Assembly (NCBI RefSeq): GCF_020149935.1
Contig: NZ_CP083757.1
Coordinates: forward strand, 3,931,501 to 3,995,500
DNA from: Marinilongibacter aquaticus
Lineage (GTDB): Bacteria; Bacteroidota; Bacteroidia; Cytophagales; Spirosomataceae
Reading direction: 5' to 3'
DNA: 64,000 nt
Both the position numbers and the translations under genes were made by a program. The notes under the pieces were generated by a model, which made no database searches, had not been told where the DNA came from, and worked only from the letters and a program-made list of their open reading frames with translations. Positions 1-64,000 of this stretch are shown here, piece after piece; position 1 is the first letter of the stretch, and each line of letters starts with the position of its first letter.

Positions 1-123
1 AAACAAAGACAGATGTTCAATTATCAATTTCCTGCTTGGTTGCCAATCTTATTCTTCATCGTGCTTTTGGTTGCGTCGTATTTCATTGGGGCGTGGTTGG
101 TGAAAAAAGATAGAAATTATTGA
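1..123 (+). CDS. C-terminal end of an unidentified membrane protein (partial)
   Basis: The reading frame is open from the window edge and ends with TGA at 121-123, giving 40 residues. They contain one strong hydrophobic segment (starting FPAWLPILFFIVLL) followed by a basic, short tail ending KKDRNY, as at the cytoplasmic end of a membrane protein. An ATG at 13 could also start a free-standing 36-residue membrane peptide. A terminator hairpin follows. The family is not recognisable from this fragment. Confidence 0.5.
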   Translation, partial: KQRQMFNYQFPAWLPILFFIVLLVASYFIGAWLVKKDRNY

Positions 124-175
124 TTGAATCGGCCTTGGGCTGATGAGCAATTGATTTCGTGAAATTGTGCGAATG

Positions 176-212
176 AACTGTCCGAAGTCTATTTTCGGAT
201 AGTTTCCTTTTT
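176..212 (+). terminator. Intrinsic terminator
   Basis: AACTGTCCGAA (176-186) pairs with TTCGGATAGTT (194-204) with one G-T wobble and a 7-nt loop. A T-rich tract (205-213) follows on the + strand. It fits termination of the membrane-protein gene that stops at 123. Confidence 0.7.
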
Positions 213-223
213 TGTGGTGTAGG

Positions 224-508
224 TCAAAAGATTCCCTCGCTCAAGTGAAAAATGCGTTTGTCTGGAAATTTCTTTTGAAAGACACGCGTCAAAATCGCAC
301 TGCGTGTTCCATTGGAACAAACCAAAATGAGTTGTGCGAAAGGCTTCAACACTTCGGTGTTTTCGTTGATCAAATGGGCGGGAATATTGATTCCGCCAAT
401 ATTGAAATCCTGAAATTCCAGTGTTTCTCGTATATCGACAAGGGTTGTGCCTGCTTCTTGTCTTATCTTCTCTAATTCTTCCTGATTTATTTCGATTATC
501 TCGTTCAC
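224..508 (-). CDS. Single-domain rhodanese-like protein
   Basis: This is a 94-residue stand-alone rhodanese domain, a family that moves sulfane sulfur through a cysteine persulfide. The N-terminal part has TTLVDIRETLEFQ, typical of the CH2A region. The active-site loop is CSNGTRS near residue 63, so the catalytic cysteine is present. It ends shortly after the final helix (HLSEGIF), with no signal peptide, so it should be cytoplasmic. Its start overlaps the radC stop by 4 bp (ATGA), which points to translational coupling and an operon. The physiological substrate cannot be read from sequence. Confidence 0.85.
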   Translation of the reverse strand: MNEIIEINQEELEKIRQEAGTTLVDIRETLEFQDFNIGGINIPAHLINENTEVLKPFAQLILVCSNGTRSAILTRVFQKKFPDKRIFHLSEGIF

Positions 509-1200
509 AGCATATTCTGGTCTGAAAAACTAAAGTAGCCTTTATTTGTGAAAATAAGGTGGTCGATGAGTTTAATGTCGAGAATTTCGGCTACCCTTTT
601 CATGTTTTTGGTGAGTTGCATGTCGGCATCGCTGGGCAGTAAACGGCCTGAAGGGTGATTGTGGAAAATGAATAAGGCCGAGCTTAAACTTTCGATTGCT
701 GGCTTGAAGATCAATTTAGGGTCGGCGATTACTGCCGAAACGCCTCCTCGGCCAATTTGCACGGGTCTGATGGGTTTTAAGGCCTTGTCGAGCAAGACAA
801 TCCAGAACTCTTCGTGGGAAAGGTCGTAGAACAGGTGTTTGAAATAGATGTAAGCTTTTTCGGAAGTGTTCAATACGGGCTTTTCTTCAAGGCGGCTTTC
901 CTTTCTTCGTCGCCCAAGTTCCAGGGCCGAGGCAATGGCAATAGCTTTGGCTTCGCCAATACCTTTGAATTGCATCAGCTTATCGACGGAAGCCGAAGCC
1001 AATACGTCCAGGTTGTTGTCGAAATGCGAGAGGATGTCGCGGGACAGTTCGACGGCTGTTTTTTCACGGGAGCCTGAACCGATAAGAATGGCGAGAATCT
1101 CAGCATTGCTTAAAGCTTTCGGGCCTTGCAAAAGCAGTTTTTCTCTGGGGCGATCTTCTTCAGCCCAAGCAAGAATTGGGCGGTGTGTGGAGTTTTGCAT
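505..1200 (-). CDS. radC: RadC family JAB/MPN-domain protein
   Basis: The 231-residue length is normal for RadC. The N-terminal third carries a helix-hairpin-helix-like segment (FKGIGEAKAIAIASALELG). The C-terminal part is the JAB/MPN domain with the metalloprotease-like motif HNHPSG followed by SDAD. The family was named for a DNA-repair phenotype, but its biochemical role is not settled. It is the first gene of a two-gene unit with the rhodanese. The rpsT terminator lies just upstream, so transcription probably starts in the short gap after it. Confidence 0.93.
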   Translation of the reverse strand: MQNSTHRPILAWAEEDRPREKLLLQGPKALSNAEILAILIGSGSREKTAVELSRDILSHFDNNLDVLASASVDKLMQFKGIGEAKAIAIASALELGRRRKESRLEEKPVLNTSEKAYIYFKHLFYDLSHEEFWIVLLDKALKPIRPVQIGRGGVSAVIADPKLIFKPAIESLSSALFIFHNHPSGRLLPSDADMQLTKNMKRVAEILDIKLIDHLIFTNKGYFSFSDQNML

Positions 1201-1239
1201 CTACGAATATAATCATAAAGAGCATATGCAAAACAGGAA

Positions 1240-1265
1240 AGGCCGATGCTGTGCAGCATCGGCCT
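1240..1265 (-). terminator. Intrinsic terminator after rpsT
   Basis: A perfect 11-bp stem, AGGCCGATGCT (1240-1250) with AGCATCGGCCT (1255-1265), closes a 4-nt loop. On the minus strand it is followed by a T-rich stretch. It lies 22 bp beyond the rpsT stop. Confidence 0.8.
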
Positions 1266-1287
1266 AAAATATCGTACAATTGGAAAC

Positions 1288-1545
1288 TTAAGCCGAAAGT
1301 GCGTTCACGTGCTTGGCCAAAGCAGATTTGATGTTCGCTGCTTTGTTTTTGTGAATCACATTTTTACGGGCCAATTTATCCAACATTGAAGATGCAGTCT
1401 TCAAATATTCAGCTGCTTCTTTGGCGTCTGTCATACCACGAAGTTTTCTTACGGCGGTACGAGTCGACTTGTGCTGATATTTGTTTCTCAGGCGTTTAGC
1501 TTCTGATGACCTGATTCTTTTTAATGCTGATTTATGATTTGCCAT
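1288..1545 (-). CDS. rpsT: 30S ribosomal protein S20
   Basis: This 85-residue, very basic protein begins MANHKSALKRIRSSEAKRLRN, the characteristic S20 start. It has the helical middle with RTAVRKLRG and the conserved LARKNVIHKNKAANIKSALA near the C terminus. S20 binds 16S rRNA in the small subunit. It stands alone, between its own promoter (TATCTTTG at 1581-1588) and its own terminator. Confidence 0.97.
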   Translation of the reverse strand: MANHKSALKRIRSSEAKRLRNKYQHKSTRTAVRKLRGMTDAKEAAEYLKTASSMLDKLARKNVIHKNKAANIKSALAKHVNALSA

Positions 1546-1580
1546 TAAACCTAAATTTTTCTTTCATTACAATTGGGCTG

Positions 1581-1612
1581 CAAAGATAGGAATATTGGAG
1601 TTGAATAACCAA
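1581..1612 (-). promoter_or_regulatory. Bacteroidota-type promoter of rpsT
   Basis: On the minus strand TTG (1610-1612), a 21-bp spacer and TATCTTTG (1581-1588) match the Bacteroidota sigma(ABfr) pattern of a -33 TTG and a -7 TAnnTTTG. The predicted start of transcription is about 30 nt before the rpsT ATG. Confidence 0.7.
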
Positions 1613-1700
1613 CATATATCGAAAAAAAACGAAAATACTTGGGGCTTTAAGTTTTGAGAATAAATGTTTTACTTGAGTGGGTAAATCCACCTCTTTAAAA

Positions 1701-2672
1701 ATGAAACGTAAAGTTGCTTTTCTGGCCTGCTCGAGCCTTTTGTTTTGTATTTCTGCCCGCACGCATTGGGGCTTTTATGCCCATCAAAAAATAAACCGGC
1801 TTGCCGTGTTTACGCTTCCCGAAGAGCTGATGGGCTTCTACAAAAGCAATATCGATTACATTGCAGAGAATGCCGTGAATCCCGACCAGCGAAGGTATGC
1901 GGTAGAAGGCGAGGCTCCAAGGCATTATATCGATTGGGACGTGTATTCCGATTCTGTGCAAGCGGCTTTGCGGTATACACGTTGGGATGAAGCTTTGGGA
2001 ATGTTGGGTGAAGATACACTGATGGCCTACGGGATTGTGCCCTGGCATGTAGTGAGAATGAAAGCCCGGCTTACGCGGGCCTTTGTAGAGAAAGATTTGG
2101 GGCGGATCTTGCGTCTTTCGGCAGATTTGGGGCATTATATCGCAGATGCCCATGTGCCTTTGCATACTACGCAAAATTACAACGGGCAGAAGAGTGATCA
2201 GGTCGGGATTCACGGTTTTTGGGAAAGCCGTTTGCCCGAGCTCTTTTCGGTCGATTACAGCTTTTGGCTGGGGCAGGCAACTTATTTGGAAGACCCCTCG
2301 AAAAGTATCTGGACAACGGTATTGGAATCCCATGCGGCTCTCGATTCTGTCTTGACCTTCGAAAAGGTACTGAATTCCCGCTTTCGAGCAGACAAGAAAT
2401 ATGCCATTGGCGAAAGGAATGGGCGTACAGAGCGGAATTATTCAGAGGCTTATGCCGAAGCTTACCATGAGATGCTGAAAGGACAAGTGGAACGTCGCAT
2501 GAGGCAGTCTGTGAAGCTCGTGGGCGATTTTTGGTTTACGGCTTGGGTAGATGCAGGGCAACCGGATTTGAGTGCTTTGCCGATATATGAGGTCGATAAA
2601 GAGGAGGTGGAAAAGCAGCGGGAGCTGTGGTTGAAGCGGGTTTTGAAAGTGCGTAGTGAGGGCGATGGGTAA
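1701..2672 (+). CDS. S1/P1 nuclease-like / zinc-dependent phospholipase C-fold protein
   Basis: From ATG 1701 the product has 323 residues. It starts MKRKVAFLACSSLLFCISA, a signal peptide, followed at once by HWGFYAHQKINRLAV. An N-terminal Trp/His just after cleavage is typical of the S1/P1 nuclease and PLC fold, where it binds zinc. The second zinc signature, HYIADAHVPLHTTQNYNG then GIHGFWES, is present (HxxxDxHxPxH). The protein is therefore probably an exported zinc phosphodiesterase; nuclease or phospholipase activity cannot be distinguished. An upstream in-frame GTG at 1677 is less likely because it would put polar residues before the signal peptide. Confidence 0.8.
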   Translation: MKRKVAFLACSSLLFCISARTHWGFYAHQKINRLAVFTLPEELMGFYKSNIDYIAENAVNPDQRRYAVEGEAPRHYIDWDVYSDSVQAALRYTRWDEALGMLGEDTLMAYGIVPWHVVRMKARLTRAFVEKDLGRILRLSADLGHYIADAHVPLHTTQNYNGQKSDQVGIHGFWESRLPELFSVDYSFWLGQATYLEDPSKSIWTTVLESHAALDSVLTFEKVLNSRFRADKKYAIGERNGRTERNYSEAYAEAYHEMLKGQVERRMRQSVKLVGDFWFTAWVDAGQPDLSALPIYEVDKEEVEKQRELWLKRVLKVRSEGDG

Positions 2673-2676
2673 AGAA

Positions 2677-2701
2677 AAACCCCAGCCAGAAGCCGGGGTT
2701 T
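2677..2701. terminator. Bidirectional intrinsic terminator
   Basis: AAACCCC (2677-2683) pairs with GGGGTTT (2695-2701) between two convergent genes. A-rich sequence lies on one side and T-rich on the other, so it can serve both strands. Confidence 0.65.
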
Positions 2702-2719
2702 GTTTCAAATCTTATACCC

Positions 2720-3082
2720 TTATTTTGTTTTTGCTATTCTCTTTACTTGCGTTTCGATTTCGATCGGCTTTGCAAAAGTCACTTCACCAGAGCTCAAGTA
2801 TACTTTGTAGTTGCCGTCTGGCAAATCAGAAAGATTGAATACTTTGGCGTAGTTTTCGCTTGTCAACTTTTCTTTGTAAAGCGTATGTCCTCTTTGGTCT
2901 TTGATTTCCACTGTGGCGTTTGGCATCAATTCTGTAGCCGTAATCTTGAATTTCAAACCGTCCAAAGTTTTGACTGTAAGATCAGACTTTACCAAGTTAG
3001 TGAAGAAGTTATCACTGTTTTTTGCAAAAGTCAAAGTAGAAACGCTTACCAAAAGTGCTATTGCTAATACTATCTTTTTCAT
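2720..3082 (-). CDS. Small secreted beta-rich protein, paralogue A
   Basis: This 120-residue protein has a clear signal peptide (MKKIVLAIALLVSVSTLTFA, then KN). The mature part is a predicted beta-sandwich with VEIKDQRGHTLYKEKL, FNLSDLPDGNYKVYL and a basic tail. The pattern 'V.I.D..G..LY ... L.DLPDGNYKV.L.SG' resembles the fold of T9SS sorting domains and of DUF3244-like Bacteroidota proteins, but here it is the whole mature protein. It is paralogous along its length to the product of 3819-4181, including the ending IEIETQVKR versus FEIETEVTR. Function unknown; likely periplasmic or surface. Confidence 0.8.
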   Translation of the reverse strand: MKKIVLAIALLVSVSTLTFAKNSDNFFTNLVKSDLTVKTLDGLKFKITATELMPNATVEIKDQRGHTLYKEKLTSENYAKVFNLSDLPDGNYKVYLSSGEVTFAKPIEIETQVKRIAKTK

Positions 3083-3141
3083 TTTTGTATTGTTTTTAAA
3101 TTTTTGTTCTTCTTTAAAATGTCAATTCGTTGTTTCTTCGT

Positions 3142-3183
3142 TTTGACAGTACAAAGGTATTCAACAATCTTATAATAAGTCAA
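3142..3183 (-). promoter_or_regulatory. Promoter of paralogue A with flanking TTGAC/GTCAA dyad
   Basis: The minus strand shows TATTGAC with its TTG at 3181-3183, a 21-bp spacer, and TACCTTTG (3152-3159), a TAnnTTTG -7 element. TTTGAC (3142-3147) and GTCAA (3179-3183) flank the core as inverted arms 31 bp apart. The same layout, with identical spacing, lies upstream of paralogue B. The AT-rich stretch 3184-3340 further upstream contains no gene. Confidence 0.65.
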
Positions 3184-3343
3184 TAGCGTATTTGAAATTC
3201 ATAGCAGGTTGATACGGTATTCTTAGATAAGTACAATAAATGTAAAAACAATTGAACAAGTTCTTTTTAAAATACAATTAGTAAAATAATTTAATATATA
3301 TAAATAATGTACAATATGTCGATTGGGTGGGCTGTACATTCGC

Positions 3344-3722
3344 TCAGTGAAAGTGCAGAAATTTAAGTGTATTGTCCATCAAGATGTCGGCAATCAATTC
3401 TTTGTGCTGGTTTTGCTGTATTGGATCGAGGGTTCGCTTTGGGGACGGTGGGTCTTGATAGAGGAATGGCATAGGATTTTAGAGGATTGCATACAGGCTT
3501 GTCGTTGCTCGGCGTTCAATTCGCTCAATCCAATTTTGATAGAATCTGTGGTTTATAGAAATTGTTTTATTTCGTCTCTGGCTTCGGTAAGCTTATCATT
3601 GGCCAGATGTGGGCGGAAATCTGTTGAGGGCGTAGAGGGTTGTTTCTTTGAGCAGGAGAAGAGAATTATGAGATAGAGTAGGGGGGGGAGATAAGTTGAG
3701 GGCGTACTTTTCTTGCGTACAT
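3344..3722 (-). pseudogene. Broken lipoprotein gene with a C8 tract
   Basis: From ATG at 3722 (minus) the frame reads MYARKVRPQLIS, then enters a run of eight C (G8 at 3681-3688 on +) and stops. One extra C would give PPLLYLIILFSC followed by SKKQPSTPSTDF, a convincing lipoprotein signal with lipobox LFSC. That frame meets a TAA at 3553-3555, continues as TTDSIKIGLSELNAEQRQAC, then needs another shift near 3480 to continue as NPMPFLYQDPPSPKRTLDPI to a TGA at 3344-3346. Three lesions suggest decay. Alternatively a 56-residue lipoprotein is switched by the tract. No promoter is visible. Confidence 0.4.
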
Positions 3723-3750
3723 GAGTTGTTCGCAGTGGGCCAATAACGAA

Positions 3751-3778
3751 AAATCCCTGTACGTTTGTACAGGGATTT
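3751..3778 (-). terminator. Intrinsic terminator after paralogue B
   Basis: A perfect 12-bp stem, AAATCCCTGTAC (3751-3762) with GTACAGGGATTT (3767-3778), closes a 4-nt loop and is followed by a T run on the minus strand. Confidence 0.85.
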
Positions 3779-3818
3779 GCAAAGGTTTGCTGGAAAACTC
3801 CCGCGAGCTTATTCCAAA

Positions 3819-4181
3819 TTATTTGGCAGGTGTCACAACACGAGTTACCTCGGTTTCGATCTCGAAAGGTTTCTCGATACTTTTCGCACCTGATGTCAAT
3901 ACAATTTTATAGTTGCCATCTTGCAAAGACTTCAAGTTGTATACTTTAGAGAATTCGCCTACGGCCAATACTTCTTTATAGATTGTATACCCTTGGTCGT
4001 CTTTGATTTCGACAACCGCTTTGTCAGACAAGTTTGCACCTGTAATTTGAAACTTCAATCCGCTCAAAGCCTGCACTTTGAAATCTGTTTCTACAAGGTT
4101 GCTAAAATACATATCGTCTTTTGCCATAGTTGCAGATGATACTCCCATCAAAACCACAACAGCTAAAATTAACTTTTTCAT
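3819..4181 (-). CDS. Small secreted beta-rich protein, paralogue B
   Basis: This 120-residue protein starts at the ATG at 4181, which gives a clean signal peptide (MKKLILAVVVLMGVSSATMA then KD). A longer frame from 4229 would put a very basic 16-residue stretch in front. The mature domain contains LSGLKFQITGANL, VEIKDDQGYTIYKEVL and NLKSLQDGNYKIVLTSG, aligning with paralogue A throughout without gaps of note. It is probably the product of a tandem duplication, since promoter and gene are both copied. Function unknown; exported. Confidence 0.8.
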   Translation of the reverse strand: MKKLILAVVVLMGVSSATMAKDDMYFSNLVETDFKVQALSGLKFQITGANLSDKAVVEIKDDQGYTIYKEVLAVGEFSKVYNLKSLQDGNYKIVLTSGAKSIEKPFEIETEVTRVVTPAK

Positions 4182-4272
4182 ATTCAATTCTTTTTTACGT
4201 TTAAATTTTCGTTTGGTTAAAATCCTCAATTCTTGTTAAAGTCCATTTTGGATACTTTCCTTTTCGAAAACC

Positions 4273-4314
4273 TTTGACACTACAAATTTACCTTATTCGC
4301 TGATCAGGAGTCAA
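4273..4314 (-). promoter_or_regulatory. Promoter of paralogue B with flanking TTGAC/GTCAA dyad
   Basis: On the minus strand TATTGAC (TTG at 4312-4314), a 21-bp spacer and TAAATTTG (4283-4290) repeat the layout found upstream of paralogue A. The arms TTTGAC (4273-4278) and GTCAA (4310-4314) are again 31 bp apart. The rest of 4182-4551 holds no gene that I can support. Confidence 0.65.
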
Positions 4315-4551
4315 TAGGCGTTTAAAAGTTCATATCACGATCCTATGCAAATATTAGCAAAATACAATGTTTGTCGGATGACTACAGTAAGTCCTTGATT
4401 AAGTGCAATGTTTTGTGACAAAGCTGTGAAACGGCCTATACGAAGTAAATTAGAAAAGCATAGGACACTGGGGAAATGAATACAAATTTGACTGGATAAA
4501 TTACTATTTACGTATTATGAGTATTGGAATGTGCAAGGCGATCCATAAAAA

Positions 4552-4570
4552 AAGGCCCGTAAAGGGCCTT
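4552..4570 (-). terminator. Intrinsic terminator after etfA
   Basis: AAGGCCC (4552-4558) pairs with GGGCCTT (4564-4570), and on the minus strand it is followed by seven T. It lies 27 bp beyond the etfA stop. Confidence 0.85.
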
Positions 4571-4597
4571 CTTTTCAAATATATTTTGGTTTGTTTT

Positions 4598-5560
4598 TTA
4601 TAAAGCTTTGACCGCCGCAGTAAGTTTAGGCAAAACTTCGAATACATCGCCCACAATACCGTAGTCTGCGGCTTTGAAGAACGGGGCTTCCGGATCGGTA
4701 TTGATGACCACGATCACCTTGGATGCATTTACGCCCGCCAGGTGTTGAATGGCCCCAGAAATGCCACAGGCAATGTAAAGGTTCGGAGCTATTTTCACCC
4801 CAGTTTGCCCCACATGCTCATGGTGCGGACGCCAGTCCATATCCGAAACGGGTTTCGAGCAGGCCGTGCTGGCTCCCAAAGCTTCGGCCAGGTCGAGCAA
4901 GGGCTGCCAATGTTCGGGGCCTTTCATGCCGCGGCCACCGGAAACTACAAGGTCGGCTTCGGGCAAAGGCACCTCTCCTTTGGCTTTTATGGTTTCCACT
5001 ACTTTTGTGCTGAAAAGCCCAGCATCCAAGTCTACCGAAAAGCCTTCTACTTCAGCAGTTTGCGTAGACGCCTCGGCACTCACGGCGTTCTTTTTCAGGG
5101 CCACGATTTTTGTAGGCGATTGAATAGTGGTTTCGGCAAAGGCTTTGCCCGTAAAAATGCTTCGTTTCACTTTGAAACCATTGGAGAGGTCGGGCAGGTC
5201 GGTTACATTGCCCACTATTCCTGCTTTTAAGGCTCCCGCCGCTCGAGCCGTTACGGCATCGGCCAGCGAAGATTTTGCTGTTACGATAAGTTCGGCCTCA
5301 CTTTTTTGGGCTGCGGCAACCAAAACCTCTGCGTATGCAGCTATGTTGGCCGTATCCAATTGATCGCCTTGAGCATGGAGTACTTTTTCGGCTCCGTAGT
5401 TTCCGGCTTTGGCCATTTCGGCTTGTTCACCAGGGCCAATGGCCAATACAATACTTTTGCCACCTGTTTTTTCGGCTACTTTTGAACCGTAAAAAATGGC
5501 TTCGAGAGCGGTTTTCTTAAATGTTCCTTCGGCCGTTTCGGCATATATTAAAACGTTCAT
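4598..5560 (-). CDS. etfA: Electron transfer flavoprotein subunit alpha
   Basis: The 320-residue length is normal for EtfA. The N-terminal ETF domain starts MNVLIYAETAEG. The C-terminal FAD-binding domain shows VVSGGRGMKGPEHW, GASTACSKPVSDM, the HEHVGQTGVKIAPNLYIACG stretch and ISGAIQHLAGV, all diagnostic. With EtfB it carries electrons from acyl-CoA dehydrogenases toward ETF:quinone oxidoreductase. It is the second gene of etfBA, 12 bp after etfB, and ends at a strong terminator. Confidence 0.97.
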   Translation of the reverse strand: MNVLIYAETAEGTFKKTALEAIFYGSKVAEKTGGKSIVLAIGPGEQAEMAKAGNYGAEKVLHAQGDQLDTANIAAYAEVLVAAAQKSEAELIVTAKSSLADAVTARAAGALKAGIVGNVTDLPDLSNGFKVKRSIFTGKAFAETTIQSPTKIVALKKNAVSAEASTQTAEVEGFSVDLDAGLFSTKVVETIKAKGEVPLPEADLVVSGGRGMKGPEHWQPLLDLAEALGASTACSKPVSDMDWRPHHEHVGQTGVKIAPNLYIACGISGAIQHLAGVNASKVIVVINTDPEAPFFKAADYGIVGDVFEVLPKLTAAVKAL

Positions 5561-5572
5561 TTCAATCGGGGT

Positions 5573-6307
5573 TTAAATTACTTTGGCTTCATTTCGAAGC
5601 AATTCGATTAATTTCTCGGCCTCTTCGGCTGGAATGATTTTGCAATCACCTTTCGCCGGTGGCAACTCGTATTTGTCTACCTGACTAAGAGCCTCACCCA
5701 ATGGAGCCAAAACTTCTAAGGGCTTTTTTCGGGCCGACATGATTCCTCGCATGTTGGCAATTTTCCATTCAGCGATGGGTTCTTGGCAGCCAAGCACCAA
5801 AGGCAAAGCGGCCTCTATTTTTTCTTTACCACCTTCTATTTCGCGGGATATTTTGGCCTTGTTTCCATCCAGTTCGAGTTCCATCACAGGCGAAAGCGAA
5901 GGGATATTGAGCATTTGGCCCACAATCCCGTGTACCACACCCGAATTGTAATCCGTTGTTTCACGTCCCATCATTATCAGATCAAAGGACTTGTCTTTGG
6001 CATAATTGGCTATCTGCTCTGCCACAAAATAAGAATCGCTTGGTTCGGCATCTATCCGCACGGCATCGTCCGCTCCAATGGCCAATGCCTTTCGAATTTG
6101 CGGTTCGGTATCGGAAAGCCCTACATTAAGCACTGTAACCGAGCCGCCCACTTGTTCTTTGAGCTCAACTGCCCGGGCCAGTGCGTAGTCGTCGTAAGGG
6201 CCAATTATTTGTGTAACGGAAGATTTATCGAAGGCTGTGTCGTTGTCCACGAACGAAATTTTCGCGGTGGTATCCGGGACACTTGATATACAAACCAGAA
6301 TTTTCAT
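5573..6307 (-). CDS. etfB: Electron transfer flavoprotein subunit beta
   Basis: From the ATG at 6307 the product has 244 residues and starts MKILVCISSVPDTTAKISF, as EtfB proteins do. A longer frame from 6388 would run back through the promoter and is rejected. Conserved EtfB features include IIGPYDDYALARAVELKE, the AMP-contacting region DLIMMGRETTDYNSG with GQMLNIP, and AARKKPLEVL-like residues near the end (SARKKPLEVL). It forms the ETF heterodimer with EtfA. A perfect 22-bp palindrome covers its predicted transcription start, which implies repressor control. Confidence 0.97.
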   Translation of the reverse strand: MKILVCISSVPDTTAKISFVDNDTAFDKSSVTQIIGPYDDYALARAVELKEQVGGSVTVLNVGLSDTEPQIRKALAIGADDAVRIDAEPSDSYFVAEQIANYAKDKSFDLIMMGRETTDYNSGVVHGIVGQMLNIPSLSPVMELELDGNKAKISREIEGGKEKIEAALPLVLGCQEPIAEWKIANMRGIMSARKKPLEVLAPLGEALSQVDKYELPPAKGDCKIIPAEEAEKLIELLRNEAKVI

Positions 6308-6338
6308 AGTATGTTTAGGTTCAATTTTAAATCGAATA

Positions 6339-6360
6339 ATTGTTATGCATGCATAACAAT
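6339..6360. promoter_or_regulatory. Perfect 22-bp palindrome, candidate operator of etfBA
   Basis: The half-site ATTGTTATGCA (6339-6349) is followed directly by its exact reverse complement (6350-6360). It lies immediately downstream of the etfB -7 element, over the expected transcription start. A dimeric repressor, for example of the TetR type that often controls ETF and beta-oxidation genes, would block initiation there. No regulator gene is adjacent, so the binding protein is unknown. Confidence 0.65.
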
Positions 6361-6361
6361 A

Positions 6362-6392
6362 CAAATCTAACGAAGCTGAACTTGTCATGCAA
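6362..6392 (-). promoter_or_regulatory. Promoter of etfBA
   Basis: On the minus strand TTG (6390-6392), a 20-bp spacer and TAGATTTG (6362-6369) form a Bacteroidota-type promoter. The -33 element falls inside the first codons of the divergent TPR gene. Confidence 0.7.
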
Positions 6393-6716
6393 GAAGCAAG
6401 ATTGAAAATTTTGTTGGAATATCTGCAAGAAGAGCCCCATGATCCATTTAATCGCTATGCCGTGGCCATGGAGTATATGAAGTCGGATGTACACGAAGCC
6501 CGCAAACATTTGGAATTGCTGTATGCTGAACATACAGGCTACCTGCCGCTGTACTATCAATTGGGGCAATTGTATACCGCAGCAGAAGATTTTGACCGAG
6601 CGGAAAAAGTATATACAGAAGGGATAGGCTTGGCTCGAAAAATGGAAGATGTAAAAACGGAAAAGGAGTTGCGGGGGGCGTATCAGATTATGAAGGACGA
6701 AAGAGAAGAATGGTAA
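6387..6716 (+). CDS. Small tetratricopeptide-repeat protein
   Basis: This 109-residue, wholly helical protein contains about two TPR-like units: PFNRYAVAMEYMKS...ARKHLELLYAEH and LPLYYQLGQLYTAAEDFDRAEKVYTEGI. The second unit has the usual small-residue and aromatic pattern of a TPR. There is no signal peptide or membrane segment, so a cytoplasmic protein-binding role is likely. Its 3' end overlaps the ansA start by 7 bp, indicating co-translation. The start lies close to the divergent etfB promoter. The partner is unknown. Confidence 0.75.
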   Translation: MQEARLKILLEYLQEEPHDPFNRYAVAMEYMKSDVHEARKHLELLYAEHTGYLPLYYQLGQLYTAAEDFDRAEKVYTEGIGLARKMEDVKTEKELRGAYQIMKDEREEW

Positions 6717-7774
6717 GGGATTTACTGCATATCGAAACGGCTTCGGAAATTGGAGGGCCACGTATATTGATGATCTACACCGGGGGCACATTGGGCATGG
6801 TGTACGATTATGAACTGAAAACCCTTGTTCCGCTCGAGTTTAGTGAATTGAGCAAGAGTTTGCCCGAGTTGATGCGTTTGGAGTTGAGCCTGAGCATTGT
6901 ATCTATCGATCCACCCATTGATTCTTCAGACATGCAGCCTGAAGTTTGGCAAGAGTTGGCTTCGATTGTGGAGGAATATTATGCCGATTTTGATGGCTTC
7001 GTGGTTTTGCACGGCACAGACACCATGGCTTTTACCGCTTCTGCACTCAGTTTCATGTGCGAAAATTTAGCTAAACCTGTCATTTTTACAGGAGCTCAAT
7101 TGCCTATCGGTGTGGCCCGTACGGATGCGAGAGAGAACATCATCACCGCTTTGGAATTGGCCGCGGACCGTGTCGAGGGAAGCAGTGTTTTGCATGAAGT
7201 TTGCATTTATTTCAATGGACGTTTGCTCAGGGGAAATCGAGCTAAAAAATATGAAAGCTCTCAGTTTGATGCTTTTCAGTCGGAAAACTACCCTATGCTG
7301 GCCGAAGTCGGTGTGTATTGTCAATACAACTTTCCCTATTTGCAGTCCAAACCCAAAGGAGATTTCAAGGTGCACAAGAAATTGGAAAAAGGAATCGTGA
7401 TTGTGAAGCTTTTCCCCGGGATGGACTTGGATGTGTACGAGAGCGTTTTTCAACACAAATCGGTACGGGCCGTAATATTGGAAACCTATGGATCGGGAAA
7501 TGCGAGTACAAAACCGTCTTTCCTCGAGGCTCTGGCCAAAGCTTCTCAAAAAGGGCTCGTACTTTATAATGTATCGCAATGTGTGGGCGGGCAGGTTCGG
7601 CAGCAGGATTATGCCAGCGGTTTGGGTTTGAAAAACATTGGGGTGATCAGCGGAAAGGACATCACGACAGAGGCCGCCGTGGCCAAGTTGATGTTTCTTT
7701 TGGGGCAGAACCTGGACAGTGAAGAAACGAAACGTTTGCTGGAAATCAATTTGCGTGGCGAAATGGCCAATTGA
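6710..7774 (+). CDS. ansA: Type I (cytoplasmic) asparaginase
   Basis: This 354-residue protein hydrolyses L-asparagine to aspartate and ammonia. The first catalytic motif TGGT lies at residues 24-27, and the second is VLHGTDTMAFTASALSFM with the Thr-Asp pair. IFTGAQLPIGVARTDARENI is also conserved. It lacks a signal peptide, which separates it from periplasmic type II enzymes. The C-terminal half contains the allosteric-type domain, typical of AnsA at this length. It overlaps the TPR gene and no terminator is obvious before the tRNA gene. Confidence 0.93.
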   Translation: MVRDLLHIETASEIGGPRILMIYTGGTLGMVYDYELKTLVPLEFSELSKSLPELMRLELSLSIVSIDPPIDSSDMQPEVWQELASIVEEYYADFDGFVVLHGTDTMAFTASALSFMCENLAKPVIFTGAQLPIGVARTDARENIITALELAADRVEGSSVLHEVCIYFNGRLLRGNRAKKYESSQFDAFQSENYPMLAEVGVYCQYNFPYLQSKPKGDFKVHKKLEKGIVIVKLFPGMDLDVYESVFQHKSVRAVILETYGSGNASTKPSFLEALAKASQKGLVLYNVSQCVGGQVRQQDYASGLGLKNIGVISGKDITTEAAVAKLMFLLGQNLDSEETKRLLEINLRGEMAN

Positions 7775-7865
7775 TTTATGCTTTATTTTTTGAATGCGTA
7801 AAGCATAAGCCTTTCAAGATGATTTTTTAAATCGCTTGAAATAGTTTTACTTTGCAGCCCGAAAC

Positions 7866-7952
7866 AGAGAGGTGTCCGAGTGGTTGAAGGAGCACGCCTG
7901 GAAAGCGTGTATACGTGCAAGCGTATCGAGGGTTCGAATCCCTTCCTCTCTG
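7866..7952 (+). tRNA. tRNA-Ser (anticodon GGA)
   Basis: The 87-nt sequence folds into a cloverleaf with acceptor stem AGAGAGG (7866-7872) and CCTCTCT (7945-7951), discriminator G at 7952. The anticodon stem-loop is CGC-CTGGAAA-GCG with anticodon GGA. A long variable arm (GTATACGTGCAAGCGTATC region) marks a class II tRNA. The T loop GGTTCGAATCC is standard. CCA is not encoded. Confidence 0.96.
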
Positions 7953-7974
7953 CACATTCAAAAAACAAACAGTT

Positions 7975-8010
7975 CAAATCCAGTCCATATCGGACTGGAT
8001 TTGTTTTTTT
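7975..8010 (+). terminator. Intrinsic terminator after tRNA-Ser
   Basis: A perfect 12-bp stem, CAAATCCAGTCC (7975-7986) with GGACTGGATTTG (7992-8003), closes a 5-nt loop and is followed by seven T. Confidence 0.9.
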
Positions 8011-8060
8011 AATAGGGATGATTTATTGATTTCGAGTACAAGATTATAGGCCCGCGGTCA

Positions 8061-9575
8061 CTATTTCACCGAAATGACAAACCTTTGGTAGCGTGTCATA
8101 GGGTGAACACCATCGTCGCTTACTTCGGCAATTACGTGGAGTTGCCCTTCATCACCAGCATTGGGGAGGTGTACTGTGCACGTGTTGTCTTCAAAATCGA
8201 CTTGGGCATCGCCAGTATAGCTGCCCACTTCCTTGTAAATCCAGAATGCGGTATGGGTTTGATCGCCGTCGGGGTCGCTGCTTTCAATTTTCAGCAAAAC
8301 GTCTGTGCCTTTCTTGCCGTCTACTTTTTTCGGTCCAAGGGCTTTGACTACCGGCGGATGATTGGCTTCTGCATAATTAGAAATACACCAATCTGCCCGA
8401 GCTGCGAAATCTTCTTGAATGGCTTTTACCCAACGGATTTGAGGGTAGGTGGGGTCCATTTTTTCAGTAAAAGGGTTGTAATCTTTCGCTTGTTCGCCAT
8501 CTTCCCATCGGTTGGCTTGCTCTTCCGATTGCACCAGTCGGCCGCCCCAGCCGCCCCATTCGGGATGGGTAAGATTGTCTAGCCCCACATTGATAAGGTG
8601 GAGGTAGGCGGGAGAATCGCCTTCTGAAATGAAGTCGAACTGCCCGAAATTGCCCCATTGTCCTTCTTTTATTTTACTCAGGTCGCCGTGAATGTGTTCG
8701 TCGTCGCCCGCTTGTTTTTGGCCATCGCCATAGCTGTAATATTGTTTCAACAATGGGCCATGCCCGTTAATGATTTCGTTCCCCATAAAATCGCCTTCGA
8801 ACAAATAGTGCTCTTCTTCCGGAACGGCCCTTTTCCAAGGATAGGCGAAGCACCAAAACTGATTGGCGTTGTAATAGACTTTCATGTCGGGCCAATTTGG
8901 AGCAATGTATTTTCGGTATGTGGCATCTTGGTCCAGTATGGCGTAAAGAATAGCCTTGTCGCATACTCTTTTATAAATGCTTTCCCATTCTGGGCTGCCT
9001 TTGTATTGGTCTTCAATGGATTTCAGGGCACGGGCAATGGTGTTTGTACCGCCCCAGACTTGCAGATAAAGTGGGCGGGTATCGGAATCGAGCAAGCTGG
9101 CTTTTATGAAATCAGAACCTTCGGTGTCTTTTTCCATCTCGCCTTCAAAGTCGATATTCCCTACTTTGACCAAGCTTCTCAAATCTGCTGCCGTAGGGAA
9201 GCCCTCGGCATGTTGGCTCAATTTCGGGAAAACTTCTTCATACGCATCGATTAGCGGAAACATCCACTCAGTACCGGCCCAGCGAAGGCTTGGGATGGCT
9301 CCGTACATTTTTTTTGTCATTTCCATTTCAGAGGTGAAAAGCGTGCCCTTTCCATCTCCTTTATAATGCCACATCGAACTGCTGATGACCAATCCCTGAA
9401 TGTCGAATTCGTTGGCATAGAGCAGCATACGAATGAAAGAGTCTACATCGTCGATTTCTCCATCGGTAGTGACAATGGTACGTGGTTTCTGTAGGGGCTG
9501 TTCTTCTTTTGGGCCTTGATTTGTACAGGCGAAAACGGCCATGGATAGGCAGAGGGCAATTGCTTTTTTCAACAT
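8061..9575 (-). CDS. Sde182-like (DUF1593) nucleoside-hydrolase-fold lipoprotein
   Basis: This 504-residue protein has a lipoprotein signal with lipobox VFAC at about residue 17. The N-terminal two thirds are the DUF1593/Sde182 nucleoside-hydrolase-like domain: RTIVTTDGEIDDVDSFIRML mimics the Asp cluster of nucleoside hydrolases, and LYLQVWGGTNTIARAL is typical. The last about 100 residues form an Ig-like beta domain (KIESSDPDGDQTHTAFWIY) seen at the end of this family. The family was named from a cellulose-binding marine protein, but its enzymatic activity is unproven. A surface or periplasmic role in glycan or nucleoside use is plausible. Confidence 0.85.
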   Translation of the reverse strand: MLKKAIALCLSMAVFACTNQGPKEEQPLQKPRTIVTTDGEIDDVDSFIRMLLYANEFDIQGLVISSSMWHYKGDGKGTLFTSEMEMTKKMYGAIPSLRWAGTEWMFPLIDAYEEVFPKLSQHAEGFPTAADLRSLVKVGNIDFEGEMEKDTEGSDFIKASLLDSDTRPLYLQVWGGTNTIARALKSIEDQYKGSPEWESIYKRVCDKAILYAILDQDATYRKYIAPNWPDMKVYYNANQFWCFAYPWKRAVPEEEHYLFEGDFMGNEIINGHGPLLKQYYSYGDGQKQAGDDEHIHGDLSKIKEGQWGNFGQFDFISEGDSPAYLHLINVGLDNLTHPEWGGWGGRLVQSEEQANRWEDGEQAKDYNPFTEKMDPTYPQIRWVKAIQEDFAARADWCISNYAEANHPPVVKALGPKKVDGKKGTDVLLKIESSDPDGDQTHTAFWIYKEVGSYTGDAQVDFEDNTCTVHLPNAGDEGQLHVIAEVSDDGVHPMTRYQRFVISVK

Positions 9576-9999
9576 GAATAGGTCTGAATTAGGTATTGGA
9601 ATATTTTCACAAGGCTTTTCAAAAATATGAATTCCTGTGCGGATTAAGCAAATTTGGAATAGGAGAATCGGCAGAGTGAATGCTATTATTTAAGGAACGC
9701 CCTTTTATTTACATTTACTTAATGCGGTATTGTAATGTATTTATAATCTGTCATTTATCTCGGAATTCTGTTTTGCGAGAGGGGCTTAATCTCAATTAAA
9801 TTTCAGTTCGCGGCAATAAAAGAGTAACTTTGCGGTGCAAAAAATCGAGATTTGCCGGGTCTGAAAGCTTTGTTTCGACTTCTTCAATCTCCGATAAAAG
9901 GGTGTATCAAAAAGACCAATGGCCACTTTGCAGCCGGGTCTCCCTTTCGGTCGAAATGGACCTTTTCTTCGGCAAAGACAAAACAAAAAATCAAAAAAC
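9576..9999 (+). promoter_or_regulatory. Gene-free stretch with the proB promoter and leader
   Basis: This 424-bp gap has no supported gene. TAACTTTG at 9825-9832 matches the -7 element and would give a leader of about 160 nt before the proB GTG. The leader can form a hairpin from AGACC (about 9913) with GGTCT (about 9941), enclosing GGC/GCC, and a smaller GGTC/GACC pair. An in-frame ATG at 9919 sits inside it. A regulatory role for the leader is only a possibility. Confidence 0.45.
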
Positions 10000-10770
10000 G
10001 TGTACAAAAAAAGAATTGTCATCAAAGTAGGAACAAACGTGATGACCAACAAAAACAACCGCATTGTGCGGCCTGTTTTGCACAGTTTGGTGCGTCAAGT
10101 CTCTGAGCTTTTCGAAGATGATATCATTTGTGTTTTAGTTTCTTCGGGTTCTGTAATTGCGGGCATGGAAGTGCTCGGCGAATGCAATGTGCAGGACAAA
10201 ACCACGCGTCGTCAGGTTTATTCGGCCATTGGCCAGCCGCGTATGATGCGACTTTATTACAATTTATTTCGCGATTACGGCATGAATTGTGCTCAGGTTT
10301 TGGCCACGAAAAGGGATTTTAATCCCGGCATTCACCGCGAAAACATGGTGAATTGCTACGAGGGTCTTATCAAAGAAGGTGTCATTCCGATCGCCAATGA
10401 AGACGACGCTGTTTCGGTCACGAAGTCGATGTTCTCTGATAACGATGAATTGGCTTCATTGGTGGCCGAGCTTATTCATGCCGATATGCTGATTCTTTTG
10501 ACCAATAAGGATGGCCTTTTTGATGGAGATCCGGATGAAGAGCATACGCAGCTAATCAAGAATGTGAAAGTGCATGAAAATGTAGAGAAATTCATCACAG
10601 ACAAAAAGAAAGAAGAGGGTGAAGGCCGCGGTGGAATGGCTTCGAAACTGAACTTGGCCAAAAAAACTGCCGAGAAGGGGATTCCTACGGTGATAGCCAA
10701 TGGTAAAATCGAAAATGTGATTAAGGATCTGGTTTACGGGAAGGAAATTGGCACGAAAGTGACAAAATAA
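10000..10770 (+). CDS. proB: Glutamate 5-kinase, short form without PUA domain
   Basis: From the GTG at 10000 the product is 256 residues and starts VYKKRIVIKVGTNVMTN, which aligns with the amino-acid-kinase start. The longer frame from ATG 9919 would add 27 low-complexity basic residues outside the domain. Kinase features include VSSGSVIAGMEVLG, IANEDDAVSVT with FSDNDELASLVAELI, and LLTNKDGLFDGDP. GRGGMASKLNLAKKTAEKG matches the substrate region. It phosphorylates glutamate in proline synthesis. The C-terminal PUA domain of E. coli ProB is absent, as is common in Bacteroidota. proA is not adjacent. Confidence 0.88.
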   Translation: MYKKRIVIKVGTNVMTNKNNRIVRPVLHSLVRQVSELFEDDIICVLVSSGSVIAGMEVLGECNVQDKTTRRQVYSAIGQPRMMRLYYNLFRDYGMNCAQVLATKRDFNPGIHRENMVNCYEGLIKEGVIPIANEDDAVSVTKSMFSDNDELASLVAELIHADMLILLTNKDGLFDGDPDEEHTQLIKNVKVHENVEKFITDKKKEEGEGRGGMASKLNLAKKTAEKGIPTVIANGKIENVIKDLVYGKEIGTKVTK

Positions 10771-10784
10771 ATGCTCCTGGATTT

Positions 10785-11528
10785 TTAGGATTTGATGCGA
10801 ATCATCACCAGGCGGCCACGCGAGTTTTCGACTGGCCGTTCTTCTATTTCGAAGTACTCTTTCAGGCTTTTTACCAAAGGCGTCAATTTGCTGAAACCGT
10901 AATTTCGCGGATCGAAATCGGGTTTCTTTTTATTCAGAAGAGAACCGACCTCGGCCAAAAAAGCCCAGCCGTCGTCGTCGGCTACATCTTCTACGGTCGA
11001 TTTCAGCAATTTCATGAAGCCACGGTCGAGTTTGTCCAAGCCTTGGCTTTTTTGTCCTTTCACAGGGCTTTGGCTGGTGCTTTTCTTTTCGTCTTTTTGG
11101 CTGATAATTTCAATGTAAATGAATTTATCGCAGGCGACAATGAAAGGGCTGGGTGTCTTTTTTTCGCCAATGCCGATCACCATTTTCCCGGATTCCCGCA
11201 ATCGGGTGGCCAAACGCGTAAAATCGCTGTCGCTCGAAACCAAACAAAAACCGTCGACGCTCAAGTTGTGCAAGATGTCCATGGCGTCGATAATCATAGC
11301 CGAATCCGTGGCGTTTTTGCCTGTGGTGTAACTGTATTGCTGCACGGGAGTGATGGCGTGCTCGAGCAAGGCCGGTTTCCAACCCGAAACGGTGGGTTTT
11401 GTCCAATCGCCATAAATGCGTTTGATCGTCGGATTGCCCAATTTGGCAATTTCGTCCAACATGCCTTTGATGTTGGCATAGGGGATGTTGTCCGCATCGA
11501 TCAAAACAGCAAGTTGGAGGTCGGCCAT
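10785..11528 (-). CDS. NYN-domain nuclease-like protein with C-terminal LOTUS/OST-HTH domain
   Basis: Residues 1-150 of 247 form a NYN (LabA/DUF88) PIN-like domain: the acidic site residues are in LAVLIDADN, ATDSAMIIDAMDIL and LVSSDSDFTRLATRLRESG. A polar linker (about 150-170) leads to a winged-helix OST-HTH/LOTUS domain with GWAFLAEVGSLLNKKKPDFD and YGFSKLTPLVKSL. NYN domains are RNases in characterised cases and LOTUS domains bind RNA, so an RNA-processing role is inferred. It is convergent with proB and divergent from the ebo cluster. Confidence 0.88.
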   Translation of the reverse strand: MADLQLAVLIDADNIPYANIKGMLDEIAKLGNPTIKRIYGDWTKPTVSGWKPALLEHAITPVQQYSYTTGKNATDSAMIIDAMDILHNLSVDGFCLVSSDSDFTRLATRLRESGKMVIGIGEKKTPSPFIVACDKFIYIEIISQKDEKKSTSQSPVKGQKSQGLDKLDRGFMKLLKSTVEDVADDDGWAFLAEVGSLLNKKKPDFDPRNYGFSKLTPLVKSLKEYFEIEERPVENSRGRLVMIRIKS

Positions 11529-11667
11529 AATCTCAAATTATTTGTCAGATGGCGGGCAATCTAACGAAAACTGCCCAAAATGCCCTTTCATTTCTACAAA
11601 ACCTATGTCATGATCGATAATCTCATTCAAATTGACCAGAAACCGAATGCATAAAGAAGAAATTAGC

Positions 11668-11675
11668 TATTTTTG
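11668..11675 (+). promoter_or_regulatory. Candidate -7 element for the ebo operon
   Basis: TATTTTTG matches TAnnTTTG and lies 70 bp before eboA. No good -33 TTG sits at the usual spacing. A short inverted repeat, ACCCAA-TT-TTGGGT (11697-11710), follows in the predicted 5' leader. Confidence 0.45.
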
Positions 11676-11744
11676 CTCAATGTAGTGGCCTGTTCGACCC
11701 AATTTTGGGTAGATTCTCCACAAATATGAAAACCTGTTTAGTGA

Positions 11745-12605
11745 ATGAAAGAATCGGATAAACAAGCTCAAGCCTTAAAATTGGATTTGGTGGAGTTTTG
11801 TGCGACTAGAGGCGATGCGGGAAAATGGCTCAATGAAAAGCTGAATCAAGTATTCGATGAGCGTACATTCTTTTTGGCCTTTGGGATGGCCCCGAAAAAA
11901 TTTGACCGCGAGTCTGTAGTGTGGTCAGAAGCTCTGAAGACGCGTTTGCGTGAGGTCAATCCTGATTTCGAAAAAGTAGTTTGGACATTGGATGAACTGG
12001 CCCGCTTGGCCATGCTTCTGCATTTACCGGCCAACGGCAATGTGGCGACAATCGAAAAATTGGTGGGGTCGGCAGACCGCAGAGAGTTGGTTTTGGTGTA
12101 TAAATCCATGCCCTTTCTTTTGAATGCCGAAGCATTCAAATGGCTTTACGCCGATGGTATCCGTACCAATATGGTCGACGTGTTCGATTCCATTGTGCTC
12201 CACAACAGTTTTGCATCCGAGTATCTGGACGAAGCCGCTTGGAACCAGATGGTCTTGAAGGCAATCTTTATGGAAAGGCCTATTTTTAAGATTTACAAAT
12301 TGGACGCACGCAAGAATGATTCGCTTGCTCTCATTTTGCATGATTTTGTAAAGGAAAGGTGGGCGGCTGGCCGTTTGGTAAGCCCAGAACTTTGGCGAAT
12401 GATAGATGGCTTTGCCTCAGGCGAGATGCTGGAATCGGCAAGAAAAGAAACGGAATCGGGTACAGATGTGGCAAAAATTGCCGCTGCGAAAGTGTTGCTC
12501 GGAGCAGGTATGGGCGAGAGCTTTTCCAAAGCACTGGCCCAAACGGCCGAGAAAACAAGTTGGGACAGTATCGGTGAGCAAGTTTTGGCTTTGCAAGAAG
12601 CCTAA
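11745..12605 (+). CDS. eboA: EboA-like protein, first gene of the ebo cluster
   Basis: This 286-residue, mostly helical soluble protein has no signal peptide. It carries no catalytic motif that I recognise; NSFASEYLDEAAWNQMVLKAIF and IAAAKVLLGAGMGESFSKAL are its most distinctive parts. The assignment rests on position: it is the first of six genes in the order known for the ebo (eustigmatophyte/Bacteroidetes) operon, eboA-F. In cyanobacteria this cluster is required to move a scytonemin precursor to the periplasm. The function of EboA itself is unknown. Confidence 0.75.
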   Translation: MKESDKQAQALKLDLVEFCATRGDAGKWLNEKLNQVFDERTFFLAFGMAPKKFDRESVVWSEALKTRLREVNPDFEKVVWTLDELARLAMLLHLPANGNVATIEKLVGSADRRELVLVYKSMPFLLNAEAFKWLYADGIRTNMVDVFDSIVLHNSFASEYLDEAAWNQMVLKAIFMERPIFKIYKLDARKNDSLALILHDFVKERWAAGRLVSPELWRMIDGFASGEMLESARKETESGTDVAKIAAAKVLLGAGMGESFSKALAQTAEKTSWDSIGEQVLALQEA

Positions 12606-12633
12606 TTAAGAAAGACGAAAAACAGAGATAAAC

Positions 12634-13536
12634 ATGAAATATATTGATCCACATGTGCACATGTCGTCACGTACTACAGACGATTACGAGGCCATGTCGA
12701 AGGCCGGTATTGTGGCCATAATAGAGCCCGCATTTTGGTTGGGGCAACCCCGTACAGAGGCGGGTTCTTTTAAAGATTACTACAGCAGTATTGTGGGTTG
12801 GGAGCCGTTTCGGGCGTCTCAGTTTGGAATAAAGCATTATTGTACGATTGGTTTGAATTCGAAAGAAGCCAACAATGTGCCTTTGGCTGAGCAAGTGATG
12901 GATTTACTTCCACTTTACGCCTTGAAAGACAATGTGGTGGCTATTGGAGAGATTGGTTACGATGACCAAACCGAGGCGGAAGACCGTTTTTTCAGGGCTC
13001 AAATCGAATTGGCCAAAGAGGTTAATTTGCCGATTTTGATCCATACGCCGCACCGCGACAAAAAGAGAGGTACGCTGAAGAGTATGGATGTGCTCGAAGA
13101 GCATGGAATTGATCCCGCAATGGTGGTTATCGACCACAACAATGAGGAAACAGCGAAAAGTGTTTTGGATAGAGGCTATTGGACGGCTTTTACCATTTAT
13201 CCGAGAACCAAAATGGGCAGTGAGCGAATGGTAGAAGTGGTGAAAAAATACGGATCGGAACGCATAATTGTTGACAGCTCTGCCGACTGGGGTGTGAGCG
13301 ATCCGCTTTCGGTGCCTAAAACTGCTCAATTGATGCTCGATTCGGGCATTTCGAAAGAAGATGTACACATGACCTGCTACCAAAATGCATTGACTATCTA
13401 TTCGAAAAGCGGCAACATGAAGGAAAGCGATTGGGCCGATGGAGTGGAATACGATCAATCTGTGCTGTATGGCGGAAACAGTGTGCTGCGTGGACAGGAT
13501 CCCAAGAAAACCGATAAAGATATAGTAGAGAACTGA
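12634..13536 (+). CDS. eboB: EboB, TatD-like amidohydrolase
   Basis: This 300-residue TIM-barrel hydrolase has the metal-binding DPHVHM at residues 6-11, AIGEIGYDD (bridging Glu), LIHTPHRDK, VIDHNNEET and a final DSSADWG Asp. All expected metal-dependent TatD-family positions appear filled. The start MKYIDPHVHMSSRTTDDYEAM is as expected for the ebo subfamily. It lies 28 bp after eboA and 5 bp before eboC. The substrate is unknown; DNase activity known for TatD should not be assumed. Confidence 0.85.
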   Translation: MKYIDPHVHMSSRTTDDYEAMSKAGIVAIIEPAFWLGQPRTEAGSFKDYYSSIVGWEPFRASQFGIKHYCTIGLNSKEANNVPLAEQVMDLLPLYALKDNVVAIGEIGYDDQTEAEDRFFRAQIELAKEVNLPILIHTPHRDKKRGTLKSMDVLEEHGIDPAMVVIDHNNEETAKSVLDRGYWTAFTIYPRTKMGSERMVEVVKKYGSERIIVDSSADWGVSDPLSVPKTAQLMLDSGISKEDVHMTCYQNALTIYSKSGNMKESDWADGVEYDQSVLYGGNSVLRGQDPKKTDKDIVEN

Positions 13537-13541
13537 TTCTC

Positions 13542-14429
13542 ATGTCAAAGGTTTTTTACTTATTGACAATGATGCGGCCGGCCAATGTGCTGACCGCCAT
13601 AGCCGATATTTTTGCAGGTGTTGCAATCGCGGGCTATTTTTCCAATGGGCCGATTTATTGGGAACCCGTAGCTTGGCTGGCCTTTTCTTCGGCTTGTCTT
13701 TATGCCGCTGGGGTGGTTTTCAATGATGTGTTCGATTTGGAATTGGATGCCAAAGAAAGGCCCGAAAGGCCGCTTCCAAGTGGGAAAATCGCGAAATCAA
13801 CGGCTGTTTTGGTGGGTTTGATCCTCTTGTTGGTGGCATTTGTAGCAGCGTTTGCTGTACATTTTCAAGCGGGTATTATTGCTTTTTGCGTGGCTTTGGC
13901 GGCACTTTTTTACGACAAAACCGCCAAACATCATGTATTCTGGGGGCCATTGTTTATGGGTGTCTGTCGAGGATTGAACCTGCTTTTGGGTATGTCAATC
14001 CTTTCTGCGGACAGCATTCCTGTATTGTGGCCGATTTGCTTTTTACCGATTTTATTCATTTTCGCGATTACATTGAGTGCTCAAGGCGAGGTACACGGTA
14101 AAAATCGGCAATCGCTAATTTTGGCCCTCTTGCTCGACCTCACGGTAGCGGCGGTATTGTGCCTTTTGGCCTATTTCAAACTGATGGACTTTTGGTCGAT
14201 GTGCCCTTTCTTGCTTCTTTGGCTGGGCATGAACCTGTACGCCAAAGTACAGGCCATTCGCGTGAATACGCCGACCAATATTCGTTTGGCCATAAAATTT
14301 GGGGTGTTGTCGCTTATTCCTCTCGATGCCCTGTATGTAGCTGGTTTTGCAGACCTTACCTTGGGTTCTGTGGTTTTGTTGCTTTTGCCTATGTCGATAT
14401 TTTTGGCGAAGAAGTTTGCGGTAACCTAG
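13542..14429 (+). CDS. eboC: EboC, UbiA-type prenyltransferase homologue
   Basis: This 295-residue polytopic membrane protein (about eight or nine hydrophobic segments) belongs to the UbiA superfamily. The first Asp-rich motif is NDVFDLELDAKERPERPLPSG, close to NDxxDxxxD. The second is weaker (ALFYDKTAKHHVFWG). UbiA enzymes join isoprenoid chains to aromatic acceptors in the membrane. In the ebo cluster it may modify or anchor a traffic cargo. It sits 5 bp after eboB; a 147-bp gap separates it from eboD. Confidence 0.85.
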   Translation: MSKVFYLLTMMRPANVLTAIADIFAGVAIAGYFSNGPIYWEPVAWLAFSSACLYAAGVVFNDVFDLELDAKERPERPLPSGKIAKSTAVLVGLILLLVAFVAAFAVHFQAGIIAFCVALAALFYDKTAKHHVFWGPLFMGVCRGLNLLLGMSILSADSIPVLWPICFLPILFIFAITLSAQGEVHGKNRQSLILALLLDLTVAAVLCLLAYFKLMDFWSMCPFLLLWLGMNLYAKVQAIRVNTPTNIRLAIKFGVLSLIPLDALYVAGFADLTLGSVVLLLLPMSIFLAKKFAVT

Positions 14430-14576
14430 TGTTTTTTTAAACCAAAGTGGCTGTGAAATTGTTATAATAATCTTACGAAGGCTTGGAAGCAGGAAAGGGA
14501 GAGCGATGAATAAAGTCAATCCGAAATTTCTTGCACTAAACCTTTAAAATTTACTTTACTCAATAGAGCGTATTCA

Positions 14577-15749
14577 ATGAATATAGTTCAAGATTTCAAA
14601 ATCCCTTACCACTATGAAATAGCCTTTACAGAGGGGCTTTTTACGGAAGGGAACACCCTGCTCGCCGATATCCTTCAACAGAAATTGGATGCCAAGAAAT
14701 CGGTAAAAGTGGCGATCGTATTGGACGAAGGTCTTGCCGAAGCCAGACCAAGCTTACTATCCGATATCCATAAATATTTTCAACAGAACGAAGCGGTGTA
14801 TTTGGCGGCAGACCCCCTTAAGGTGAAAGGTGGAGAAGACGTGAAAAACGATACGGGCGAATGCATGAAAGTGCTCGAATTGGTGGATAAAGCCAAAATC
14901 GATCGGCACTCCTTTTTGCTTATTATTGGCGGAGGGGCTGTGTTAGACATGGCCGGCTTCGCGGCGTCTATTGCTCACCGCGGGATTCGTCACATTCGTG
15001 TGCCCAGTACCGTGCTTTCTCAAAACGATTCTGGCGTAGGTGTGAAAAATGGGATTAACTTTTTTGGCAAGAAGAACTTCCTTGGGGCTTTTGTGCCGCC
15101 TTTTGCGGTAATCAATGATTTTACTTTGCTCGACTCGCTTTCCGATCGCGATTGGCTTTCGGGCATTGCGGAGGCGGTGAAAGTATCACTTATAAAAGAG
15201 AAGGCCTTTTTTGAATGGCTAGAGCAAAACGCAATAGCTCTCAAAAATAGGGACATGGCGGCCATGAAACAATTGATTTTTGATTGTGCTAGATTGCATT
15301 CCGACCACATATCAAACAGCAACGATCCTTTCGAAATGGGCTCTTCGAGGCCTTTGGATTATGGCCATTGGGCGGCTCATAAATTGGAACAGCTGACAAA
15401 TTTCGGTCTGAAGCACGGTGAAGCCGTAGCCATTGGATTGGCCCTGGATTTGATCTATGGGAACCTTTCGGGATTTATGGATGACCAGCAGACCGAGCGG
15501 GCCATTCATGTTTTGCAAGAAGTGGGTTTCAATCTTTTCCATTCCGAATTATTGAATGAGGCTCAGGATGGCATCAATCCCGAATTGCTGAAAGGTTTGG
15601 AAGAATTCAGAGAACATTTGGGAGGCGAATTGACCATTACCATGGTGGGGCAGATTGGGTCGAAATTTGATGTTCACGAAATGGATGCGAAAAAATTGGA
15701 AAAGGCCGTGCTGCTTTTGAAAGAAAGAAACGAACACTATGCATACTGA
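14577..15749 (+). CDS. eboD: EboD, 3-dehydroquinate synthase-like sugar phosphate cyclase
   Basis: This 390-residue protein is in the 3-dehydroquinate synthase superfamily. The NAD-binding part has IIGGGAVLDMAGFAASIAHRG. The three metal ligands of the family appear kept: Glu in LSGIAEAVKVSLI, His in RPLDYGHWAAHKLE, and His in LKHGEAVAIGLALDL. So it should be catalytically competent, but as an ebo paralogue rather than the shikimate-pathway AroB; the product could be another cyclitol. It overlaps eboE by 11 bp. Confidence 0.87.
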   Translation: MNIVQDFKIPYHYEIAFTEGLFTEGNTLLADILQQKLDAKKSVKVAIVLDEGLAEARPSLLSDIHKYFQQNEAVYLAADPLKVKGGEDVKNDTGECMKVLELVDKAKIDRHSFLLIIGGGAVLDMAGFAASIAHRGIRHIRVPSTVLSQNDSGVGVKNGINFFGKKNFLGAFVPPFAVINDFTLLDSLSDRDWLSGIAEAVKVSLIKEKAFFEWLEQNAIALKNRDMAAMKQLIFDCARLHSDHISNSNDPFEMGSSRPLDYGHWAAHKLEQLTNFGLKHGEAVAIGLALDLIYGNLSGFMDDQQTERAIHVLQEVGFNLFHSELLNEAQDGINPELLKGLEEFREHLGGELTITMVGQIGSKFDVHEMDAKKLEKAVLLLKERNEHYAY

Positions 15750-16950
15750 ACAGCACAAAGGGCATTTGACGTATTGCTCGAACATCCATCCAGGAGAAAC
15801 TTGGGCGGCCACTTTTTCGGCATTGAAAAAGCACATACCGGAAATCAAATCCCAGTTGGGTGCAGCGAAATTCGGCATTGGATTGCGTCTTTCCGATCAA
15901 GCTTCGGTAGATTTATTGGAGGGCGATAATCTCGAAGAATTCAAAACTTGGTTGGCTTCTGCAAATGCGTATGTGTTTACCATGAACGGCTTCCCTTTTG
16001 GAGGTTTTCACGATGTGGTGGTGAAAGACAAAGTGCATGAACCGGACTGGCTAAGCACGGCACGTCTGGATTACACCAAGAGGCTATTTGATATTTTAGC
16101 CGAGTTGCTTCCAGCAGGAATGGATGGCGGCGTTTCTACATCTCCTGTTTCCTATAAATATTGGCACAAGACAGCAGAAGACTTGGAACAAGCGAAATCT
16201 GTTGGGGCGAAAGCCATGGCCGAGGTGGCCATACATGTGCACGACCTTTTCGAAAAAACGGGTAAAGTCTTGCATTTGGATATCGAACCCGAACCCGATG
16301 GTGTTTTGGAAACCGGGCAAGAGTTTGTCGATTTTTACAACGATTTCTTGCTTGAAGTCGGGAAGGAGTGGATTGAAGCGAAAAGGCCTGGTCTGGATGC
16401 TGAAGAGGTGATTCGCAGGCACCTGCAAATTTGTTTCGATGTCTGTCATTTTGCGGTGGGTTTTGAACAAATCGATACGGCTCTTGAAAATTTGAACAAA
16501 AATGGAATTACGATAGGGCGTATTCAAATCAGTGCGGCTCTGAGTAGCGGTGTGTGCAATGAAGAAACCGACAAAAAAGCACTTCGCGAAAAATTGGAAG
16601 TATTCGACGAGCCTACGTATTTGCACCAAGCTATTATGCAAGGCAAATCGGGTGAATTGAGGCGTTTCAGAGATTTGGGGCCTGCTTTGGAAGTATTGGA
16701 AAAGGTGGATTTTGAAGAGATCCGAAGTCATTTTCATGTGCCCATTTTCCTCGATGATTTTAACGGATTGAAAAGCACACAGTCTGCCATAAGCGAATGT
16801 CTGAAAGTCTGGAAGGAAAAGAATTTTACCAATCATTTGGAAATTGAGACCTACACTTGGTCGGTACTGCCCCAAAGCTTGCAAGTGGATATGAGTGCAT
16901 CCATTGTGCGGGAATTGCAGTGGGTACTGGACGAATTGAATCGAAAATAA
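15739..16950 (+). CDS. eboE: EboE, metabolite traffic protein (xylose-isomerase-like TIM barrel)
   Basis: This 403-residue soluble protein matches the ebo 'metabolite traffic protein EboE' type. It starts MHTEQHKGHLTYCSNIHPGE. Likely barrel motifs are MNGFPFGGFHD, LHLDIEPEPDG, QICFDVCHFAVGFE and LDDFNG; the Glu, Asp and His in these lie where xylose-isomerase-like enzymes bind metal. The overlap with eboD (11 bp) and 2-bp gap to eboF show tight co-expression. Its reaction is unknown. Confidence 0.85.
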   Translation: MHTEQHKGHLTYCSNIHPGETWAATFSALKKHIPEIKSQLGAAKFGIGLRLSDQASVDLLEGDNLEEFKTWLASANAYVFTMNGFPFGGFHDVVVKDKVHEPDWLSTARLDYTKRLFDILAELLPAGMDGGVSTSPVSYKYWHKTAEDLEQAKSVGAKAMAEVAIHVHDLFEKTGKVLHLDIEPEPDGVLETGQEFVDFYNDFLLEVGKEWIEAKRPGLDAEEVIRRHLQICFDVCHFAVGFEQIDTALENLNKNGITIGRIQISAALSSGVCNEETDKKALREKLEVFDEPTYLHQAIMQGKSGELRRFRDLGPALEVLEKVDFEEIRSHFHVPIFLDDFNGLKSTQSAISECLKVWKEKNFTNHLEIETYTWSVLPQSLQVDMSASIVRELQWVLDELNRK

Positions 16951-16952
16951 AT

Positions 16953-18320
16953 ATGAAGAAAACGGCAGTAGTAAATGTGGTGGGGCTTTCACAGCGATTG
17001 TTGGACGAACGCCTGCCTTTTTTGAGCCAATGGGCAAAGAATAAAAGTGTGGCAGCCATCGATACGGTTTTGCCGGCTGTCACCTGCTCTTCGCAAGCCA
17101 CATATTTGACGGGAAAATGGCCCACTGAGCACGGCATTGTAGGAAACGGTTGGTTTTTCAAAGATACGCAAGAAGTGAGTCTTTGGAAGCAATCGAATAA
17201 GCTTGTGCAGGCTCAAAGTGTTTGGGACAATATCCGCGAAGAAAAACCAGAATTTACTGTTGCCAACATGTTTTGGTGGTTCAATATGTACTCGACAGCC
17301 GATTATTCTGTGACTCCTCGGCCGCAGTACAGGGCCAATGGTTTGAAAATTCCCGATTGTTATGCTTGGCCTTCAGAATTGCGTGATCGTTTGCAGGAAG
17401 AATTGGGTACTTTCCCACTTTTTCATTTTTGGGGTCCTAAAACCACTGTGAAAAGCAGTAAATGGATTGCCGAAGCCTCGATGAAAGTACACGATTGGCA
17501 CAATCCAGACCTGATGCTGGTCTATCTGCCTCATCTTGATTACGTCTTGCAAAAATACGGCCACGACGATCAGTTTTTGGCGAAGGATTTGTTGGAAATC
17601 GATAAAGTGTGCGAAAACCTGATCACACATTTGGAAGCGAAAGGCGTGGAGGTGATGGTGCTTTCGGAGTACGGCATTACCAATGTGTCGCGACCTGTGC
17701 ATGTGAATCGCGTGTTGCGTGAAATGGATTTGATTGCCGTTCGTGAAGAAAATGGACTGGAACTTTTGGATGGTGGACAAAGCAAGGCTTTTGCGGTCTC
17801 CGACCATCAGATTGCCCACGTCTATGTGCAAGACAAAGCGGTTTTGCCGCAAGTGAAAGAGCGTCTTGCGGCTTTGCCCGGTGTAGAACTGGTGTTGGAT
17901 GATGAAGGCAAAGAGAAATACAATATTGCTCATGAACGTGCCGGAGATCTCGTTTTGCTTGCGGATAAAGATTCTTGGTTTACGTATTATTATTGGCTCG
18001 ACGATGCAAAGGCTCCAGATTTTGCCCGCACAGTAGATATCCATAAAAAACCAGGTTACGATCCTGCCGAAATGTTTTTCGACCCTGAGAAAAGTGTGGT
18101 AATGCTGAGGGCGGCCTTGAAACTTTTGGGTAAAAAGTTGGGTTTCCGTACCACAATGGATTTGATCGGTTTGGATGCGACTTTAATTAAAGGTTCGCAC
18201 GGTAGAAATCCCGAATCAAATTTGGATAAAGCCATTTTCATTGGTGGGGGCGAATACGAAGAATTGATTTCGCCGATAGCGGTACACGATATTATCAAAT
18301 CGAATTGCCTGAAAGATTGA
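16953..18320 (+). CDS. eboF: EboF, alkaline-phosphatase-superfamily protein with altered metal site
   Basis: From ATG 16953 it has 455 residues and no signal peptide. The fold is that of nucleotide pyrophosphatases/phosphodiesterases: LPAVTCSSQATYLTGKWPTE holds the nucleophile region, LVYLPHLDYVLQKYGHD the D-x3-H region, and GSHGRNPES the late His. Several canonical ligands differ: the N-terminal Asp is replaced (NVVGLS), SDHG is SEYG, and the D-x3-H His is Gln. Activity may be changed. It ends the ebo cluster and faces a convergent gene 7 bp away. Confidence 0.85.
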   Translation: MKKTAVVNVVGLSQRLLDERLPFLSQWAKNKSVAAIDTVLPAVTCSSQATYLTGKWPTEHGIVGNGWFFKDTQEVSLWKQSNKLVQAQSVWDNIREEKPEFTVANMFWWFNMYSTADYSVTPRPQYRANGLKIPDCYAWPSELRDRLQEELGTFPLFHFWGPKTTVKSSKWIAEASMKVHDWHNPDLMLVYLPHLDYVLQKYGHDDQFLAKDLLEIDKVCENLITHLEAKGVEVMVLSEYGITNVSRPVHVNRVLREMDLIAVREENGLELLDGGQSKAFAVSDHQIAHVYVQDKAVLPQVKERLAALPGVELVLDDEGKEKYNIAHERAGDLVLLADKDSWFTYYYWLDDAKAPDFARTVDIHKKPGYDPAEMFFDPEKSVVMLRAALKLLGKKLGFRTTMDLIGLDATLIKGSHGRNPESNLDKAIFIGGGEYEELISPIAVHDIIKSNCLKD

Positions 18321-18327
18321 ACTCCTT

Positions 18328-19059
18328 TTAGCCCTTGATTTGTGCAGCAGTATCTTTTCTTCCTAAAATAAAGCGAATGCCAAATCCAATGGTAATCGGA
18401 AAGGTGCGGGCCTGCGAATAATTGCTCAAGGGTTCTAAACTAGGCCTTATCGGGAAACCGAAACTCAAATCTGTGCGAAAGTTCTTCGATCCAAGTGCGA
18501 AAAGGAAGCCCGGTTCAAAGAGGAAATATTGGGAGTGTATCCTATCACGTTCGGCATTGAGGTGATGGCCGTTATAAATAAAGTAGTCGGCCCTAAGCGA
18601 CAATATGGCGTCGCCCTTTAGGCCTTTGTAAATTGTACCGCCGCTGATGCCCAAATTGGCTTGAACAAAGGGTCGCACAAATTTGCCTTCATAGGTGCGT
18701 TCGCTCAAGGTACTGTCGGCATAGCCGTGGTTTTGGCCAAATCCGATACCTGTTTGAAAAAATGTACCCCCCGGATTGGCCTCTCTGTATTTACCGACTC
18801 CAATTTCGCCTTCTTTTACGCTGTAAATAGAATGATTGCTGTTGTACATGCCAGTGATGCCGATATGGGCTGGCAAGGCCACTGCGGCTTTGGCCGAGTA
18901 TCCTGAAGAGCCGAGGTCGCCAGAAAGCTGCACTTCTCCCGCATTGGCAAAAAGAGCGGGGCTGCTCGTGGGATGAAAATACCGGTAAGTAGGTCTTTGG
19001 CAGGCACTTATTCCTAAAGCAACAAAGACGCAGAAGGTCGCATAGTGTCGAAATGGCAT
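18328..19059 (-). CDS. Outer-membrane beta-barrel-like lipoprotein, function unknown
   Basis: This 243-residue protein has a signal peptide with lipobox GISAC. The mature part is a series of short amphipathic strands separated by turns (VQLSGDLGSSGYSAKAAVALPAHIG, FFQTGIGFGQNHGYA, DLSFGFPIRP) and ends with an aromatic strand FPITIGFGIRFILG, as in small outer-membrane barrels. TATCTTTG on the minus strand (19164-19171) is a possible -7 element. I do not recognise a specific family. It is not obviously part of the ebo cluster, from which it is separated by opposite orientation. Confidence 0.7.
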   Translation of the reverse strand: MPFRHYATFCVFVALGISACQRPTYRYFHPTSSPALFANAGEVQLSGDLGSSGYSAKAAVALPAHIGITGMYNSNHSIYSVKEGEIGVGKYREANPGGTFFQTGIGFGQNHGYADSTLSERTYEGKFVRPFVQANLGISGGTIYKGLKGDAILSLRADYFIYNGHHLNAERDRIHSQYFLFEPGFLFALGSKNFRTDLSFGFPIRPSLEPLSNYSQARTFPITIGFGIRFILGRKDTAAQIKG

Positions 19060-19277
19060 ACCGTGATTTTTATGATGTTGTACAGCAAGCTTAAAATTTC
19101 TGTTCCGTTTGGATAGGAGTCGTCAACCGCTTGGCTTGTAACTTGAATACGTGTTCAAAGAATCAAAGATACAATTTTTCAATTCTGGATGTCGATCCTT
19201 GTACGTATAGCCAATTTTGCCTGTGTTTTGTCAAGCATTTATTTATAAATTGCCCGACAATTCTAAAATAAGCCTGA

Positions 19278-20585
19278 ATGAGTTTTCCAAAGAATCAAAA
19301 GAAAGTGATAAATGCTTGGTGCATGTACGACTGGGCCAATTCTGTGCACAATCTCGTGATCACGTCGGTGATTTTTCCTATTTATTTTCACGCTACGGCA
19401 GTCGGTTCCGACGGTAGCGATGTGATCGATTTTTTGGGATTTCGCATAAACAACGACGTGTTGTACAGCTACACTTTGTCGGTTTCTACTTTGATTTTGG
19501 TGCTTCTCAGTCCGGTTTTGACGGGCGTAGCCGACAACAGCGGTCGCCGAAAATTCTTCCTGAAACTCTTTTGCTATTTGGGGGCGGCAAGCTGTGTGTA
19601 TTTCTATTTTTTCACAAAAAACAATATTGTCAGTTCGGTGGTGGCCTTTGGTTTGTCGATGATTGGTTGGGGCGGTTCGGTTGTTTTTTACAATTCCTAT
19701 TTGCCCGACATTGCTTCGGAAGACCGTTTCGATCGTATATCGGCTAGAGGTTTTGCCTACGGTTATGTGGGCAGTGTGATCTTGTTGATTTTCAATTTGC
19801 TTATGATCATGAAACCCGATTTGTTTGGGCTTTCTCAGGCCGATTCAGATTCGGGTCTGACTTCCCGTATTGCCTTTGTTACGGTGGGGCTGTGGTGGGC
19901 CGGTTTTGCACAAATCCCCTTTTACCATTTGCCCAAAGACAAGAGCCAAAGTTTTCAGGTAGCTTGGTTGAAAAAAGGCTTCGGTGAGCTAAAAAAGGTA
20001 TTCGACGAAATGCGACAAAAGGCTTTGCTCAAACGCTTTTTGGCTGCATTCTTTATTTACGATATGGGTGTGATGACGGTAATCTATGTGGCGGCTCTTT
20101 TTGCCGATAAAGAATTGAAAATCCCAACAGACGGACTTATCATTACCATTTTATTGATTCAATTGGTGGCCATTCCAGGCTCATTCTTGGCTTCTTTTCT
20201 TTCTCGGAAATTCGGCAATACGATTGCACTTCGTATAGAGATTGCCATTTGGGCTACCGTGCCTTTGGCGGCGTATTTCACCACCACGGCCGAGCAGTTT
20301 TATGTCATTGCCGCAGTGGTGGGCTTGGTGATGGGAGGCATACAATCGCTCTCACGCTCTACCTACGCGAAATTGATTCCTGACGACACAAAGGATACTG
20401 CTTCTTACTTCAGTTTTTACGATGTCTGCGAGCGTTTGGCCACGGCTTTGGGTACTTTTTTCTTCGGATTTATTATTCAACAAACCGGCAGTATGCGGAA
20501 CTCTGTGTTGTTGATTCTCGTACTTTTCATCGCGGGTTTTCTTTTGCTTACGCGAATTCCTTCAAAGCAGGTTTACAAAGGCTGA
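19278..20585 (+). CDS. UMF1-family MFS transporter (Atg22-like)
   Basis: This 435-residue protein has about 12 membrane segments. The start region NAWCMYDWANSVHNLVITSV is the signature of the UMF1/Atg22-like branch of the major facilitator superfamily. VLLSPVLTGVADNSGRRKF matches the MFS loop 2-3 motif, and GGIQSLSRSTYAKLIPD is typical of the second half. Substrate unknown; yeast Atg22 exports amino acids from the vacuole. It is monocistronic, and its 3' end overlaps the convergent DinB gene by 13 bp. Confidence 0.88.
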   Translation: MSFPKNQKKVINAWCMYDWANSVHNLVITSVIFPIYFHATAVGSDGSDVIDFLGFRINNDVLYSYTLSVSTLILVLLSPVLTGVADNSGRRKFFLKLFCYLGAASCVYFYFFTKNNIVSSVVAFGLSMIGWGGSVVFYNSYLPDIASEDRFDRISARGFAYGYVGSVILLIFNLLMIMKPDLFGLSQADSDSGLTSRIAFVTVGLWWAGFAQIPFYHLPKDKSQSFQVAWLKKGFGELKKVFDEMRQKALLKRFLAAFFIYDMGVMTVIYVAALFADKELKIPTDGLIITILLIQLVAIPGSFLASFLSRKFGNTIALRIEIAIWATVPLAAYFTTTAEQFYVIAAVVGLVMGGIQSLSRSTYAKLIPDDTKDTASYFSFYDVCERLATALGTFFFGFIIQQTGSMRNSVLLILVLFIAGFLLLTRIPSKQVYKG

Positions 20586-21112
20586 TCTTCGAGTAGCGGA
20601 AAGTACCTTTCTTCGATGATTTGCTTGTGATGGATCGGATGCCCGCAAATGATGTATCCGATGGCGGCTACGCTCAAGTTTCGGCCCGAAGCAATGCCTT
20701 CGTTGTACAAGGTTTTTTCGTCAAAAGATTCAAACAATTGGATGCTTGCCTGCCGCACGGTTTCCCATTCTTTGAGCATTTCTTTCAAAAAACGCTTTTC
20801 GGCGGGAGCATATTTGGCGTACTTGTTTTCGTCGAAACCGGGCAGTTCGGTTTTGTCGGATCGGGCAAAGCATAAAGCTCTGTAGGCCATGATTCTTTCG
20901 GTGTCAATGAGGTGCTGGACAATGGTTTTGATGGTCCATTTTTCAGGGGCATAGACCTTGGATTTCAAGGCTTCGAGCTTGTGAAAATCTGACAAAATGG
21001 CCGAAGGCGAGTGTACCGACAAAGCCTCCAAAAGGGGAATATTGTCCACTTTCATGATGTACTTGTCGTAAAAATTCGGCAATTCTGGCAGGTTTGTCCA
21101 CTTTGTAATCAT
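20573..21112 (-). CDS. DinB-superfamily protein
   Basis: From ATG 21112 the product has 179 residues. It is a four-helix-bundle DinB protein with the usual three-His metal site: HLIDTERIMAYRALCFAR (first His), then near the C terminus CGHPIHHKQIIEERYFP. EKWTIKTIVQHLIDTE matches the family's 'kWs..ev..Hl.d.e' stretch. Some relatives are thiol transferases; the reaction here is unknown. A longer frame from 21163 adds 17 residues unlike the family and is rejected. Its 3' end overlaps the MFS gene. Confidence 0.85.
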   Translation of the reverse strand: MITKWTNLPELPNFYDKYIMKVDNIPLLEALSVHSPSAILSDFHKLEALKSKVYAPEKWTIKTIVQHLIDTERIMAYRALCFARSDKTELPGFDENKYAKYAPAEKRFLKEMLKEWETVRQASIQLFESFDEKTLYNEGIASGRNLSVAAIGYIICGHPIHHKQIIEERYFPLLEDQPL

Positions 21113-21274
21113 GGGTACTGTTTTTGTAGATTGATAATGACAAATATGCATAAAAGCCACCATTAGTCCTGAGAATTTGACCGATTGTCAAGAATTAATG
21201 TAGCTGCAACAGAAAATTTAACGCTTTCATTACCTTTAGTTCGTGAAAAGGTTATAACTTAGAAGATATCACAT

Positions 21275-21877
21275 ATGGACGACGCAGCAGTATTGGAAAA
21301 CAAACCGACATATAACGAGAAAGAAAAATATGCCATATTTGATCAGGAGTTTATGCCACACATAGATTCCATGTTCAACTTTGCCTTCCGCCTAACCAAT
21401 GATGAAGATGACGCCAACGATTTGGTACAGGATACGTATTTGAAAGCATTTCGCTTTATCAATTCTTTTCAAAAAGGCACCAATGCAAAGGCATGGCTTT
21501 TCAGGATTCTGAAAAACTCGTTCATCAACGACTACAGAAAGAAAAGCAAAGAACCCGCCAAAATCGACTATCAAGAGGTTGAAACCGTGTACAATTCGGC
21601 CGACGAGCCGCAATACAACGGTACGGTGGATTTACGTACCGAAATGGTGCAGGATCTTATTGGCGATGAGGTGACTAGGGCTTTGAACGGCTTGCCCGTA
21701 GATTTTAGAACAGTGATCATTTTGTGTGATATAGAAGGCTTCACTTATGAGGAGATGGCCAAGATTTTGGATATACCCATTGGCACTGTGCGATCAAGAT
21801 TACACCGAGCTCGGAACTTATTGAAAGAGAAGTTGCGTTCTTACGCTACAAACATGGGATACAAAGAATTACGATAG
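21275..21877 (+). CDS. ECF-type RNA polymerase sigma factor
   Basis: This 200-residue protein has region 2 with FNFAFRLTNDEDDANDLVQDTYLKAFRFI and the core-binding AWLFRILKNSFINDYRK, and region 4 with FRTVIILCDIEGFTYEEMAKILDIPIG plus TVRSRLHRARNLL helix-turn-helix. It would direct RNA polymerase to a dedicated set of promoters. The anti-sigma gene starts 29 bp downstream and a terminator closes the pair. The target regulon cannot be inferred here. Confidence 0.94.
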   Translation: MDDAAVLENKPTYNEKEKYAIFDQEFMPHIDSMFNFAFRLTNDEDDANDLVQDTYLKAFRFINSFQKGTNAKAWLFRILKNSFINDYRKKSKEPAKIDYQEVETVYNSADEPQYNGTVDLRTEMVQDLIGDEVTRALNGLPVDFRTVIILCDIEGFTYEEMAKILDIPIGTVRSRLHRARNLLKEKLRSYATNMGYKELR

Positions 21878-21906
21878 TTCTTTGATTGTTGAAAATAGAG
21901 ATAAAG

Positions 21907-22233
21907 ATGAGCGAAGAAGTAAAAGGCGATAAGGGTGAAATGAAACACAATTGTGAGAATCACGATCGCTGTATGCAAATGATACAAGCCGTTTTGGACG
22001 GTTCGGCAACGCAAGAAGAATTGGAGCACTTCAAAACAGAAATCAAACACTGTTTGCCCTGTATCGAAGGCTATGAATTGGAGAAATCCATAAAAGAAGC
22101 CGTAAACTCAAAAATCGACAAGAAATGTTGCCCAGATGCAACTATCAAGCGAATTAAGGCTTCTGTGGGCTTGGCAGGGATTGTAGCTTTGGCCTTGCTC
22201 TTGAATTCCAGTTGGTTCGAAAGATTATTTTAA
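21907..22233 (+). CDS. Membrane-anchored zinc-type anti-sigma factor
   Basis: From ATG 21907 this is 108 residues. The N-terminal part holds His/Cys residues in the pattern EHFKTEIKHCLPCIEGYEL, like the ZAS (H-x-C-x2-C) motif of anti-sigma factors, plus further Cys (HDRCMQM, KKCCPD). A single C-terminal hydrophobic segment (ASVGLAGIVALALLL) could anchor it in the inner membrane. The position directly behind an ECF sigma gene supports the role. The signal it senses is unknown. Confidence 0.8.
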   Translation: MSEEVKGDKGEMKHNCENHDRCMQMIQAVLDGSATQEELEHFKTEIKHCLPCIEGYELEKSIKEAVNSKIDKKCCPDATIKRIKASVGLAGIVALALLLNSSWFERLF

Positions 22234-22252
22234 GCAATCTATAGATTTACAG

Positions 22253-22280
22253 ACCATCCGAAAATCTTCGGATGGTTTTT
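22253..22280 (+). terminator. Intrinsic terminator of the sigma/anti-sigma unit
   Basis: A perfect 10-bp stem, ACCATCCGAA (22253-22262) with TTCGGATGGT (22267-22276), closes a 4-nt loop and is followed by TTTTC. Confidence 0.85.
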
Positions 22281-22309
22281 CTTTATAAAGCATTTTAGAA
22301 AAAAAAGGA

Positions 22310-22909
22310 ATGGGAAAGGCGGTCATTTTTTGTGCACCTTCGGGCTCGGGGAAAACCACGATTGTCAAACATTTATTGGAAAAACATGAAGATATGGGTT
22401 TTTCCATTTCGGCCTGTACTCGCGACAGAAGAGGGCGGAACGAAGTGCATGGAAAGGATTATTATTTCTTGACGATTGAAGAATTCCGGAAAAAAATCGA
22501 AGAAGATGCTTTTGCCGAATGGGAAGAAGTGTATCCGGGCGGGTATTACGGAACGCTCAAGTCTGAGATCGAAAGGCTTTGGGATGCGGGCAAAACGGTT
22601 TTGTTTGACGTGGATGTGAGAGGTGGCCTTAAGCTTAAGCAATACTTTGGCGACCAGGCTTTGGCCATATTTGTGAAAGTGCCTTCTGAGGAAGAATTGG
22701 AAACCCGTTTACGACAAAGAGGTACCGAAACGGAGGAAAGCCTTTCGAAGAGGTTGTATAAAGTGAAGTTTGAAATGACTTTTCAAGATAAGTTTGATGT
22801 AATTCTGCTGAACGACGACCTCGACGAATCTTTGGGGAAAGCCGAAAAACTGTGTGCTGATTTCAAAGCCGACGTGCTGAATATTGAAGAGAAACCGCTG
22901 CGGGTATGA
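22310..22909 (+). CDS. gmk: Guanylate kinase
   Basis: This 199-residue enzyme phosphorylates GMP to GDP. The P-loop [16 protein letters not shown] lies at the N terminus, followed by [20 protein letters not shown] (GMP-binding) and [31 protein letters not shown] and [17 protein letters not shown] complete the family pattern. It overlaps nadD by 4 bp, so both genes are translated together. Confidence 0.96.
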
Positions 22910-23481
22910 AGATAGGTTTGTTCTTCGGTTCTTTCAACCCCATCCATATAGGGCATTTGATAATCGGAAATGCCATGGCCGAAAATACCGATTTGGATGA
23001 AGTTTGGTATGTGGTTTCGCCACAAAACCCTTTCAAAAAAAACAAAAGCCTGCTGCACGAGTTCGATCGTTTGGAAATGGTCGAAAGGGCTATTTCTGAC
23101 AATTTCAAATTGAAGGCAACAGATATAGAATTTAAGCTGAGCAGGCCCAGCTACACGATCGATACGCTTACTGTTTTGGCCGAAAAATATCCGCGGCACG
23201 AATTTGTATTGATTATGGGGGAAGACAATTTGGTGCAATTCAGCAATTGGAAGAACCACGATAAAATACTGGAATACTACAGTTTGTACGTGTATCCAAG
23301 GCCCAATACGCCCGATCACGATTTCAAAGCACATCCTAAAGTGCATTTTTACAATTCACCTTTGTTGGACATTTCGGCTACTTTTATCCGCCAATGTATT
23401 AAAGAGAGAAAGTCCATTCGCTATATGGTCAGTGAGCCTGTAGAAAAGTACATCGAACTGAAGGGTTTCTATCTTCAATAA
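22906..23481 (+). CDS. nadD: Nicotinate-nucleotide adenylyltransferase
   Basis: This 191-residue enzyme makes deamido-NAD from nicotinate mononucleotide and ATP. It has the nucleotidyltransferase signature [19 protein letters not shown] (HxGH), [17 protein letters not shown], and the C-terminal [20 protein letters not shown] (SxTxxR-type) motif. It starts inside the gmk stop (ATGA overlap). The convergent coaX gene ends 4 bp away. Confidence 0.95.
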
Positions 23482-23485
23482 GTTG

Positions 23486-24253
23486 TCAATTTCCGAATTG
23501 GTATTCACCAATCGTGTATAAGCCTTTCAAGGTAAGGTGTCTGTCTATCGTATCGAAAAGAGGTGTTTCGTACTTCAGTGCACGTGATAGGCCTCCGGTA
23601 GCAAAAACCTTTAGGGGTTCGTCGATTTCATTTTTGAACTGTGCGATCAAATGGCTGACCAGTCCTTCGTATCCGATGAGAATGCCGGCTTGAATGGCCT
23701 GCACGGTATTTTTACCAATCACAGAGGCTGGAGGCTCCAAGGGCACTTCGGGAAGTTGGGCCGTTTTGGAAAACAAAGAGTGTACGGCAGTTTTGAGGCC
23801 CGGTGAAATGGATACGCCCAATATTTGCCCTTGGCTGTTCACTGCGGTCATGGTCAGGGCTGTTCCGAAATCCACGATCAAGCAAGCTGCCCGGTGCTCG
23901 TGATAAGCGGCTACGGCATTGCAAAACAGGTCGGTGCCCAGTTCATCGGCTCGATCGATTTCCACTTTTACTTCTGGAAAACTATCCACTTTCACGAGGT
24001 GGGTTTTGCCTTCGGATAGGCCCTCCAAAATAGACAGAACAATGGGGGTGAGTTCGGGAACCACGCTACTGCATACAGCACGTGAATACAGATTTTGGGC
24101 AATGTCGTGTTCAAGAATGAAGTTGGAAAGGCGGTATTCAAAGAAAAGGCTGCCTTCGTCTTTCTTTGAGGGTATGCGAAATTCATGAAGTAATTTCCCT
24201 TGGTCGAAAAAACCAAAAACAATGTCTGAATTTCCGATATCGGCAACGAGCAT
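23486..24253 (-). CDS. coaX: Type III pantothenate kinase
   Basis: This 255-residue enzyme carries out the first step of coenzyme A synthesis. It belongs to the ASKHA fold: MLVADIGNSDIVFGFFDQG (phosphate 1), ELGTDLFCNAVAAYHEH with ACLIVDFGTALTMTAV, GVSISPGLKTAVHSLF, and IGYEGLVSHLIAQF. Length and motifs are typical of CoaX. It is a single gene, divergent from the DUF177-rpmF operon. Confidence 0.95.
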   Translation of the reverse strand: MLVADIGNSDIVFGFFDQGKLLHEFRIPSKKDEGSLFFEYRLSNFILEHDIAQNLYSRAVCSSVVPELTPIVLSILEGLSEGKTHLVKVDSFPEVKVEIDRADELGTDLFCNAVAAYHEHRAACLIVDFGTALTMTAVNSQGQILGVSISPGLKTAVHSLFSKTAQLPEVPLEPPASVIGKNTVQAIQAGILIGYEGLVSHLIAQFKNEIDEPLKVFATGGLSRALKYETPLFDTIDRHLTLKGLYTIGEYQFGN

Positions 24254-24385
24254 AGGATTGAAATGTATTGGAAGGCCAATTTAAAAATTAATTGTAGCAA
24301 AGTGCAAAATTCAGTAATTTGGCTTTCGACTTGCTCGAGAATTCGAAATAATCTGGCAAAACTTTAGTATGAATAAAAAAGGTTG

Positions 24386-24393
24386 TAAATTTG
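24386..24393 (+). promoter_or_regulatory. Candidate -7 element of the DUF177-rpmF-plsX-fabH-efp operon
   Basis: TAAATTTG matches TAnnTTTG and lies about 20 bp before the GTG start of the DUF177 gene. A TTTA at 24363-24366 is the nearest -33-like sequence. Confidence 0.5.
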
Positions 24394-24412
24394 CAGCCTT
24401 TCTGATAAAACG

Positions 24413-24964
24413 GTGAAGAAGATTCTTAGACAATACGAGATTAAAGTGCAAGGCTTGGAAGACAAGCGGCATACGTTTGATTTCGAGGGCGGGGATGAGT
24501 TCTTTGCGTCGTTCGATCAGGATATTGTCGAGAAAGGGCGTTTCAATGTGGATTTAACATTGGACAAATCGACCACCATGCTTCAGCTCAATTACCGTAT
24601 TACGGGTGAGGTGGAGTTGATTTGCGATCGTACTTTGCGGGATTTTGCCTATCCTCTTGATCTAGAAGAGGTATATGTGTACAAATTCGGCGATCGTTAT
24701 GAAGAGGTGGCAGAGGATGTCAGCATTGTGCCTTTTGGTGTGAGCGAAATCAATGTCGCTCAGCATATTCTCGATTATATCTGTCTGGCGATACCCATGA
24801 AAAGGTTGCACCCGGATGTGGAAGACGATGACGACGATTTTGAAGAAGAGGACTTTGTGGAGGATCATCTTGAAGAAATAGAAGAAGATGAACCGGAAAG
24901 CGAAGAACAGCAAGAAGTGGATCCGCGTTGGGCCGCTTTGCAAGCATTAAAAAAGAAATTGTAA
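24413..24964 (+). CDS. DUF177 (YceD-like) protein
   Basis: This 183-residue protein starts at a GTG and reads KKILRQYEIKVQGLEDKRH. The core has VDLTLDKSTTMLQLNYRITGEVELICDRTL, the DUF177 pattern with the conserved Cys. The tail is strongly acidic (EDDDDDFEEEDFVED). YceD-type proteins lie almost invariably before rpmF; a role in 23S rRNA or ribosome synthesis has been proposed for homologues. Here too rpmF follows after 20 bp. No closer upstream ATG exists in this frame. Confidence 0.88.
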   Translation: MKKILRQYEIKVQGLEDKRHTFDFEGGDEFFASFDQDIVEKGRFNVDLTLDKSTTMLQLNYRITGEVELICDRTLRDFAYPLDLEEVYVYKFGDRYEEVAEDVSIVPFGVSEINVAQHILDYICLAIPMKRLHPDVEDDDDDFEEEDFVEDHLEEIEEDEPESEEQQEVDPRWAALQALKKKL

Positions 24965-24984
24965 CAAATTTAAATTTAGGATAA

Positions 24985-25170
24985 ATGGCACATCCGAAAC
25001 GTAAAACCTCGAAAACCAGAAGAGATAAGCGTAGAACGCACGACGGCCTTACGTCAAAAGCCTTGTCAGTAGATGCAACTACAGGTGAGATACATGTACG
25101 TCATCAGGCTCATGTGTTTGAAGGAAATCTCTATTACAAAGGCAAATTGGTTGTTGAGAATTTCAAATAA
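24985..25170 (+). CDS. rpmF: 50S ribosomal protein L32, cysteine-free form
   Basis: This 61-residue basic protein starts [20 protein letters not shown], the L32 signature. In many bacteria the second half holds two CxxC pairs that bind zinc. Here they are missing ([20 protein letters not shown]), leaving no cysteine at all. It lies in the usual place between DUF177 and plsX. Confidence 0.95.
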
Positions 25171-25207
25171 GCCAAAGCCCTAGTTTCTAAATTTGACCCA
25201 TACCAAG

Positions 25208-26149
25208 ATGAAAATTGCGATTGATGCAATGGGTGGCGATTTTGCCCCTCAAGCGACCGTAGAAGGAGCCCTTTTAGCATTAAATGAGTTGCCTGAAGAT
25301 GTGTCCTTGGTCTTGGTGGGATTGGAAAACGAAATTGACGCCATTTTGGCGGACAAATCGTTCGATAAAAAGAAACTGGAGGTAAAACACGCCAGTGAAG
25401 TGGTGGGGATGCACGAGCATCCGGCAAAGTCTTTTTCTCAGAAACCCGACTCCAGTTTGGCAGTGGGTTTCAATTTGTTGAAAGCGAAAGAAGTGAATGC
25501 ATTTTGCAGTGCGGGCAATACCGGGGCTGTGATGGTGCATTCGCTTTTTGTGCTTAAAACCTATGGGAATATCCAACGCCCGCCCATTGCAGGCTTTTTT
25601 CCGCTGCGAAATGGTGGGTACAGTTTGATGTTGGATATCGGGGCCAATGTGGATTGCAAACCTGAGGTTCTGGTTCGCTTTGCCGAGCTGGGTTCGGTGT
25701 ATGCAGGCCTGTCTTTCGGTATCGAGAACCCGAAAGTGGCTCTGGTGAACATAGGAGAGGAAGAGTCGAAAGGACCCGCTTCGCTTCAGGCGGCACATCA
25801 ATTGTTGAAAGAACATGCCAAGGTGAATTTTGTGGGCAATATCGAAGGTCGCGATCTTTTTGATGGCAAGGCCGACGTGCTGGTCACAGAAGGCTTTACT
25901 GGAAATGTAATCTATAAAATGGGTGAATCGCTATACGAATACGCTCATAGTCAAGGAGTCGATGATCAATTGATCAACCGCATGAACTATGAAGTGGTAG
26001 GAGGGAGCCCCATAATAGGTGTGAAGGGCAACGTGATTGTGGCCCACGGAATTTCCACGCCATTGGCTATAAAAAATATGATTTTGCTTGCGAAAAGACA
26101 GGTGGAATCAGGAGTAAATGCTAAACTTGCAGAAGTTTTTGGCGAATAA
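25208..26149 (+). CDS. plsX: Phosphate acyltransferase PlsX
   Basis: From ATG 25208 the product has 313 residues and starts MKIAIDAMGGDFAPQATVEG, the diagnostic PlsX beginning. Other kept parts are FCSAGNTGAVMVHSLF, RPPIAGFFPLRNGGYSLMLDIGANVDC-like residues, LVTEGFTGNVIYKMGES and VGGSPIIGVKGNVIVAHG. It converts acyl-ACP to acyl phosphate for phospholipid synthesis. An in-frame TTG at 25193 is less likely as start. It is followed by fabH. Confidence 0.96.
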   Translation: MKIAIDAMGGDFAPQATVEGALLALNELPEDVSLVLVGLENEIDAILADKSFDKKKLEVKHASEVVGMHEHPAKSFSQKPDSSLAVGFNLLKAKEVNAFCSAGNTGAVMVHSLFVLKTYGNIQRPPIAGFFPLRNGGYSLMLDIGANVDCKPEVLVRFAELGSVYAGLSFGIENPKVALVNIGEEESKGPASLQAAHQLLKEHAKVNFVGNIEGRDLFDGKADVLVTEGFTGNVIYKMGESLYEYAHSQGVDDQLINRMNYEVVGGSPIIGVKGNVIVAHGISTPLAIKNMILLAKRQVESGVNAKLAEVFGE

Positions 26150-26181
26150 TTGCCACAAAATCCAAGAGCTAAAACCTTTTT

Positions 26182-27168
26182 ATGAGTAGAAAAGCCGCTA
26201 TTACAGGAGTAAGTGCGTACCTCCCTGACGACGTCTTGACGAACTTCGACCTCGAAAAGATTGTGGAGACGAACGATGAATGGATCACTTCACGCACAGG
26301 AATAAAAGAAAGGCGGATTTTGAAAGATGATCGACTCGGCACATCTTTCATGGCAGCAGAAGCTGTGAAGAGTTTGTTGGCCAAAACAAACACCGCACCT
26401 GAAGAGGTAGACCTCGTGATTGTGGCTACCGTTACCCCCGATTATTTCTTTCCTTCAACAGCCAATTTGGTGTGTACTCAAGTCGGTATCCCAAATGTGG
26501 GCAGTTTTGATATTTTGGCGGCCTGTTCTGGGTTTATCTATGCTTTGGGCATGGGCAGCCAGTTTATCGAAGCCGGGAAATACAAGAAGGTGATTGTTGT
26601 GGGAGCGGATAAAATGTCTTCCATAATCGATTGGCAAGACCGTACCACGTGCATTCTTTTTGGCGACGGTGCCGGAGCAGTAATGCTTGAACCCAATGAA
26701 GAGGGAAATGGTTTAATCGATTTCAATTTGCATTCGGATGGAACTGGCGAAGACCACTTGATCATGAAAGGTGGCGGAAGCCGCTTTCCGGCTTCGCAGA
26801 GTACATTAGACAATAAACTGCATTATATTCGTCAGGAAGGTCAGGCGGTATTCAAATTTGCCGTGACCAAAATGGCCGATACAGCCGCGAACATCATGGA
26901 AGCGAACGGCTTGACTGGAGAAGATATTGCCTATCTTGTTCCCCATCAGGCCAATAAGCGTATCATAGATGCCACGGCCAGAAGAATGGGAATTGGCGAA
27001 GACAAGGTGATGATGAACATCAACAAATACGGCAATACCACCGCCGGAACAATTCCCCTTTGTCTTTACGATTACGAATCGAAACTGAAAAAAGGAGACA
27101 ATTTGATCCTCGCGGCTTTTGGTGGTGGATTCACTTGGGGATCGGCTTACATTAAATGGGCATATTAG
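26182..27168 (+). CDS. fabH: 3-oxoacyl-ACP synthase III
   Basis: This 328-residue condensing enzyme starts fatty acid synthesis from acyl-CoA and malonyl-ACP. The catalytic triad is visible: Cys in DILAACSGFIYALGMG, His in YLVPHQANKRIIDATARRMG, and Asn in NKYGNTTAGTIPL. NDEWITSRTGIKERRI is the N-terminal FabH signature. It sits between plsX and efp in one operon. Confidence 0.96.
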   Translation: MSRKAAITGVSAYLPDDVLTNFDLEKIVETNDEWITSRTGIKERRILKDDRLGTSFMAAEAVKSLLAKTNTAPEEVDLVIVATVTPDYFFPSTANLVCTQVGIPNVGSFDILAACSGFIYALGMGSQFIEAGKYKKVIVVGADKMSSIIDWQDRTTCILFGDGAGAVMLEPNEEGNGLIDFNLHSDGTGEDHLIMKGGGSRFPASQSTLDNKLHYIRQEGQAVFKFAVTKMADTAANIMEANGLTGEDIAYLVPHQANKRIIDATARRMGIGEDKVMMNINKYGNTTAGTIPLCLYDYESKLKKGDNLILAAFGGGFTWGSAYIKWAY

Positions 27169-27187
27169 ACTGAATTTTTTAAAAATA

Positions 27188-27757
27188 ATGGCAACAACCG
27201 CAGATTTTAGAAATGGCTTGTGTATAGAATTCAACAATGATCTGTACATTATTTCAGAGTTTCAGCATGTGAAGCCTGGCAAAGGGCCTGCCTTTGTTCG
27301 GACCAAACTGAAGAATTTAAAAACCGGAAGAGTAATAGACAATACATTTACCGCGGGTGTGAATGTAGTGACTGCTCGCGTGGAAAAACGAGCATTTCAG
27401 TTTATATTTAAGGATGATTTCGGCTACAATTTCATGAATACCGAAACCTTCGAACAAATAAACTTGCCCGAAGAAATGGTGCCTTGCAGCGATTTGCTGA
27501 AAGAAGGGCAGAATGTGGACATTCTGATTCACGCCGAGGAAGAAACGCCTTTGAGCGTCGAAATCCCAATGTATGTGGAGTTGAAGGTAACCTATACCGA
27601 ACCCGGAGTGAAAGGCGATACGGCCAATAACCCGTTGAAGCCCGCTACTGTAGAAACAGGAGCGAGCATTAAGGTGCCTTTGTTTATAGAAAACGACGAA
27701 CTGATCCGCGTGAATACGCAAACGTACGAGTACGATTCACGTGTGAAAGAAAAGTAG
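27188..27757 (+). CDS. efp: Translation elongation factor P
   Basis: From ATG 27188 it has 189 residues and starts MATTADFRNGLCIEFNNDLY. The tip loop of domain I is HVKPGKGPAFVRTKLKN, with a lysine at the position modified in some bacteria. No modification enzyme is visible in the window. Domain III ends VNTQTYEYDSRVKEK, the usual EF-P ending. EF-P relieves stalling at polyproline. The gene closes the operon at an efficient terminator. The in-frame start at 27119 lies inside fabH and is rejected. Confidence 0.95.
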   Translation: MATTADFRNGLCIEFNNDLYIISEFQHVKPGKGPAFVRTKLKNLKTGRVIDNTFTAGVNVVTARVEKRAFQFIFKDDFGYNFMNTETFEQINLPEEMVPCSDLLKEGQNVDILIHAEEETPLSVEIPMYVELKVTYTEPGVKGDTANNPLKPATVETGASIKVPLFIENDELIRVNTQTYEYDSRVKEK

Positions 27758-27761
27758 TATC

Positions 27762-27794
27762 AGGATCGCCTTTATCGGGCGATCCTCATTTTTT
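27762..27794 (+). terminator. Intrinsic terminator after efp
   Basis: AGGATCGCC (27762-27770) pairs with GGCGATCCT (27778-27786) around a 7-nt loop, followed by CATTTTTT. Its T run runs straight into the -33 element of the accB promoter. Confidence 0.85.
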
Positions 27795-27821
27795 GATGGA
27801 GATCAAATCTTTTTACATTTG
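27792..27821 (+). promoter_or_regulatory. Promoter of accBC
   Basis: TTTG (27792-27795), an 18-bp spacer and TACATTTG (27814-27821) form a strong Bacteroidota-type promoter about 20 bp upstream of the accB start codon. Confidence 0.75.
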
Positions 27822-27847
27822 TAAGACGCTTAATTACCCCTTTCAAT

Positions 27848-28327
27848 ATGGAAACAAAAGAAATTCAAAAGCTGATTGATTTTATCGCAAAATCTGATCT
27901 GGATGAAGTAAAAATGGAGACTTCTGAGTTGAAATTGCATGTCAGAAGAAATGCTGGTGTGGTTACAGTGCCTAGCCCTGCAGTGCAGGCCGTGGCTCCT
28001 GCTCCGGCAGCCCCTGTAGCTGTAGCAGCTCCTGCCCCAGCAGCAGCAGAAAGTGCGGCAAGTCCAGAACCTGCAGCGAAAAGTAATTTGGTGGAGATCA
28101 AATCTCCAATGATCGGTACGTTCTACCGTGCCTCTGGCCCCGAGAAACCAAACTTCAAAGAAGTAGGTGATGATGTGAATGTAGGTGAGGTAATCTGCAT
28201 CATCGAGGCCATGAAACTTTTCAATGAGATTGAGTCTGAAGTAAAAGGGAAAATTGTGAAAATATTGGTAGACGATGCGTCACCAGTAGAGTTTGACCAA
28301 CCACTTTTCTTGGTTGAGCCCGCTTAA
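27848..28327 (+). CDS. accB: Biotin carboxyl carrier protein of acetyl-CoA carboxylase
   Basis: This 159-residue protein has an N-terminal helical part (METKEIQKLIDFIAKSDLDE), a Pro/Ala-rich flexible linker from about residue 38 to 75, and the biotinyl domain with the biotin-accepting lysine in IEAMKLFNEIES. It carries CO2 on biotin between AccC and the carboxyltransferase in malonyl-CoA synthesis. accC follows 30 bp later. Confidence 0.96.
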   Translation: METKEIQKLIDFIAKSDLDEVKMETSELKLHVRRNAGVVTVPSPAVQAVAPAPAAPVAVAAPAPAAAESAASPEPAAKSNLVEIKSPMIGTFYRASGPEKPNFKEVGDDVNVGEVICIIEAMKLFNEIESEVKGKIVKILVDDASPVEFDQPLFLVEPA

Positions 28328-28357
28328 TCATTTCTCAATTCAAACCAAGAGGTACTT

Positions 28358-29701
28358 ATGTTTAAGAAAATATTAGTAGCAAACCGCGGAGAAATTGCCC
28401 TGAGGGTTATGCGTACCTGTAGGGAAATGGGAATCAAAACGGTTGCCGTATACTCGACAGCAGATAAGGACAGCTTGCACGTGCGTTTTGCAGATGAAGC
28501 CGTGTGTATCGGCCCTTCGCAGAGCATCAAATCTTATCTGAGCATCCCGAATATCCTTTCGGCCGCTGAGATTACCAATGCAGATGCCATTCACCCCGGG
28601 TATGGTTTCCTTTCGGAAAATGCCGAGTTCTCGAAAATTTGCGAGGATTATGGCATTAAATTCATTGGAGCTTCTGCCGAGCAAATCAACCTAATGGGGG
28701 ATAAGGCTACGGCGAAAGATACCATGAAAAAAGCGGGTGTGCCGGTTATTCCGGGTTCTGAAGGCCTGTTGGAGTCTGTAGAACAAGGTAAAAAGCTGGC
28801 CAAAGAAATGGGCTACCCCGTCATTATCAAAGCCACAGCGGGTGGTGGTGGCCGTGGTATGCGTATCATCAAAGAAGAAGGGCAGTTTCAGAAAATGTGG
28901 GACGATGCCAAAATGGAATCGGGTGCTGCATTCGGAAACGATGGCCTGTATTTGGAGAAATTCGTAGAAGAACCACGCCATATCGAAATTCAAATTGTGG
29001 GCGATCGATTCGGAAAGGTGTGCCACCTTTCGGAAAGAGACTGCTCGATTCAGCGTAGACACCAAAAGCTTTTGGAAGAAACGCCTTCCCCGGTGATGAC
29101 CGACGATTTGCGTCAGCGTATGGGCGATGCCGCCATTAAAGGAGCTTCGGCCATTCAATACGAAGGTGCGGGTACAGTGGAGTTTTTGGTGGATAAAAAC
29201 GGAGATTTCTATTTCATGGAAATGAATACCCGTATTCAGGTGGAACACCCGATTACTGAAGAAGTGACCGATTTCGACCTGATTAAGGAGCAAATCAAAG
29301 TCGCTGCCGGTGTGCCGATTTCAGGAAAGAGCTATTTCCCGAAAAAGTACTCCATGGAATGTAGAATCAATGCTGAAGATCCAGGAAACGGCTTCAGACC
29401 TTGTCCGGGTGTAATCAAATCGATGCATTTGCCCGGTGGGCACGGTGTAAGAATCGATAGCCATGTGTACGCGGGTTACACGATTCCGCCGCATTACGAT
29501 TCGATGATTGCCAAGGTGATCGTAACGGCCCAAAGCCGCGAAGAAGTGATTGTACGGATGAAACGTGCATTGGAGGAGTTTTATGTAGAGGGCGTGAAAA
29601 CCACGATTCCTTTTCACTTGAAACTTATGGATGACGAAATATTCCGTTCTGGAATTTTCAATACCAAATTCTTGGAAACGTTTGACTTTAGCGATTTATA
29701 A
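28358..29701 (+). CDS. accC: Biotin carboxylase subunit of acetyl-CoA carboxylase
   Basis: The 447-residue length is normal for AccC. It starts [20 protein letters not shown]. The ATP-grasp part shows [32 protein letters not shown], and catalytic residues in [20 protein letters not shown] ([10 protein letters not shown]). It carboxylates biotin on AccB using ATP and bicarbonate. It is the second gene of accBC, ending at a bidirectional terminator. Confidence 0.97.
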
Positions 29702-29702
29702 G

Positions 29703-29730
29703 AAAAAGGGCTGCGAATGCGGCCCTTTTT
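29703..29730. terminator. Bidirectional terminator between accC and a convergent gene
   Basis: AAAAAGGGC (29703-29711) pairs with GCCCTTTTT (29722-29730). A-rich and T-rich flanks allow it to work in both directions. Confidence 0.8.
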
Positions 29731-29735
29731 TATTT

Positions 29736-31436
29736 CTATTCGGCGAAAAACAAATCCAACCATACACCAAGGCTTATTGCTTTGCCAAGAATGAGCAGGT
29801 TTTCCACTGGGCAGTATTCCGAATTTCCGTCGATAGCTTGCAATTGCTGATCGAAGATTTCCTTATCGACAAACTTCCAAAGTTTGTGCCCCTCCTGAAA
29901 ATGGGCAAAACAGGCCAAAAGAGTACGGAATGTGAAGGGTGTAGCTATCTCCTTTCCCGATTGGTTTTGAGCGTATTTTGGTGATAAATCTTTCATGCTT
30001 TCGCGAAGCAAACCCCGCATTTGCCCTTCATTGAAATGCTTTTTCAAGGGGTAATTAACAGCAATTTTCAAAAGGTCTTTGTGCAGGAAAGGCTGATCTA
30101 CAGTAAGTTTGAAAGCGTGGGCAAGAGCGTCTAATGATTCAAGTGTGTCGATATTTCTTTGAGATTGATTCGCCTCAAGAGCCTTTCGTTGCAAAGCCGT
30201 ATAGCGTCGATTTGTTTTTTCAAAGAGCGAAACGTTAGGGTTCTTTTTGTATAATTCATTTCGGATTGGCAGGACGCTTTGCTTTTGCGTACCTTTTAAG
30301 AGTGCACACAGTTTTTGCCAAACAAATTGTCTAGATACGAGTTGCTGTTTCCACAAATGACAAAGAAGCAGAAAGCGATTTTGAGCAGAAAAAACCAGGC
30401 TTTGCATCCAAAGGTAATCGGCATCGGTTGCTTTTACCGTGTGCATCAGAAGAATGGCTTCAAAGGCTCGCTTGAATTTTCGTTTTTTAAACAATTCTTT
30501 CACATACTCTTTTTCCAAGGCAAAAATATTTGAGCCGCCATAGGCTGAAAACAAGATTCGATTTCGTGCAGATGCAGACTTTAAAACTGAAAATATTTCG
30601 GGCATAACAAGGAGTAAAGCATCCGGTTTAGCCGTGATTTTGGAAAGCTGTTTGAATGATGCCAATAAATGTTTCGGCTCGACTTTAAAGTCTCGCGTTT
30701 CTTCCTCGCCATGTTGGGGCGAAGAGATATAAGCTTCATGTTTGAGTATGGCGTCTATATACTCGGAATCCAAGTCGTTTACAAGATGAACAGAAGGTGA
30801 ATCGAAATCCTGCATTGCTTGCATAATGTGCCTTGTAAACCTTTCCCGAAAATGAGTAACCGCATTTTTTTTGCTTTTGGGTTCTTTAAAGTCCATGGGG
30901 GCAAAAGTATGAGCACTCATTTTACCGGCTTGAAAATAGAGTCTCTGTCCGGGTAATACGCGGCGTATGCCTTTGAAAAATGTGAGTTCGTCGGCTGCAG
31001 ATTGTGCATTTTCTGGATGGAGGAAAAGGTTGACTTTTAAGTGGCAAATTTCTGGCTTTGTGCTTTGGCAAGCCAACACACTCAATAGGTTGTTCGAGGC
31101 AATTAGCCTTCCGTCTGCAAAAGAATAATACAGACTTTTTACACCAAAAAAATCACGCACAAGTTCGGCTGAGAAACGTTTTTTGTGCAAATACACGCCC
31201 GAAAAATGAGCGGACGATTCCTGCAAATTGGTGAGGCCAGAGAAGGGCTCTTTTGGGAAAATATCAAAAAGAAAGGAGTCGTTTTTACGGTCGGCAAATT
31301 GAGCCTTTTTCCCAAACTGCATAAAACTTTGTCCGTTGGCCAGCAAATTATAGCCCATTTGCCGCAAAGCGGTCTGAAATTGCTCCTGTAAATCGAGCGG
31401 AGCATTGAACTGCTGTATGTAAAGGAATTGACTCAT
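29736..31436 (-). CDS. Degenerate asparagine-synthetase-like protein
   Basis: From ATG 31436 the product has 566 residues. Its overall plan is that of AsnB: an N-terminal glutaminase-like half (SGVYLHKKRF... RDFFGVKSLYYSFADGRLIASNNLLSVL, with FKGIRRVLPGQRLYFQAGK) and a C-terminal synthetase-like half. The active sites are lost: there is no N-terminal catalytic Cys, the PPi loop SGGxDS is replaced by VNDLDSE, and the GGDGADELF motif by SAYGGSNIF. It is a pseudoenzyme or has another function. The open frame is intact. It stands alone, convergent to accC and divergent from pcrA. Confidence 0.75.
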   Translation of the reverse strand: MSQFLYIQQFNAPLDLQEQFQTALRQMGYNLLANGQSFMQFGKKAQFADRKNDSFLFDIFPKEPFSGLTNLQESSAHFSGVYLHKKRFSAELVRDFFGVKSLYYSFADGRLIASNNLLSVLACQSTKPEICHLKVNLFLHPENAQSAADELTFFKGIRRVLPGQRLYFQAGKMSAHTFAPMDFKEPKSKKNAVTHFRERFTRHIMQAMQDFDSPSVHLVNDLDSEYIDAILKHEAYISSPQHGEEETRDFKVEPKHLLASFKQLSKITAKPDALLLVMPEIFSVLKSASARNRILFSAYGGSNIFALEKEYVKELFKKRKFKRAFEAILLMHTVKATDADYLWMQSLVFSAQNRFLLLCHLWKQQLVSRQFVWQKLCALLKGTQKQSVLPIRNELYKKNPNVSLFEKTNRRYTALQRKALEANQSQRNIDTLESLDALAHAFKLTVDQPFLHKDLLKIAVNYPLKKHFNEGQMRGLLRESMKDLSPKYAQNQSGKEIATPFTFRTLLACFAHFQEGHKLWKFVDKEIFDQQLQAIDGNSEYCPVENLLILGKAISLGVWLDLFFAE

Positions 31437-31490
31437 AGGCAAATTCCAGATCAAGTTATCGATTAACAGGCAATTCTCCTCTGCCTTGCG

Positions 31491-31498
31491 TATCTTTG
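31491..31498 (+). promoter_or_regulatory. -7 element of pcrA
   Basis: TATCTTTG matches TAnnTTTG, 25 bp before the GTG at 31523. It overlaps an in-frame TTG at 31496, which argues against that codon as the start. No convincing -33 was seen. Confidence 0.5.
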
Positions 31499-31522
31499 TT
31501 TTTGGTATTAAGAAAGAAAAAG

Positions 31523-33823
31523 GTGAGTGAATTTTTAGAACAATTGAATCCGCCTCAACGCAAGGCAGTTACACATCCAAAAGGCCCTTTGATGATCATT
31601 GCGGGAGCAGGTTCGGGTAAAACCCGAGTGCTCACGTATCGTATTGCGTGGTTGATCGCACAGGGTGTGGATCCTTTCAATATTTTGGCTTTGACATTTA
31701 CAAACAGGGCCGCGGAAGAGATGCGTCACCGTATTGAGAAAGTTATCGGAACCGATGCCCGAAACCTGTGGATGGGGACTTTTCACTCGGTTTTTGCCAA
31801 AATTCTGCGTTTCGAAGGAAAGGCTTTGGGCTACACTTCTAATTTTTCAATCTACGATACGGACGATTCAAAATCCCTGATCAAAACCATCATCAAGGAG
31901 TTTAATCTTGATGACAAGGTGTACAAGCCGAATTACGTGTTGAATCGGATTTCGAACGCGAAAAATTCCTTGGTGTCTTGGGAAATGTACAACGAGAATC
32001 CGGTTTTTCTGGAAGAGGATGCCGGTGCAAGAATGCCTGAAATCGGGCGAATTTACCGCACCTATGCCAAACGTTGTTTTCAGGCCAATGCCATGGATTT
32101 TGATGATTTGCTTTACAATACCAATGTGCTTTTCCGTGATCATCTCGATATTTTGAACAAATATCAACACAAGTTTAGGCACGTGATGGTCGATGAGTTT
32201 CAGGATACCAACGTATCGCAGTATTTGATCACACGAAAGCTGGCCGCCGTACATCAGAATATTTGTGTAGTGGGCGATGATGCCCAAAGTATTTACGCTT
32301 TCCGCGGAGCCAATATTCAAAATATACTGAATTTCAGACAGGATTATCCTGAATTGGAAACAGTGAAATTGGAGCAAAATTACCGTTCGACGCAAAATAT
32401 CGTCAATGCGGCGAATTCGCTGATCAAGAAAAACAAAGATCAGCTCGATAAGAATGTGTTTACGGCCAATGATGAGGGCAAAAAAATCGAGGTGATGAAG
32501 GCCGTATCTGACAATGAAGAAGGCCGAATGGTGACGAACACCATTTTTGAACAGAAACTGAATGCCAATTTGCACAATTCAGATTTTGCCATTCTTTACC
32601 GTACCAATGCTCAGTCACGGGCATTTGAAGAAGCCTTACGGAAAATCAACATCAAATACAGAATTATTGGCGGACTTTCTTTCTATCAAAGGAAAGAGAT
32701 AAAAGACATATTGGCCTATTTGCGGTTTACGGTCAATCAACAAGACGAAGAAGCGTTTAAACGCATCATCAATTTGCCCAAACGCGGTATTGGGAACCAG
32801 ACTGTGGCAAGTATTGTATTGGCTGCCTCGGAAGCCGGAGAAAGTATTTGGGAAGTGGTACAGAACCCGGCCTATTACCTTTCTGGTAATCGGGCGGTAA
32901 AGCAGATCAAACAGTTTTCTGATTTGATCAAAAGCTTTGTAGTTGATTTGGATTCGGGAAAAGATGCCCACGAAATGGCAACGCACATTGCCAAAACAAC
33001 GGGTATTCTGCGTGAGCTTTATGCCGATAAAACGGTGGAAGGTTTGGCCCGTTACGAAAACATGCAAGAATTGCTGAACTCGATTAAGCAGTTTGTGGAT
33101 AATGACGAAAACGACGACAAAACCTTGCCGGCTTTTTTACAAACGGTTTCTTTGCTCACTTCCGCAGATCAGGATGATGAAGATGGCGATCACGATCGCG
33201 TAACCCTGATGACAATTCACGGCTCAAAAGGTCTGGAGTTTAAGCATGTGTTTGTCGTGGGTTTGGAAGAGAACCTTTTTCCATCCCAGATGATGTTGAA
33301 CAATCGGGCGGATTTGGAAGAAGAACGGCGTTTATTCTACGTAGCCATCACCCGAGCCGAACAATATTTGACCTTGAGTTATGCCGACAGCCGCTACAAC
33401 TGGGGAAGGCTAACTTACTGTGAGCCGAGCCGCTTTCTTTTGGAAATCGACGAGCAGTATTTGTCGATGCCCAAAGCCAATCGTCCTGTAAAGAAAACCT
33501 TCAATAGCGACGAAGACGTGGTGAGTTCTTTTACACGAAAGCCGGCCGCAAAGCCTGCTCCGAGCGGGCCGAGTAAAGTGAGCAATTTGAAGCCTGTGAG
33601 CAGAGCAAAACCCGCTCCTTTGCACAAACCTTCGAGCAATTTTGTGCCGTCAAACCCGACAGAACTGAAAGCCGGACAAAAGGTAGAACATCCGAAATTT
33701 GGTTTTGGCAGAATCACGAAAATGGACAATATGGGCAGCAGCCAAAAGGCCACCGTACTTTTTGATACCCAAGGTGAAAAAACGCTTTTGCTGAGTTTTG
33801 CCAAACTGCGGGTGGTGGAATAG
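31523..33823 (+). CDS. pcrA: UvrD/PcrA-type DNA helicase
   Basis: From the GTG at 31523 it has 766 residues. Superfamily 1A helicase motifs are in order: Q-motif LNPPQRKAVTHPKGPLMIIA, Walker A GAGSGKT (28-34), TFTNRAAEEMRHRI, Walker B VDEFQDTN, GDDAQSIYAFRGA, LEQNYRST, MTIHGSKGLEF and LFYVAITRAE. After a Pro/Ala-rich linker a small C-terminal domain (KVEHPKFGFGRITKM) matches the PcrA RNA-polymerase-binding domain. It unwinds DNA 3'-5' in repair and in conflicts with transcription. Confidence 0.95.
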   Translation: MSEFLEQLNPPQRKAVTHPKGPLMIIAGAGSGKTRVLTYRIAWLIAQGVDPFNILALTFTNRAAEEMRHRIEKVIGTDARNLWMGTFHSVFAKILRFEGKALGYTSNFSIYDTDDSKSLIKTIIKEFNLDDKVYKPNYVLNRISNAKNSLVSWEMYNENPVFLEEDAGARMPEIGRIYRTYAKRCFQANAMDFDDLLYNTNVLFRDHLDILNKYQHKFRHVMVDEFQDTNVSQYLITRKLAAVHQNICVVGDDAQSIYAFRGANIQNILNFRQDYPELETVKLEQNYRSTQNIVNAANSLIKKNKDQLDKNVFTANDEGKKIEVMKAVSDNEEGRMVTNTIFEQKLNANLHNSDFAILYRTNAQSRAFEEALRKINIKYRIIGGLSFYQRKEIKDILAYLRFTVNQQDEEAFKRIINLPKRGIGNQTVASIVLAASEAGESIWEVVQNPAYYLSGNRAVKQIKQFSDLIKSFVVDLDSGKDAHEMATHIAKTTGILRELYADKTVEGLARYENMQELLNSIKQFVDNDENDDKTLPAFLQTVSLLTSADQDDEDGDHDRVTLMTIHGSKGLEFKHVFVVGLEENLFPSQMMLNNRADLEEERRLFYVAITRAEQYLTLSYADSRYNWGRLTYCEPSRFLLEIDEQYLSMPKANRPVKKTFNSDEDVVSSFTRKPAAKPAPSGPSKVSNLKPVSRAKPAPLHKPSSNFVPSNPTELKAGQKVEHPKFGFGRITKMDNMGSSQKATVLFDTQGEKTLLLSFAKLRVVE

Positions 33824-33826
33824 CTT

Positions 33827-34810
33827 TTATTTTGCCCACACTTTATCGAGAAACTTGTCGATGGCTTTTACGGTCTCATTGAACCATTTGTCGAAAAGCA
33901 AAAAGGTATGTGGTGTACCGGGGAATTCGACAATTTCCGATTGAATGTGCAGGGCATTGTATGCATGTATAAAATCCGTTCTTCCGGCGTGCATGCGGTC
34001 TACACCACTGTTGATAAACAAAATGGGCGGGTCTTGGGCATCGATATGGTTCAAGGCACTGGCCTCTTGCCAAAGCTCCGGAGCTTCTTCTTTGGTTTTG
34101 CCAAAATAATTGGTTGCGGCCGAAACGCTTTTGGAATCGTCGCCTTCACCGCTTTCAGGATGTATAAAAGCCAATATGCCATCGATGTCGATGATGGCTT
34201 GTGTAGCGGCAGAAATGTCTGCATTGGCACAAACAGATGCATTGAATTTCGGGAAGTCTGAGGCTGTGCCAAGAAGTGCGGCCAGTTGGCCTCCGGCAGA
34301 GAATCCGGCAATGGCTATACGGTTGCTGTCTAAATTATAGTCTGCCGCATGAGATTTTACCCATTTTATCGATTGAATAAGATCTTGCACAGCCGCGGGA
34401 TAAAGGGCTTCGGTCGACAAGCGGTATTCAGGCGTAAACACCACATAGCCTTTTTGTGCGAGTGCATTTGCCAATGGATGATGCTGCGATTTGTCTCCCG
34501 TACGCCAACCACCTCCATGCACAAAAACAATGCAGGGTTTCGATTGGCCTTTTTGATTGGAGAAGACGTCGAGCTTTAATTCTCGGCTTCCCATTTGGCA
34601 GTAACTTTTGTCCGCGGCGATTAAGAAATTCTTCTTTTTGCCTTTGGCCAGTTTTGTTTTTGGGTCTTGCCGAAGAGCATGTTGTAAGGCCGAATAGTTT
34701 GTGAAGGAAGTGTCTCGTGTGCCTGTAAGTCCGGGCCATTTCTGAGCAAGGCTCGTCTTCGCGATAAATAAAGTAAAAAGGAGAAACACAAAGTGCTTTG
34801 AATTTTTCAT
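33827..34810 (-). CDS. Secreted alpha/beta hydrolase (esterase)
   Basis: From ATG 34810 it has 327 residues with a signal peptide (MKNSKHFVFLLFTLFIAKTSLAQ). The alpha/beta-hydrolase-3 type core has the oxyanion motif CIVFVHGGGWRTGDK, nucleophile GFSAGG, an acid in INSGVDRMH and the final His in GTPHTFLLF. This is the pattern of BD-FAE-like acetyl or feruloyl esterases acting on plant glycans, although the substrate is not certain. It is convergent with pcrA, 3 bp away. Confidence 0.88.
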   Translation of the reverse strand: MKNSKHFVFLLFTLFIAKTSLAQKWPGLTGTRDTSFTNYSALQHALRQDPKTKLAKGKKKNFLIAADKSYCQMGSRELKLDVFSNQKGQSKPCIVFVHGGGWRTGDKSQHHPLANALAQKGYVVFTPEYRLSTEALYPAAVQDLIQSIKWVKSHAADYNLDSNRIAIAGFSAGGQLAALLGTASDFPKFNASVCANADISAATQAIIDIDGILAFIHPESGEGDDSKSVSAATNYFGKTKEEAPELWQEASALNHIDAQDPPILFINSGVDRMHAGRTDFIHAYNALHIQSEIVEFPGTPHTFLLFDKWFNETVKAIDKFLDKVWAK

Positions 34811-34846
34811 GGTCAATCTGTTAGGGTTTTGTGTATGAATATAAAG

Positions 34847-34880
34847 AAAAACCTCAAATTCTTAACGAAAATGAGGTTTT
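34847..34880 (-). terminator. Intrinsic terminator after the aldo/keto reductase gene
   Basis: AAAACCTCA (34847-34855) pairs with TGAGGTTTT (34872-34880) with a 16-nt loop, followed by T residues on the minus strand. Confidence 0.7.
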
Positions 34881-34901
34881 ACAGGTATGTTTCTCAAGGG
34901 A

Positions 34902-35852
34902 TTATCCCCACAATTCTTCTTGCGTGTAATCGCTGCCTGGCAAACACCAGAATGAACCATCGATAAAGCGATAATCCAAATCGATATTGGCTATGGCTTG
35001 CATTTGCTCTGCACTCAAATCAATTTCTGCGGCGGCTAAGTTTTCGGCCAACCTTTTTTCGTTCACAGATTTTGGGATTACAGCCGTTCCGCGGTTTACT
35101 TCCCAAGCCAAAATGACTTGAGCCGTAGAACATGATTTTTCCTCGGCAATGGTTTTGATCACTGGGTTTTCGAGCAGACTAGGCTCGTTGTCTTTTTTGC
35201 GGTTGCTTGGTCTGTCGCCCGATCCCAAAGGAGAATAGGCCGTCATCAAGATATTTTCCTCGTCACAGTAGGCTTTCAATTTCTTCTGCTGCAAATAAGG
35301 ATGCATTTCCACCTGATTCATTTCGGGGCTCACACCTGTGCCATGAATGAGGGCGTTCAAATGACTGGGATTGAAATTGGAAACTCCAATGTGCTTGCTC
35401 AATCCCGATTTTTGTACGTCGATCATCCCCGCCCAAGTTTCTTCTAAAGGTGTAACTGTGAGGCTGATAAGCTCGTCTTTGTTCGAGGGGAAATCGGTGC
35501 TGTCTGCCACGACCACTGGCCAGTGGATAAGGTAGAGGTCGAGGTAGTCCAGTTTAAGGTCGTCGAGCGTATGAATAATGGCGGGTTTTACCTGCTCTTC
35601 TCTGTGTTTGTTGTTCCACAATTTGGAAGTGATCCAGAGGTCTTCTCTTTTTACTTCGCCAGCGGCAAAGGCGTCGGCGAAAGCCTGTCCGATTTCCTTT
35701 TCATTGCCATAGATATAAGCACAATCAAAATGTCTGTAACCCAGTTCAATGGCCTTTATAACGGCCTTGTATACCTCACCGGGTGCCGATTTCCAAGTAC
35801 CCAAGCCGAGGGCTGGCATTTGGTCTCCGTTTGAAAACTTTAAATATTTCAT
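34902..35852 (-). CDS. Aldo/keto reductase
   Basis: This 316-residue cytoplasmic oxidoreductase has the AKR TIM-barrel motifs: GLGTWKS, YRHFDCAYIYGNEKEIG with catalytic Asp/Tyr, LWITSKLWN with the active Lys, YLDLYLIHWPV with the active His, and HIGVSNF. The NADPH-binding IPKSVNEKRLAENL is near the C terminus. Family members reduce carbonyls of sugars or aldehydes. It follows the PatB-type gene by 11 bp on the same strand, so the two are likely co-transcribed. Confidence 0.93.
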   Translation of the reverse strand: MKYLKFSNGDQMPALGLGTWKSAPGEVYKAVIKAIELGYRHFDCAYIYGNEKEIGQAFADAFAAGEVKREDLWITSKLWNNKHREEQVKPAIIHTLDDLKLDYLDLYLIHWPVVVADSTDFPSNKDELISLTVTPLEETWAGMIDVQKSGLSKHIGVSNFNPSHLNALIHGTGVSPEMNQVEMHPYLQQKKLKAYCDEENILMTAYSPLGSGDRPSNRKKDNEPSLLENPVIKTIAEEKSCSTAQVILAWEVNRGTAVIPKSVNEKRLAENLAAAEIDLSAEQMQAIANIDLDYRFIDGSFWCLPGSDYTQEELWG

Positions 35853-35863
35853 TCGCTATAGGT

Positions 35864-36991
35864 TTATAATTCAAATGTTGATTTGATTCGTTGGATTGCC
35901 AATTCCAAATTGCTTCTTTGCGTGCCAAAATTTAACCTGAAATAGCCTTGGCCGTTGAACTGCTGAGCACCCGAAACGGCAAGTCCTGCTTTTTTCAATG
36001 CAGATTCGGGATCGGGGTGATTGCACTTTATCCAAGCCAAATAGGTGGCATCCAAAGCCTTCATTTCAAGCCCTTTGATCTGATTGATTTCTTTTAAGAG
36101 AAAATCGTGATTTTTCCGAAGATACTCAATCAGGGCCAAACGCCAAGGTTCTCCAAATGTATATGCCGAATACATGCTTTCAATAGCCCAGTTGTTCAGG
36201 TGTGGCATTATGCCGTAGCAAACGGCCTGAAACCTTTTTCGGATGTCTGCATTGGGAATGATGGCATAGGAGCCTCCAATGCCGGCGATGTTGAAGGTTT
36301 TACTGGGCGACAAAAGCGTGATACTTTGCTGTTCGATTTCTGGATGCAAAGAGGCGGCAGAAATGTGCGTCTTTTCGGGATTTAAAAGCAAATCGCAGTG
36401 TATCTCGTCTGAGACCAGAATCAATTTGTGTTTGAGGCAAAATTGAACCAGTTTTTCAAGTTCTTCCTTGCTGAAAACCTTTCCATTGGGATTGTGCGGA
36501 TTGCACAGCATGTACATACCCACACCCTTTTTTACCTCGTTTTCCATGCTTTCGAAATCCATTTCCCAAGACTCATTTTCCCAGATAAACGGAATTTCAA
36601 ATGTCTTTTGCCCATTGGATTGAGCCGCTTTGTACATATGAAAGTAGGCAGGAGTGGCCGTCATCGCATGCGGTCGCTCGGTATCCAAAATTCGAGGAGC
36701 GGCGTGAAGGCCAGGGACCAAACCGGGTAGAAATACAATCCAATCTGCTTCAATGGCCCAATTGTGCCTTTCTTTCAGCCTGTTAACAATGCAGTCCTTC
36801 AGTTTTTGAGGCGGCCATGCATAGCCGTAAATCTGGTGATCAACCACCTTGGCCAAAGCCTGCTTGATTTCCAGCGGGCTCTCAAAATCCATGTCAGCTA
36901 CCCACATGGGCAGATCAATCTCGGGGAAAATGTCCCATTTAAGGCTGTTGGTGCTTTTACGGGAAGTGGGTTTGTCGAAGTTATAGGTCAT
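35864..36991 (-). CDS. MalY/PatB-type PLP-dependent C-S lyase/aminotransferase
   Basis: From ATG 36991 it has 375 residues in the fold-type I aminotransferase family. The N-terminal WDIFPEIDLPMWVADMDFESP is the MalY/PatB signature. The cofactor lysine is in LLSPSKTFNIAG and the Asp in LILVSDEIHCDLLL. GQGYFRLNFGTQRSNLE holds the substrate-binding Arg. Such enzymes split cystathionine or related C-S bonds. An upstream in-frame GTG (37006) is a weaker start. Confidence 0.9.
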   Translation of the reverse strand: MTYNFDKPTSRKSTNSLKWDIFPEIDLPMWVADMDFESPLEIKQALAKVVDHQIYGYAWPPQKLKDCIVNRLKERHNWAIEADWIVFLPGLVPGLHAAPRILDTERPHAMTATPAYFHMYKAAQSNGQKTFEIPFIWENESWEMDFESMENEVKKGVGMYMLCNPHNPNGKVFSKEELEKLVQFCLKHKLILVSDEIHCDLLLNPEKTHISAASLHPEIEQQSITLLSPSKTFNIAGIGGSYAIIPNADIRKRFQAVCYGIMPHLNNWAIESMYSAYTFGEPWRLALIEYLRKNHDFLLKEINQIKGLEMKALDATYLAWIKCNHPDPESALKKAGLAVSGAQQFNGQGYFRLNFGTQRSNLELAIQRIKSTFEL

Positions 36992-37139
36992 CTTTGTTTC
37001 TTGCACTCTTAGGATAAAAAACTTTGGGCTGGAATAGTTCCCTAATTTATGGATTGCTTGGCTTTGTAGATGGGGAGATTTGCATTTTCCTTTTCGCGGC
37101 CAAGAGTTTGTACTTTTGTGAGCCAGGAAGAAACAATTC

Positions 37140-37169
37140 TTTGGGTCGAAATGGACGGATGTATCTTTG
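37140..37169 (+). promoter_or_regulatory. Orphan promoter upstream of a gene-free transcript
   Basis: TTTG (37140-37143), an 18-bp spacer and TATCTTTG (37162-37169) match the same consensus as accB and rpsT. No protein gene follows before the terminator at 37318. Confidence 0.6.
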
Positions 37170-37174
37170 AAGGG

Positions 37175-37354
37175 CAGTCTTTATGCTTGAATATAAGTGG
37201 GATAGCCTCTGTTTCCGTAAAATGAAAATTTGAACAAAAGCAGGGCCTTCTCTCTTTTATTTGACCAAAAATTATTTTATATTTATAAAGTAGATTTAAA
37301 GAGAATTTGTTGGATGGAAACTCCCCGAGTAATGTTAAATCGGGGAGTTTTTTT
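37175..37354 (+). ncRNA. Candidate small RNA of about 180 nt
   Basis: The stretch lies between a well-matched promoter (37140-37169) and a strong terminator (37318-37354) and holds no supported protein gene. The only short frame with an early ATG encodes 16 residues (MLEYKWDSLCFRKMKI, 37183 region). A free small RNA is one reading; an attenuated leader for the DUF4254 gene downstream is another. Its exact ends are estimates. Confidence 0.4.
37318..37354 (+). terminator. Strong intrinsic terminator with no upstream protein gene
   Basis: A perfect 11-bp stem, AAACTCCCCGA (37318-37328) with TCGGGGAGTTT (37340-37350), ends in seven T (37348-37354). It is oriented for the + strand. Confidence 0.85.
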
Positions 37355-37389
37355 GTGCCTAAAGCCCCCTAGCTACGGCGATTCTTGCT

Positions 37390-37397
37390 TAACTTTG
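37390..37397 (+). promoter_or_regulatory. -7 element just before the DUF4254 gene
   Basis: TAACTTTG matches TAnnTTTG and ends only 4 bp before the ATG at 37402. If used, transcription would start at or very near the start codon, giving a leaderless or almost leaderless message. There is no clear -33. Confidence 0.5.
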
Positions 37398-37401
37398 CGG
37401 C

Positions 37402-38013
37402 ATGAATTTACTTTCTGCCAAAGAAGCGATAGCCATTTTTCGACAAAGTATTGCCGAGTACCATCTTCAGAATCATGTGGATGCCAATTTTGAGAACCCA
37501 TTTCCAAGCGAAAGTTTAGCCGGGCTCTTGTATCGAAAAAATTGGATTGATACCGTACAATGGCATTTGGAAGACATCATCCGTAATCCTGAAATAAGTA
37601 CTGAAACGTTTATCGCCACCAAAAGGCGTATCGACAGTTCCAACCAAGACCGAACCGACACCGTCGAGCTAATAGACGATGTGTTTTTCAAGGCTTTTTC
37701 GGGAAATCCCGTGGAAGAAGAGGCTCGTTTGAACTCCGAAACGCCGGCTTGGCTTTTGGATAGATTGTCGATTTTGGAATTGAAGATTTATCATTTCCAA
37801 GAGCAAGTGGAACGTACCGATGCCGATGAAGCCCACCGTGAGAGTGTGTCTGCGAAACTGCGGGTCCTGCTTGAACAAGAAAAGGATCTTTCGATTTGTT
37901 TCAATGAACTCATGCTCGATTTATCGACAGGGAAAAAGTACATGAAAACCTATAGGCAAATGAAAATGTACAACGATCCGACTTTAAATCCTGAGCTTTA
38001 CGGCAAGGCCTGA
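37402..38013 (+). CDS. DUF4254 protein
   Basis: This 203-residue, helical, soluble protein has the DUF4254 pattern: LLYRKNWIDTVQWHLEDIIRNP, KRRIDSSNQDRTDTVELIDD, and a C-terminal LSTGKKYMKTYRQMKMYNDPTLNP. The family is found in Bacteroidota, nearly always with glycosyltransferases of surface-glycan synthesis, but has no known activity. Here the stop codon overlaps the start of a GT9 gene by one base (TGATG), so the two are coupled. Confidence 0.85.
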   Translation: MNLLSAKEAIAIFRQSIAEYHLQNHVDANFENPFPSESLAGLLYRKNWIDTVQWHLEDIIRNPEISTETFIATKRRIDSSNQDRTDTVELIDDVFFKAFSGNPVEEEARLNSETPAWLLDRLSILELKIYHFQEQVERTDADEAHRESVSAKLRVLLEQEKDLSICFNELMLDLSTGKKYMKTYRQMKMYNDPTLNPELYGKA

Positions 38014-39026
38014 TGCGTGATTTTTTGGTCATCCGGTTTTCAGCCATGGGCGATGTGCTACTCACTTTGCCCGTGCTTGTGCAGGCCACAGAGCAAAATC
38101 CCGATGTACGCTTTATCGTGTTGACGCGGCCTAAATTTGCCGTTTTTTTTGAGGGTTACGATAGGATTTCGGTATATCCGGCCGATGTCGATAAGGAATT
38201 CAAAGGTTTTCTAGGTTTGTGGAGATTGGTTGCCCGTTTGAAATCGGACTACGATTTCGAGGCCATATTGGATTTGCACGAGCATCTTCGAAGCAAAATC
38301 ATCAAACGTCTGTTTTTCGGCCTGCCTAAATTTACTTTAGAGAAGGGGCGTGCAGATAAAAAGGCTTTAACCCGAAAGGAAAACAAACAACGAAAAGATT
38401 TGCCGCATGCATGCGAGCGATACGCCAAAGTACTTCATGAGGCGGGCATAGTTTTTGAGTTAAAGTCGTTTGGCCAAGCCCAGAATTATTTTCGGGCTTT
38501 GCCCGTTCTCCCTTTTCAGAAAAAGGGCAAATGGGTAGGGCTGGCCCCTTTTGCTCAGCATGAGGGTAAGATTTGGCCATTTGAAAAAATAGACGCCCTG
38601 ATTCAAACTCTGCCATCTGATTTCAGTATACTGCTCTTTGGGGGCGGGGCAAAGGAAGTGGGTTTGCTGAAACCTTTGGCCGAAAAGTATGCCAATGTGG
38701 TATTGGTGGCTGGTCAATTTGCCCTGAAAACGGAATTGAGTCTCATTTCTGCCTTGGATGCCATGCTTTGCATGGACAGCAGCAATATGCACATGGCCGC
38801 ATTGGCTGGCGTACCCACGGTATCCATTTGGGGAGCCACGCACAGGCAAGCAGGTTTCGGGCCATTCGGTAATCAAGGGCACCGTTTCGTGGAAATTTCC
38901 ACGGCTGAATTGCCCTGCCGCCCCTGTTCGGTTTACGGCAATAAACCCTGCTTCCGGGAAGATTATGCCTGTTTGAACAGAATCAGCCCAGCTCAAGTGA
39001 GCCAAGAGCTTATTGCCGCTATTTAA
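38013..39026 (+). CDS. Glycosyltransferase family 9 (heptosyltransferase-like)
   Basis: This 337-residue GT-B protein starts MRDFLVIRFSAMGDVLLTLP, the GT9 N-terminal motif. The C-terminal domain has LAPFAQHEGKIWPFEKIDAL, FGGGAKEVGLLKPLAEK and the donor-site motif AMLCMDSSNMHMAALAGVPTVSIWG. GT9 enzymes add heptose or related sugars to lipopolysaccharide core. A cluster of Cys near the end (PCRPCSVYGNKPCF) is usual in this subfamily. It converges on the SQR gene, 2 bp away. Confidence 0.92.
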   Translation: MRDFLVIRFSAMGDVLLTLPVLVQATEQNPDVRFIVLTRPKFAVFFEGYDRISVYPADVDKEFKGFLGLWRLVARLKSDYDFEAILDLHEHLRSKIIKRLFFGLPKFTLEKGRADKKALTRKENKQRKDLPHACERYAKVLHEAGIVFELKSFGQAQNYFRALPVLPFQKKGKWVGLAPFAQHEGKIWPFEKIDALIQTLPSDFSILLFGGGAKEVGLLKPLAEKYANVVLVAGQFALKTELSLISALDAMLCMDSSNMHMAALAGVPTVSIWGATHRQAGFGPFGNQGHRFVEISTAELPCRPCSVYGNKPCFREDYACLNRISPAQVSQELIAAI

Positions 39027-39028
39027 TT

Positions 39029-40285
39029 TTATACATCTTGACCTTTCAACATCTTATTCCAATACAAATAGGGTAGAATGTATTTTTTGAGTATCCACAA
39101 TCGCCAGTGTTCCTTCGAACTGTCGAAAACGAGCATTTGCTTGAGTTTTGGATCGGGCGTAAAATTGTTTTCATAATCGAATTCGGCCAAGACCATTTTG
39201 CCGTAACCTGTGACCAAAGGGCAAGAAGAGTAGCCATTGTACGAATGGTTTGAGGCTTCTTTTCCTCGCCTAATTTTCAGCAGGTTGTCTACCACCACAG
39301 GCACCTGTTTACGGATGGCTGCTCCGGTTTTCGCGGTAGGCAAAGCCGCCACATCACCCAGCCCGAAAACGTTTTTGAATTTTTTATGCTGCATGGAATG
39401 GATATCCACATCGAGCCAGCCCGCATCGTTGACCAATTTCGATTCTTTCACAAATTTGGGTGCCGTTTGCGGTGGGGCCAAGTGCAAAAGGTCGAAGGGC
39501 ACTTCCACAATATTTTCAGTTTGTTTCACAATTTTCAATTGAGCGTTCTCTTCGTCAGAGAAAGCGTTGTTGTCGTTTGTTTTAAAATAAACTACTTTTC
39601 TTTCCGGATCGATTTTAAAAGGAGCATAGAAAGGCCGAAAGTGAATGCCGTAGCGGTCGAGCACGTGTTCCAAGGTGTTTTTGATGGGCTTTACTCCAAA
39701 TATTACGCTTCCGGGTGTGGCAAATATGAGCTTGGTTTTGCTGTCCAAACCAGATTTCCTGAAATGATCTGCCGCCAAATAAGCTATTTTTTGTGGAGCC
39801 CCACCACATTTTATGGGTGTGGTCGGTTGTGTAAAGAGAGCGTTGCCTCCTTTGAAATGCTGTATGGCTTCCCATACTTTGTTGGGATTGATGTAATTGC
39901 TTACCGCCACACCGCGTTCCAATGCTTCTGGAAGGCCCTCAATAAGCTCGGGAGCCATAACTAAGCCAGGAGCGACAATTAAAAAGTCGTAGCCCACAGA
40001 GCCCTTGTTTTCTGTTTCCACCACATTGTTTTCGGGATCGAAGCCTGTTGCGAAGTCTTTGATCCAAGTGACGCCCTCGGGCATGACGTCTTGCATGGGT
40101 TTGGCCGTGTGGGCGTAATCGTAGGTGCCTGCCCCAACGAGTGTCCAAGCCGGTTGGTAATAATGGGTATTCGAAGGCTCAATGATGGCAATATCAAAAC
40201 CTTCGTCGTGTTTGAGCAATTGGGCGGCTGTCATGATGCCTGCGGTTCCGCCGCCGATAATAAGAATGGAATGATGAGATTTCAT
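39029..40285 (-). CDS. Sulfide:quinone oxidoreductase-type flavoprotein
   Basis: This 418-residue protein has the FAD-binding start HSILIIGGGTAGIMTAAQLL and YYQPAWTLVGAGTY, typical of SQR. Two redox cysteines sit where SQRs need them: TTPIKCGGAPQKIAYL (about Cys160) and YNGYSSCPLVTGYGK (about Cys358). GLGDVAALPTAKTGAAIRKQ is the second FAD motif, and a C-terminal amphipathic stretch (LRLWILKKYILPYLYW-like) could bind the membrane. It oxidises sulfide to sulfane sulfur and reduces quinone. A GTNAC repeat lies upstream. Confidence 0.9.
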   Translation of the reverse strand: MKSHHSILIIGGGTAGIMTAAQLLKHDEGFDIAIIEPSNTHYYQPAWTLVGAGTYDYAHTAKPMQDVMPEGVTWIKDFATGFDPENNVVETENKGSVGYDFLIVAPGLVMAPELIEGLPEALERGVAVSNYINPNKVWEAIQHFKGGNALFTQPTTPIKCGGAPQKIAYLAADHFRKSGLDSKTKLIFATPGSVIFGVKPIKNTLEHVLDRYGIHFRPFYAPFKIDPERKVVYFKTNDNNAFSDEENAQLKIVKQTENIVEVPFDLLHLAPPQTAPKFVKESKLVNDAGWLDVDIHSMQHKKFKNVFGLGDVAALPTAKTGAAIRKQVPVVVDNLLKIRRGKEASNHSYNGYSSCPLVTGYGKMVLAEFDYENNFTPDPKLKQMLVFDSSKEHWRLWILKKYILPYLYWNKMLKGQDV

Positions 40286-40338
40286 GATTTTCAGGTTGAT
40301 TACGACCTGAATCTAGCAAGTAAAACCCCTGTGTGTCA

Positions 40339-40352
40339 GTAACAAATGTGAC
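40339..40352 (-). promoter_or_regulatory. GTNAC-N4-GTNAC motif upstream of SQR
   Basis: GTAAC (40339-40343) and GTGAC (40348-40352) are separated by 4 bp, 54 bp before the SQR ATG. They are embedded in a wider inverted repeat, TGTGTCA (40332-40338) with TGACACA (40349-40355). The same motif lies at similar distance before the MBL-rhodanese and TauE genes. Confidence 0.6.
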
Positions 40353-40386
40353 ACATTGTATATTTTCTATGAAAAATAGGGGAGAT

Positions 40387-40728
40387 TTAGCCTTTCTTTT
40401 TCGTGGCTTTGGCTTTTGGATTGTAGTCGAGGCACAGGTCGATCCAATAGCGGAGGTCTTGGTTTGTGCGTCGTCCGGTTTCGTCTACATATACATAACC
40501 TTTCATGGGTCTTTTGGCGAAGTCCATCGGGCGGGCTCCTTGCTTTTCAAGGACTTCGTTTTCTATGGCCGGGTCGATTCGGCACATGAGGTCGTCTTTG
40601 ATGACGCCAATGAGCATTTTGCCCTTCCACATAAAAGCTATACCGCCGAACATGTGCTTTTCTTCGAGTTGCTCGAGCGAGGCCAAAGCCTGTCTCAGGC
40701 GGTCGGCAAGGTGTTCGTTGTAGGCCAT
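40387..40728 (-). CDS. TfoX/Sxy N-terminal-domain protein
   Basis: This 113-residue protein is a single TfoX N-terminal domain: EEKHMFGGIAFMWKGKMLIGVIKDDLMCRI and MDFAKRPMKGYVYVDETG are diagnostic. TfoX/Sxy regulates competence in gamma-proteobacteria, where a second C-terminal domain is present; here it is absent, so a role in competence should not be assumed. The C terminus is Lys-rich (KAKATKKKG). It follows the mpl gene by 79 bp on the same strand. Confidence 0.88.
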   Translation of the reverse strand: MAYNEHLADRLRQALASLEQLEEKHMFGGIAFMWKGKMLIGVIKDDLMCRIDPAIENEVLEKQGARPMDFAKRPMKGYVYVDETGRRTNQDLRYWIDLCLDYNPKAKATKKKG

Positions 40729-40807
40729 AGGTTTGTTGCTTGAAAAGGTTTGTACTAAAAATAAGAAAAGCGTAAACCGCTTTCAAGTCCGAAACCCTTT
40801 TAAAGGC

Positions 40808-42256
40808 TTATTTCTTACTTCGCTTGCTGAAAAGCTTCGACAGTTTTCTTTTCCTTTTTACGGGTTCTTCTGTTTCGGGTATTTCTACGGGCAGAGATAA
40901 GATTTCTTGAGCAAAGGTTTTGAAATCCAAGCCATCGAAAGTGCCGGAAGACATCAACAAAAGGTTTTGTTTATACCAATTCTGGGCTTTCAAAAAGGCA
41001 AGCAGATCTTCTTGTTTGGTGAAGACTTCCAAATCTTCTCTTTGGAACGCTTGCTTGATTTCGTCTGCACTGAGCGGTGGCATTTTTTTCATTTCCAAAG
41101 TATGTGGACTGAAAAAGACTACCGCTTGATCTGCAGCGGCCAATTTTTCGGCATAGTGCGGCAAGAATTCCTTGTTTAGTGAGCTGAAAGTGTGCAGCTC
41201 ATAGCATGCCACGAGTTCACGGTCTGGGAATAGCTCTTTTGTGGCAGCTGTAGTGGCACCCACTTTGGAAGGAGCGTGAGCAAAATCGCGGTAGATTTTA
41301 CAGTATTCATTTTCGCCCTCGGTCTGCAAGCGTTTGGCCGCACCACCAAAAGAGCGGATGGCTTCGTAGAACATCTCATCCGTAATGGCCAAACGATCCA
41401 ACACCAATTTGGCACCCATTAGGTTTTTCATGTTGTGTTCGCCAAATATCTTCAAAGGCACCTCACCTTGGGCTGTTTCCAAAAATACCTGACCGTTCTT
41501 CACCGTATAAGGGTGAGCAGAATAAGGCAATTTGGCCACATCGGCATGCTCTTTTGCTCCGATCATTTTCAAGATGTCATCGCTTTCATCGTAAATAAAA
41601 GCCCCCGCTTTAGGAATGTCCTCAGCCAGAAGTTCGAAGCTTTTCACATAATCGTCGAAATTGGGGAACACATTGAAATGATCCCAAGCAATGCCCGACA
41701 TAAGGGCGATGTGCGGATGATAGGAAAGGAATTTCGAACGTTTGTCCAAAGCCGAAGAAAGGTATTCGTCTCCTTCGATAATGATTGTGGGGGCGTCGTC
41801 GGAAAGTTTAACCATCAAGTCGAAGCCTTCGATCTGGGCACCCACCAAGTAGTCGAATTTCCTGTTGAAATATTTCAGTACATGCAGAATGATGCTCGTG
41901 ATGGTGGTTTTTCCGTGTGAGCCTGCAATGACAATGCGTTGTTTGTTTTTCGATTGTACGTATACATATTCAGGAAAAGAGTAAATCTTCAAGCCCAGAG
42001 TTTGTGCTTTCAACAATTCGGGGTTATCTTTTCGAGCATGCATGCCGAGAATGACGGCGTCGAGGTTTTCGTGGATTCTGTCGGGGTTCCAACCCATTTC
42101 ATCGGGAAGGATTCCAGCGGCTTTCAATCGGGATAGAGCGGGATCGTAAATTTCATCGTCTGAACCGCTTACGGTAAAACCTTTTTGTTGAAGTGCCAAG
42201 GCCAAATTGTGCATTACCGCACCACCGATGGCAATGAAATGTATATTTTGAGACAT
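40808..42256 (-). CDS. mpl: UDP-N-acetylmuramate:tripeptide ligase Mpl (murein peptide ligase)
   Basis: This 482-residue Mur ligase family protein starts with a Rossmann-like domain, IHFIAIGGAVMHNLALALQQKG, giving the variant GGAVMHN that separates Mpl from MurC. The ATP site is RIVIAGSHGKTTITSIILHVL, followed by IIEGDEYLSSALDKRSKFL. The C-terminal domain has YRDFAHAPSKVGATTAATKELFP. Mpl recycles the murein tripeptide onto UDP-MurNAc. The end is Lys/Arg-rich. It is divergent from speA. Confidence 0.92.
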   Translation of the reverse strand: MSQNIHFIAIGGAVMHNLALALQQKGFTVSGSDDEIYDPALSRLKAAGILPDEMGWNPDRIHENLDAVILGMHARKDNPELLKAQTLGLKIYSFPEYVYVQSKNKQRIVIAGSHGKTTITSIILHVLKYFNRKFDYLVGAQIEGFDLMVKLSDDAPTIIIEGDEYLSSALDKRSKFLSYHPHIALMSGIAWDHFNVFPNFDDYVKSFELLAEDIPKAGAFIYDESDDILKMIGAKEHADVAKLPYSAHPYTVKNGQVFLETAQGEVPLKIFGEHNMKNLMGAKLVLDRLAITDEMFYEAIRSFGGAAKRLQTEGENEYCKIYRDFAHAPSKVGATTAATKELFPDRELVACYELHTFSSLNKEFLPHYAEKLAAADQAVVFFSPHTLEMKKMPPLSADEIKQAFQREDLEVFTKQEDLLAFLKAQNWYKQNLLLMSSGTFDGLDFKTFAQEILSLPVEIPETEEPVKRKRKLSKLFSKRSKK

Positions 42257-42414
42257 GAAAGCTTATTTCAATAAATCTAAAATTCCAAAATACCTTCTGG
42301 GTTGGCCAGAAAATCGAATTGCAAAGTTGCTAATTTTATGTCACATTTGCACGTTGTTTTTGGGTCCAGCCTATTCTGGAAATCAAAATGCGGGCCTCAG
42401 GCTTTTTATTTGAA

Positions 42415-43884
42415 ATGAAGAGATACATTGATCTAATTCAACAAACCTTTGAATTCCCTACCCGGGAATTTGGGGTTGACTTTAACAACAACCTGCTGTT
42501 CAACAATGTGCCTTTGATGGATATCATTGCCAAGTACGGCACGCCATTGAAAATCACATACCTTCCCAAGATTTCGGAGCATATCGGGCAAGCTCGTCTG
42601 ATGTTTAAGAATGCGATGAAAAAGTACAATTACAAGGGCACCTATACTTATGCCTATTGTACCAAATCTTCGCATTTCAAATATGTGCTCGAAGAAGCCT
42701 TGAAAAATAAAATTCATTTGGAAACCTCTTCGGCTTTCGATATGGATATTATTCGGGCTTTGCACGAAGACGGTAAGATCAATAAGGAAACTTATGTGAT
42801 TTGCAACGGCCACAAAAGGCCCGAGTACCTGAAACACATTACCAATTTCATCAATGAGGGTTTCGAAAATGTGATTCCCGTGTTGGATAACCTTCGCGAG
42901 GTGGACCATTATTTGGCCCATATCAAGGCCGATGAAATTCAGGTGGGTATTCGTATCGCTACGGATGAAGAACCCAATTTTGCTTTTTATACCTCTAGGT
43001 TGGGCATTCGATATAAAGATGTGGATGAGCTTTACATGACCAAAATAAAGCCCGATCCGCGATTTAAGCTGAAAATGCTTCACTTTTTCATCAATTCGGG
43101 TATTAAGGATACGGCCTATTATTGGTCTGAACTCACTCGTTTTATGTTCAAGTATTGCGAGATGAAAAAGATTTGTCCCGAATTGGACTCAATAGATATT
43201 GGCGGAGGTTTGCCGATCCAAACTTCGGTGGTTTTCAATTACGATTATCAAGCCATGATTGATGAGATAATCGAGAACATTCAATGGATTTGCAACAAAA
43301 ACAATGTGCCCGTACCGAATATTTTTACAGAATTCGGCAGTTATACGGTTGGGGAAAGCGGAGCCACATTGTACAAAGTGATTGATAAAAAGCAGCAAAA
43401 CGATCGCGAGCTTTGGTACATGATCGACGGTTCGTTCATTACACAATTGCCTGATTCTTGGGGGATTGGCCAAAAATACATTATGCTGCCCGTGAACAAT
43501 TGGGACAATCCATATGCCAAGGTGAACTTGGGCGGATTGACCTGCGATTCGGCTGATTATTACAATACCGAAGCCCACTCGGAGGATTTGTACATGCCGA
43601 TGTACGATGAAAAGGCCCACGAAGAGCAGTATATCGGATTTTTCCATACTGGGGCTTATCAGGAGTCTTTGGGCGGTTATGGTGGAATTCAGCATTGCCT
43701 GATTCCTTCGCCCAAGCACGTGTTGGTAAGCCAAGACGAAGAAGGCAATTTCTTGACGGAGCTGTTTGCCGAAGAGCAAGATGCCGAATCGATGATTCGC
43801 GTTTTGGGTTACCGCAGCGAACGCAAACTGGCGGAAAGATTGTATAATGAAAGTTCCGTCACGAAAGACGAATTGGATTCATAA
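42415..43884 (+). CDS. speA: Arginine decarboxylase, Bacteroidota-type
   Basis: From ATG 42415 it has 489 residues of the alanine-racemase-fold decarboxylase family. The cofactor lysine is in YTYAYCTKSSHFKYVLEEAL. HLETSSAFDMDII, ICNGHKRPEYL, IDIGGGLPIQTSV (phosphate-binding glycines), EFGSYTVGESG and CDSADYYN (catalytic Cys) follow in order. It is shorter than E. coli SpeA (about 630-660). The product would be agmatine for polyamine synthesis. An upstream ATG at 42388 would add nine residues and is possible. Confidence 0.85.
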   Translation: MKRYIDLIQQTFEFPTREFGVDFNNNLLFNNVPLMDIIAKYGTPLKITYLPKISEHIGQARLMFKNAMKKYNYKGTYTYAYCTKSSHFKYVLEEALKNKIHLETSSAFDMDIIRALHEDGKINKETYVICNGHKRPEYLKHITNFINEGFENVIPVLDNLREVDHYLAHIKADEIQVGIRIATDEEPNFAFYTSRLGIRYKDVDELYMTKIKPDPRFKLKMLHFFINSGIKDTAYYWSELTRFMFKYCEMKKICPELDSIDIGGGLPIQTSVVFNYDYQAMIDEIIENIQWICNKNNVPVPNIFTEFGSYTVGESGATLYKVIDKKQQNDRELWYMIDGSFITQLPDSWGIGQKYIMLPVNNWDNPYAKVNLGGLTCDSADYYNTEAHSEDLYMPMYDEKAHEEQYIGFFHTGAYQESLGGYGGIQHCLIPSPKHVLVSQDEEGNFLTELFAEEQDAESMIRVLGYRSERKLAERLYNESSVTKDELDS

Positions 43885-43887
43885 AAG

Positions 43888-43911
43888 AAAAGGGCTTCGT
43901 GCCCTTTTGTG
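43888..43911 (+). terminator. Intrinsic terminator after speA
   Basis: AAAAGGGC (43888-43895) pairs with GCCCTTTT (43901-43908) around TTCGT. Confidence 0.8.
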
Positions 43912-43973
43912 TTTATTCGACAATAAGCATTAAATTGTGACGTTTTCTCAAAAAGCATAAAAATTTACGGCTC

Positions 43974-44102
43974 ATGAAATTTAAAATCGCTGCCTTTTTC
44001 GTGTTGGCTACTCTTCTTTTTTCTTCATGTATGAAAAAACAGTGCCCTGCTTATGGCCAGCATATTGAAAAGAATGCTGAGCACGAAACAGTAAAAGCTT
44101 AA
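43974..44102 (+). CDS. 42-residue lipoprotein
   Basis: The frame starts MKFKIAAFFVLATLLFSSC, a full lipoprotein signal peptide with lipobox FSSC, and the mature peptide is only MKKQCPAYGQHIEKNAEHE and a short tail. One further Cys lies in the motif KKQCPAYG. Many Bacteroidota have similar tiny lipoproteins with a 'CPAY/CPS' motif; function unknown. It sits between the speA terminator and a convergent oxidoreductase gene whose last 4 bp it overlaps. Confidence 0.7.
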   Translation: MKFKIAAFFVLATLLFSSCMKKQCPAYGQHIEKNAEHETVKA

Positions 44103-45097
44103 GCACGGTCTACTCTTTGGCAGATCTGTTCGAGAACCCAGTTCGTTCGAGCCCCACTTTCTCCGGTTGAGGGGCTTTTTGTTTTTCCCTTGTTGTTCAG
44201 TTCGTCAACCATCATTTGTATAAGTGGCTGTTGAATGTGTTCGGGCATCTCGAATTTTAATCTCTTGGGTTCTTCACGATCTATGAAAACATCCACATTG
44301 AAATCGCTGAAAAAGGGAAATTCGATTCTTCCTTTGCTTCCGTAGATTACACTTTTTTCAGTTTCAGATTCCAAGGCACTGGCAAAACACCAACTGCCTT
44401 GTCCGATCACACCGTTTTCGAAAACGAAGGAACCTAGAGTGGTGTCTTCCGCTGCATAAAGGCCTCCGTAGTTGGCTGCAAAGCCCTGAGCTCTCACAAT
44501 GGGGCCAAACAAGAAATCGAAGAAGTCGAGCTGATGGGAAGCAAGATTATAAAAATACCCGGCTCCAGCAATTTCGGGTTTTGTCCGCCAATTGCTTTCG
44601 TTTTCGCTTTGTCCAACAATATCGGGATGCAAGGATTTGTGTACGCGGATATCTACAAAACGAATATCGCCAATGCTTCCATTTTCGATCAATTCTTTGA
44701 TTTTCAAGAAATTGGGCAAGGCTCTTCTGTAGTAAGCCACAAACAGGGGCACGCCGGCTTGCTTGCAAGCTTCGACCATCGCCGTGCATTCGCCATAATT
44801 GCGGGCCATCGGTTTTTCTACGTATACGGCTTTGCCAGCTCGGGCGGCCATTTGCGTGTAATGGGCATGAGAATCGGGTGGTGTGGCAATGTACACGGCA
44901 TTGATTTCGGGGTCGTTGATCAATTGTTCCGCATCACTGTAAAATTTGGGCACGCCATGTCTCTTGGCGAAATCCTCGGCTAAGTGTGCGGTTCTTCTCA
45001 TCACGGCGACGAGTGCTGAGCCTTCTGCTTTTTGCAGGGCAGGCCCACTTTTCAATTCGCATACATCACCTACACCAATTATTCCCCATTTGATCAT
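44099..45097 (-). CDS. Gfo/Idh/MocA family oxidoreductase
   Basis: This 332-residue cytoplasmic NAD(P)-dependent enzyme has the Rossmann start IKWGIIGVGDVCELKSGPAL, VYIATPPDSHAHYTQMAARAGK and the catalytic-type VEKPMA. The C-terminal domain contains YYRRALPNFLKIKELIENGSIG and AGYFYNLASHQLDFFDFLFG, with the usual DxxxH-type residues. Members oxidise or reduce sugars and sugar-like compounds; the substrate cannot be told. It is a single gene. Confidence 0.92.
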   Translation of the reverse strand: MIKWGIIGVGDVCELKSGPALQKAEGSALVAVMRRTAHLAEDFAKRHGVPKFYSDAEQLINDPEINAVYIATPPDSHAHYTQMAARAGKAVYVEKPMARNYGECTAMVEACKQAGVPLFVAYYRRALPNFLKIKELIENGSIGDIRFVDIRVHKSLHPDIVGQSENESNWRTKPEIAGAGYFYNLASHQLDFFDFLFGPIVRAQGFAANYGGLYAAEDTTLGSFVFENGVIGQGSWCFASALESETEKSVIYGSKGRIEFPFFSDFNVDVFIDREEPKRLKFEMPEHIQQPLIQMMVDELNNKGKTKSPSTGESGARTNWVLEQICQRVDRA

Positions 45098-45170
45098 TTC
45101 GCTATTTTTTTGCTAGCGAAATTAGGTAAAATATAGGACATTTTAGATTTGATTGAATACTGTTCTGAAT

Positions 45171-46271
45171 TTATGGGCATGGAGAAATATTGTCGATTTT
45201 GGCTTGGAACACTTCATTTGAACCGGCTTGGAAACCGGCCAAAAGTGAGATGCTTTTTCCCGCCAAATAATAGGTTTGATTGGCCACATTGGCTTGACTA
45301 CTTATCGTATTGCTGGCTTCATAATTGCCTGCCAATTGGTTGATCGTTCCAAAATTTAGGTCTGAGCCTGTGCCTTTCCAGCCGGGTTTGTAATACTGAA
45401 TGGTTTCTCGCATATACTCTTTTTGGCCGTTTGTGAAGCGGTCTCGGCAACTGAAATAAGACATAAAATTGTACACGGCTACGCCCAAAGGTTGTCCTGT
45501 GCAAGCATTTATGGCATTGGGGTCGCAGCCCGAACCTTGAAGCTGAATGGGGGTATCTTCGATGTCGTCGATGTGTGCGAAAGGAAATGAGGCTGGATTG
45601 CAGCTTGAAGCAAATGTATGGGCCAAATCCAGCACATGACCTACTTCATGAGTAAGAAAAGCCTTGTTGCTCGCATCGTTGTTTACCCGAAAGTAGGGAA
45701 TGAAGGCATCGTATTCAAAATAGCCCACACCAATCGGGCTATCGGTGTAAACGACACGGATATTGATGTAACTGTCACGTGGCCAGTCGCTCAAAAAACG
45801 CAGGGCATTGTGCATGTCGGTGTTGCTCACGCTGTATTCGTTGTGGGTATAGCCGCTGATGCCACTTGCGTTTACGCGTACGATACCGTTGCTTGGATTG
45901 CAACTCGGATCGTGTGTGGCCAAGGCGAATTGAATTTTCGTATCGGGGGTGACACCTGAAAAACTGCCCGTAGCCCTGTAAGTTTCATTCAGCGTATTGA
46001 TCATGCCCTCAATTGCACTGCTTGGAATATTGCTTCCCGTACCTTCGGCTTCGCCAATATGGTATACATGAAAAACAACAGGGATCGTGTATACCGTTGT
46101 TTGGTCCAAACCTCCATCCGAAATACTCTGGGTTCTGTTTTGTCTATTCTTTTGCAATGAATTTTCAGAAGAGATAAGTCCCAAGCCGCAATCTATATTT
46201 TGGGCCGCCAAGACCGCAGGAATAAACAAGCCGATGATGAGCTTCAGAATACGTTTTAGGCAGGTTTTCAT
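45171..46271 (-). CDS. Secreted M43 (pappalysin-type) zinc metalloprotease
   Basis: This 366-residue protein has a signal peptide (MKTCLKRILKLIIGLFIPAVLA). The catalytic domain has the extended zinc motif HEVGHVLDLAHTF (HExxHxxGxxH-like) and the downstream Met-turn YNFMSYFSCRDRFTNGQ, as in cytophagalysins. The last about 60 residues (GNYEASNTISSQANVANQ, AGFQAGSNEVFQAKI) form a 3-coathanger-stack domain seen in surface proteins of Bacteroidota. A -7 element and a NarL-like inverted repeat lie upstream. Confidence 0.92.
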   Translation of the reverse strand: MKTCLKRILKLIIGLFIPAVLAAQNIDCGLGLISSENSLQKNRQNRTQSISDGGLDQTTVYTIPVVFHVYHIGEAEGTGSNIPSSAIEGMINTLNETYRATGSFSGVTPDTKIQFALATHDPSCNPSNGIVRVNASGISGYTHNEYSVSNTDMHNALRFLSDWPRDSYINIRVVYTDSPIGVGYFEYDAFIPYFRVNNDASNKAFLTHEVGHVLDLAHTFASSCNPASFPFAHIDDIEDTPIQLQGSGCDPNAINACTGQPLGVAVYNFMSYFSCRDRFTNGQKEYMRETIQYYKPGWKGTGSDLNFGTINQLAGNYEASNTISSQANVANQTYYLAGKSISLLAGFQAGSNEVFQAKIDNISPCP

Positions 46272-46371
46272 GTGTTCGGGTTTCTTCCCCTTTGGCTACC
46301 TAAAATTGCTCTGTATGATTGCAGAGCAGTATTGAATGAAAGGCGTTTTGGAGGAAACGGTATTTGTCTTG

Positions 46372-46379
46372 CAAAGCTA
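46372..46379 (-). promoter_or_regulatory. -7 element of the M43 protease gene
   Basis: On the minus strand TAGCTTTG matches TAnnTTTG, about 100 bp before the start codon. There is no TTG at -33; instead a palindrome lies near that place, consistent with an activator-dependent promoter. Confidence 0.5.
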
Positions 46380-46399
46380 CTTTTTCGCAAGATTCGAGT

Positions 46400-46421
46400 A
46401 AATACGTATAGATACGTATTT
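46400..46421. promoter_or_regulatory. NarL-like 7-2-7 inverted repeat
   Basis: TACGTAT (46403-46409), AG, ATACGTA (46412-46418) form two head-to-head heptamers separated by 2 bp, extended to a 10-bp perfect arm on each side (46400-46421). NarL-type response regulators bind 7-2-7 repeats of the TACYYMT kind. The centre is about 44 bp upstream of the predicted transcription start of the M43 gene, and the site lies 15 bp past the stop of a NarL-family regulator gene. Confidence 0.55.
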
Positions 46422-46436
46422 CGAGATAAACGAATC

Positions 46437-47072
46437 TTATAGGTTGATAATGAATACTTTGTTTTCTTTTATCCAATCGATGAGATTGATAGGCCCGATG
46501 TGTTTGTGCAGTTTGCTTACAATATTGCTGCGGTGCTTTTCGACGGTTCTGACGGAAACAAAAAGCTTTTCCGAAATTTCTTTGCTGCTGAAATCTCGGT
46601 TGATCAATTTCAATATTTTTCTTTCTGAGGGCGTAAAGTCGGTATACAGTTGGCGGTAAGCGGCTTCAATATGCGAGGGGATATTGGATAAGCTTTCGCT
46701 GTAGTAACTTTGCCCTTTCAATACGGCTTCCAGGCAATCGTTAATGTTTTTTCCTACCTCTTCTTTGAGTAGATAGCCCATGATGCCCAACTCTTTGGTA
46801 TAGGCCAAAAGGCTGGGTTCTTTATGGAAAGTCAGGATAATGAAAGCCGTTTTAACCTGTTCGTTTCGGCAGGTTTTGATCACGGAAAAACCATCGGCCT
46901 CGGGCATTTCTATATCCAATATCGCTACATCAATTTTTTGCTCCCGCAAATGGGTCAGAGCTTCATTTCCATTGAAAGCTTCGGCCACGATACAGTACTT
47001 GCTGCGGTCGATGGCGTGTGCCAAACCTTGCAACAATAGCGGGTGATCGTCGGCGATTAATAAATTGATCAT
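46437..47072 (-). CDS. NarL/FixJ-family response regulator
   Basis: This 211-residue regulator has an N-terminal receiver domain: acidic pair in INLLIADDHPLLLQGL, phosphorylated Asp in VAILDIEMPEADG and Lys in GYLLKEEVG (KE variant). The C-terminal LuxR-type HTH is FTPSERKILKLINRDFSSKEISEKLFVS plus RTVEKHRSNIVSKLHK. Its start overlaps the histidine kinase stop by 4 bp, so the pair is an operon with the kinase first. Confidence 0.94.
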   Translation of the reverse strand: MINLLIADDHPLLLQGLAHAIDRSKYCIVAEAFNGNEALTHLREQKIDVAILDIEMPEADGFSVIKTCRNEQVKTAFIILTFHKEPSLLAYTKELGIMGYLLKEEVGKNINDCLEAVLKGQSYYSESLSNIPSHIEAAYRQLYTDFTPSERKILKLINRDFSSKEISEKLFVSVRTVEKHRSNIVSKLHKHIGPINLIDWIKENKVFIINL

Positions 47073-49030
47073 ATTGTATAAAATAGGTCGAATTGGCTGC
47101 CTTTCCCCGTTTCGCTTTCAATCGAGAGCGTTGCATCAATCATTTGGGCTCGTTCGTAAATTGTTTTCAAGCCCAAACTCACCGTCGATTTTTTCGCGTC
47201 TTCCACATTGAATCCGATACCGTGATCCTGTATACGAATATGGAGTTTTTGACTTGTACATTCAAGTGTAAATTTCAACGATTCGGTTTGGCTGTGCTTT
47301 AGGATATTGCTCAGTATTTCTTGACAAATTCGGTAGAGATTAAGGGCCGTAGGTTTGGGCAATTCAAATTGAATTTTGTCCAGTTCTTGCACCACAAAAA
47401 TACCCGAATGGGCGTCGATTTCATCGAGCATGGCCCGAAGTGCAAATGCCAATCCGTGTTTTTCGAGGATGAAGGGGTGAAGGTTTCGGGTAAATCGCCG
47501 CATATCTTGCAAGGTCTTATCCAAAAGCTGGCTTTTGTTTTCCGGTACACTGACTTTCAGTAAAACCAAGTTTTGCCCAATTCCGTCGTGCAGTTCTTTC
47601 GAGATTCGGCTGCGTTCGTTTTCTTGGGCTTCGATCAATTGCCGCGAAAATTTGGCTTGTTGTAGTCTTTTTGTTTCGGTCTCTTTTTGTGTTTTTTGTA
47701 GATAAATCACCAGTAGAATTAAAAGCAAAGAGAAGGCGAGAAGGCCAATTGTGCGTAAACGAAACCGGTATTGAATGTCCTTTTTTTCGAGCTGAGCGTT
47801 TTGTTCGGCGATGCGGCGGTTTTTTCTTTCCGTTTCGAACTGCGTTTTATGAAAGAGAAGCTGGTTGATTTTTACGATGCTGTGAATTGAATCTTCCGCT
47901 GATTTCAGTTTATCCAAAGTGATGAAAGCCTCTTGGAACCGATTTTCTTTTTTCAGGCAATCCACTTGTAGATTCTGAATAAGAAAAAGGCCTTCGGGTT
48001 CATTGTTGTTTTTAAAGTATTGAGCCAATTCTGAGCATTTTTGCAACGATTTCTGATAATTTTTGTGTGCATAGAAATGAAAAGCCTGGGCCACACGATA
48101 GTAGGCGTTCATGCGTTCTTCAGCTTTGAAATCCGTTTTTTGTTTTTCGAGATAAAGAAAATAACGGTCGGCTTCTACTTTGAGACCCAAACGCGAGGCC
48201 GAAGCCGTGAGCATGGTGTGGATCAAAAATTTCAGTCGGTTGGCGATGTCGGATTTGCTTTTGTCTACGGCAGATAACGCTTTTTTCAAATACGCATATT
48301 CTTGATCAAAAGCGTTTAGCTTTCGTTTTTCAATGGCCAAGTTGCCGTACGCGTTGGCAATAATGTCGTAATTGGATTTTTCGTAGGCTAGCTTCAGCAT
48401 TTCATTGCGTTCTTTTTCGGCTTCTCCGCTCAAAAGATTGTTGCTCAACAGAATCACTAATCCGTTTTTGGCCCAGAGTAAATGGTTGGTGTCTTTTTGG
48501 ATTTCGAAAAGGTGGTTCGCCAGATTGAAGTAAGTCAGCGATTGGTTGAAATGGCCTTCTGCCGAAAGCATTTCGGCGGCGTACATGGCCGCAAGACCGT
48601 AGGCAGTGGAAGTAGAATCTCCCTGGTTTTTGAATAGGGCCAATGCTTGGGCATAATTTTCAAGGGCTTCGTGAATGTGCGAATAGTTGTAGGCCCAATC
48701 GCCTTTGGAAATGAGCAATTCGGCAAAAATAGCGGGGCTTTGAATGTCCTTTTTATGGGCGAAAATATGCTTGAATAAACTGTCGATTTTTTTGTCTGTG
48801 GCAAGGCTGTTTGCAATGGACAGGTCGACGAGTTTTCTTGTGTACACAGAGAGGCTATCGAAATTGTCCGTCACCGCAAAAGTTTTCAGCTTTTCTTCAA
48901 TCTTATGCTGTTCTTTTTTAACGTGCCCAGCCAAAGCGTTTTTCGTTTCCGCTGCTTGGCCGAAAAGCGTAGATACCCCAATGGGCAATAGAAAAGTAAG
49001 AACCGATATGAGGGTTTTCTGAAAACGCAA
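47069..49030 (-). CDS. TPR-containing HisKA_3 sensor histidine kinase
   Basis: This 653-residue protein has a signal peptide (ending STLFGQ), then a long periplasmic helical region of TPR-like repeats (about 30-430, for example DIIANAYGNLAIEKRKLNAF), one membrane segment (IGLLAFSLLLILLVIYL, about 440) and a cytoplasmic kinase. The phospho-acceptor is in RISKELHDGIGQNLVLLKVS (HisKA_3). The ATP-binding domain has YRICQEILSNILKHS and the glycine box HGIGFNVEDAK. It pairs with the NarL-family regulator. The signal is unknown. Confidence 0.92.
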   Translation of the reverse strand: MRFQKTLISVLTFLLPIGVSTLFGQAAETKNALAGHVKKEQHKIEEKLKTFAVTDNFDSLSVYTRKLVDLSIANSLATDKKIDSLFKHIFAHKKDIQSPAIFAELLISKGDWAYNYSHIHEALENYAQALALFKNQGDSTSTAYGLAAMYAAEMLSAEGHFNQSLTYFNLANHLFEIQKDTNHLLWAKNGLVILLSNNLLSGEAEKERNEMLKLAYEKSNYDIIANAYGNLAIEKRKLNAFDQEYAYLKKALSAVDKSKSDIANRLKFLIHTMLTASASRLGLKVEADRYFLYLEKQKTDFKAEERMNAYYRVAQAFHFYAHKNYQKSLQKCSELAQYFKNNNEPEGLFLIQNLQVDCLKKENRFQEAFITLDKLKSAEDSIHSIVKINQLLFHKTQFETERKNRRIAEQNAQLEKKDIQYRFRLRTIGLLAFSLLLILLVIYLQKTQKETETKRLQQAKFSRQLIEAQENERSRISKELHDGIGQNLVLLKVSVPENKSQLLDKTLQDMRRFTRNLHPFILEKHGLAFALRAMLDEIDAHSGIFVVQELDKIQFELPKPTALNLYRICQEILSNILKHSQTESLKFTLECTSQKLHIRIQDHGIGFNVEDAKKSTVSLGLKTIYERAQMIDATLSIESETGKGSQFDLFYTI

Positions 49031-49133
49031 GCTGCTCTTTGGCTAATGCATATAAAAATAGAAGATTCGGCTGCGTGTATCCAAATTTTTAAGGCCTTGA
49101 GCCGTTTTCCATATATATTCTCGCGTATCCGCG

Positions 49134-49141
49134 TACTTTTG
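49134..49141 (+). promoter_or_regulatory. -7 element just before the T9SS-exported nuclease gene
   Basis: TACTTTTG matches TAnnTTTG, 7 bp before the ATG at 49149. As at 37390, it would give a leaderless or near-leaderless message. Confidence 0.45.
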
Positions 49142-49148
49142 CGACATC

Positions 49149-50351
49149 ATGAAAAAACTTGCTTTCCTCTTCCTGTGCGTTTTCCCGTTTATGCTTTATG
49201 CTCAGAATAAAACGGATAAAAGGCCCGCCGACAATACTTTCGATTTAGTGACATGGAACCTCGATTGGTTTGGCACAGCGGGTGTTGGACCCGAAAATGA
49301 TGAAGAACAAGTGCTGCAAGTAATGCAGACATTGGAAGAACTTCATGCCGACGTATACGTGCTGGAGGAAGTGGCCAATTCGGCTTACTTCGAAAATATG
49401 CTCGGCTTTATGGAAGACTACGAGGGCCTTTGTTCTCCGGCGGTTTCGGGTGGGCGAGACGGAGGAAATGCCCAAAAGGTGTGCTTTGTGTTCAACAGGC
49501 ATACGGTAAAACCTAAGGGGCTGAAGCCACTATTGGCCGGTACGCCCAAAATTGAAGATTATCCCGAATCTTTCGACCGTTTTTGGGCGAGTGGGCGTTA
49601 TCCGGCTCTGTTTTCGTGCGAAGTGGAAATTGCGGGCCAAAAACAAGAATTGAAAATTGTCGGAATTCATGCCCGTGCCAATCGGAATACGCAGTCGCGT
49701 GCGGTATACGATATGCGTAAAATGGATGTACAAGTGTTGAAAGACAGCTTGGATAAATATTATGGCAACGATCCCGTCATTCTTGCGGGCGATTTCAACG
49801 ACGATGTGGATGAAAGTGTGGTGGAAGGAGAAACGCGATCGACGTATTGGCCTTTCCTGAATGATCCACGGCATTGGGAACTTGTAACCAAACCATTGAG
49901 TGAAGAAGGGCGACACTCTTTCATTGGGTATAAAAACATAATCGATCATATTGCCATTTCCGATGAATTGTTCAGTCATTTGGTGCCCGGCACGGTGGCC
50001 GTATATGCCTTAAAGAATGGGGAAGAGCGATTCAAAAAGGAGGTTTCAGATCATTTGCCCGTGCTGTGCAGTTTCAGCTTTTCGCCGGATGTGATCGGTA
50101 AAAAGGAAGTGTTGGAATTTCCCAATCGCTTTCACTCTGATTTTAAGTTGAGCTTGCCCAAAGCCCTACTGGCCAACCTGAAAATTAAGAATGAAAAACA
50201 GCAAATATTGCTCGATATTACGGGCAATGAAGAGGAGCTTCACAGGCATTTGAACGAGACAATAGCCCTGTTGGAAGAGGGGCAGTACATAATTCAAATT
50301 TTTATTGGAAATACTGCATTTTCTTACAAAATTGTCAAGATGAGTCAATAA
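49149..50351 (+). CDS. Exported endonuclease/exonuclease/phosphatase protein with T9SS sorting domain
   Basis: This 400-residue protein has a signal peptide (MKKLAFLFLCVFPFMLYAQ). The EEP domain (about 30-310) has LVTWNLDWFG, DVYVLEEVAN (catalytic Glu), KIVGIHARAN, ILAGDFNDD (catalytic Asp/Asn) and the final KEVSDHLPVL His. The last about 75 residues (EFPNRFHSDFKLSLP, LLEEGQYIIQIFIG and ending KIVK) match type A C-terminal sorting domains of the type IX secretion system. It is thus probably a secreted or surface nuclease or phosphatase. Confidence 0.88.
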   Translation: MKKLAFLFLCVFPFMLYAQNKTDKRPADNTFDLVTWNLDWFGTAGVGPENDEEQVLQVMQTLEELHADVYVLEEVANSAYFENMLGFMEDYEGLCSPAVSGGRDGGNAQKVCFVFNRHTVKPKGLKPLLAGTPKIEDYPESFDRFWASGRYPALFSCEVEIAGQKQELKIVGIHARANRNTQSRAVYDMRKMDVQVLKDSLDKYYGNDPVILAGDFNDDVDESVVEGETRSTYWPFLNDPRHWELVTKPLSEEGRHSFIGYKNIIDHIAISDELFSHLVPGTVAVYALKNGEERFKKEVSDHLPVLCSFSFSPDVIGKKEVLEFPNRFHSDFKLSLPKALLANLKIKNEKQQILLDITGNEEELHRHLNETIALLEEGQYIIQIFIGNTAFSYKIVKMSQ

Positions 50352-50392
50352 CTCGCAATTCTAATATTATTCATTCTATACCTAATTAAATA

Positions 50393-51850
50393 ATGTCAAA
50401 AAAATCAAATCGCAGAGACTTTTTGAAAACAGGGACTTTGGCCGCGAGTTCCTTTTTTATTGTGCCTCGCCATGTGTTGGGCAAAGGTTTTCGGGCTCCA
50501 AGCGATAAATTGAATCTTGCTGCTATTGGTGCCGGTGGTAAAGGTTGGGGAGATATCCGCAATGCTTGGAACAACGGTGCGGAAAATGTGGTGGCCTTGG
50601 CGGATGTTGATCCAGGACAATGCCAAAATGCCTTGAAACAATGGCCAAAAGCGAAGCACTATTTCGATTGGAGAGAAATGTTGGATAAGCAAAAGGATAT
50701 CGATGCTGTAACCATCTCTACTCCAGATCATCACCACGGTATTGCTGCCATTTCGGCCATGCAAATGGGCAAAGGGGTTTATGTGCAAAAGCCACTGACC
50801 CACAACATTTACGAAACACGTATGCTTACCGAAGGGGCAAGAAAATATAAAGTGGTTTCGCAAATGGGGAACCAAGGTGCTTCAAACCCGGGTCAGCATA
50901 AAATGAAAGATTGGTTCAAACAAGACCTTATCGGACCTGTAAGTCAGGTGTATGTATGGACCAACCGCCCTGTTTGGCCGCAGGGCATTCCGGTGCCTAC
51001 AGATAAGCCGGCTTTGCCCGCCACCATGAGCAAAGAAAACTGGGATGTGTTTATCGGGCCTGCAGATTATGTAGATTATCACCCACTTTACCACCCATTC
51101 AAATGGAGAGGTTGGTGGAATTTCGGTACAGGTGCTTTGGGCGATATGGGGTGCCACTTGATCGACCCGCCTTTCCGTGTATTGGAATTGGGCTATCCTA
51201 CCGAAGTAGAATGTAGCGTGGGACAGATCTTCTTGGAAGATTGGAATCCAGAATATATTCCTGAAGGTTGCCCGCCTTCTTCGCATGTGCAGGTGAAATT
51301 CCCCAAAACTGCGGCGAACGATTCGGAAATGACCATGGTATGGTCTGATGGCGGTATTCGTCCGTTCCATCCACCGCAAATTCCGGCAGATGAGCCAATC
51401 GGTGATGATCAAAGTGCAAACGGTGTGATCATGATCGGCACGAAAGGTGTAATGACTTGTGGAACTTACGGATTGAACCCTAAAGTGTACTTGAATTCTG
51501 GCGAGAAAATCGAAATGGAAGAAGGCTACAATTACGGCAATCCAAATATCGGCATGCCTGAATATGGACACCAAACAAGCTGGGTTCAGGCTATAAAGGC
51601 TGGTTTCAATAGCCCCGAGCACAAAAAGCTTACTTCTTCTTTCGATTATTCCGGGCCTTTGACCGAAACTGTATTGATGGGTAACTTGGCGATTCGTTCG
51701 TACCAAGAAGCTCAACTAATCGAAGGTAAAAAGGTATTCGAAGGTCGCAAGAAATTGCTTTGGGATGGTGACAACATGAAAATCACCAACTACGATGCCG
51801 CAAACAAGTTTGTGAAGAGACAATATCGCGACGGCTGGAAATTGATCTAA
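50393..51850 (+). CDS. Tat-exported Gfo/Idh/MocA family oxidoreductase
   Basis: This 485-residue protein starts MSKKSNRRDFLKTGTLAASS, a Tat signal with RRDFLK. The NAD-binding domain follows, LNLAAIGAGGKGWGDIRNAW, with TPDHHHGIAAISAMQMGKGVYVQK-like residues and YVQKPLTHN as the EKP equivalent. The C-terminal part is that of the Bacteroidota/Planctomycetes exported subfamily (WWNFGTGALGDMGCHLIDPP). These proteins act on sugars in the periplasm; the substrate is unknown. A terminator follows. Confidence 0.92.
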   Translation: MSKKSNRRDFLKTGTLAASSFFIVPRHVLGKGFRAPSDKLNLAAIGAGGKGWGDIRNAWNNGAENVVALADVDPGQCQNALKQWPKAKHYFDWREMLDKQKDIDAVTISTPDHHHGIAAISAMQMGKGVYVQKPLTHNIYETRMLTEGARKYKVVSQMGNQGASNPGQHKMKDWFKQDLIGPVSQVYVWTNRPVWPQGIPVPTDKPALPATMSKENWDVFIGPADYVDYHPLYHPFKWRGWWNFGTGALGDMGCHLIDPPFRVLELGYPTEVECSVGQIFLEDWNPEYIPEGCPPSSHVQVKFPKTAANDSEMTMVWSDGGIRPFHPPQIPADEPIGDDQSANGVIMIGTKGVMTCGTYGLNPKVYLNSGEKIEMEEGYNYGNPNIGMPEYGHQTSWVQAIKAGFNSPEHKKLTSSFDYSGPLTETVLMGNLAIRSYQEAQLIEGKKVFEGRKKLLWDGDNMKITNYDAANKFVKRQYRDGWKLI

Positions 51851-51869
51851 GCCTCGGATTATGAAATAA

Positions 51870-51910
51870 AAAAGCCCTCTTTGGAAATTTTCCGAGAGGG
51901 CTTTTGTTTT
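51870..51910. terminator. Bidirectional intrinsic terminator
   Basis: AAAAGCCCTCT (51870-51880) pairs perfectly with AGAGGGCTTTT (51895-51905) between convergent genes, with T-rich flanks on both strands. Confidence 0.85.
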
Positions 51911-51923
51911 GGCTTGTGGCCTT

Positions 51924-52346
51924 TCAGCCGTATTTGTGGCTCATGTATGCATGGCTTTCCTTCATCAGTTCACACAGAGCATCTTCATCGATGTCTTCCA
52001 ACTTTTTGATATACAGGCAAGATTTCCCTGTTTTGAATTTGCCCAATTTCTGTAAAATCTCTTCATAGCGGGCAAATCCCGGCATTATGTAAAGTGTGAG
52101 TGCATTTTTACGCGGAGAAAACCCGATTTTTGGCATATCTCCCTCGCGTCCACTTTCGTATTTGTAATGATAAGAGCCATAGCCCACAATGCTCGGGCCC
52201 CACATTTTGGCTTCTTCAGAAAACAGCGTGTTCATCATTTCGAAAAGATGCAGGCTGTCGGTTTTTCTTTTCGGGTCTTCGATTTTTTCCAAGAAAGCTG
52301 CGACCGAGGCCTCCGTTTCTTTGGTTTTATTTTCAGCTTGTGCCAT
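51924..52346 (-). CDS. DUF1801 protein
   Basis: This 140-residue cytoplasmic protein shows the DUF1801 (YdhG-like) pattern: LFEMMNTLFSEEAKMWGPSIVGYGSYHY, FSPRKNALTLYIMPGF and GKSCLYIKKLEDIDEDAL. Its function is unknown. It begins 14 bp inside the end of the tag gene, so the two are probably translated from one message. Confidence 0.88.
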   Translation of the reverse strand: MAQAENKTKETEASVAAFLEKIEDPKRKTDSLHLFEMMNTLFSEEAKMWGPSIVGYGSYHYKYESGREGDMPKIGFSPRKNALTLYIMPGFARYEEILQKLGKFKTGKSCLYIKKLEDIDEDALCELMKESHAYMSHKYG

Positions 52347-52881
52347 AATCGAAACGGTTTTTCAGGTTTTCAATTTCTTCATGCACAGGGCAGTCGGCAT
52401 CGTGCGGCGTGGGCAAGTAGCCCGAACTTTGCAAAAATTCGTTCACGATTTCACCACCCACGAACTTGAAATTCTTTTTGAAGAGTTTCACCCATTCCTG
52501 TTTTTCCAAAGGATAATGTTCGCAAATCCAATTTTTGAAACTCCCGAATTCCTTTTGCAGTTCGAGAATCCTTTGGGCATTGTAGATGGCGGCATTGATC
52601 TTCAACCTGTTTCGAATAATGCGGGCATCTTGCAAAAGACGTTCGAAATCGCTTTCACCGTATCCTGCCACCACTTCAATATCAAAAGCGTCGTACGCTT
52701 CTTTAAAGCCTTCTTGCTTTTTCAGAATGGTATCCCACGAAAGTCCGGCCTGGTTTATTTCGAGTACAAGCCTCTCGAACAAAGCCTGATCATCCTCTAT
52801 CGGGTGGCCATAGAATTGGTCATGATAAATGCGGTGCACATTGTCTTCGGGAAGGCTTTTGCAGAAATTACAGTAGGACAT
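52333..52881 (-). CDS. tag: DNA-3-methyladenine glycosylase I
   Basis: From ATG 52881 it has 182 residues. The start MSYCNFCKSLPEDNVHRIYHD keeps the N-terminal Cys of the Tag zinc site, followed by YGHPIEDDQALFERLVLEINQAGLSW and TILKKQEGFKEAYDAFD, both diagnostic. The C-terminal zinc ligands are in PTPHDADCPVH. Tag removes 3-methyladenine from DNA. The longer frame (52902) adds seven residues and is less likely. Confidence 0.92.
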   Translation of the reverse strand: MSYCNFCKSLPEDNVHRIYHDQFYGHPIEDDQALFERLVLEINQAGLSWDTILKKQEGFKEAYDAFDIEVVAGYGESDFERLLQDARIIRNRLKINAAIYNAQRILELQKEFGSFKNWICEHYPLEKQEWVKLFKKNFKFVGGEIVNEFLQSSGYLPTPHDADCPVHEEIENLKNRFDYGTS

Positions 52882-53000
52882 CGTAAAAGGTTTATTTGTC
52901 AAATCTAAATCAAATTTTCAGGATAATCACAAAATCGTAATGCCCGAATATTGGCTTGCATATTTGAGTCCATTAATTTGCAGCACAATTCTACAATCAA

Positions 53001-53948
53001 ATGAAATACACCCTTATTTTCTTTCTGGTTTCGATTTCCGTATTGGCTCAAAAGCACAAAACGCTGGTGGTGCTTGTCGATGGAATTCCTTTTGATGTGA
53101 TTGAAAAAGTGTCTACGCCTAATTTGGATGCCATTGCGTCCGACGGCGGTTTTGCGGCGGCCTATGTGGGCGGTGAAAAAGGTGGGGTTTCCGAGTCGCC
53201 CACGATTTCGGCTGTGGGTTACAATTCGATGCTTACAGGCACTTGGGCAAACAAACACAATGTGTGGGGGAATGGCATCAAGGCTCCGAATTACGCTTAT
53301 CCAACCTTTTTTCAATTGGCCAGAGCCGCAAAGCCAGCATTGACTTTAGGTATTTTTTCGACTTGGGAAGACAATCGAACAAAGCTTTTGGGCGAAAATA
53401 AAGCAGAAACAAATCACCTGCATTTGGATGTGAAATTTGATGGATACGAAAAGGATACTGTCAATTTTCCGCACGATGCCAACAGAGAGTATATCAAAAA
53501 TATAGACGAATTGGTGGTAAGTAAAGCGGTTGAGTCTTTGAAAGGAAAAGAGGCTCCTGATATTTCTTGGGTGTATTTGGAATACACCGACGATATGGGG
53601 CACAAGTTTGGCGACAGCCCGCAATTTTATGATGCGGTGAGTTTTGAAGATCATTTGATCGGTAATCTATACGAGACCATTAGAGAGAGGGAAAAGAGTT
53701 TGGGAGAAGAATGGTTGGTGGTGGTGACAACCGATCATGGGCGAAGCGAAAAGGATGGCAAAGGACATGGCGGACAAAGTGCACGCGAACGCAAGACATG
53801 GATTGTGACCAATCAAAATGGGCTTAATACGCGTTTCAAGAGTGGGTTGGCTGTGGTGGATATCCTGCCTTCGGTATGTCGTTTTATGGATATCGAAATT
53901 CCGCAAGAAGTGGCTGGCAATTTGGATGGACAAAGCTTTTTGAAATAA
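53001..53948 (+). CDS. Exported alkaline-phosphatase-superfamily phosphodiesterase
   Basis: This 315-residue protein has a signal peptide (MKYTLIFFLVSISVLAQ). It belongs to the type I phosphodiesterase/nucleotide pyrophosphatase family: VVLVDGIPFDVI (metal Asp), SPTISAVGYNSMLTGTW (nucleophile region, with Ser rather than Thr likely), YTDDMGHKFGD (D-x3-H), VVTTDHGRSE and GHGGQS with the late His. All metal ligands are in place, unlike the ebo homologue. The substrate is not known. Confidence 0.88.
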   Translation: MKYTLIFFLVSISVLAQKHKTLVVLVDGIPFDVIEKVSTPNLDAIASDGGFAAAYVGGEKGGVSESPTISAVGYNSMLTGTWANKHNVWGNGIKAPNYAYPTFFQLARAAKPALTLGIFSTWEDNRTKLLGENKAETNHLHLDVKFDGYEKDTVNFPHDANREYIKNIDELVVSKAVESLKGKEAPDISWVYLEYTDDMGHKFGDSPQFYDAVSFEDHLIGNLYETIREREKSLGEEWLVVVTTDHGRSEKDGKGHGGQSARERKTWIVTNQNGLNTRFKSGLAVVDILPSVCRFMDIEIPQEVAGNLDGQSFLK

Positions 53949-54005
53949 GGCCTTTCAGCCGTTCTTTGTTTAATCCTTGCTATCTTGCAGCGTAAAAGCA
54001 AGCGA

Positions 54006-54251
54006 ATGGAAATCAAAATAGGTACGCAAAAGAACAATCCCTTGCACGGTGTGCGTCTCGATTACATCTTGGAGGTGTTGGTGGCTCATTTTGGTTGGTC
54101 GGGTTTGGGCAAGATTGTTCGCGTCAATTGCTTCAACAACAATCCGACCATGAAATCGAGCTTGAAATTTCTACGACAAACCCCTTGGGCCAGAGAAAAA
54201 GTGGAAGAATTGTATCTTGAATTGGCCGAAAGAGAAGGCTTATTGGGCTAG
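54006..54251 (+). CDS. VF530-family (DUF2132) small DNA-binding-like protein
   Basis: From ATG 54006 it has 81 residues: [60 protein letters not shown]. These match the VF530 family, whose solved member has a fold suggestive of DNA binding. It is cytoplasmic. It follows the phosphodiesterase gene by 57 bp and may be co-transcribed. Confidence 0.9.
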
Positions 54252-54262
54252 TTCAATTTGTC

Positions 54263-55531
54263 TTAATGGCAATCGTATGGGCCATGAATGGCTTTGATGG
54301 TCATTTTTTCGTCTCGGTCATCCAGAATATAAACCCAGAATTTTTGACCGCCGGGCATTACACGAATCACCACATGTCCCGAATCGCTTTTGAGTCTGTC
54401 GAGTAAATTTCCGATCACCAATTTGTTGGCTTCGAGCATGTCGGTGGCAAAGACATCGCGATTGCCTGAATAGATATTTTGATCGTAAATGCGATCAATT
54501 ACATTGTGTCCGGGATGGTCTGAAGACCAAGTGGGAATCACAAAAACCTGTGGACGCAGGTTGGCCAGTAGGTTGGCGTTTATGGCATCGCGGTTGCCGT
54601 GGTGATCCAAAATCATAGCTTCTACAGGGCCAACCACTTGCGATACGGGAGTTTCAAGGTCTTGCCAGGCGGGTCGACCAAAACGCAAGTTTCCGGGCAT
54701 GTCTCCTCCAGAAAAATAATCGAAAGCTCCATAGCTGATACGGATGCCAATGCTGCACATGTTTTCGCTCGGATACAGGCTTTTGTCTAAGTCGCCCAAA
54801 TCGGGAAAGAGGTTTTTGGTGTTTGATCCGAAGCCTGTCCACAATTTTCCGTTTGCCACGATATTCCGTATTTCAAAAGTATCTTGGAACGTTTCTGGTT
54901 TGTATTTGAGCACCAACTGATCTTTAGATCCTGCTTTACTTTGTTCGAATCGAAGCCCCTTGTGTCCGCTTTGCCATTTTACAAACTGCTTGTAATTCTC
55001 CATCATAGGGCTATTCTGCACCACGGGGTAATCGTAATTTGGATAAGCTCGGTCAATGATTTTGCCGATCGGTAAATATGCGGCAAGCTCGGTAATACCC
55101 GTGAGGAAATAATTGCCCTCCGATGCTTTTGGCGAAACAGATGAAAGGGCACCCATGTGGTCGTCGTGAAAATGCGTAAGTTGGGCGTAGTCGAGCTGAG
55201 GTGACAGTCCGCTTCTTTCCATGAAATTCCGTACATAACGGGCAATCCACTCACCCGGCTGGCGAGAGTCGTTGGGTTTCGCTGCCGTATTCCTTGGACT
55301 TTGTACCCTTGGGCTTGTGGGGTCCAGAGCTCCGGCGTCGATCAGCAAAGTGGTGCCGTCTGGAAGGAGAATAAAAGCGGCATTTCCACGCCCCGTACTG
55401 ATCTGGTGAATTTCGAGGTTGCCTTCCTGCCATTTTGGGTAGGTATCGCCCACTTTCTGTGCCAAAAGAGGGAAAGAAAAGGAAAAAAGAACAGCCAATA
55501 AAATCTTGTGCATGCCAACAGGGTTTTTCAT
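54263..55531 (-). CDS. Exported metallo-beta-lactamase-fold hydrolase (ComEC/Rec2-like)
   Basis: This 422-residue protein has a signal peptide (MKNPVGMHKILLAVLFSFSF then PLLAQ). An alternative start is the ATG at 55513. The MBL fold has LLIDAGAL, the metal motif LTHFHDDHMGAL, FSGGDMPG and ILDHHGNRDA, in the pattern of ComEC-type MBL hydrolases. Here the domain is free and exported, without ComEC membrane parts. The substrate is unknown. It is convergent with the VF530 gene, 11 bp away. Confidence 0.85.
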   Translation of the reverse strand: MKNPVGMHKILLAVLFSFSFPLLAQKVGDTYPKWQEGNLEIHQISTGRGNAAFILLPDGTTLLIDAGALDPTSPRVQSPRNTAAKPNDSRQPGEWIARYVRNFMERSGLSPQLDYAQLTHFHDDHMGALSSVSPKASEGNYFLTGITELAAYLPIGKIIDRAYPNYDYPVVQNSPMMENYKQFVKWQSGHKGLRFEQSKAGSKDQLVLKYKPETFQDTFEIRNIVANGKLWTGFGSNTKNLFPDLGDLDKSLYPSENMCSIGIRISYGAFDYFSGGDMPGNLRFGRPAWQDLETPVSQVVGPVEAMILDHHGNRDAINANLLANLRPQVFVIPTWSSDHPGHNVIDRIYDQNIYSGNRDVFATDMLEANKLVIGNLLDRLKSDSGHVVIRVMPGGQKFWVYILDDRDEKMTIKAIHGPYDCH

Positions 55532-55614
55532 TGCCTACGAATTTAGGCTGTTCTTTCTTATTGCCCTTAAAGGCAAAGTAAAATTTACGGAATCGTAATA
55601 CAGGTTAGCCACGG

Positions 55615-56037
55615 CTAGTGCGGGAGTTTATCCCGCAAAAAGCCATACAGCCAAGTGCCAAAGATTGCCGATATTAACGTAAAAACAACACCGAGTTGTC
55701 CATGCCCAATTTGAGCAAACAAAGGCCCCGGACAAGCTCCTGTCAAAGCCCAGCCCAAGCCAAAAAGCAATCCGCCAAATATTTGACCTTTGTGAAATTG
55801 TTTCGGCTTGAGGCTAATTGTATCTCCGGAAAGTGTTTTAATGTTGAATTTTTTGATCAGCCAAACCGAGAGCATACCCACCAGCACGGCACTGCCGATG
55901 ATGCCGTACATATGGAAACTTTGGAGGCGGAACATTTCTTGAATGCGGTACCAATTGATCACTTCGGATTTGACAAATATGATTCCAAAAGCGATACCGA
56001 CCAGACTGAATTTCAGGTTTTGCGTGATTAATTTCAA
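55615..56037 (-). CDS. YeeE/YedE-type sulfur transporter, C-terminal half protein (DUF6691-like)
   Basis: No ATG lies near the start of the conserved domain. A TTG at 56037 gives MKLITQNLKFSLVGIAFGII and 140 residues, which fits the family. It has about four membrane segments and the conserved cysteine loop LLFGLGWALTGACPGPLFAQ. The N-terminal YeeE half is a separate gene 14 bp upstream. YeeE/TsuA family proteins import thiosulfate. An ATG-started frame from 56181 would run through the upstream gene and is rejected. Confidence 0.8.
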   Translation of the reverse strand: MKLITQNLKFSLVGIAFGIIFVKSEVINWYRIQEMFRLQSFHMYGIIGSAVLVGMLSVWLIKKFNIKTLSGDTISLKPKQFHKGQIFGGLLFGLGWALTGACPGPLFAQIGHGQLGVVFTLISAIFGTWLYGFLRDKLPH

Positions 56038-56051
56038 AGGAGTGAATCGTT

Positions 56052-56615
56052 TTAAAATGAAAGAATGATTGGCATCAAGACATTGGCCATGAGAAAACCG
56101 CCAAGCATAAAGCAAACGGTAGCAACGAGGGAAGGCCATTGCAGATTCGAAAGGCCCATAATGGCATGTCCACTTGTGCATCCACCTGCATAGCGGGCTC
56201 CAAAACCCACCAGAAATCCTCCAAGAATCATAAAAATGAACCCTTTGAAATGGCCCAAGGCCTGAATGCCGATAAGCTTTGCGGGCAATAGATTGTCAAA
56301 TTGGTCCAAACCATAGGTTTTGAGCTCGCTTGCCAAGTCGGGGTTAATTTGCAGCGGTTCGGGGTTTTCGAGAAAATGAGCACTCAAAAAGGCTCCGATG
56401 GCAATGCCGGCTACAAAAAACAGGTTCCACGCTTCGGCTTTCCAATTGTATTTGAAAAAGTCGATATTCGATGGAAAGCAAGAGGCACAAATGTGCCGAA
56501 GTGATGAGCTGATACCGAAAGATTTGTTGTCTAGGATCAATAATAAAGGCACAGTAAGGCCAATTAAAGGCCCGGCCACATACCATGGCCAGGGCTCTCT
56601 AAGTAATTCAAACAT
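56052..56615 (-). CDS. YeeE/YedE-type sulfur transporter, N-terminal half protein
   Basis: This 187-residue membrane protein has about five hydrophobic segments and the cysteine loop [21 protein letters not shown], the signature of YeeE/TsuA. A second conserved stretch is [14 protein letters not shown] near residue 35. In single-chain homologues this and the following gene product are one protein. It lies between the MBL-rhodanese gene (49 bp upstream) and the second half (14 bp downstream), as in the blh/PDO-type operons of other bacteria. Confidence 0.88.
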
Positions 56616-56664
56616 GAAAAAGTATTTAAATTTTTAAGACGCAGAATACGCCTTAGTATGGATT

Positions 56665-58080
56665 TTAGCTTGCAAAGACCTTGCTCTGGCAAACGAAATC
56701 TGTTTTAGGTAAATTGGTTTCTGAAATGCTTTTGAATCCGCCTTCGATTTCCGAGAAATTGCGGTATCCACGAGCCTGAAGAATACTGGCTGCCATCATG
56801 CTGCGGTAACCGCCGGCACAGTGCAAGAAGAAATGTTCTTCAGGGTTTATGTCGCCAACCCAGTCGTTGATATAAGCCAAAGGGCGGTTGAAAGCGTCTT
56901 CCACGTGCTCCGCCTGATACTCAGATTCTTTGCGTACATCGATTACCTTGCTGGTTTCAAGGTTGAACTCGGACGCAAACTCTTGTGCCGTTATGCGGTG
57001 GACGCTGTCTACCTCTTTCATGGCCTCTTTCCAAGCGGGGAAACCGCCTTCTAAATAGCCAATTACATTGTCGAAGCCCACACGGCTCAATCTGGTAACG
57101 GCTTCTTCCTCTGTGCCTGGGGCGGTTACCAAAAGAAGCGGTTGTTGCACGTCGACGATAAGAGCACCTACCCACGGAGCGAAATCTCCTTTAAGACCGA
57201 TGTTTACGGCGTTGGGAATAAAACCCTTGGCAAATTCACCGTTGTCGCGTGTATCGAGGATCAAGGCTCCGCTGTTTTCCGCAACCAATTCGAATGCCTC
57301 GGCATCGAGGGCTTTCATGCCTTTGTCCAAAACTTTTTCGAAACTGTCGTAACCTTTTTTGTTCATCGCCACGTTCATGCCGAAATAGGCTGGCGGAGGA
57401 AGCAGGCCATCGGTTACCGCTTTGATGAAAGACTCCCGATCCGCTTGATTCAAGGCGTAATTCACTTTTTTCTGATTGCCCAAAGAGTCAACGGTCTCTT
57501 TCATCATGTTTTTTCCACATGCCGATCCGGCTCCGTGAGCAGGGTAAACAGTGATGTCGTCAGAAAGCGGAAGTATTTTCGTATATAGACTATCGTATAG
57601 TAGTCCGGCCAATTCTTCTTGCGTCATATTGGCTGATTTTTGAGCGAGGTCGGGACGCCCCACATCGCCGAGGAAAAGTGTGTCTCCGCTAAATAGAGCC
57701 GATTCTTTACCTTCTTCATCGATCAAAAGGTAGCAAGTGCTTTCTATGGTATGCCCGGGTGTGTGCAAAACTTTTATTTTCACGTTTCCGACTTCAAAGA
57801 TCTGCTCGTCTTCGGCAATAATGGCTTCAAATTCGGGCTGTGCTTTTGGGCCGTATACGATAGGAGCACCGCTTTTTTCGCTGAGGTCGACATGGCCACT
57901 TACAAAATCGGCGTGGAAATGCGTTTCGAATATATATTTCAGTTTGGCACCGTCGCGTGCAAGACGTTGCATATACGGGGCTGTTTCGCGTAAAGGATCA
58001 ATAATTGCGGCTTCTTGGCCCGAGCGGATGTAATAGGCACCTTGTGCTAAACATCCAGTGTAAATTTGTTCTACTGTCAT
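56665..58080 (-). CDS. MBL-fold / double-rhodanese protein (persulfide dioxygenase type)
   Basis: This 471-residue protein has an N-terminal metallo-beta-lactamase domain with ETHFHADFVSGHVDL, LHTPGHTIES, FSGDTLFLGD and YPAHGAGS, the single-iron pattern of persulfide dioxygenases (ETHE1-like). Two rhodanese domains follow. The first lacks the cysteine (LLLVTAPGTEEEA), the second has it (FFLHCAGGYRSMMAAS). It would turn glutathione-type persulfide to sulfite. It heads the operon with the two YeeE halves. A GTNAC motif lies 57 bp upstream. Confidence 0.9.
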   Translation of the reverse strand: MTVEQIYTGCLAQGAYYIRSGQEAAIIDPLRETAPYMQRLARDGAKLKYIFETHFHADFVSGHVDLSEKSGAPIVYGPKAQPEFEAIIAEDEQIFEVGNVKIKVLHTPGHTIESTCYLLIDEEGKESALFSGDTLFLGDVGRPDLAQKSANMTQEELAGLLYDSLYTKILPLSDDITVYPAHGAGSACGKNMMKETVDSLGNQKKVNYALNQADRESFIKAVTDGLLPPPAYFGMNVAMNKKGYDSFEKVLDKGMKALDAEAFELVAENSGALILDTRDNGEFAKGFIPNAVNIGLKGDFAPWVGALIVDVQQPLLLVTAPGTEEEAVTRLSRVGFDNVIGYLEGGFPAWKEAMKEVDSVHRITAQEFASEFNLETSKVIDVRKESEYQAEHVEDAFNRPLAYINDWVGDINPEEHFFLHCAGGYRSMMAASILQARGYRNFSEIEGGFKSISETNLPKTDFVCQSKVFAS

Positions 58081-58136
58081 TGTTGAAGAATTTTTATTTC
58101 TTAATTCAAATTTCGATTAAATACTTTGTGTACACA

Positions 58137-58150
58137 GTTACATTGGTTAC
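58137..58150 (-). promoter_or_regulatory. GTNAC-N4-GTNAC motif upstream of the MBL-rhodanese operon
   Basis: GTTAC (58137-58141) and GTTAC (58146-58150) with a 4-bp spacer, 57 bp before the start codon. On the coding strand it reads TGTAACCAATGTAAC. A GTGTACAC palindrome (58128-58135) is adjacent. Confidence 0.6.
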
Positions 58151-58160
58151 ACAGCCTTAA

Positions 58161-58955
58161 TTAGGCTTGTAAGACGGTTTCTCTAATCAGAATGTAAATG
58201 CCCATTATCAATACAAACCATCCAAAAGCAGGTTTTAGTTGCTGTCCATTCAGCTTTTTGGAAAGGAAAGTGCCCAGAAAAATGCCCAGTACAGCAAATG
58301 CCGAAACACTCAGCAGGAGTGTCCAATCCATGCTGTGATGCCCCAGGCTGCTCAAAAAACCAATGATGGAATTGATGACAATGATGGCCAGGGACGTGCC
58401 GATGGCTTCTTTTACAGGGATTTTGCCCAACATTACCAGAGCCGGGATGATCAAGAAACCGCCACCCACGCCCACAAGGCCCGTGAGAAAACCCACAAGG
58501 GCCCCTTCCACGCCAATTACAAACCGGCTTTCTTTTATTCGTATGATCGGTTTGGATTTGCTTTCCGATTTGATCATCGAATAAGATGCGGCGATCATCA
58601 GTACAGAAAAAAGCACCATAATCAGCAATTCTTTGGTGAGCGTGAATTGCCCCCATTGGAAAAGCGTATCGGGAATCTGCGGTAAAATGAATTTCCGGGT
58701 AATGAAAATGGAAACCACAGAAGGAAGGCCGAAAAGGCCGATGGCCGTGGTGTTGATCAGGCCCTGCCGAAAGTAGGCAATTACCCCAAATGAGCTTGAA
58801 ATGCCCACAATAAGCAAAGAATATGTGGTGGCGAGCAGCGGGTCAATCCCAAAAATATAGACAAGCACGGGTACAGTGAGAATCGACCCCCCGCCGCCAA
58901 TTAAACCCAAAGAAACACCAATTAAAATGGCTGCCAAAAAGCCTAATAGATGCAT
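58161..58955 (-). CDS. TauE/SafE-family sulfite/sulfonate exporter-like protein
   Basis: From ATG 58955 it has 264 residues and about eight membrane segments. The two TauE repeats show LIGVSLGLIGGGGSILTVPV and LTGLVGVGGGFLIIPALVML. Family members export sulfite, sulfoacetate or other anions. With the MBL-rhodanese protein downstream the likely cargo here is sulfite. It has its own GTNAC motif and is transcribed in the same direction as the MBL-rhodanese operon, 80 bp ahead. Confidence 0.9.
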   Translation of the reverse strand: MHLLGFLAAILIGVSLGLIGGGGSILTVPVLVYIFGIDPLLATTYSLLIVGISSSFGVIAYFRQGLINTTAIGLFGLPSVVSIFITRKFILPQIPDTLFQWGQFTLTKELLIMVLFSVLMIAASYSMIKSESKSKPIIRIKESRFVIGVEGALVGFLTGLVGVGGGFLIIPALVMLGKIPVKEAIGTSLAIIVINSIIGFLSSLGHHSMDWTLLLSVSAFAVLGIFLGTFLSKKLNGQQLKPAFGWFVLIMGIYILIRETVLQA

Positions 58956-59006
58956 TTTGTTATTTTTGTTGAGACACAAAGTTCGTCCTATTCAATGGGC
59001 TCAAGC

Positions 59007-59020
59007 GTTACTTTTGTTAC
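59007..59020 (-). promoter_or_regulatory. GTNAC-N4-GTNAC motif upstream of TauE
   Basis: GTTAC (59007-59011) and GTTAC (59016-59020) with a 4-bp spacer, 52 bp before the TauE start. It lies between divergent TauE and histidine kinase genes and might act on either. Confidence 0.6.
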
Positions 59021-59127
59021 ATTGAAAACAAAATCAGGATTGTCTTAATTTAAGATACTGATGGATAGTGGACTGCGTCTTGCAAGAAAAACATTTTTTT
59101 TAACCATTTTAGACCTAGACTCATAAA

Positions 59128-60354
59128 TTGACAAACAAGTTGGTGTTAACTACGGTATATAAGGTTTTGTTTGAAAATGCCAATGAGGGTATTTTTTTGG
59201 TAAACAAACAAGGGGTTATCCTTTTGGCCAACGAAAGCTTGGAAAAGCTTTTTGGCTATAAAAGTGGCGAGTTGATCAATAAACCTTTGGATATGCTGAT
59301 TCCCCGAAAAACAAAGGGAAAGCACAGCGAACTGATGGGTTCTTATTTCGACAGGCCCAGTAAAAGGTACATCGGTGGAGCCAACATTCTGTATGGTTTG
59401 CGTTCCGATGGAATCGAGATTCCCGTGGAAATTAGTTTGAGCCCTTATGTATACAAAGGAGAGTCTTTTACTTTGGCTTTTGTGATCGAGATTAGTGAAA
59501 GGCTGGCGGCCGAAGAAAAATTGAGGCAGCACCAACGTAATTTGGAACGTATGGTAGAAGAGCGTACCTTGGATCTTACTAAGGTAGTGGAAGAGTTGGA
59601 AATTGCCCACTCCGAATTGAATCAGGCCTTTATTAAAGAGCGGGAGCTGAACGAGCTGAAGAGTAAATTTGTGACGGTGGTGTCGCATGAGTTTCGAACA
59701 CCCCTGGCCACAATGTCGTCTTCTTTGAGTTTGATTCGGAATTATGTGCACAAAGAAGATCCCGCCAAGATATTGAATCATGTAGAGCGAATCAAAAGCT
59801 CGATCAATCACCTTTCGGAGATGCTGAACGATGTGTTGGAAGTGAACCGAATCGAGGAACAGAAATTTACGGTTGTTCCTGAAAGTCTCGATTTGACGGC
59901 TTTCGTGAAAAGTTTGAAAGAATACTTTGAACCTCTTTTGGTGGCAGGCAAAACCCTAACGCTTTCGGTGCCCGAGAATTTGGAAGTGGAGAGCGACAAG
60001 AAATTGTTGCGGCATATTTTGCAGAATTTGATCTCGAACGCGATCAAATTTTCCTTCAATAACTCCGAGATAGCCCTAAAATTGGAGGAAAATGGAGAGG
60101 ACTTGCTGTTTTCTATTAAAAATCAAGGCTTGGGTATTCCCGACGACGATGTACAGCATATCTTTGAACCTTTCTTCCGCGGGCAAAATACTGGACATAT
60201 TGTGGGAACAGGACTTGGGCTGAACATAGCCCACCAATATGCTATGGAGCTTAAAGGAAGGATTTTTTTAGAAAGCGAAGTGAATCGAAGCACTACATTT
60301 TATTTAAGCCTACCAAGACATTTTTTGAATGAAAAAAAAGATAGCCATAATTGA
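59128..60354 (+). CDS. PAS-domain sensor histidine kinase
   Basis: This 408-residue soluble kinase probably starts at a TTG (59128), as no ATG precedes the PAS domain. The PAS domain (about 8-120) has NEGIFLVNKQGVILLANES and GYKSGELINKPLDMLIPRK. A coiled coil follows (about 125-180), then HisKA with VVSHEFRTPLATMSSSLSLI and the ATPase domain with LQNLISNAIKFS, IPDDDVQHIFEPFFRG and GTGLGLNIAHQ. No membrane segment is present, so the signal is cytoplasmic, perhaps redox. It overlaps the regulator gene by 26 bp. Confidence 0.9.
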   Translation: MTNKLVLTTVYKVLFENANEGIFLVNKQGVILLANESLEKLFGYKSGELINKPLDMLIPRKTKGKHSELMGSYFDRPSKRYIGGANILYGLRSDGIEIPVEISLSPYVYKGESFTLAFVIEISERLAAEEKLRQHQRNLERMVEERTLDLTKVVEELEIAHSELNQAFIKERELNELKSKFVTVVSHEFRTPLATMSSSLSLIRNYVHKEDPAKILNHVERIKSSINHLSEMLNDVLEVNRIEEQKFTVVPESLDLTAFVKSLKEYFEPLLVAGKTLTLSVPENLEVESDKKLLRHILQNLISNAIKFSFNNSEIALKLEENGEDLLFSIKNQGLGIPDDDVQHIFEPFFRGQNTGHIVGTGLGLNIAHQYAMELKGRIFLESEVNRSTTFYLSLPRHFLNEKKDSHN

Positions 60355-61387
60355 AGACAACCTCGAACTGAGAGAAAACATTGAAGAAATACTAGAACTG
60401 AACGGATACGATGTAAGGGCGGCCGACAACGGCAGAACCGGTGTAGACTTGGTCAATGATTTTTTGCCCGATTTGGTGGTGTGCGATATAATGATGCCCA
60501 TTTTGGATGGCTTCGGTGTATTGCATCTCCTTTCCAAACAGCCAGAAACTGCCTCTATTCCGTTTATTTTCTTAACTGCCAAAGCCGAACGACACGATAT
60601 GCGTAAGGGTATGGAAATGGGAGCAGATGACTTCATCACAAAGCCTTTCGACGATATTGAATTGATTAGTGCCATTGAGAGCAGGTTGCGTAAAATTGAT
60701 TTGATTGCCAAGCCTTTCAGTAACAGACTGAATGCTTTCGAAGAACTTCTCTTTAGGCGTGGAAGCCTGAAAGCCGTGGAAAGTTTTGCTTCGAGCTATG
60801 AAAAGCGGGAGTTCAAGAAGAAAAGCATTGTGTATCTCGAAGGCGACTGGCCGCGGTATTTGTATTATGTGAAAAGCGGGAAAATCAAAACTTTCAAAAC
60901 CAATGACGATGGAAAGGAACTGATTTTGAACATTTACGGAGAAGACAGTTTCTTCGGTTTCACGGCCCTGATCAAAGACGAGCAAATGGCCGACAGTGCC
61001 CAGGTAATCGAAGATGCCGAATTGATCATGATTCCGAAAAGTGAATTTTATTCGATTATTTACGGCAACAAAGAAGTGCTGAAAAAATTGATCGAAATCT
61101 TATCGACCGATCTGGAGAAACAGGAGGGGCAATTGTTGAAAATGGCCTATAATTCTGTTCGCAAAAGAGTAGCCGATGCGTTGATTGAGCTCATCGATTC
61201 GTACAGCGGAGATTTGAAAGGCAAGGGCTATAAAATTGCACGCGAAAACATTGCCAATTACGCGGGTACATCACTCGAAACCTGCATCCGCACGCTCTCT
61301 GAATTCAAAGAAAATAAATTGATTGAAATAGAGGGCGGGCGAATCAGGCTCTTGGATAGGGAAGCTTTGGTCCGTTTGAAGATCTAA
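60329..61387 (+). CDS. Response regulator fused to Crp/Fnr-type domains (REC-cNMP-HTH)
   Basis: This 352-residue protein has a receiver domain (1-125: IAIIEDNLELRENIEE, phospho-Asp in VVCDIMMPILDG, Lys in ITKPFDD), a cyclic-nucleotide-binding beta-roll (about 150-265: IVYLEGDWPRYLYYVKSGKI, LNIYGEDSFFGFTALI), and a Crp-type HTH (ARENIANYAGTSLETCIRTL then SEFKENKLIEIEGGRIRL). No Cys cluster for an Fe-S site is seen. The pair with the PAS kinase would control targets by phosphorylation. Neighbours are cbb3 oxidase assembly genes and a sulfur module. Confidence 0.92.
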   Translation: MKKKIAIIEDNLELRENIEEILELNGYDVRAADNGRTGVDLVNDFLPDLVVCDIMMPILDGFGVLHLLSKQPETASIPFIFLTAKAERHDMRKGMEMGADDFITKPFDDIELISAIESRLRKIDLIAKPFSNRLNAFEELLFRRGSLKAVESFASSYEKREFKKKSIVYLEGDWPRYLYYVKSGKIKTFKTNDDGKELILNIYGEDSFFGFTALIKDEQMADSAQVIEDAELIMIPKSEFYSIIYGNKEVLKKLIEILSTDLEKQEGQLLKMAYNSVRKRVADALIELIDSYSGDLKGKGYKIARENIANYAGTSLETCIRTLSEFKENKLIEIEGGRIRLLDREALVRLKI

Positions 61388-62076
61388 TGGCATAGCGGAA
61401 TGTGTCTGGCCACTGGATTGAACAATTCTCCGAGGTTTTCGGGACTCACATAAGGAATGCCCAAATTGGATCCGCGAAGAATTAAAAACAAGCCCAGAAG
61501 TATACTGTAAATGGGTAAAAAGCGATTCATGTTTAACCTGAACCTGTTTTTCAGTGCGACCCAACCAAAGTATGCCGAGATCAGAACCAAGCTGTTCCCA
61601 AATCCAAAGAAAAATAGAAAGGTTGTAGAGTAAATGGTATTTCCGTAGGCCAAAGCCGTAGCAATGGCCAGAAAACTCATCCCGCAGGGCAAAAATGCGT
61701 TGAGAAAGCCCATGATCGGGAAGGCGTAAAGTTTTTGTTTCTTGACTAATCGGGCAATCCATTTCTGGATTTTCCCAGAGAAAGAAGGCAAGCGGTAGTG
61801 AAAAAGCGTAAAGGAAATAATGAGCAATCCGCCTACAATGGAAAGTTCTCTTTGCAGTCCAAATACGCCGGCCGCTTCGCCAAACATACCGATAATAAAA
61901 CCGATTAGAAGATAGCCCATTACCCTGAAAAAGTGGTAGGTCAGCAATGCGGCTATCTTCTTTTGTTTTGAAAAGCTACCCATAGGAAGAGCCAGAACCA
62001 AAGGGCCGCACATTCCCAAACAGTGGAAGCTGCCAATTAGTCCGGTGATTAATCCTATGTAAATAGCTGAGAGCAT
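61384..62076 (-). CDS. SafE/UreH-DsbD-like membrane protein of the cbb3 operon
   Basis: This 230-residue protein has about six membrane segments. The N-terminal GLITGLIGSFHCLGMCGPLV has a CxxxC pair, and NAFLPCGMSFLAIATALAYG a further Cys, as in the SafE/UreH-like (DUF2231-type DsbD core) proteins that end cbb3 operons in Bacteroidota and are thought to handle copper for oxidase assembly. It lies 6 bp after ccoH. Its stop overlaps the convergent regulator gene by 4 bp. Confidence 0.85.
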   Translation of the reverse strand: MLSAIYIGLITGLIGSFHCLGMCGPLVLALPMGSFSKQKKIAALLTYHFFRVMGYLLIGFIIGMFGEAAGVFGLQRELSIVGGLLIISFTLFHYRLPSFSGKIQKWIARLVKKQKLYAFPIMGFLNAFLPCGMSFLAIATALAYGNTIYSTTFLFFFGFGNSLVLISAYFGWVALKNRFRLNMNRFLPIYSILLGLFLILRGSNLGIPYVSPENLGELFNPVARHIPLCH

Positions 62077-62082
62077 GGTTAG

Positions 62083-62502
62083 TTAAATAATTACTGTTTG
62101 TTCTGAATAGAAAGTTTTGTTTTGTGCATCCCAGGTGATTTTTATCAACCACCGTCCTTTTTCCAGTTTGCTTTTACCGATTGCGAGTTTTTGTGAAAGT
62201 GGCTCAATCTCTCGGCTAAAATCGCTTTGGGCATTGTTGGGCTTATAAAATTCTACAATGCCTTTTTCGACAGGGCTTTTGAAGTCGATTTTGATTTCAT
62301 TTCCAGAATCCGTGATTTCCGGTTTTTGCTCGTATTTCAAGGTGTTTTGTTTCTGGTCGATTCGTTTTTGAAACTGAATTTCTGCCGAATAAAAATCCTT
62401 GTTCACCAGCTCAATTTTGCTGCTGATCATTTTGTAGGCCAAAAAGCCTATGAAGCTAATGAAGCTGATCAAGAGTACGGCCAATGCTTTTCCCCAATTC
62501 AT
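62083..62502 (-). CDS. ccoH: FixH/CcoH-type cbb3 oxidase assembly protein
   Basis: This 139-residue protein has one N-terminal membrane segment (WGKALAVLLISFISFIGFLAYKM) and an extracytoplasmic beta-rich domain with SKIELVNKDFYSAEIQFQKR, the FixH pattern. The end KLEKGRWLIKITWDAQNKTFYSE is typical. CcoH acts in assembly of cbb3-type cytochrome oxidase. It starts in the ccoG stop (4-bp overlap). Confidence 0.9.
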   Translation of the reverse strand: MNWGKALAVLLISFISFIGFLAYKMISSKIELVNKDFYSAEIQFQKRIDQKQNTLKYEQKPEITDSGNEIKIDFKSPVEKGIVEFYKPNNAQSDFSREIEPLSQKLAIGKSKLEKGRWLIKITWDAQNKTFYSEQTVII

Positions 62503-63920
62503 TTTTTTCTTTGGTTTGGTCCGATGAAAGATGTATTCACTTTGTCCAATATTTTCTCACCGTCCGTCGAAACGAACGTGAGTTGTATTTCTGTGCTCAA
62601 TTGCTGAATCTCGCTTTTGGGTACAGAAATCATGACGATGCCTTCGCTCAATTTTCCGGGTTCGAGCGTGGGTTTGGAGCCCACCCAGTTAACATCTGTA
62701 TCTGCAATTCCCGAAATTTCCAGTTGGAAATCCAGGGTCTTGTTTGTTTTGTTCAAGACAGAATAGCTGTACAAATTGTTTATAAAACCCCGGTTGTCTT
62801 CTTTAAAAGTTAGCCCGGGCGTACGCAAAACGGTCGCTTCTATATCGCCCCGATTCAAAAGCAAAATAGCAAAAATGCCCAAGAGCAAAACCAATACTGC
62901 AGAATAGGCCACATTTCGCAAATTGACCAACTTGCTTTTTACGCCTTGAAGGTTTTCGAGCGAAGTGTATCGGATCAGGCCTTTGGGTCTGTGTATTTTT
63001 TCCATCACATCGTCGCAGGCATCGATACAAGCCGTACAGGCCACGCATTCCATCTGAAGGCCGTCGCGAATATCGATTCCTGTGGGGCAAACCTGCACGC
63101 AAATCTTGCAATCGATGCAATCGCCGTGCGTTTCGTTTTCCTTTTTCGACTTTTTGCCACGCGGCTCGCCGCGAACAGAATCGTAACCCACTATAAGCGA
63201 GCGTTTGTCGATCAAGGAGCTTTGCAGGCGACCATAAGGACACACCACCGTGCATACGTTTTCACGGAATTTGGCAAATACAAAATAGAAGACGAAGGTG
63301 AAAACAATTAGAAAAGCCAATCCGCCCAAATGATTGCTTGGGTTGTCCAAAATAATTTGGAACAGTGTATCCGAGCCGATGATATAGGCCAAAAAAGTGT
63401 TGGCAATCAGAAAGCTAATGGTAAAGAAAATGAAGTGCTTAAAGCCTTTTTTGCTGATTTTGTCCCAATTCCATGGGGCATCGTCCAAGCGTTTCTGAGC
63501 CCGGTAATCGCCTTCTACCCAGTTTTCGATTTTGCGAAAAACCATTTCCATGAATATGGTTTGCGGACAGGCCCACCCGCACCATACACGCCCAAAAAGG
63601 GCAGTGAAAAGGGCAATGAACACCAAAGTGATAAGCATGCCCAAAGCCACCAAATGGAAGTCTTGAGGATAGAATTGGATGCCGAAAAAGTTGAAACGCC
63701 TTTCGATTATGTTAAACATGAAAAACTGATTCCCGTTTACTTTTATAAAGGGAAAAGCGAAGAGCATGGCCAACAGAAGCCACGAAAACTGGCTGCGGTA
63801 TTTGTAGAATTTACCCTTTACGATACGGGCATATATCCACAACCTGTTTCCCTCGGCATCTGTGTTGGAGACGTGGTTTCTGAACTCTTCTTCTAACAGT
63901 TTTTCGACTTTAGCATCCAT
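62499..63920 (-). CDS. ccoG: Cytochrome c oxidase accessory protein CcoG (FixG)
   Basis: This 473-residue membrane protein has about five hydrophobic segments and the polyferredoxin motif WCGWACPQTIFMEMVFRKIE. Two ferredoxin-like clusters lie at about 265-310: CIDCKICVQVCPTGIDI and CVACTACIDACDDV. The C-terminal domain is periplasmic and Ig-like. CcoG is thought to reduce Cu(II) for CcoN. It lies between ccoP and ccoH. Confidence 0.95.
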   Translation of the reverse strand: MDAKVEKLLEEEFRNHVSNTDAEGNRLWIYARIVKGKFYKYRSQFSWLLLAMLFAFPFIKVNGNQFFMFNIIERRFNFFGIQFYPQDFHLVALGMLITLVFIALFTALFGRVWCGWACPQTIFMEMVFRKIENWVEGDYRAQKRLDDAPWNWDKISKKGFKHFIFFTISFLIANTFLAYIIGSDTLFQIILDNPSNHLGGLAFLIVFTFVFYFVFAKFRENVCTVVCPYGRLQSSLIDKRSLIVGYDSVRGEPRGKKSKKENETHGDCIDCKICVQVCPTGIDIRDGLQMECVACTACIDACDDVMEKIHRPKGLIRYTSLENLQGVKSKLVNLRNVAYSAVLVLLLGIFAILLLNRGDIEATVLRTPGLTFKEDNRGFINNLYSYSVLNKTNKTLDFQLEISGIADTDVNWVGSKPTLEPGKLSEGIVMISVPKSEIQQLSTEIQLTFVSTDGEKILDKVNTSFIGPNQRKK

Positions 63921-63932
63921 TTTTGTATGCGT

Positions 63933-64000
63933 TTATTCTGCCGTTTCTTCGTAAGTTTCTCCTTGAGGTTCTTTGGCATTGGGTGGGTTTGTGCCCTGTA
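63933..64000 (-). CDS. ccoP: C-terminal end of cbb3 oxidase subunit CcoP (partial)
   Basis: The minus-strand frame open to the window edge reads QGTNPPNAKEPQGETYEETAE and stops with TAA at 63933-63935. GTNPPNxKxPQG is the usual end of Bacteroidota CcoP, and the position just ahead of ccoG is as expected. Only the last 22 residues are in the window. Confidence 0.6.
   Translation of the reverse strand, partial: QGTNPPNAKEPQGETYEETAE

Follow-up and report, generated by a model that had tools for sequence, protein, structure and literature searches.

A Crp/Fnr-type operator of sulfide and persulfide genes in Marinilongibacter aquaticus and the stand-alone regulator that probably reads it

The class II sites of E. 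coli CRP have the form TGTGA-N6-TCACA at −41.5, which is the class II activator position, and mutants of this protein with altered specificity at residue 181 are known. SqrR of the ArsR family and CstR of the CsoR family are persulfide sensors, and FixL/FixJ-FixK is an oxygen control system. BigR, a repressor of the winged-helix type, has two cysteines (PMC5823870). A Crp/Fnr regulator of sulfide or persulfide was not recognized among the open-access papers covered. We describe here an operator, GTNAC-N4-GTNAC, found in a stretch of 64,000 nucleotides of M. aquaticus DNA (the window), together with SCRP, a stand-alone Crp/Fnr protein encoded outside it.

The operator has exactly three exact matches in the 64 kb window, while shuffled windows contain 0.28 on average and none of 100 shuffles reached three. 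These are the three sites reported in the initial annotation, at 40339–40352, 58137–58150 and 59007–59020; the distances to the start codons of SQR (54 bp), the MBL-rhodanese operon (57 bp) and TauE (52 bp) could also be reproduced, the last of them measured from an ATG with its A at 58955 (in the longest ORF the start is a TTG at 58979). The sites had further been said to share one orientation: all three genes do lie on the minus strand, but since GTNAC-N4-GTNAC, in IUPAC notation, reads the same on both strands, the orientation of the motif carries little information. A looser 16-mer with up to 2 mismatches was no commoner in the window than chance predicts (16 matches, with 16.6 expected), so that the signal there resides only in the strict form.

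The first operator, GTCACATTTGTTAC in gene-strand reading (40339–40352, minus strand), precedes an SQR-like sulfide:quinone oxidoreductase (39029–40285, minus strand; Pyr_redox_2), whose best NCBIfam match, SQR type III, scores 228 bits, under its cut-off of 525. The candidate −7 element of this promoter, TAGATTCA (40308–40315, minus strand), is placed 23 nt downstream of the operator and has 2 mismatches to TAnnTTTG; it is the weakest of the set, and this poor box counts against the reading by SCRP proposed below. The second operator, GTAACCAATGTAAC (58137–58150, minus strand), is followed at exactly 22 nt by the −7 element GAAATTTG (58107–58114, minus strand) and precedes a gene (56665–58080, minus strand) for an MBL-fold protein (PF00753) with two rhodanese stretches (PF00581). 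This layout, which we take to be CstB-like, shares with the CstB-like persulfide dioxygenase-sulfurtransferases the order of an MBL domain and then two rhodanese domains; the protein, known here from its domains, is predicted to be a probable persulfide dioxygenase/sulfurtransferase. A YeeE/Sulf_transp half protein (56052–56615, minus strand) and a second, YeeE/DUF6691 half protein (55615–56181, minus strand) are probably encoded in the same operon. The third operator, GTAACAAAAGTAAC (59007–59020, minus strand), stands before a predicted exporter of the TauE/SafE family (58161–58955, minus strand, ATG start), again with a −7 element, GAACTTTG (58977–58984, minus strand), exactly 22 nt downstream; the same 14-mer also precedes MBL-rhodanese or TauE genes in genomes of families f2 and f4.

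The whole-genome scan that the initial annotation had asked for returned only 24 copies of the operator, compared with 160 of the pattern read backwards. Five are promoter-proximal, and all five precede sulfur genes: SQR, the MBL-rhodanese operon, TauE, a YgaP-like membrane protein and a rhodanese pair (the last site, L008, is a promoter site because the pair lies on the plus strand there). Judged by ORF calls, Pfam and reading, 18 copies fall within coding sequence; among these ORFs, L005 and the short peptide of L019, whose site was placed by eye, are without family support, and L017 has a weak match only. One copy (L014) is intergenic, with a −7-like box and no ORF behind it, and was left out of the sulfur promoter count.

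Conservation in relatives, another check proposed at the outset, is apparent in the place that the site keeps. Of 80 unique sites from 55 genomes, 58 are followed by TAnnTTTG (with at most 1 mismatch) at a distance of exactly 22 nt, and the other offsets between 5 and 49 give 0 to 8 each; a control pattern with 45 sites gave a single −7 box at offset 22. The spacing rule was first noticed on the promoters of M. aquaticus and of the first relatives, and counted afterwards. As the first T of the Bacteroidota −7 box is at −12 (PMC6847099), a site 22 nt before this element is centred at −41.5, that is, the palindrome takes the class II position relative to the predicted starts. In loci of relatives selected for sulfur genes, 33 of 46 unique sites precede sulfur genes of the panel, 7 precede other genes (4 SulP, 1 SoxA/TsdA cytochrome, 1 TPMT-like, 1 Usp) and 6 are inside genes.

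The initial annotation had assigned a split sulfide/persulfide regulon to one regulator, with the Crp-domain response regulator at 60329 as the nearest candidate. The first half of this proposal stands, as one Crp-type operator links the split regulon; its reader, however, is very probably SCRP, which would bind the operator as a class II activator of the sulfur genes. SCRP (P0005, 208 aa; G000:C1:1813391-1814014) is encoded about 2.2 Mb from the window, beside the fifth site, that of the rhodanese pair. With PF00027 at 50.0 bits and PF13545 at 42.2 bits, both above cut-off, it belongs to the Crp/Fnr superfamily; its score with NF008732, the cAMP-dependent CRP equivalog, is 53.4 bits against a cut-off of 266, and only cNMP and Crp-type domains were found in P0005, with neither an ArsR nor a CsoR fold.

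Computation ties the site, its fixed spacing and the regulon to this protein. Of 30 loci of the order (that of M. aquaticus included), 23 have the SCRP gene next to a sulfur gene, as do 15 of 26 outside it, where 13 of 14 sites have a −7 box. The composite promoter is present in 32 of 55 genomes with SCRP and in 0 of 33 without it (p = 2e-9), and three control half-sites yielded 0 composite promoters. The strict site follows the same distribution (22/55 genomes with P0005, 2/33 without; p = 0.0004), and eleven genomes have the site and SCRP but not REC-Crp. Against the link stand 23 of the 55 SCRP genomes, which lack the composite promoter in the loci fetched, the two genomes without SCRP (G097, G107) that have a site when the strict form alone is counted, and eight control patterns, which matched before a sulfur gene in 0 to 4 genomes. 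A cNMP domain is encoded by 17 ORFs of the M. aquaticus genome, in 16 of them above cut-off, and another of these proteins could bind the operator too.

In the mechanism that we propose, an SCRP dimer would bind TGTNAC-N4-GTNACA centred at −41.5 and would activate, in class II fashion, promoters with the Bacteroidota −7 box. Its predicted targets are SQR, the MBL-rhodanese/YeeE operon, TauE, the YgaP-like membrane protein and the rhodanese pair adjoining its own gene; certain relatives would add SulP sulfate permeases and a SoxA/TsdA-type cytochrome to this set. The signal would most likely be a sulfide-derived persulfide or polysulfide that modifies Cys77 in the sensor domain. We infer that binding is direct, that the effect is activation and not repression, and that the signal is of this kind, so that SCRP would be a class II activator responsive to sulfide or persulfide. 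For sulfide oxidation in Bacteroidota this names a regulator and an operator, together with a regulon that can be tested.

SCRP resembles E. coli CRP in its cNMP domain and Crp helix-turn-helix, with base-contact residues 180 and 185 (R180 and R185 in 58 of 58 SCRPs), and its palindrome has the same spacing and −41.5 position as the CRP sites. It differs in that residue 181 is V or E; the protein of M. aquaticus has V, with the matching base free. The −7 box of its promoters, TAnnTTTG, and a regulon of sulfur rather than carbon genes also set it apart from CRP. G occupies the variable base in 5 of 46 half-sites from V genomes and in 38 of 56 from E genomes (p = 3e-9), leaving out G049 (one V and one E protein), G072 (V and a second, shortened SCRP) and G097, G107 and G127 (no SCRP typed). 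When G072, with G in 6 of its 14 half-sites, is added to the V genomes, their count becomes 11 of 60 (p = 8e-8); outside the order the corresponding figures are 0/24 (V) and 2/4 (E; p = 0.016). Two genomes run contrary to the pairing, G078 (V, GTGAC) and G064 (E, GTAAC). The tree calls for at least 5 changes of residue 181, and between 1 (supported branches) and 3 independent pairs can be drawn, so that a sign test cannot reach significance; phylogeny weakens the link between residue 181 and the base. In this pairing, nature would offer a parallel to the residue-181 mutants of E. coli CRP, with both sites and proteins on record. On a wider proposal our judgement is evenly balanced: the main sulfide/persulfide switch of Bacteroidota may be a Crp/Fnr lineage not named before, which would act as a class II activator and carry its invariant sensing Cys in the old cyclic-nucleotide domain, its DNA specificity retuned several times by Glu/Val exchange at 181 and its promoters co-evolving base by base.

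Like SqrR/BigR (ArsR) and CstR (CsoR), SCRP has as its targets genes for sulfide/persulfide oxidation, sulfur transfer and export, and its gene adjoins these targets in many genomes; unlike BigR it is a Crp/Fnr protein, a likely activator, and often has one cysteine. Cys77 is invariant (59/59 SCRPs), and in 21 of the 59, that of M. aquaticus included, it is the sole cysteine, which speaks for a sensing role. In many Crp/Fnr proteins the cNMP domain, which P0005 keeps, serves to bind small ligands. The nearest solved chain, 3dv8 (E = 1.4e-23), listed only as a Crp/Fnr family regulator, also has a cysteine aligned to Cys77, though with a further cysteine near it that P0005 lacks, and a Usp gene adjoins SCRP in one tested locus (L215). 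It is therefore a serious possibility, if short of an even one, that SCRP reads the operator but senses sulfite, thiosulfate, NO, redox state or a nucleotide, the cysteine being structural. The resemblance of its regulon to that of the sulfide sensor BigR (PMC5823870) argues for the persulfide signal instead. If the cysteine is the sensor, a Crp/Fnr activator would join the sulfide and sulfane-sulfur sensors reported from other families (BigR, MarR, PerR, YrkD, OxyR).

Several regulators of the response to sulfide and sulfane sulfur, namely BigR (PMC5823870), MarR proteins, PerR and YrkD, are repressors, and SCRP might likewise act mainly as a repressor at these promoters, released by persulfide as BigR is. 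We regard this as improbable. Of 59 promoters, 1 has TTG, which forms the core of the −33 box, between −38 and −29, a stretch that the site itself partly occupies. The site is held at exactly −41.5, the geometry of a class II activator, and a repressor would not need one fixed spacing at so many sites. Not all known sensors are repressors, as OxyR activates genes for sulfane sulfur removal.

A third reading, that the neighbouring REC-Crp response regulator (60329–61387, plus strand), phosphorylated by its partner, a PAS histidine kinase (59128–60354, plus strand), binds these three operators, linking sulfide oxidation with respiration, is very unlikely. REC-Crp is the nearest Crp-type gene, divergent from TauE, with ccoG/fixH genes in the same window, and two genomes with REC-Crp but not SCRP (G041, G070) have a TGAC-N4-GTCA site at −41.5 of MBL-rhodanese. 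The pair resembles FixLJ/FixK in its sensor kinase, its REC and Crp-type helix-turn-helix output, its class II spacing and its linkage to cbb3 oxidase and ccoG/fixH. Among 80 REC-Crp loci (flanks of up to 10 kb, many shorter), a histidine kinase is present in 73 and cbb3 oxidase (CcoNO) in 27, with COX1 and FixO confirmed for the M. aquaticus gene, whereas a YgaP-like gene is found in 2, MBL-rhodanese in 1, SQR in 1 and TauE in 0. REC-Crp does not predict the site (11/47 genomes with it, 13/41 without; p = 0.47), and the composite promoter occurs in 0 of 17 genomes with REC-Crp but not SCRP. Its loci are rich instead in TGAY-N4-RTCA at the class II place of −41.5: 103 of 668 matches have the −7 box, against 2/120, 3/88 and 3/132 for control patterns, and 19 of the 103 precede the kinase or REC-Crp gene, while GTNAC-N4-GTNAC appears in 11 places only, 2 with box. 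It counts in favour of REC-Crp that a boxed TGAY-type site was not found in the promoter region of the M. aquaticus kinase and REC-Crp genes (58950–59200), so that autoregulation is not seen in this genome. Against it, the recognition helix also differs, residue 180 being K, T, L or I and never R (20/20). REC-Crp was accordingly rejected as the reader, and its kinase is not part of the sulfur regulon. Two Crp-type regulons with one promoter geometry can thus be told apart, one for respiration (TGAY-N4-RTCA, REC-Crp) and one for sulfur (GTNAC-N4-GTNAC, SCRP). The looser 16-mer and the many copies in coding sequence might suggest that a rare word has merely clustered by chance at the three sites; this is hardly credible given the fixed spacing, the conservation both among families of the order and beyond it, and the sulfur genes behind every promoter copy.

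The three GTNAC-N4-GTNAC sites reported in the initial annotation (40339-40352, 58137-58150 and 59007-59020) are present as described and are the sole exact matches in the window, at the claimed distances of 54, 57 and 52 bp from the predicted starts of SQR, MBL-rhodanese and TauE, respectively (gene calls being ORF-based); 0.28 sites are expected in the window, and none of 100 shuffles reaches three. The strict pattern occurs at 24 places in the whole genome (one contig of 4.64 Mb), versus 160 for the pattern read backwards. Coding sequence holds 18 of these copies, 17 in long ORFs (15 with clear Pfam support, the one at locus L017 with a weak match below cut-off, the one at L005 with none) and one inside a short peptide ORF at L019, read by eye. 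The promoter-proximal copies number five: those of the window, one at L006, before a gene for a YgaP-like membrane protein (PF11127), and one at L008, before two rhodanese genes; the suggested genome-wide scan finds sulfur genes behind all five. Another YeeE/DUF6691 gene of this genome (L004, 1099-1578) has a GTNAC site within its coding sequence.

Conservation was assessed in 88 genomes of the same order, at loci chosen through sulfur genes. About 1.03 Mb of these loci (overlapping loci are counted twice in this length) contains 46 unique strict sites: 33 precede MBL-rhodanese, TauE, SQR, YgaP-like, rhodanese or YeeE genes, 7 precede other genes (four SulP sulfate permeases, one SoxA/TsdA-type cytochrome, one TPMT-like methyltransferase and one Usp protein), and 6 lie inside genes. 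The anticipated conservation in relatives is thus borne out, with nearly all promoter sites ahead of sulfur genes, an outcome that the sulfur-gene sampling favours.

The sites also have a fixed position within the promoter. According to PMC6847099, Bacteroidota promoters combine a -33 box, TTTG, with a -7 box, TAnnTTTG, whose first T lies at -12; the -7 box is also given in PMC9723704. Of the five promoter sites in our genome, four are followed at a distance of exactly 22 nt by a -7 box with no more than one mismatch; the SQR site is the exception, with a two-mismatch box at 23 nt. This spacing was first noticed on these promoters and the first relatives; 60 further sulfur loci were then fetched and the boxes counted over all the loci of relatives. 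Offset 22 accounts for 58 of the 80 unique sites (55 genomes), versus 0 to 8 for each of the other offsets between 5 and 49; one site is flanked by a box on either side. For a control half-site pattern with 45 sites, the count at this offset is 1. With the -7 box starting at -12, an offset of 22 puts the centre of the 14-mer at -41.5, which is the classical class II Crp position. TTG occurs between -38 and -29 in 1 of the 59 promoters with an offset-22 box; because the site itself occupies part of this interval, this is no more than an indication that the promoters lack a -33 box. The one remaining genomic copy (L014 1501-1514, G000:C1:3196060) is intergenic with no ORF behind it; it has a one-mismatch box at 22 nt and, by eye, a terminator-like hairpin about 80 nt further, and may belong to a regulon member that is a small RNA.

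The regulator first put forward was the REC-Crp protein (60329..61387, + strand), partner of the PAS kinase at 59128..60354 (+), but its neighbourhood, its own motif and its co-occurrence all point elsewhere. In 80 REC-Crp loci (L051-L130) the kinase is present in 73 and the cbb3 oxidase in 27, and sulfur genes are rare (2 YgaP-like, 1 MBL-rhodanese, 1 SQR and no TauE). GTNAC-N4-GTNAC occurs there at 11 places, 2 of them with a box; the loci are enriched in a different class II motif, TGAY-N4-RTCA, 103 of whose 668 matches have a -7 box at 21-23 nt (2/120, 3/88 and 3/132 for control half-sites). Nineteen of the 103 precede the kinase or REC-Crp gene, so that autoregulation is possible, and 5 precede cco genes. 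CcoI of our genome is preceded by a TGAY-type site and a -7 box, each with one mismatch (L018, ~8100-8150); no boxed TGAY-type site was found upstream of the kinase. The PAS domain of this kinase contains a His followed by a Tyr, within a stretch that resembles the heme-PAS of FixL, as would suit a kinase that controls the cbb3 oxidase in response to oxygen.

A different Crp protein adjoins the targets in 7 of 20 sulfur loci of relatives. Its ortholog here, P0005, is a stand-alone protein of 208 aa, encoded outside the window by a gene that is followed, after 77 bp, by the L008 site; we refer to this family as SCRP. It is present in 73 of 148 genomes of the order at ≥90 bits (the scores fall from 94 to 55), and a search of the phylum places it in 57 of 148 genomes at ≥150 bits (next match 75). 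A sulfur gene adjoins SCRP in 23 of 30 loci of the order, our own included, and in 15 of 26 outside it. A universal stress protein gene adjoins SCRP in one relative (L215, 11774-12574), with an ORF of like size in the same place at L216 (7894-8697); a Usp gene also lies behind a GTNAC site at L275 (1131-2021).

With loci chosen through sulfur genes only, 22 of the 55 genomes with SCRP have a strict site ahead of a sulfur gene, versus 2 of the 33 without (p = 0.0004); split by REC-Crp, the counts are 11 of 47 with and 13 of 41 without (p = 0.47). These p-values overstate independence, as the genomes are related. Eight control patterns precede sulfur genes in 0 to 4 genomes. The composite promoter (site with at most one mismatch, box at 22) occurs in 32/55 genomes with SCRP and 0/33 without, including none of the 17 that have REC-Crp and lack SCRP; three control half-sites give 0. 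The REC-type pattern is also commoner with SCRP (17/55 versus 2/33; 26 versus 5 with one mismatch); because it overlaps GTGAC sites, it cannot serve as a clean control. Two genomes that have REC-Crp and lack SCRP (G041 and G070; loci L306 and L310) carry a ATGACGAAAGTCAT site at the -41.5 place of MBL-rhodanese, as would be expected if this sulfur gene had passed to the REC-Crp regulon.

Recognition residues could be compared with those of E. coli CRP, whose base contacts are listed in PMC12531629 as Arg180, Glu181 and Arg185. In the match of P0005 to a full-length CRP chain, residue 200 of the former is the last to be paired, with residue 198 of the latter, so that R182, V183 and R187 correspond to CRP 180, 181 and 185 if no gap intervenes. 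All 58 SCRPs that cover this region carry R at both 180 and 185, and position 181 divides them into 25 with V and 33 with E. At the base predicted to be read by residue 181, G stands in 5 of 46 half-sites from V genomes (n = 16) and in 38 of 56 from E genomes (n = 19; p = 3e-9, by genome 2e-5), five genomes being omitted; with the V genome G072 included (G in 6/14), the V count becomes 11/60 (p = 8e-8). Loci outside the order, examined later, agree, with G in 0/24 (V) versus 2/4 (E; p = 0.016). G078 and G064 are counterexamples, and although a tree requires at least 5 changes at residue 181, it yields only 1 to 3 independent contrasts, so the phylogenetic test is underpowered. In E. coli CRP, substitution of Glu181 by Val, Leu or Lys loosens or changes the readout of that base position. 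All 20 REC-Crp proteins compared share E181 and R185, but their residue 180 is K, T, L or I, consistent with a TGAY half-site that lacks the outer G.

No NCBIfam model scores above cut-off for P0005, and the open-access literature yielded no Crp/Fnr regulator of sulfide or persulfide among the matches listed. SCRP would be a Crp/Fnr activator with a new regulon and, probably, a new signal. All 59 SCRPs carry Cys77, usually within a LYYxxxGE(S/T)C-like stretch; it is the sole cysteine in 21, our own protein included, and 33 have one or two more cysteines 6-7 residues after it. It is also found in 3dv8, the nearest solved chain. Cys77 together with the regulon suggests that SCRP may sense persulfide or polysulfide directly.

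The short ORF of L019 (~4120-4230, minus strand) has THCSNCGHCTATL at its end and resembles a lanthipeptide precursor; ORFs of 156, 310 and 784 aa lie downstream on the same strand.
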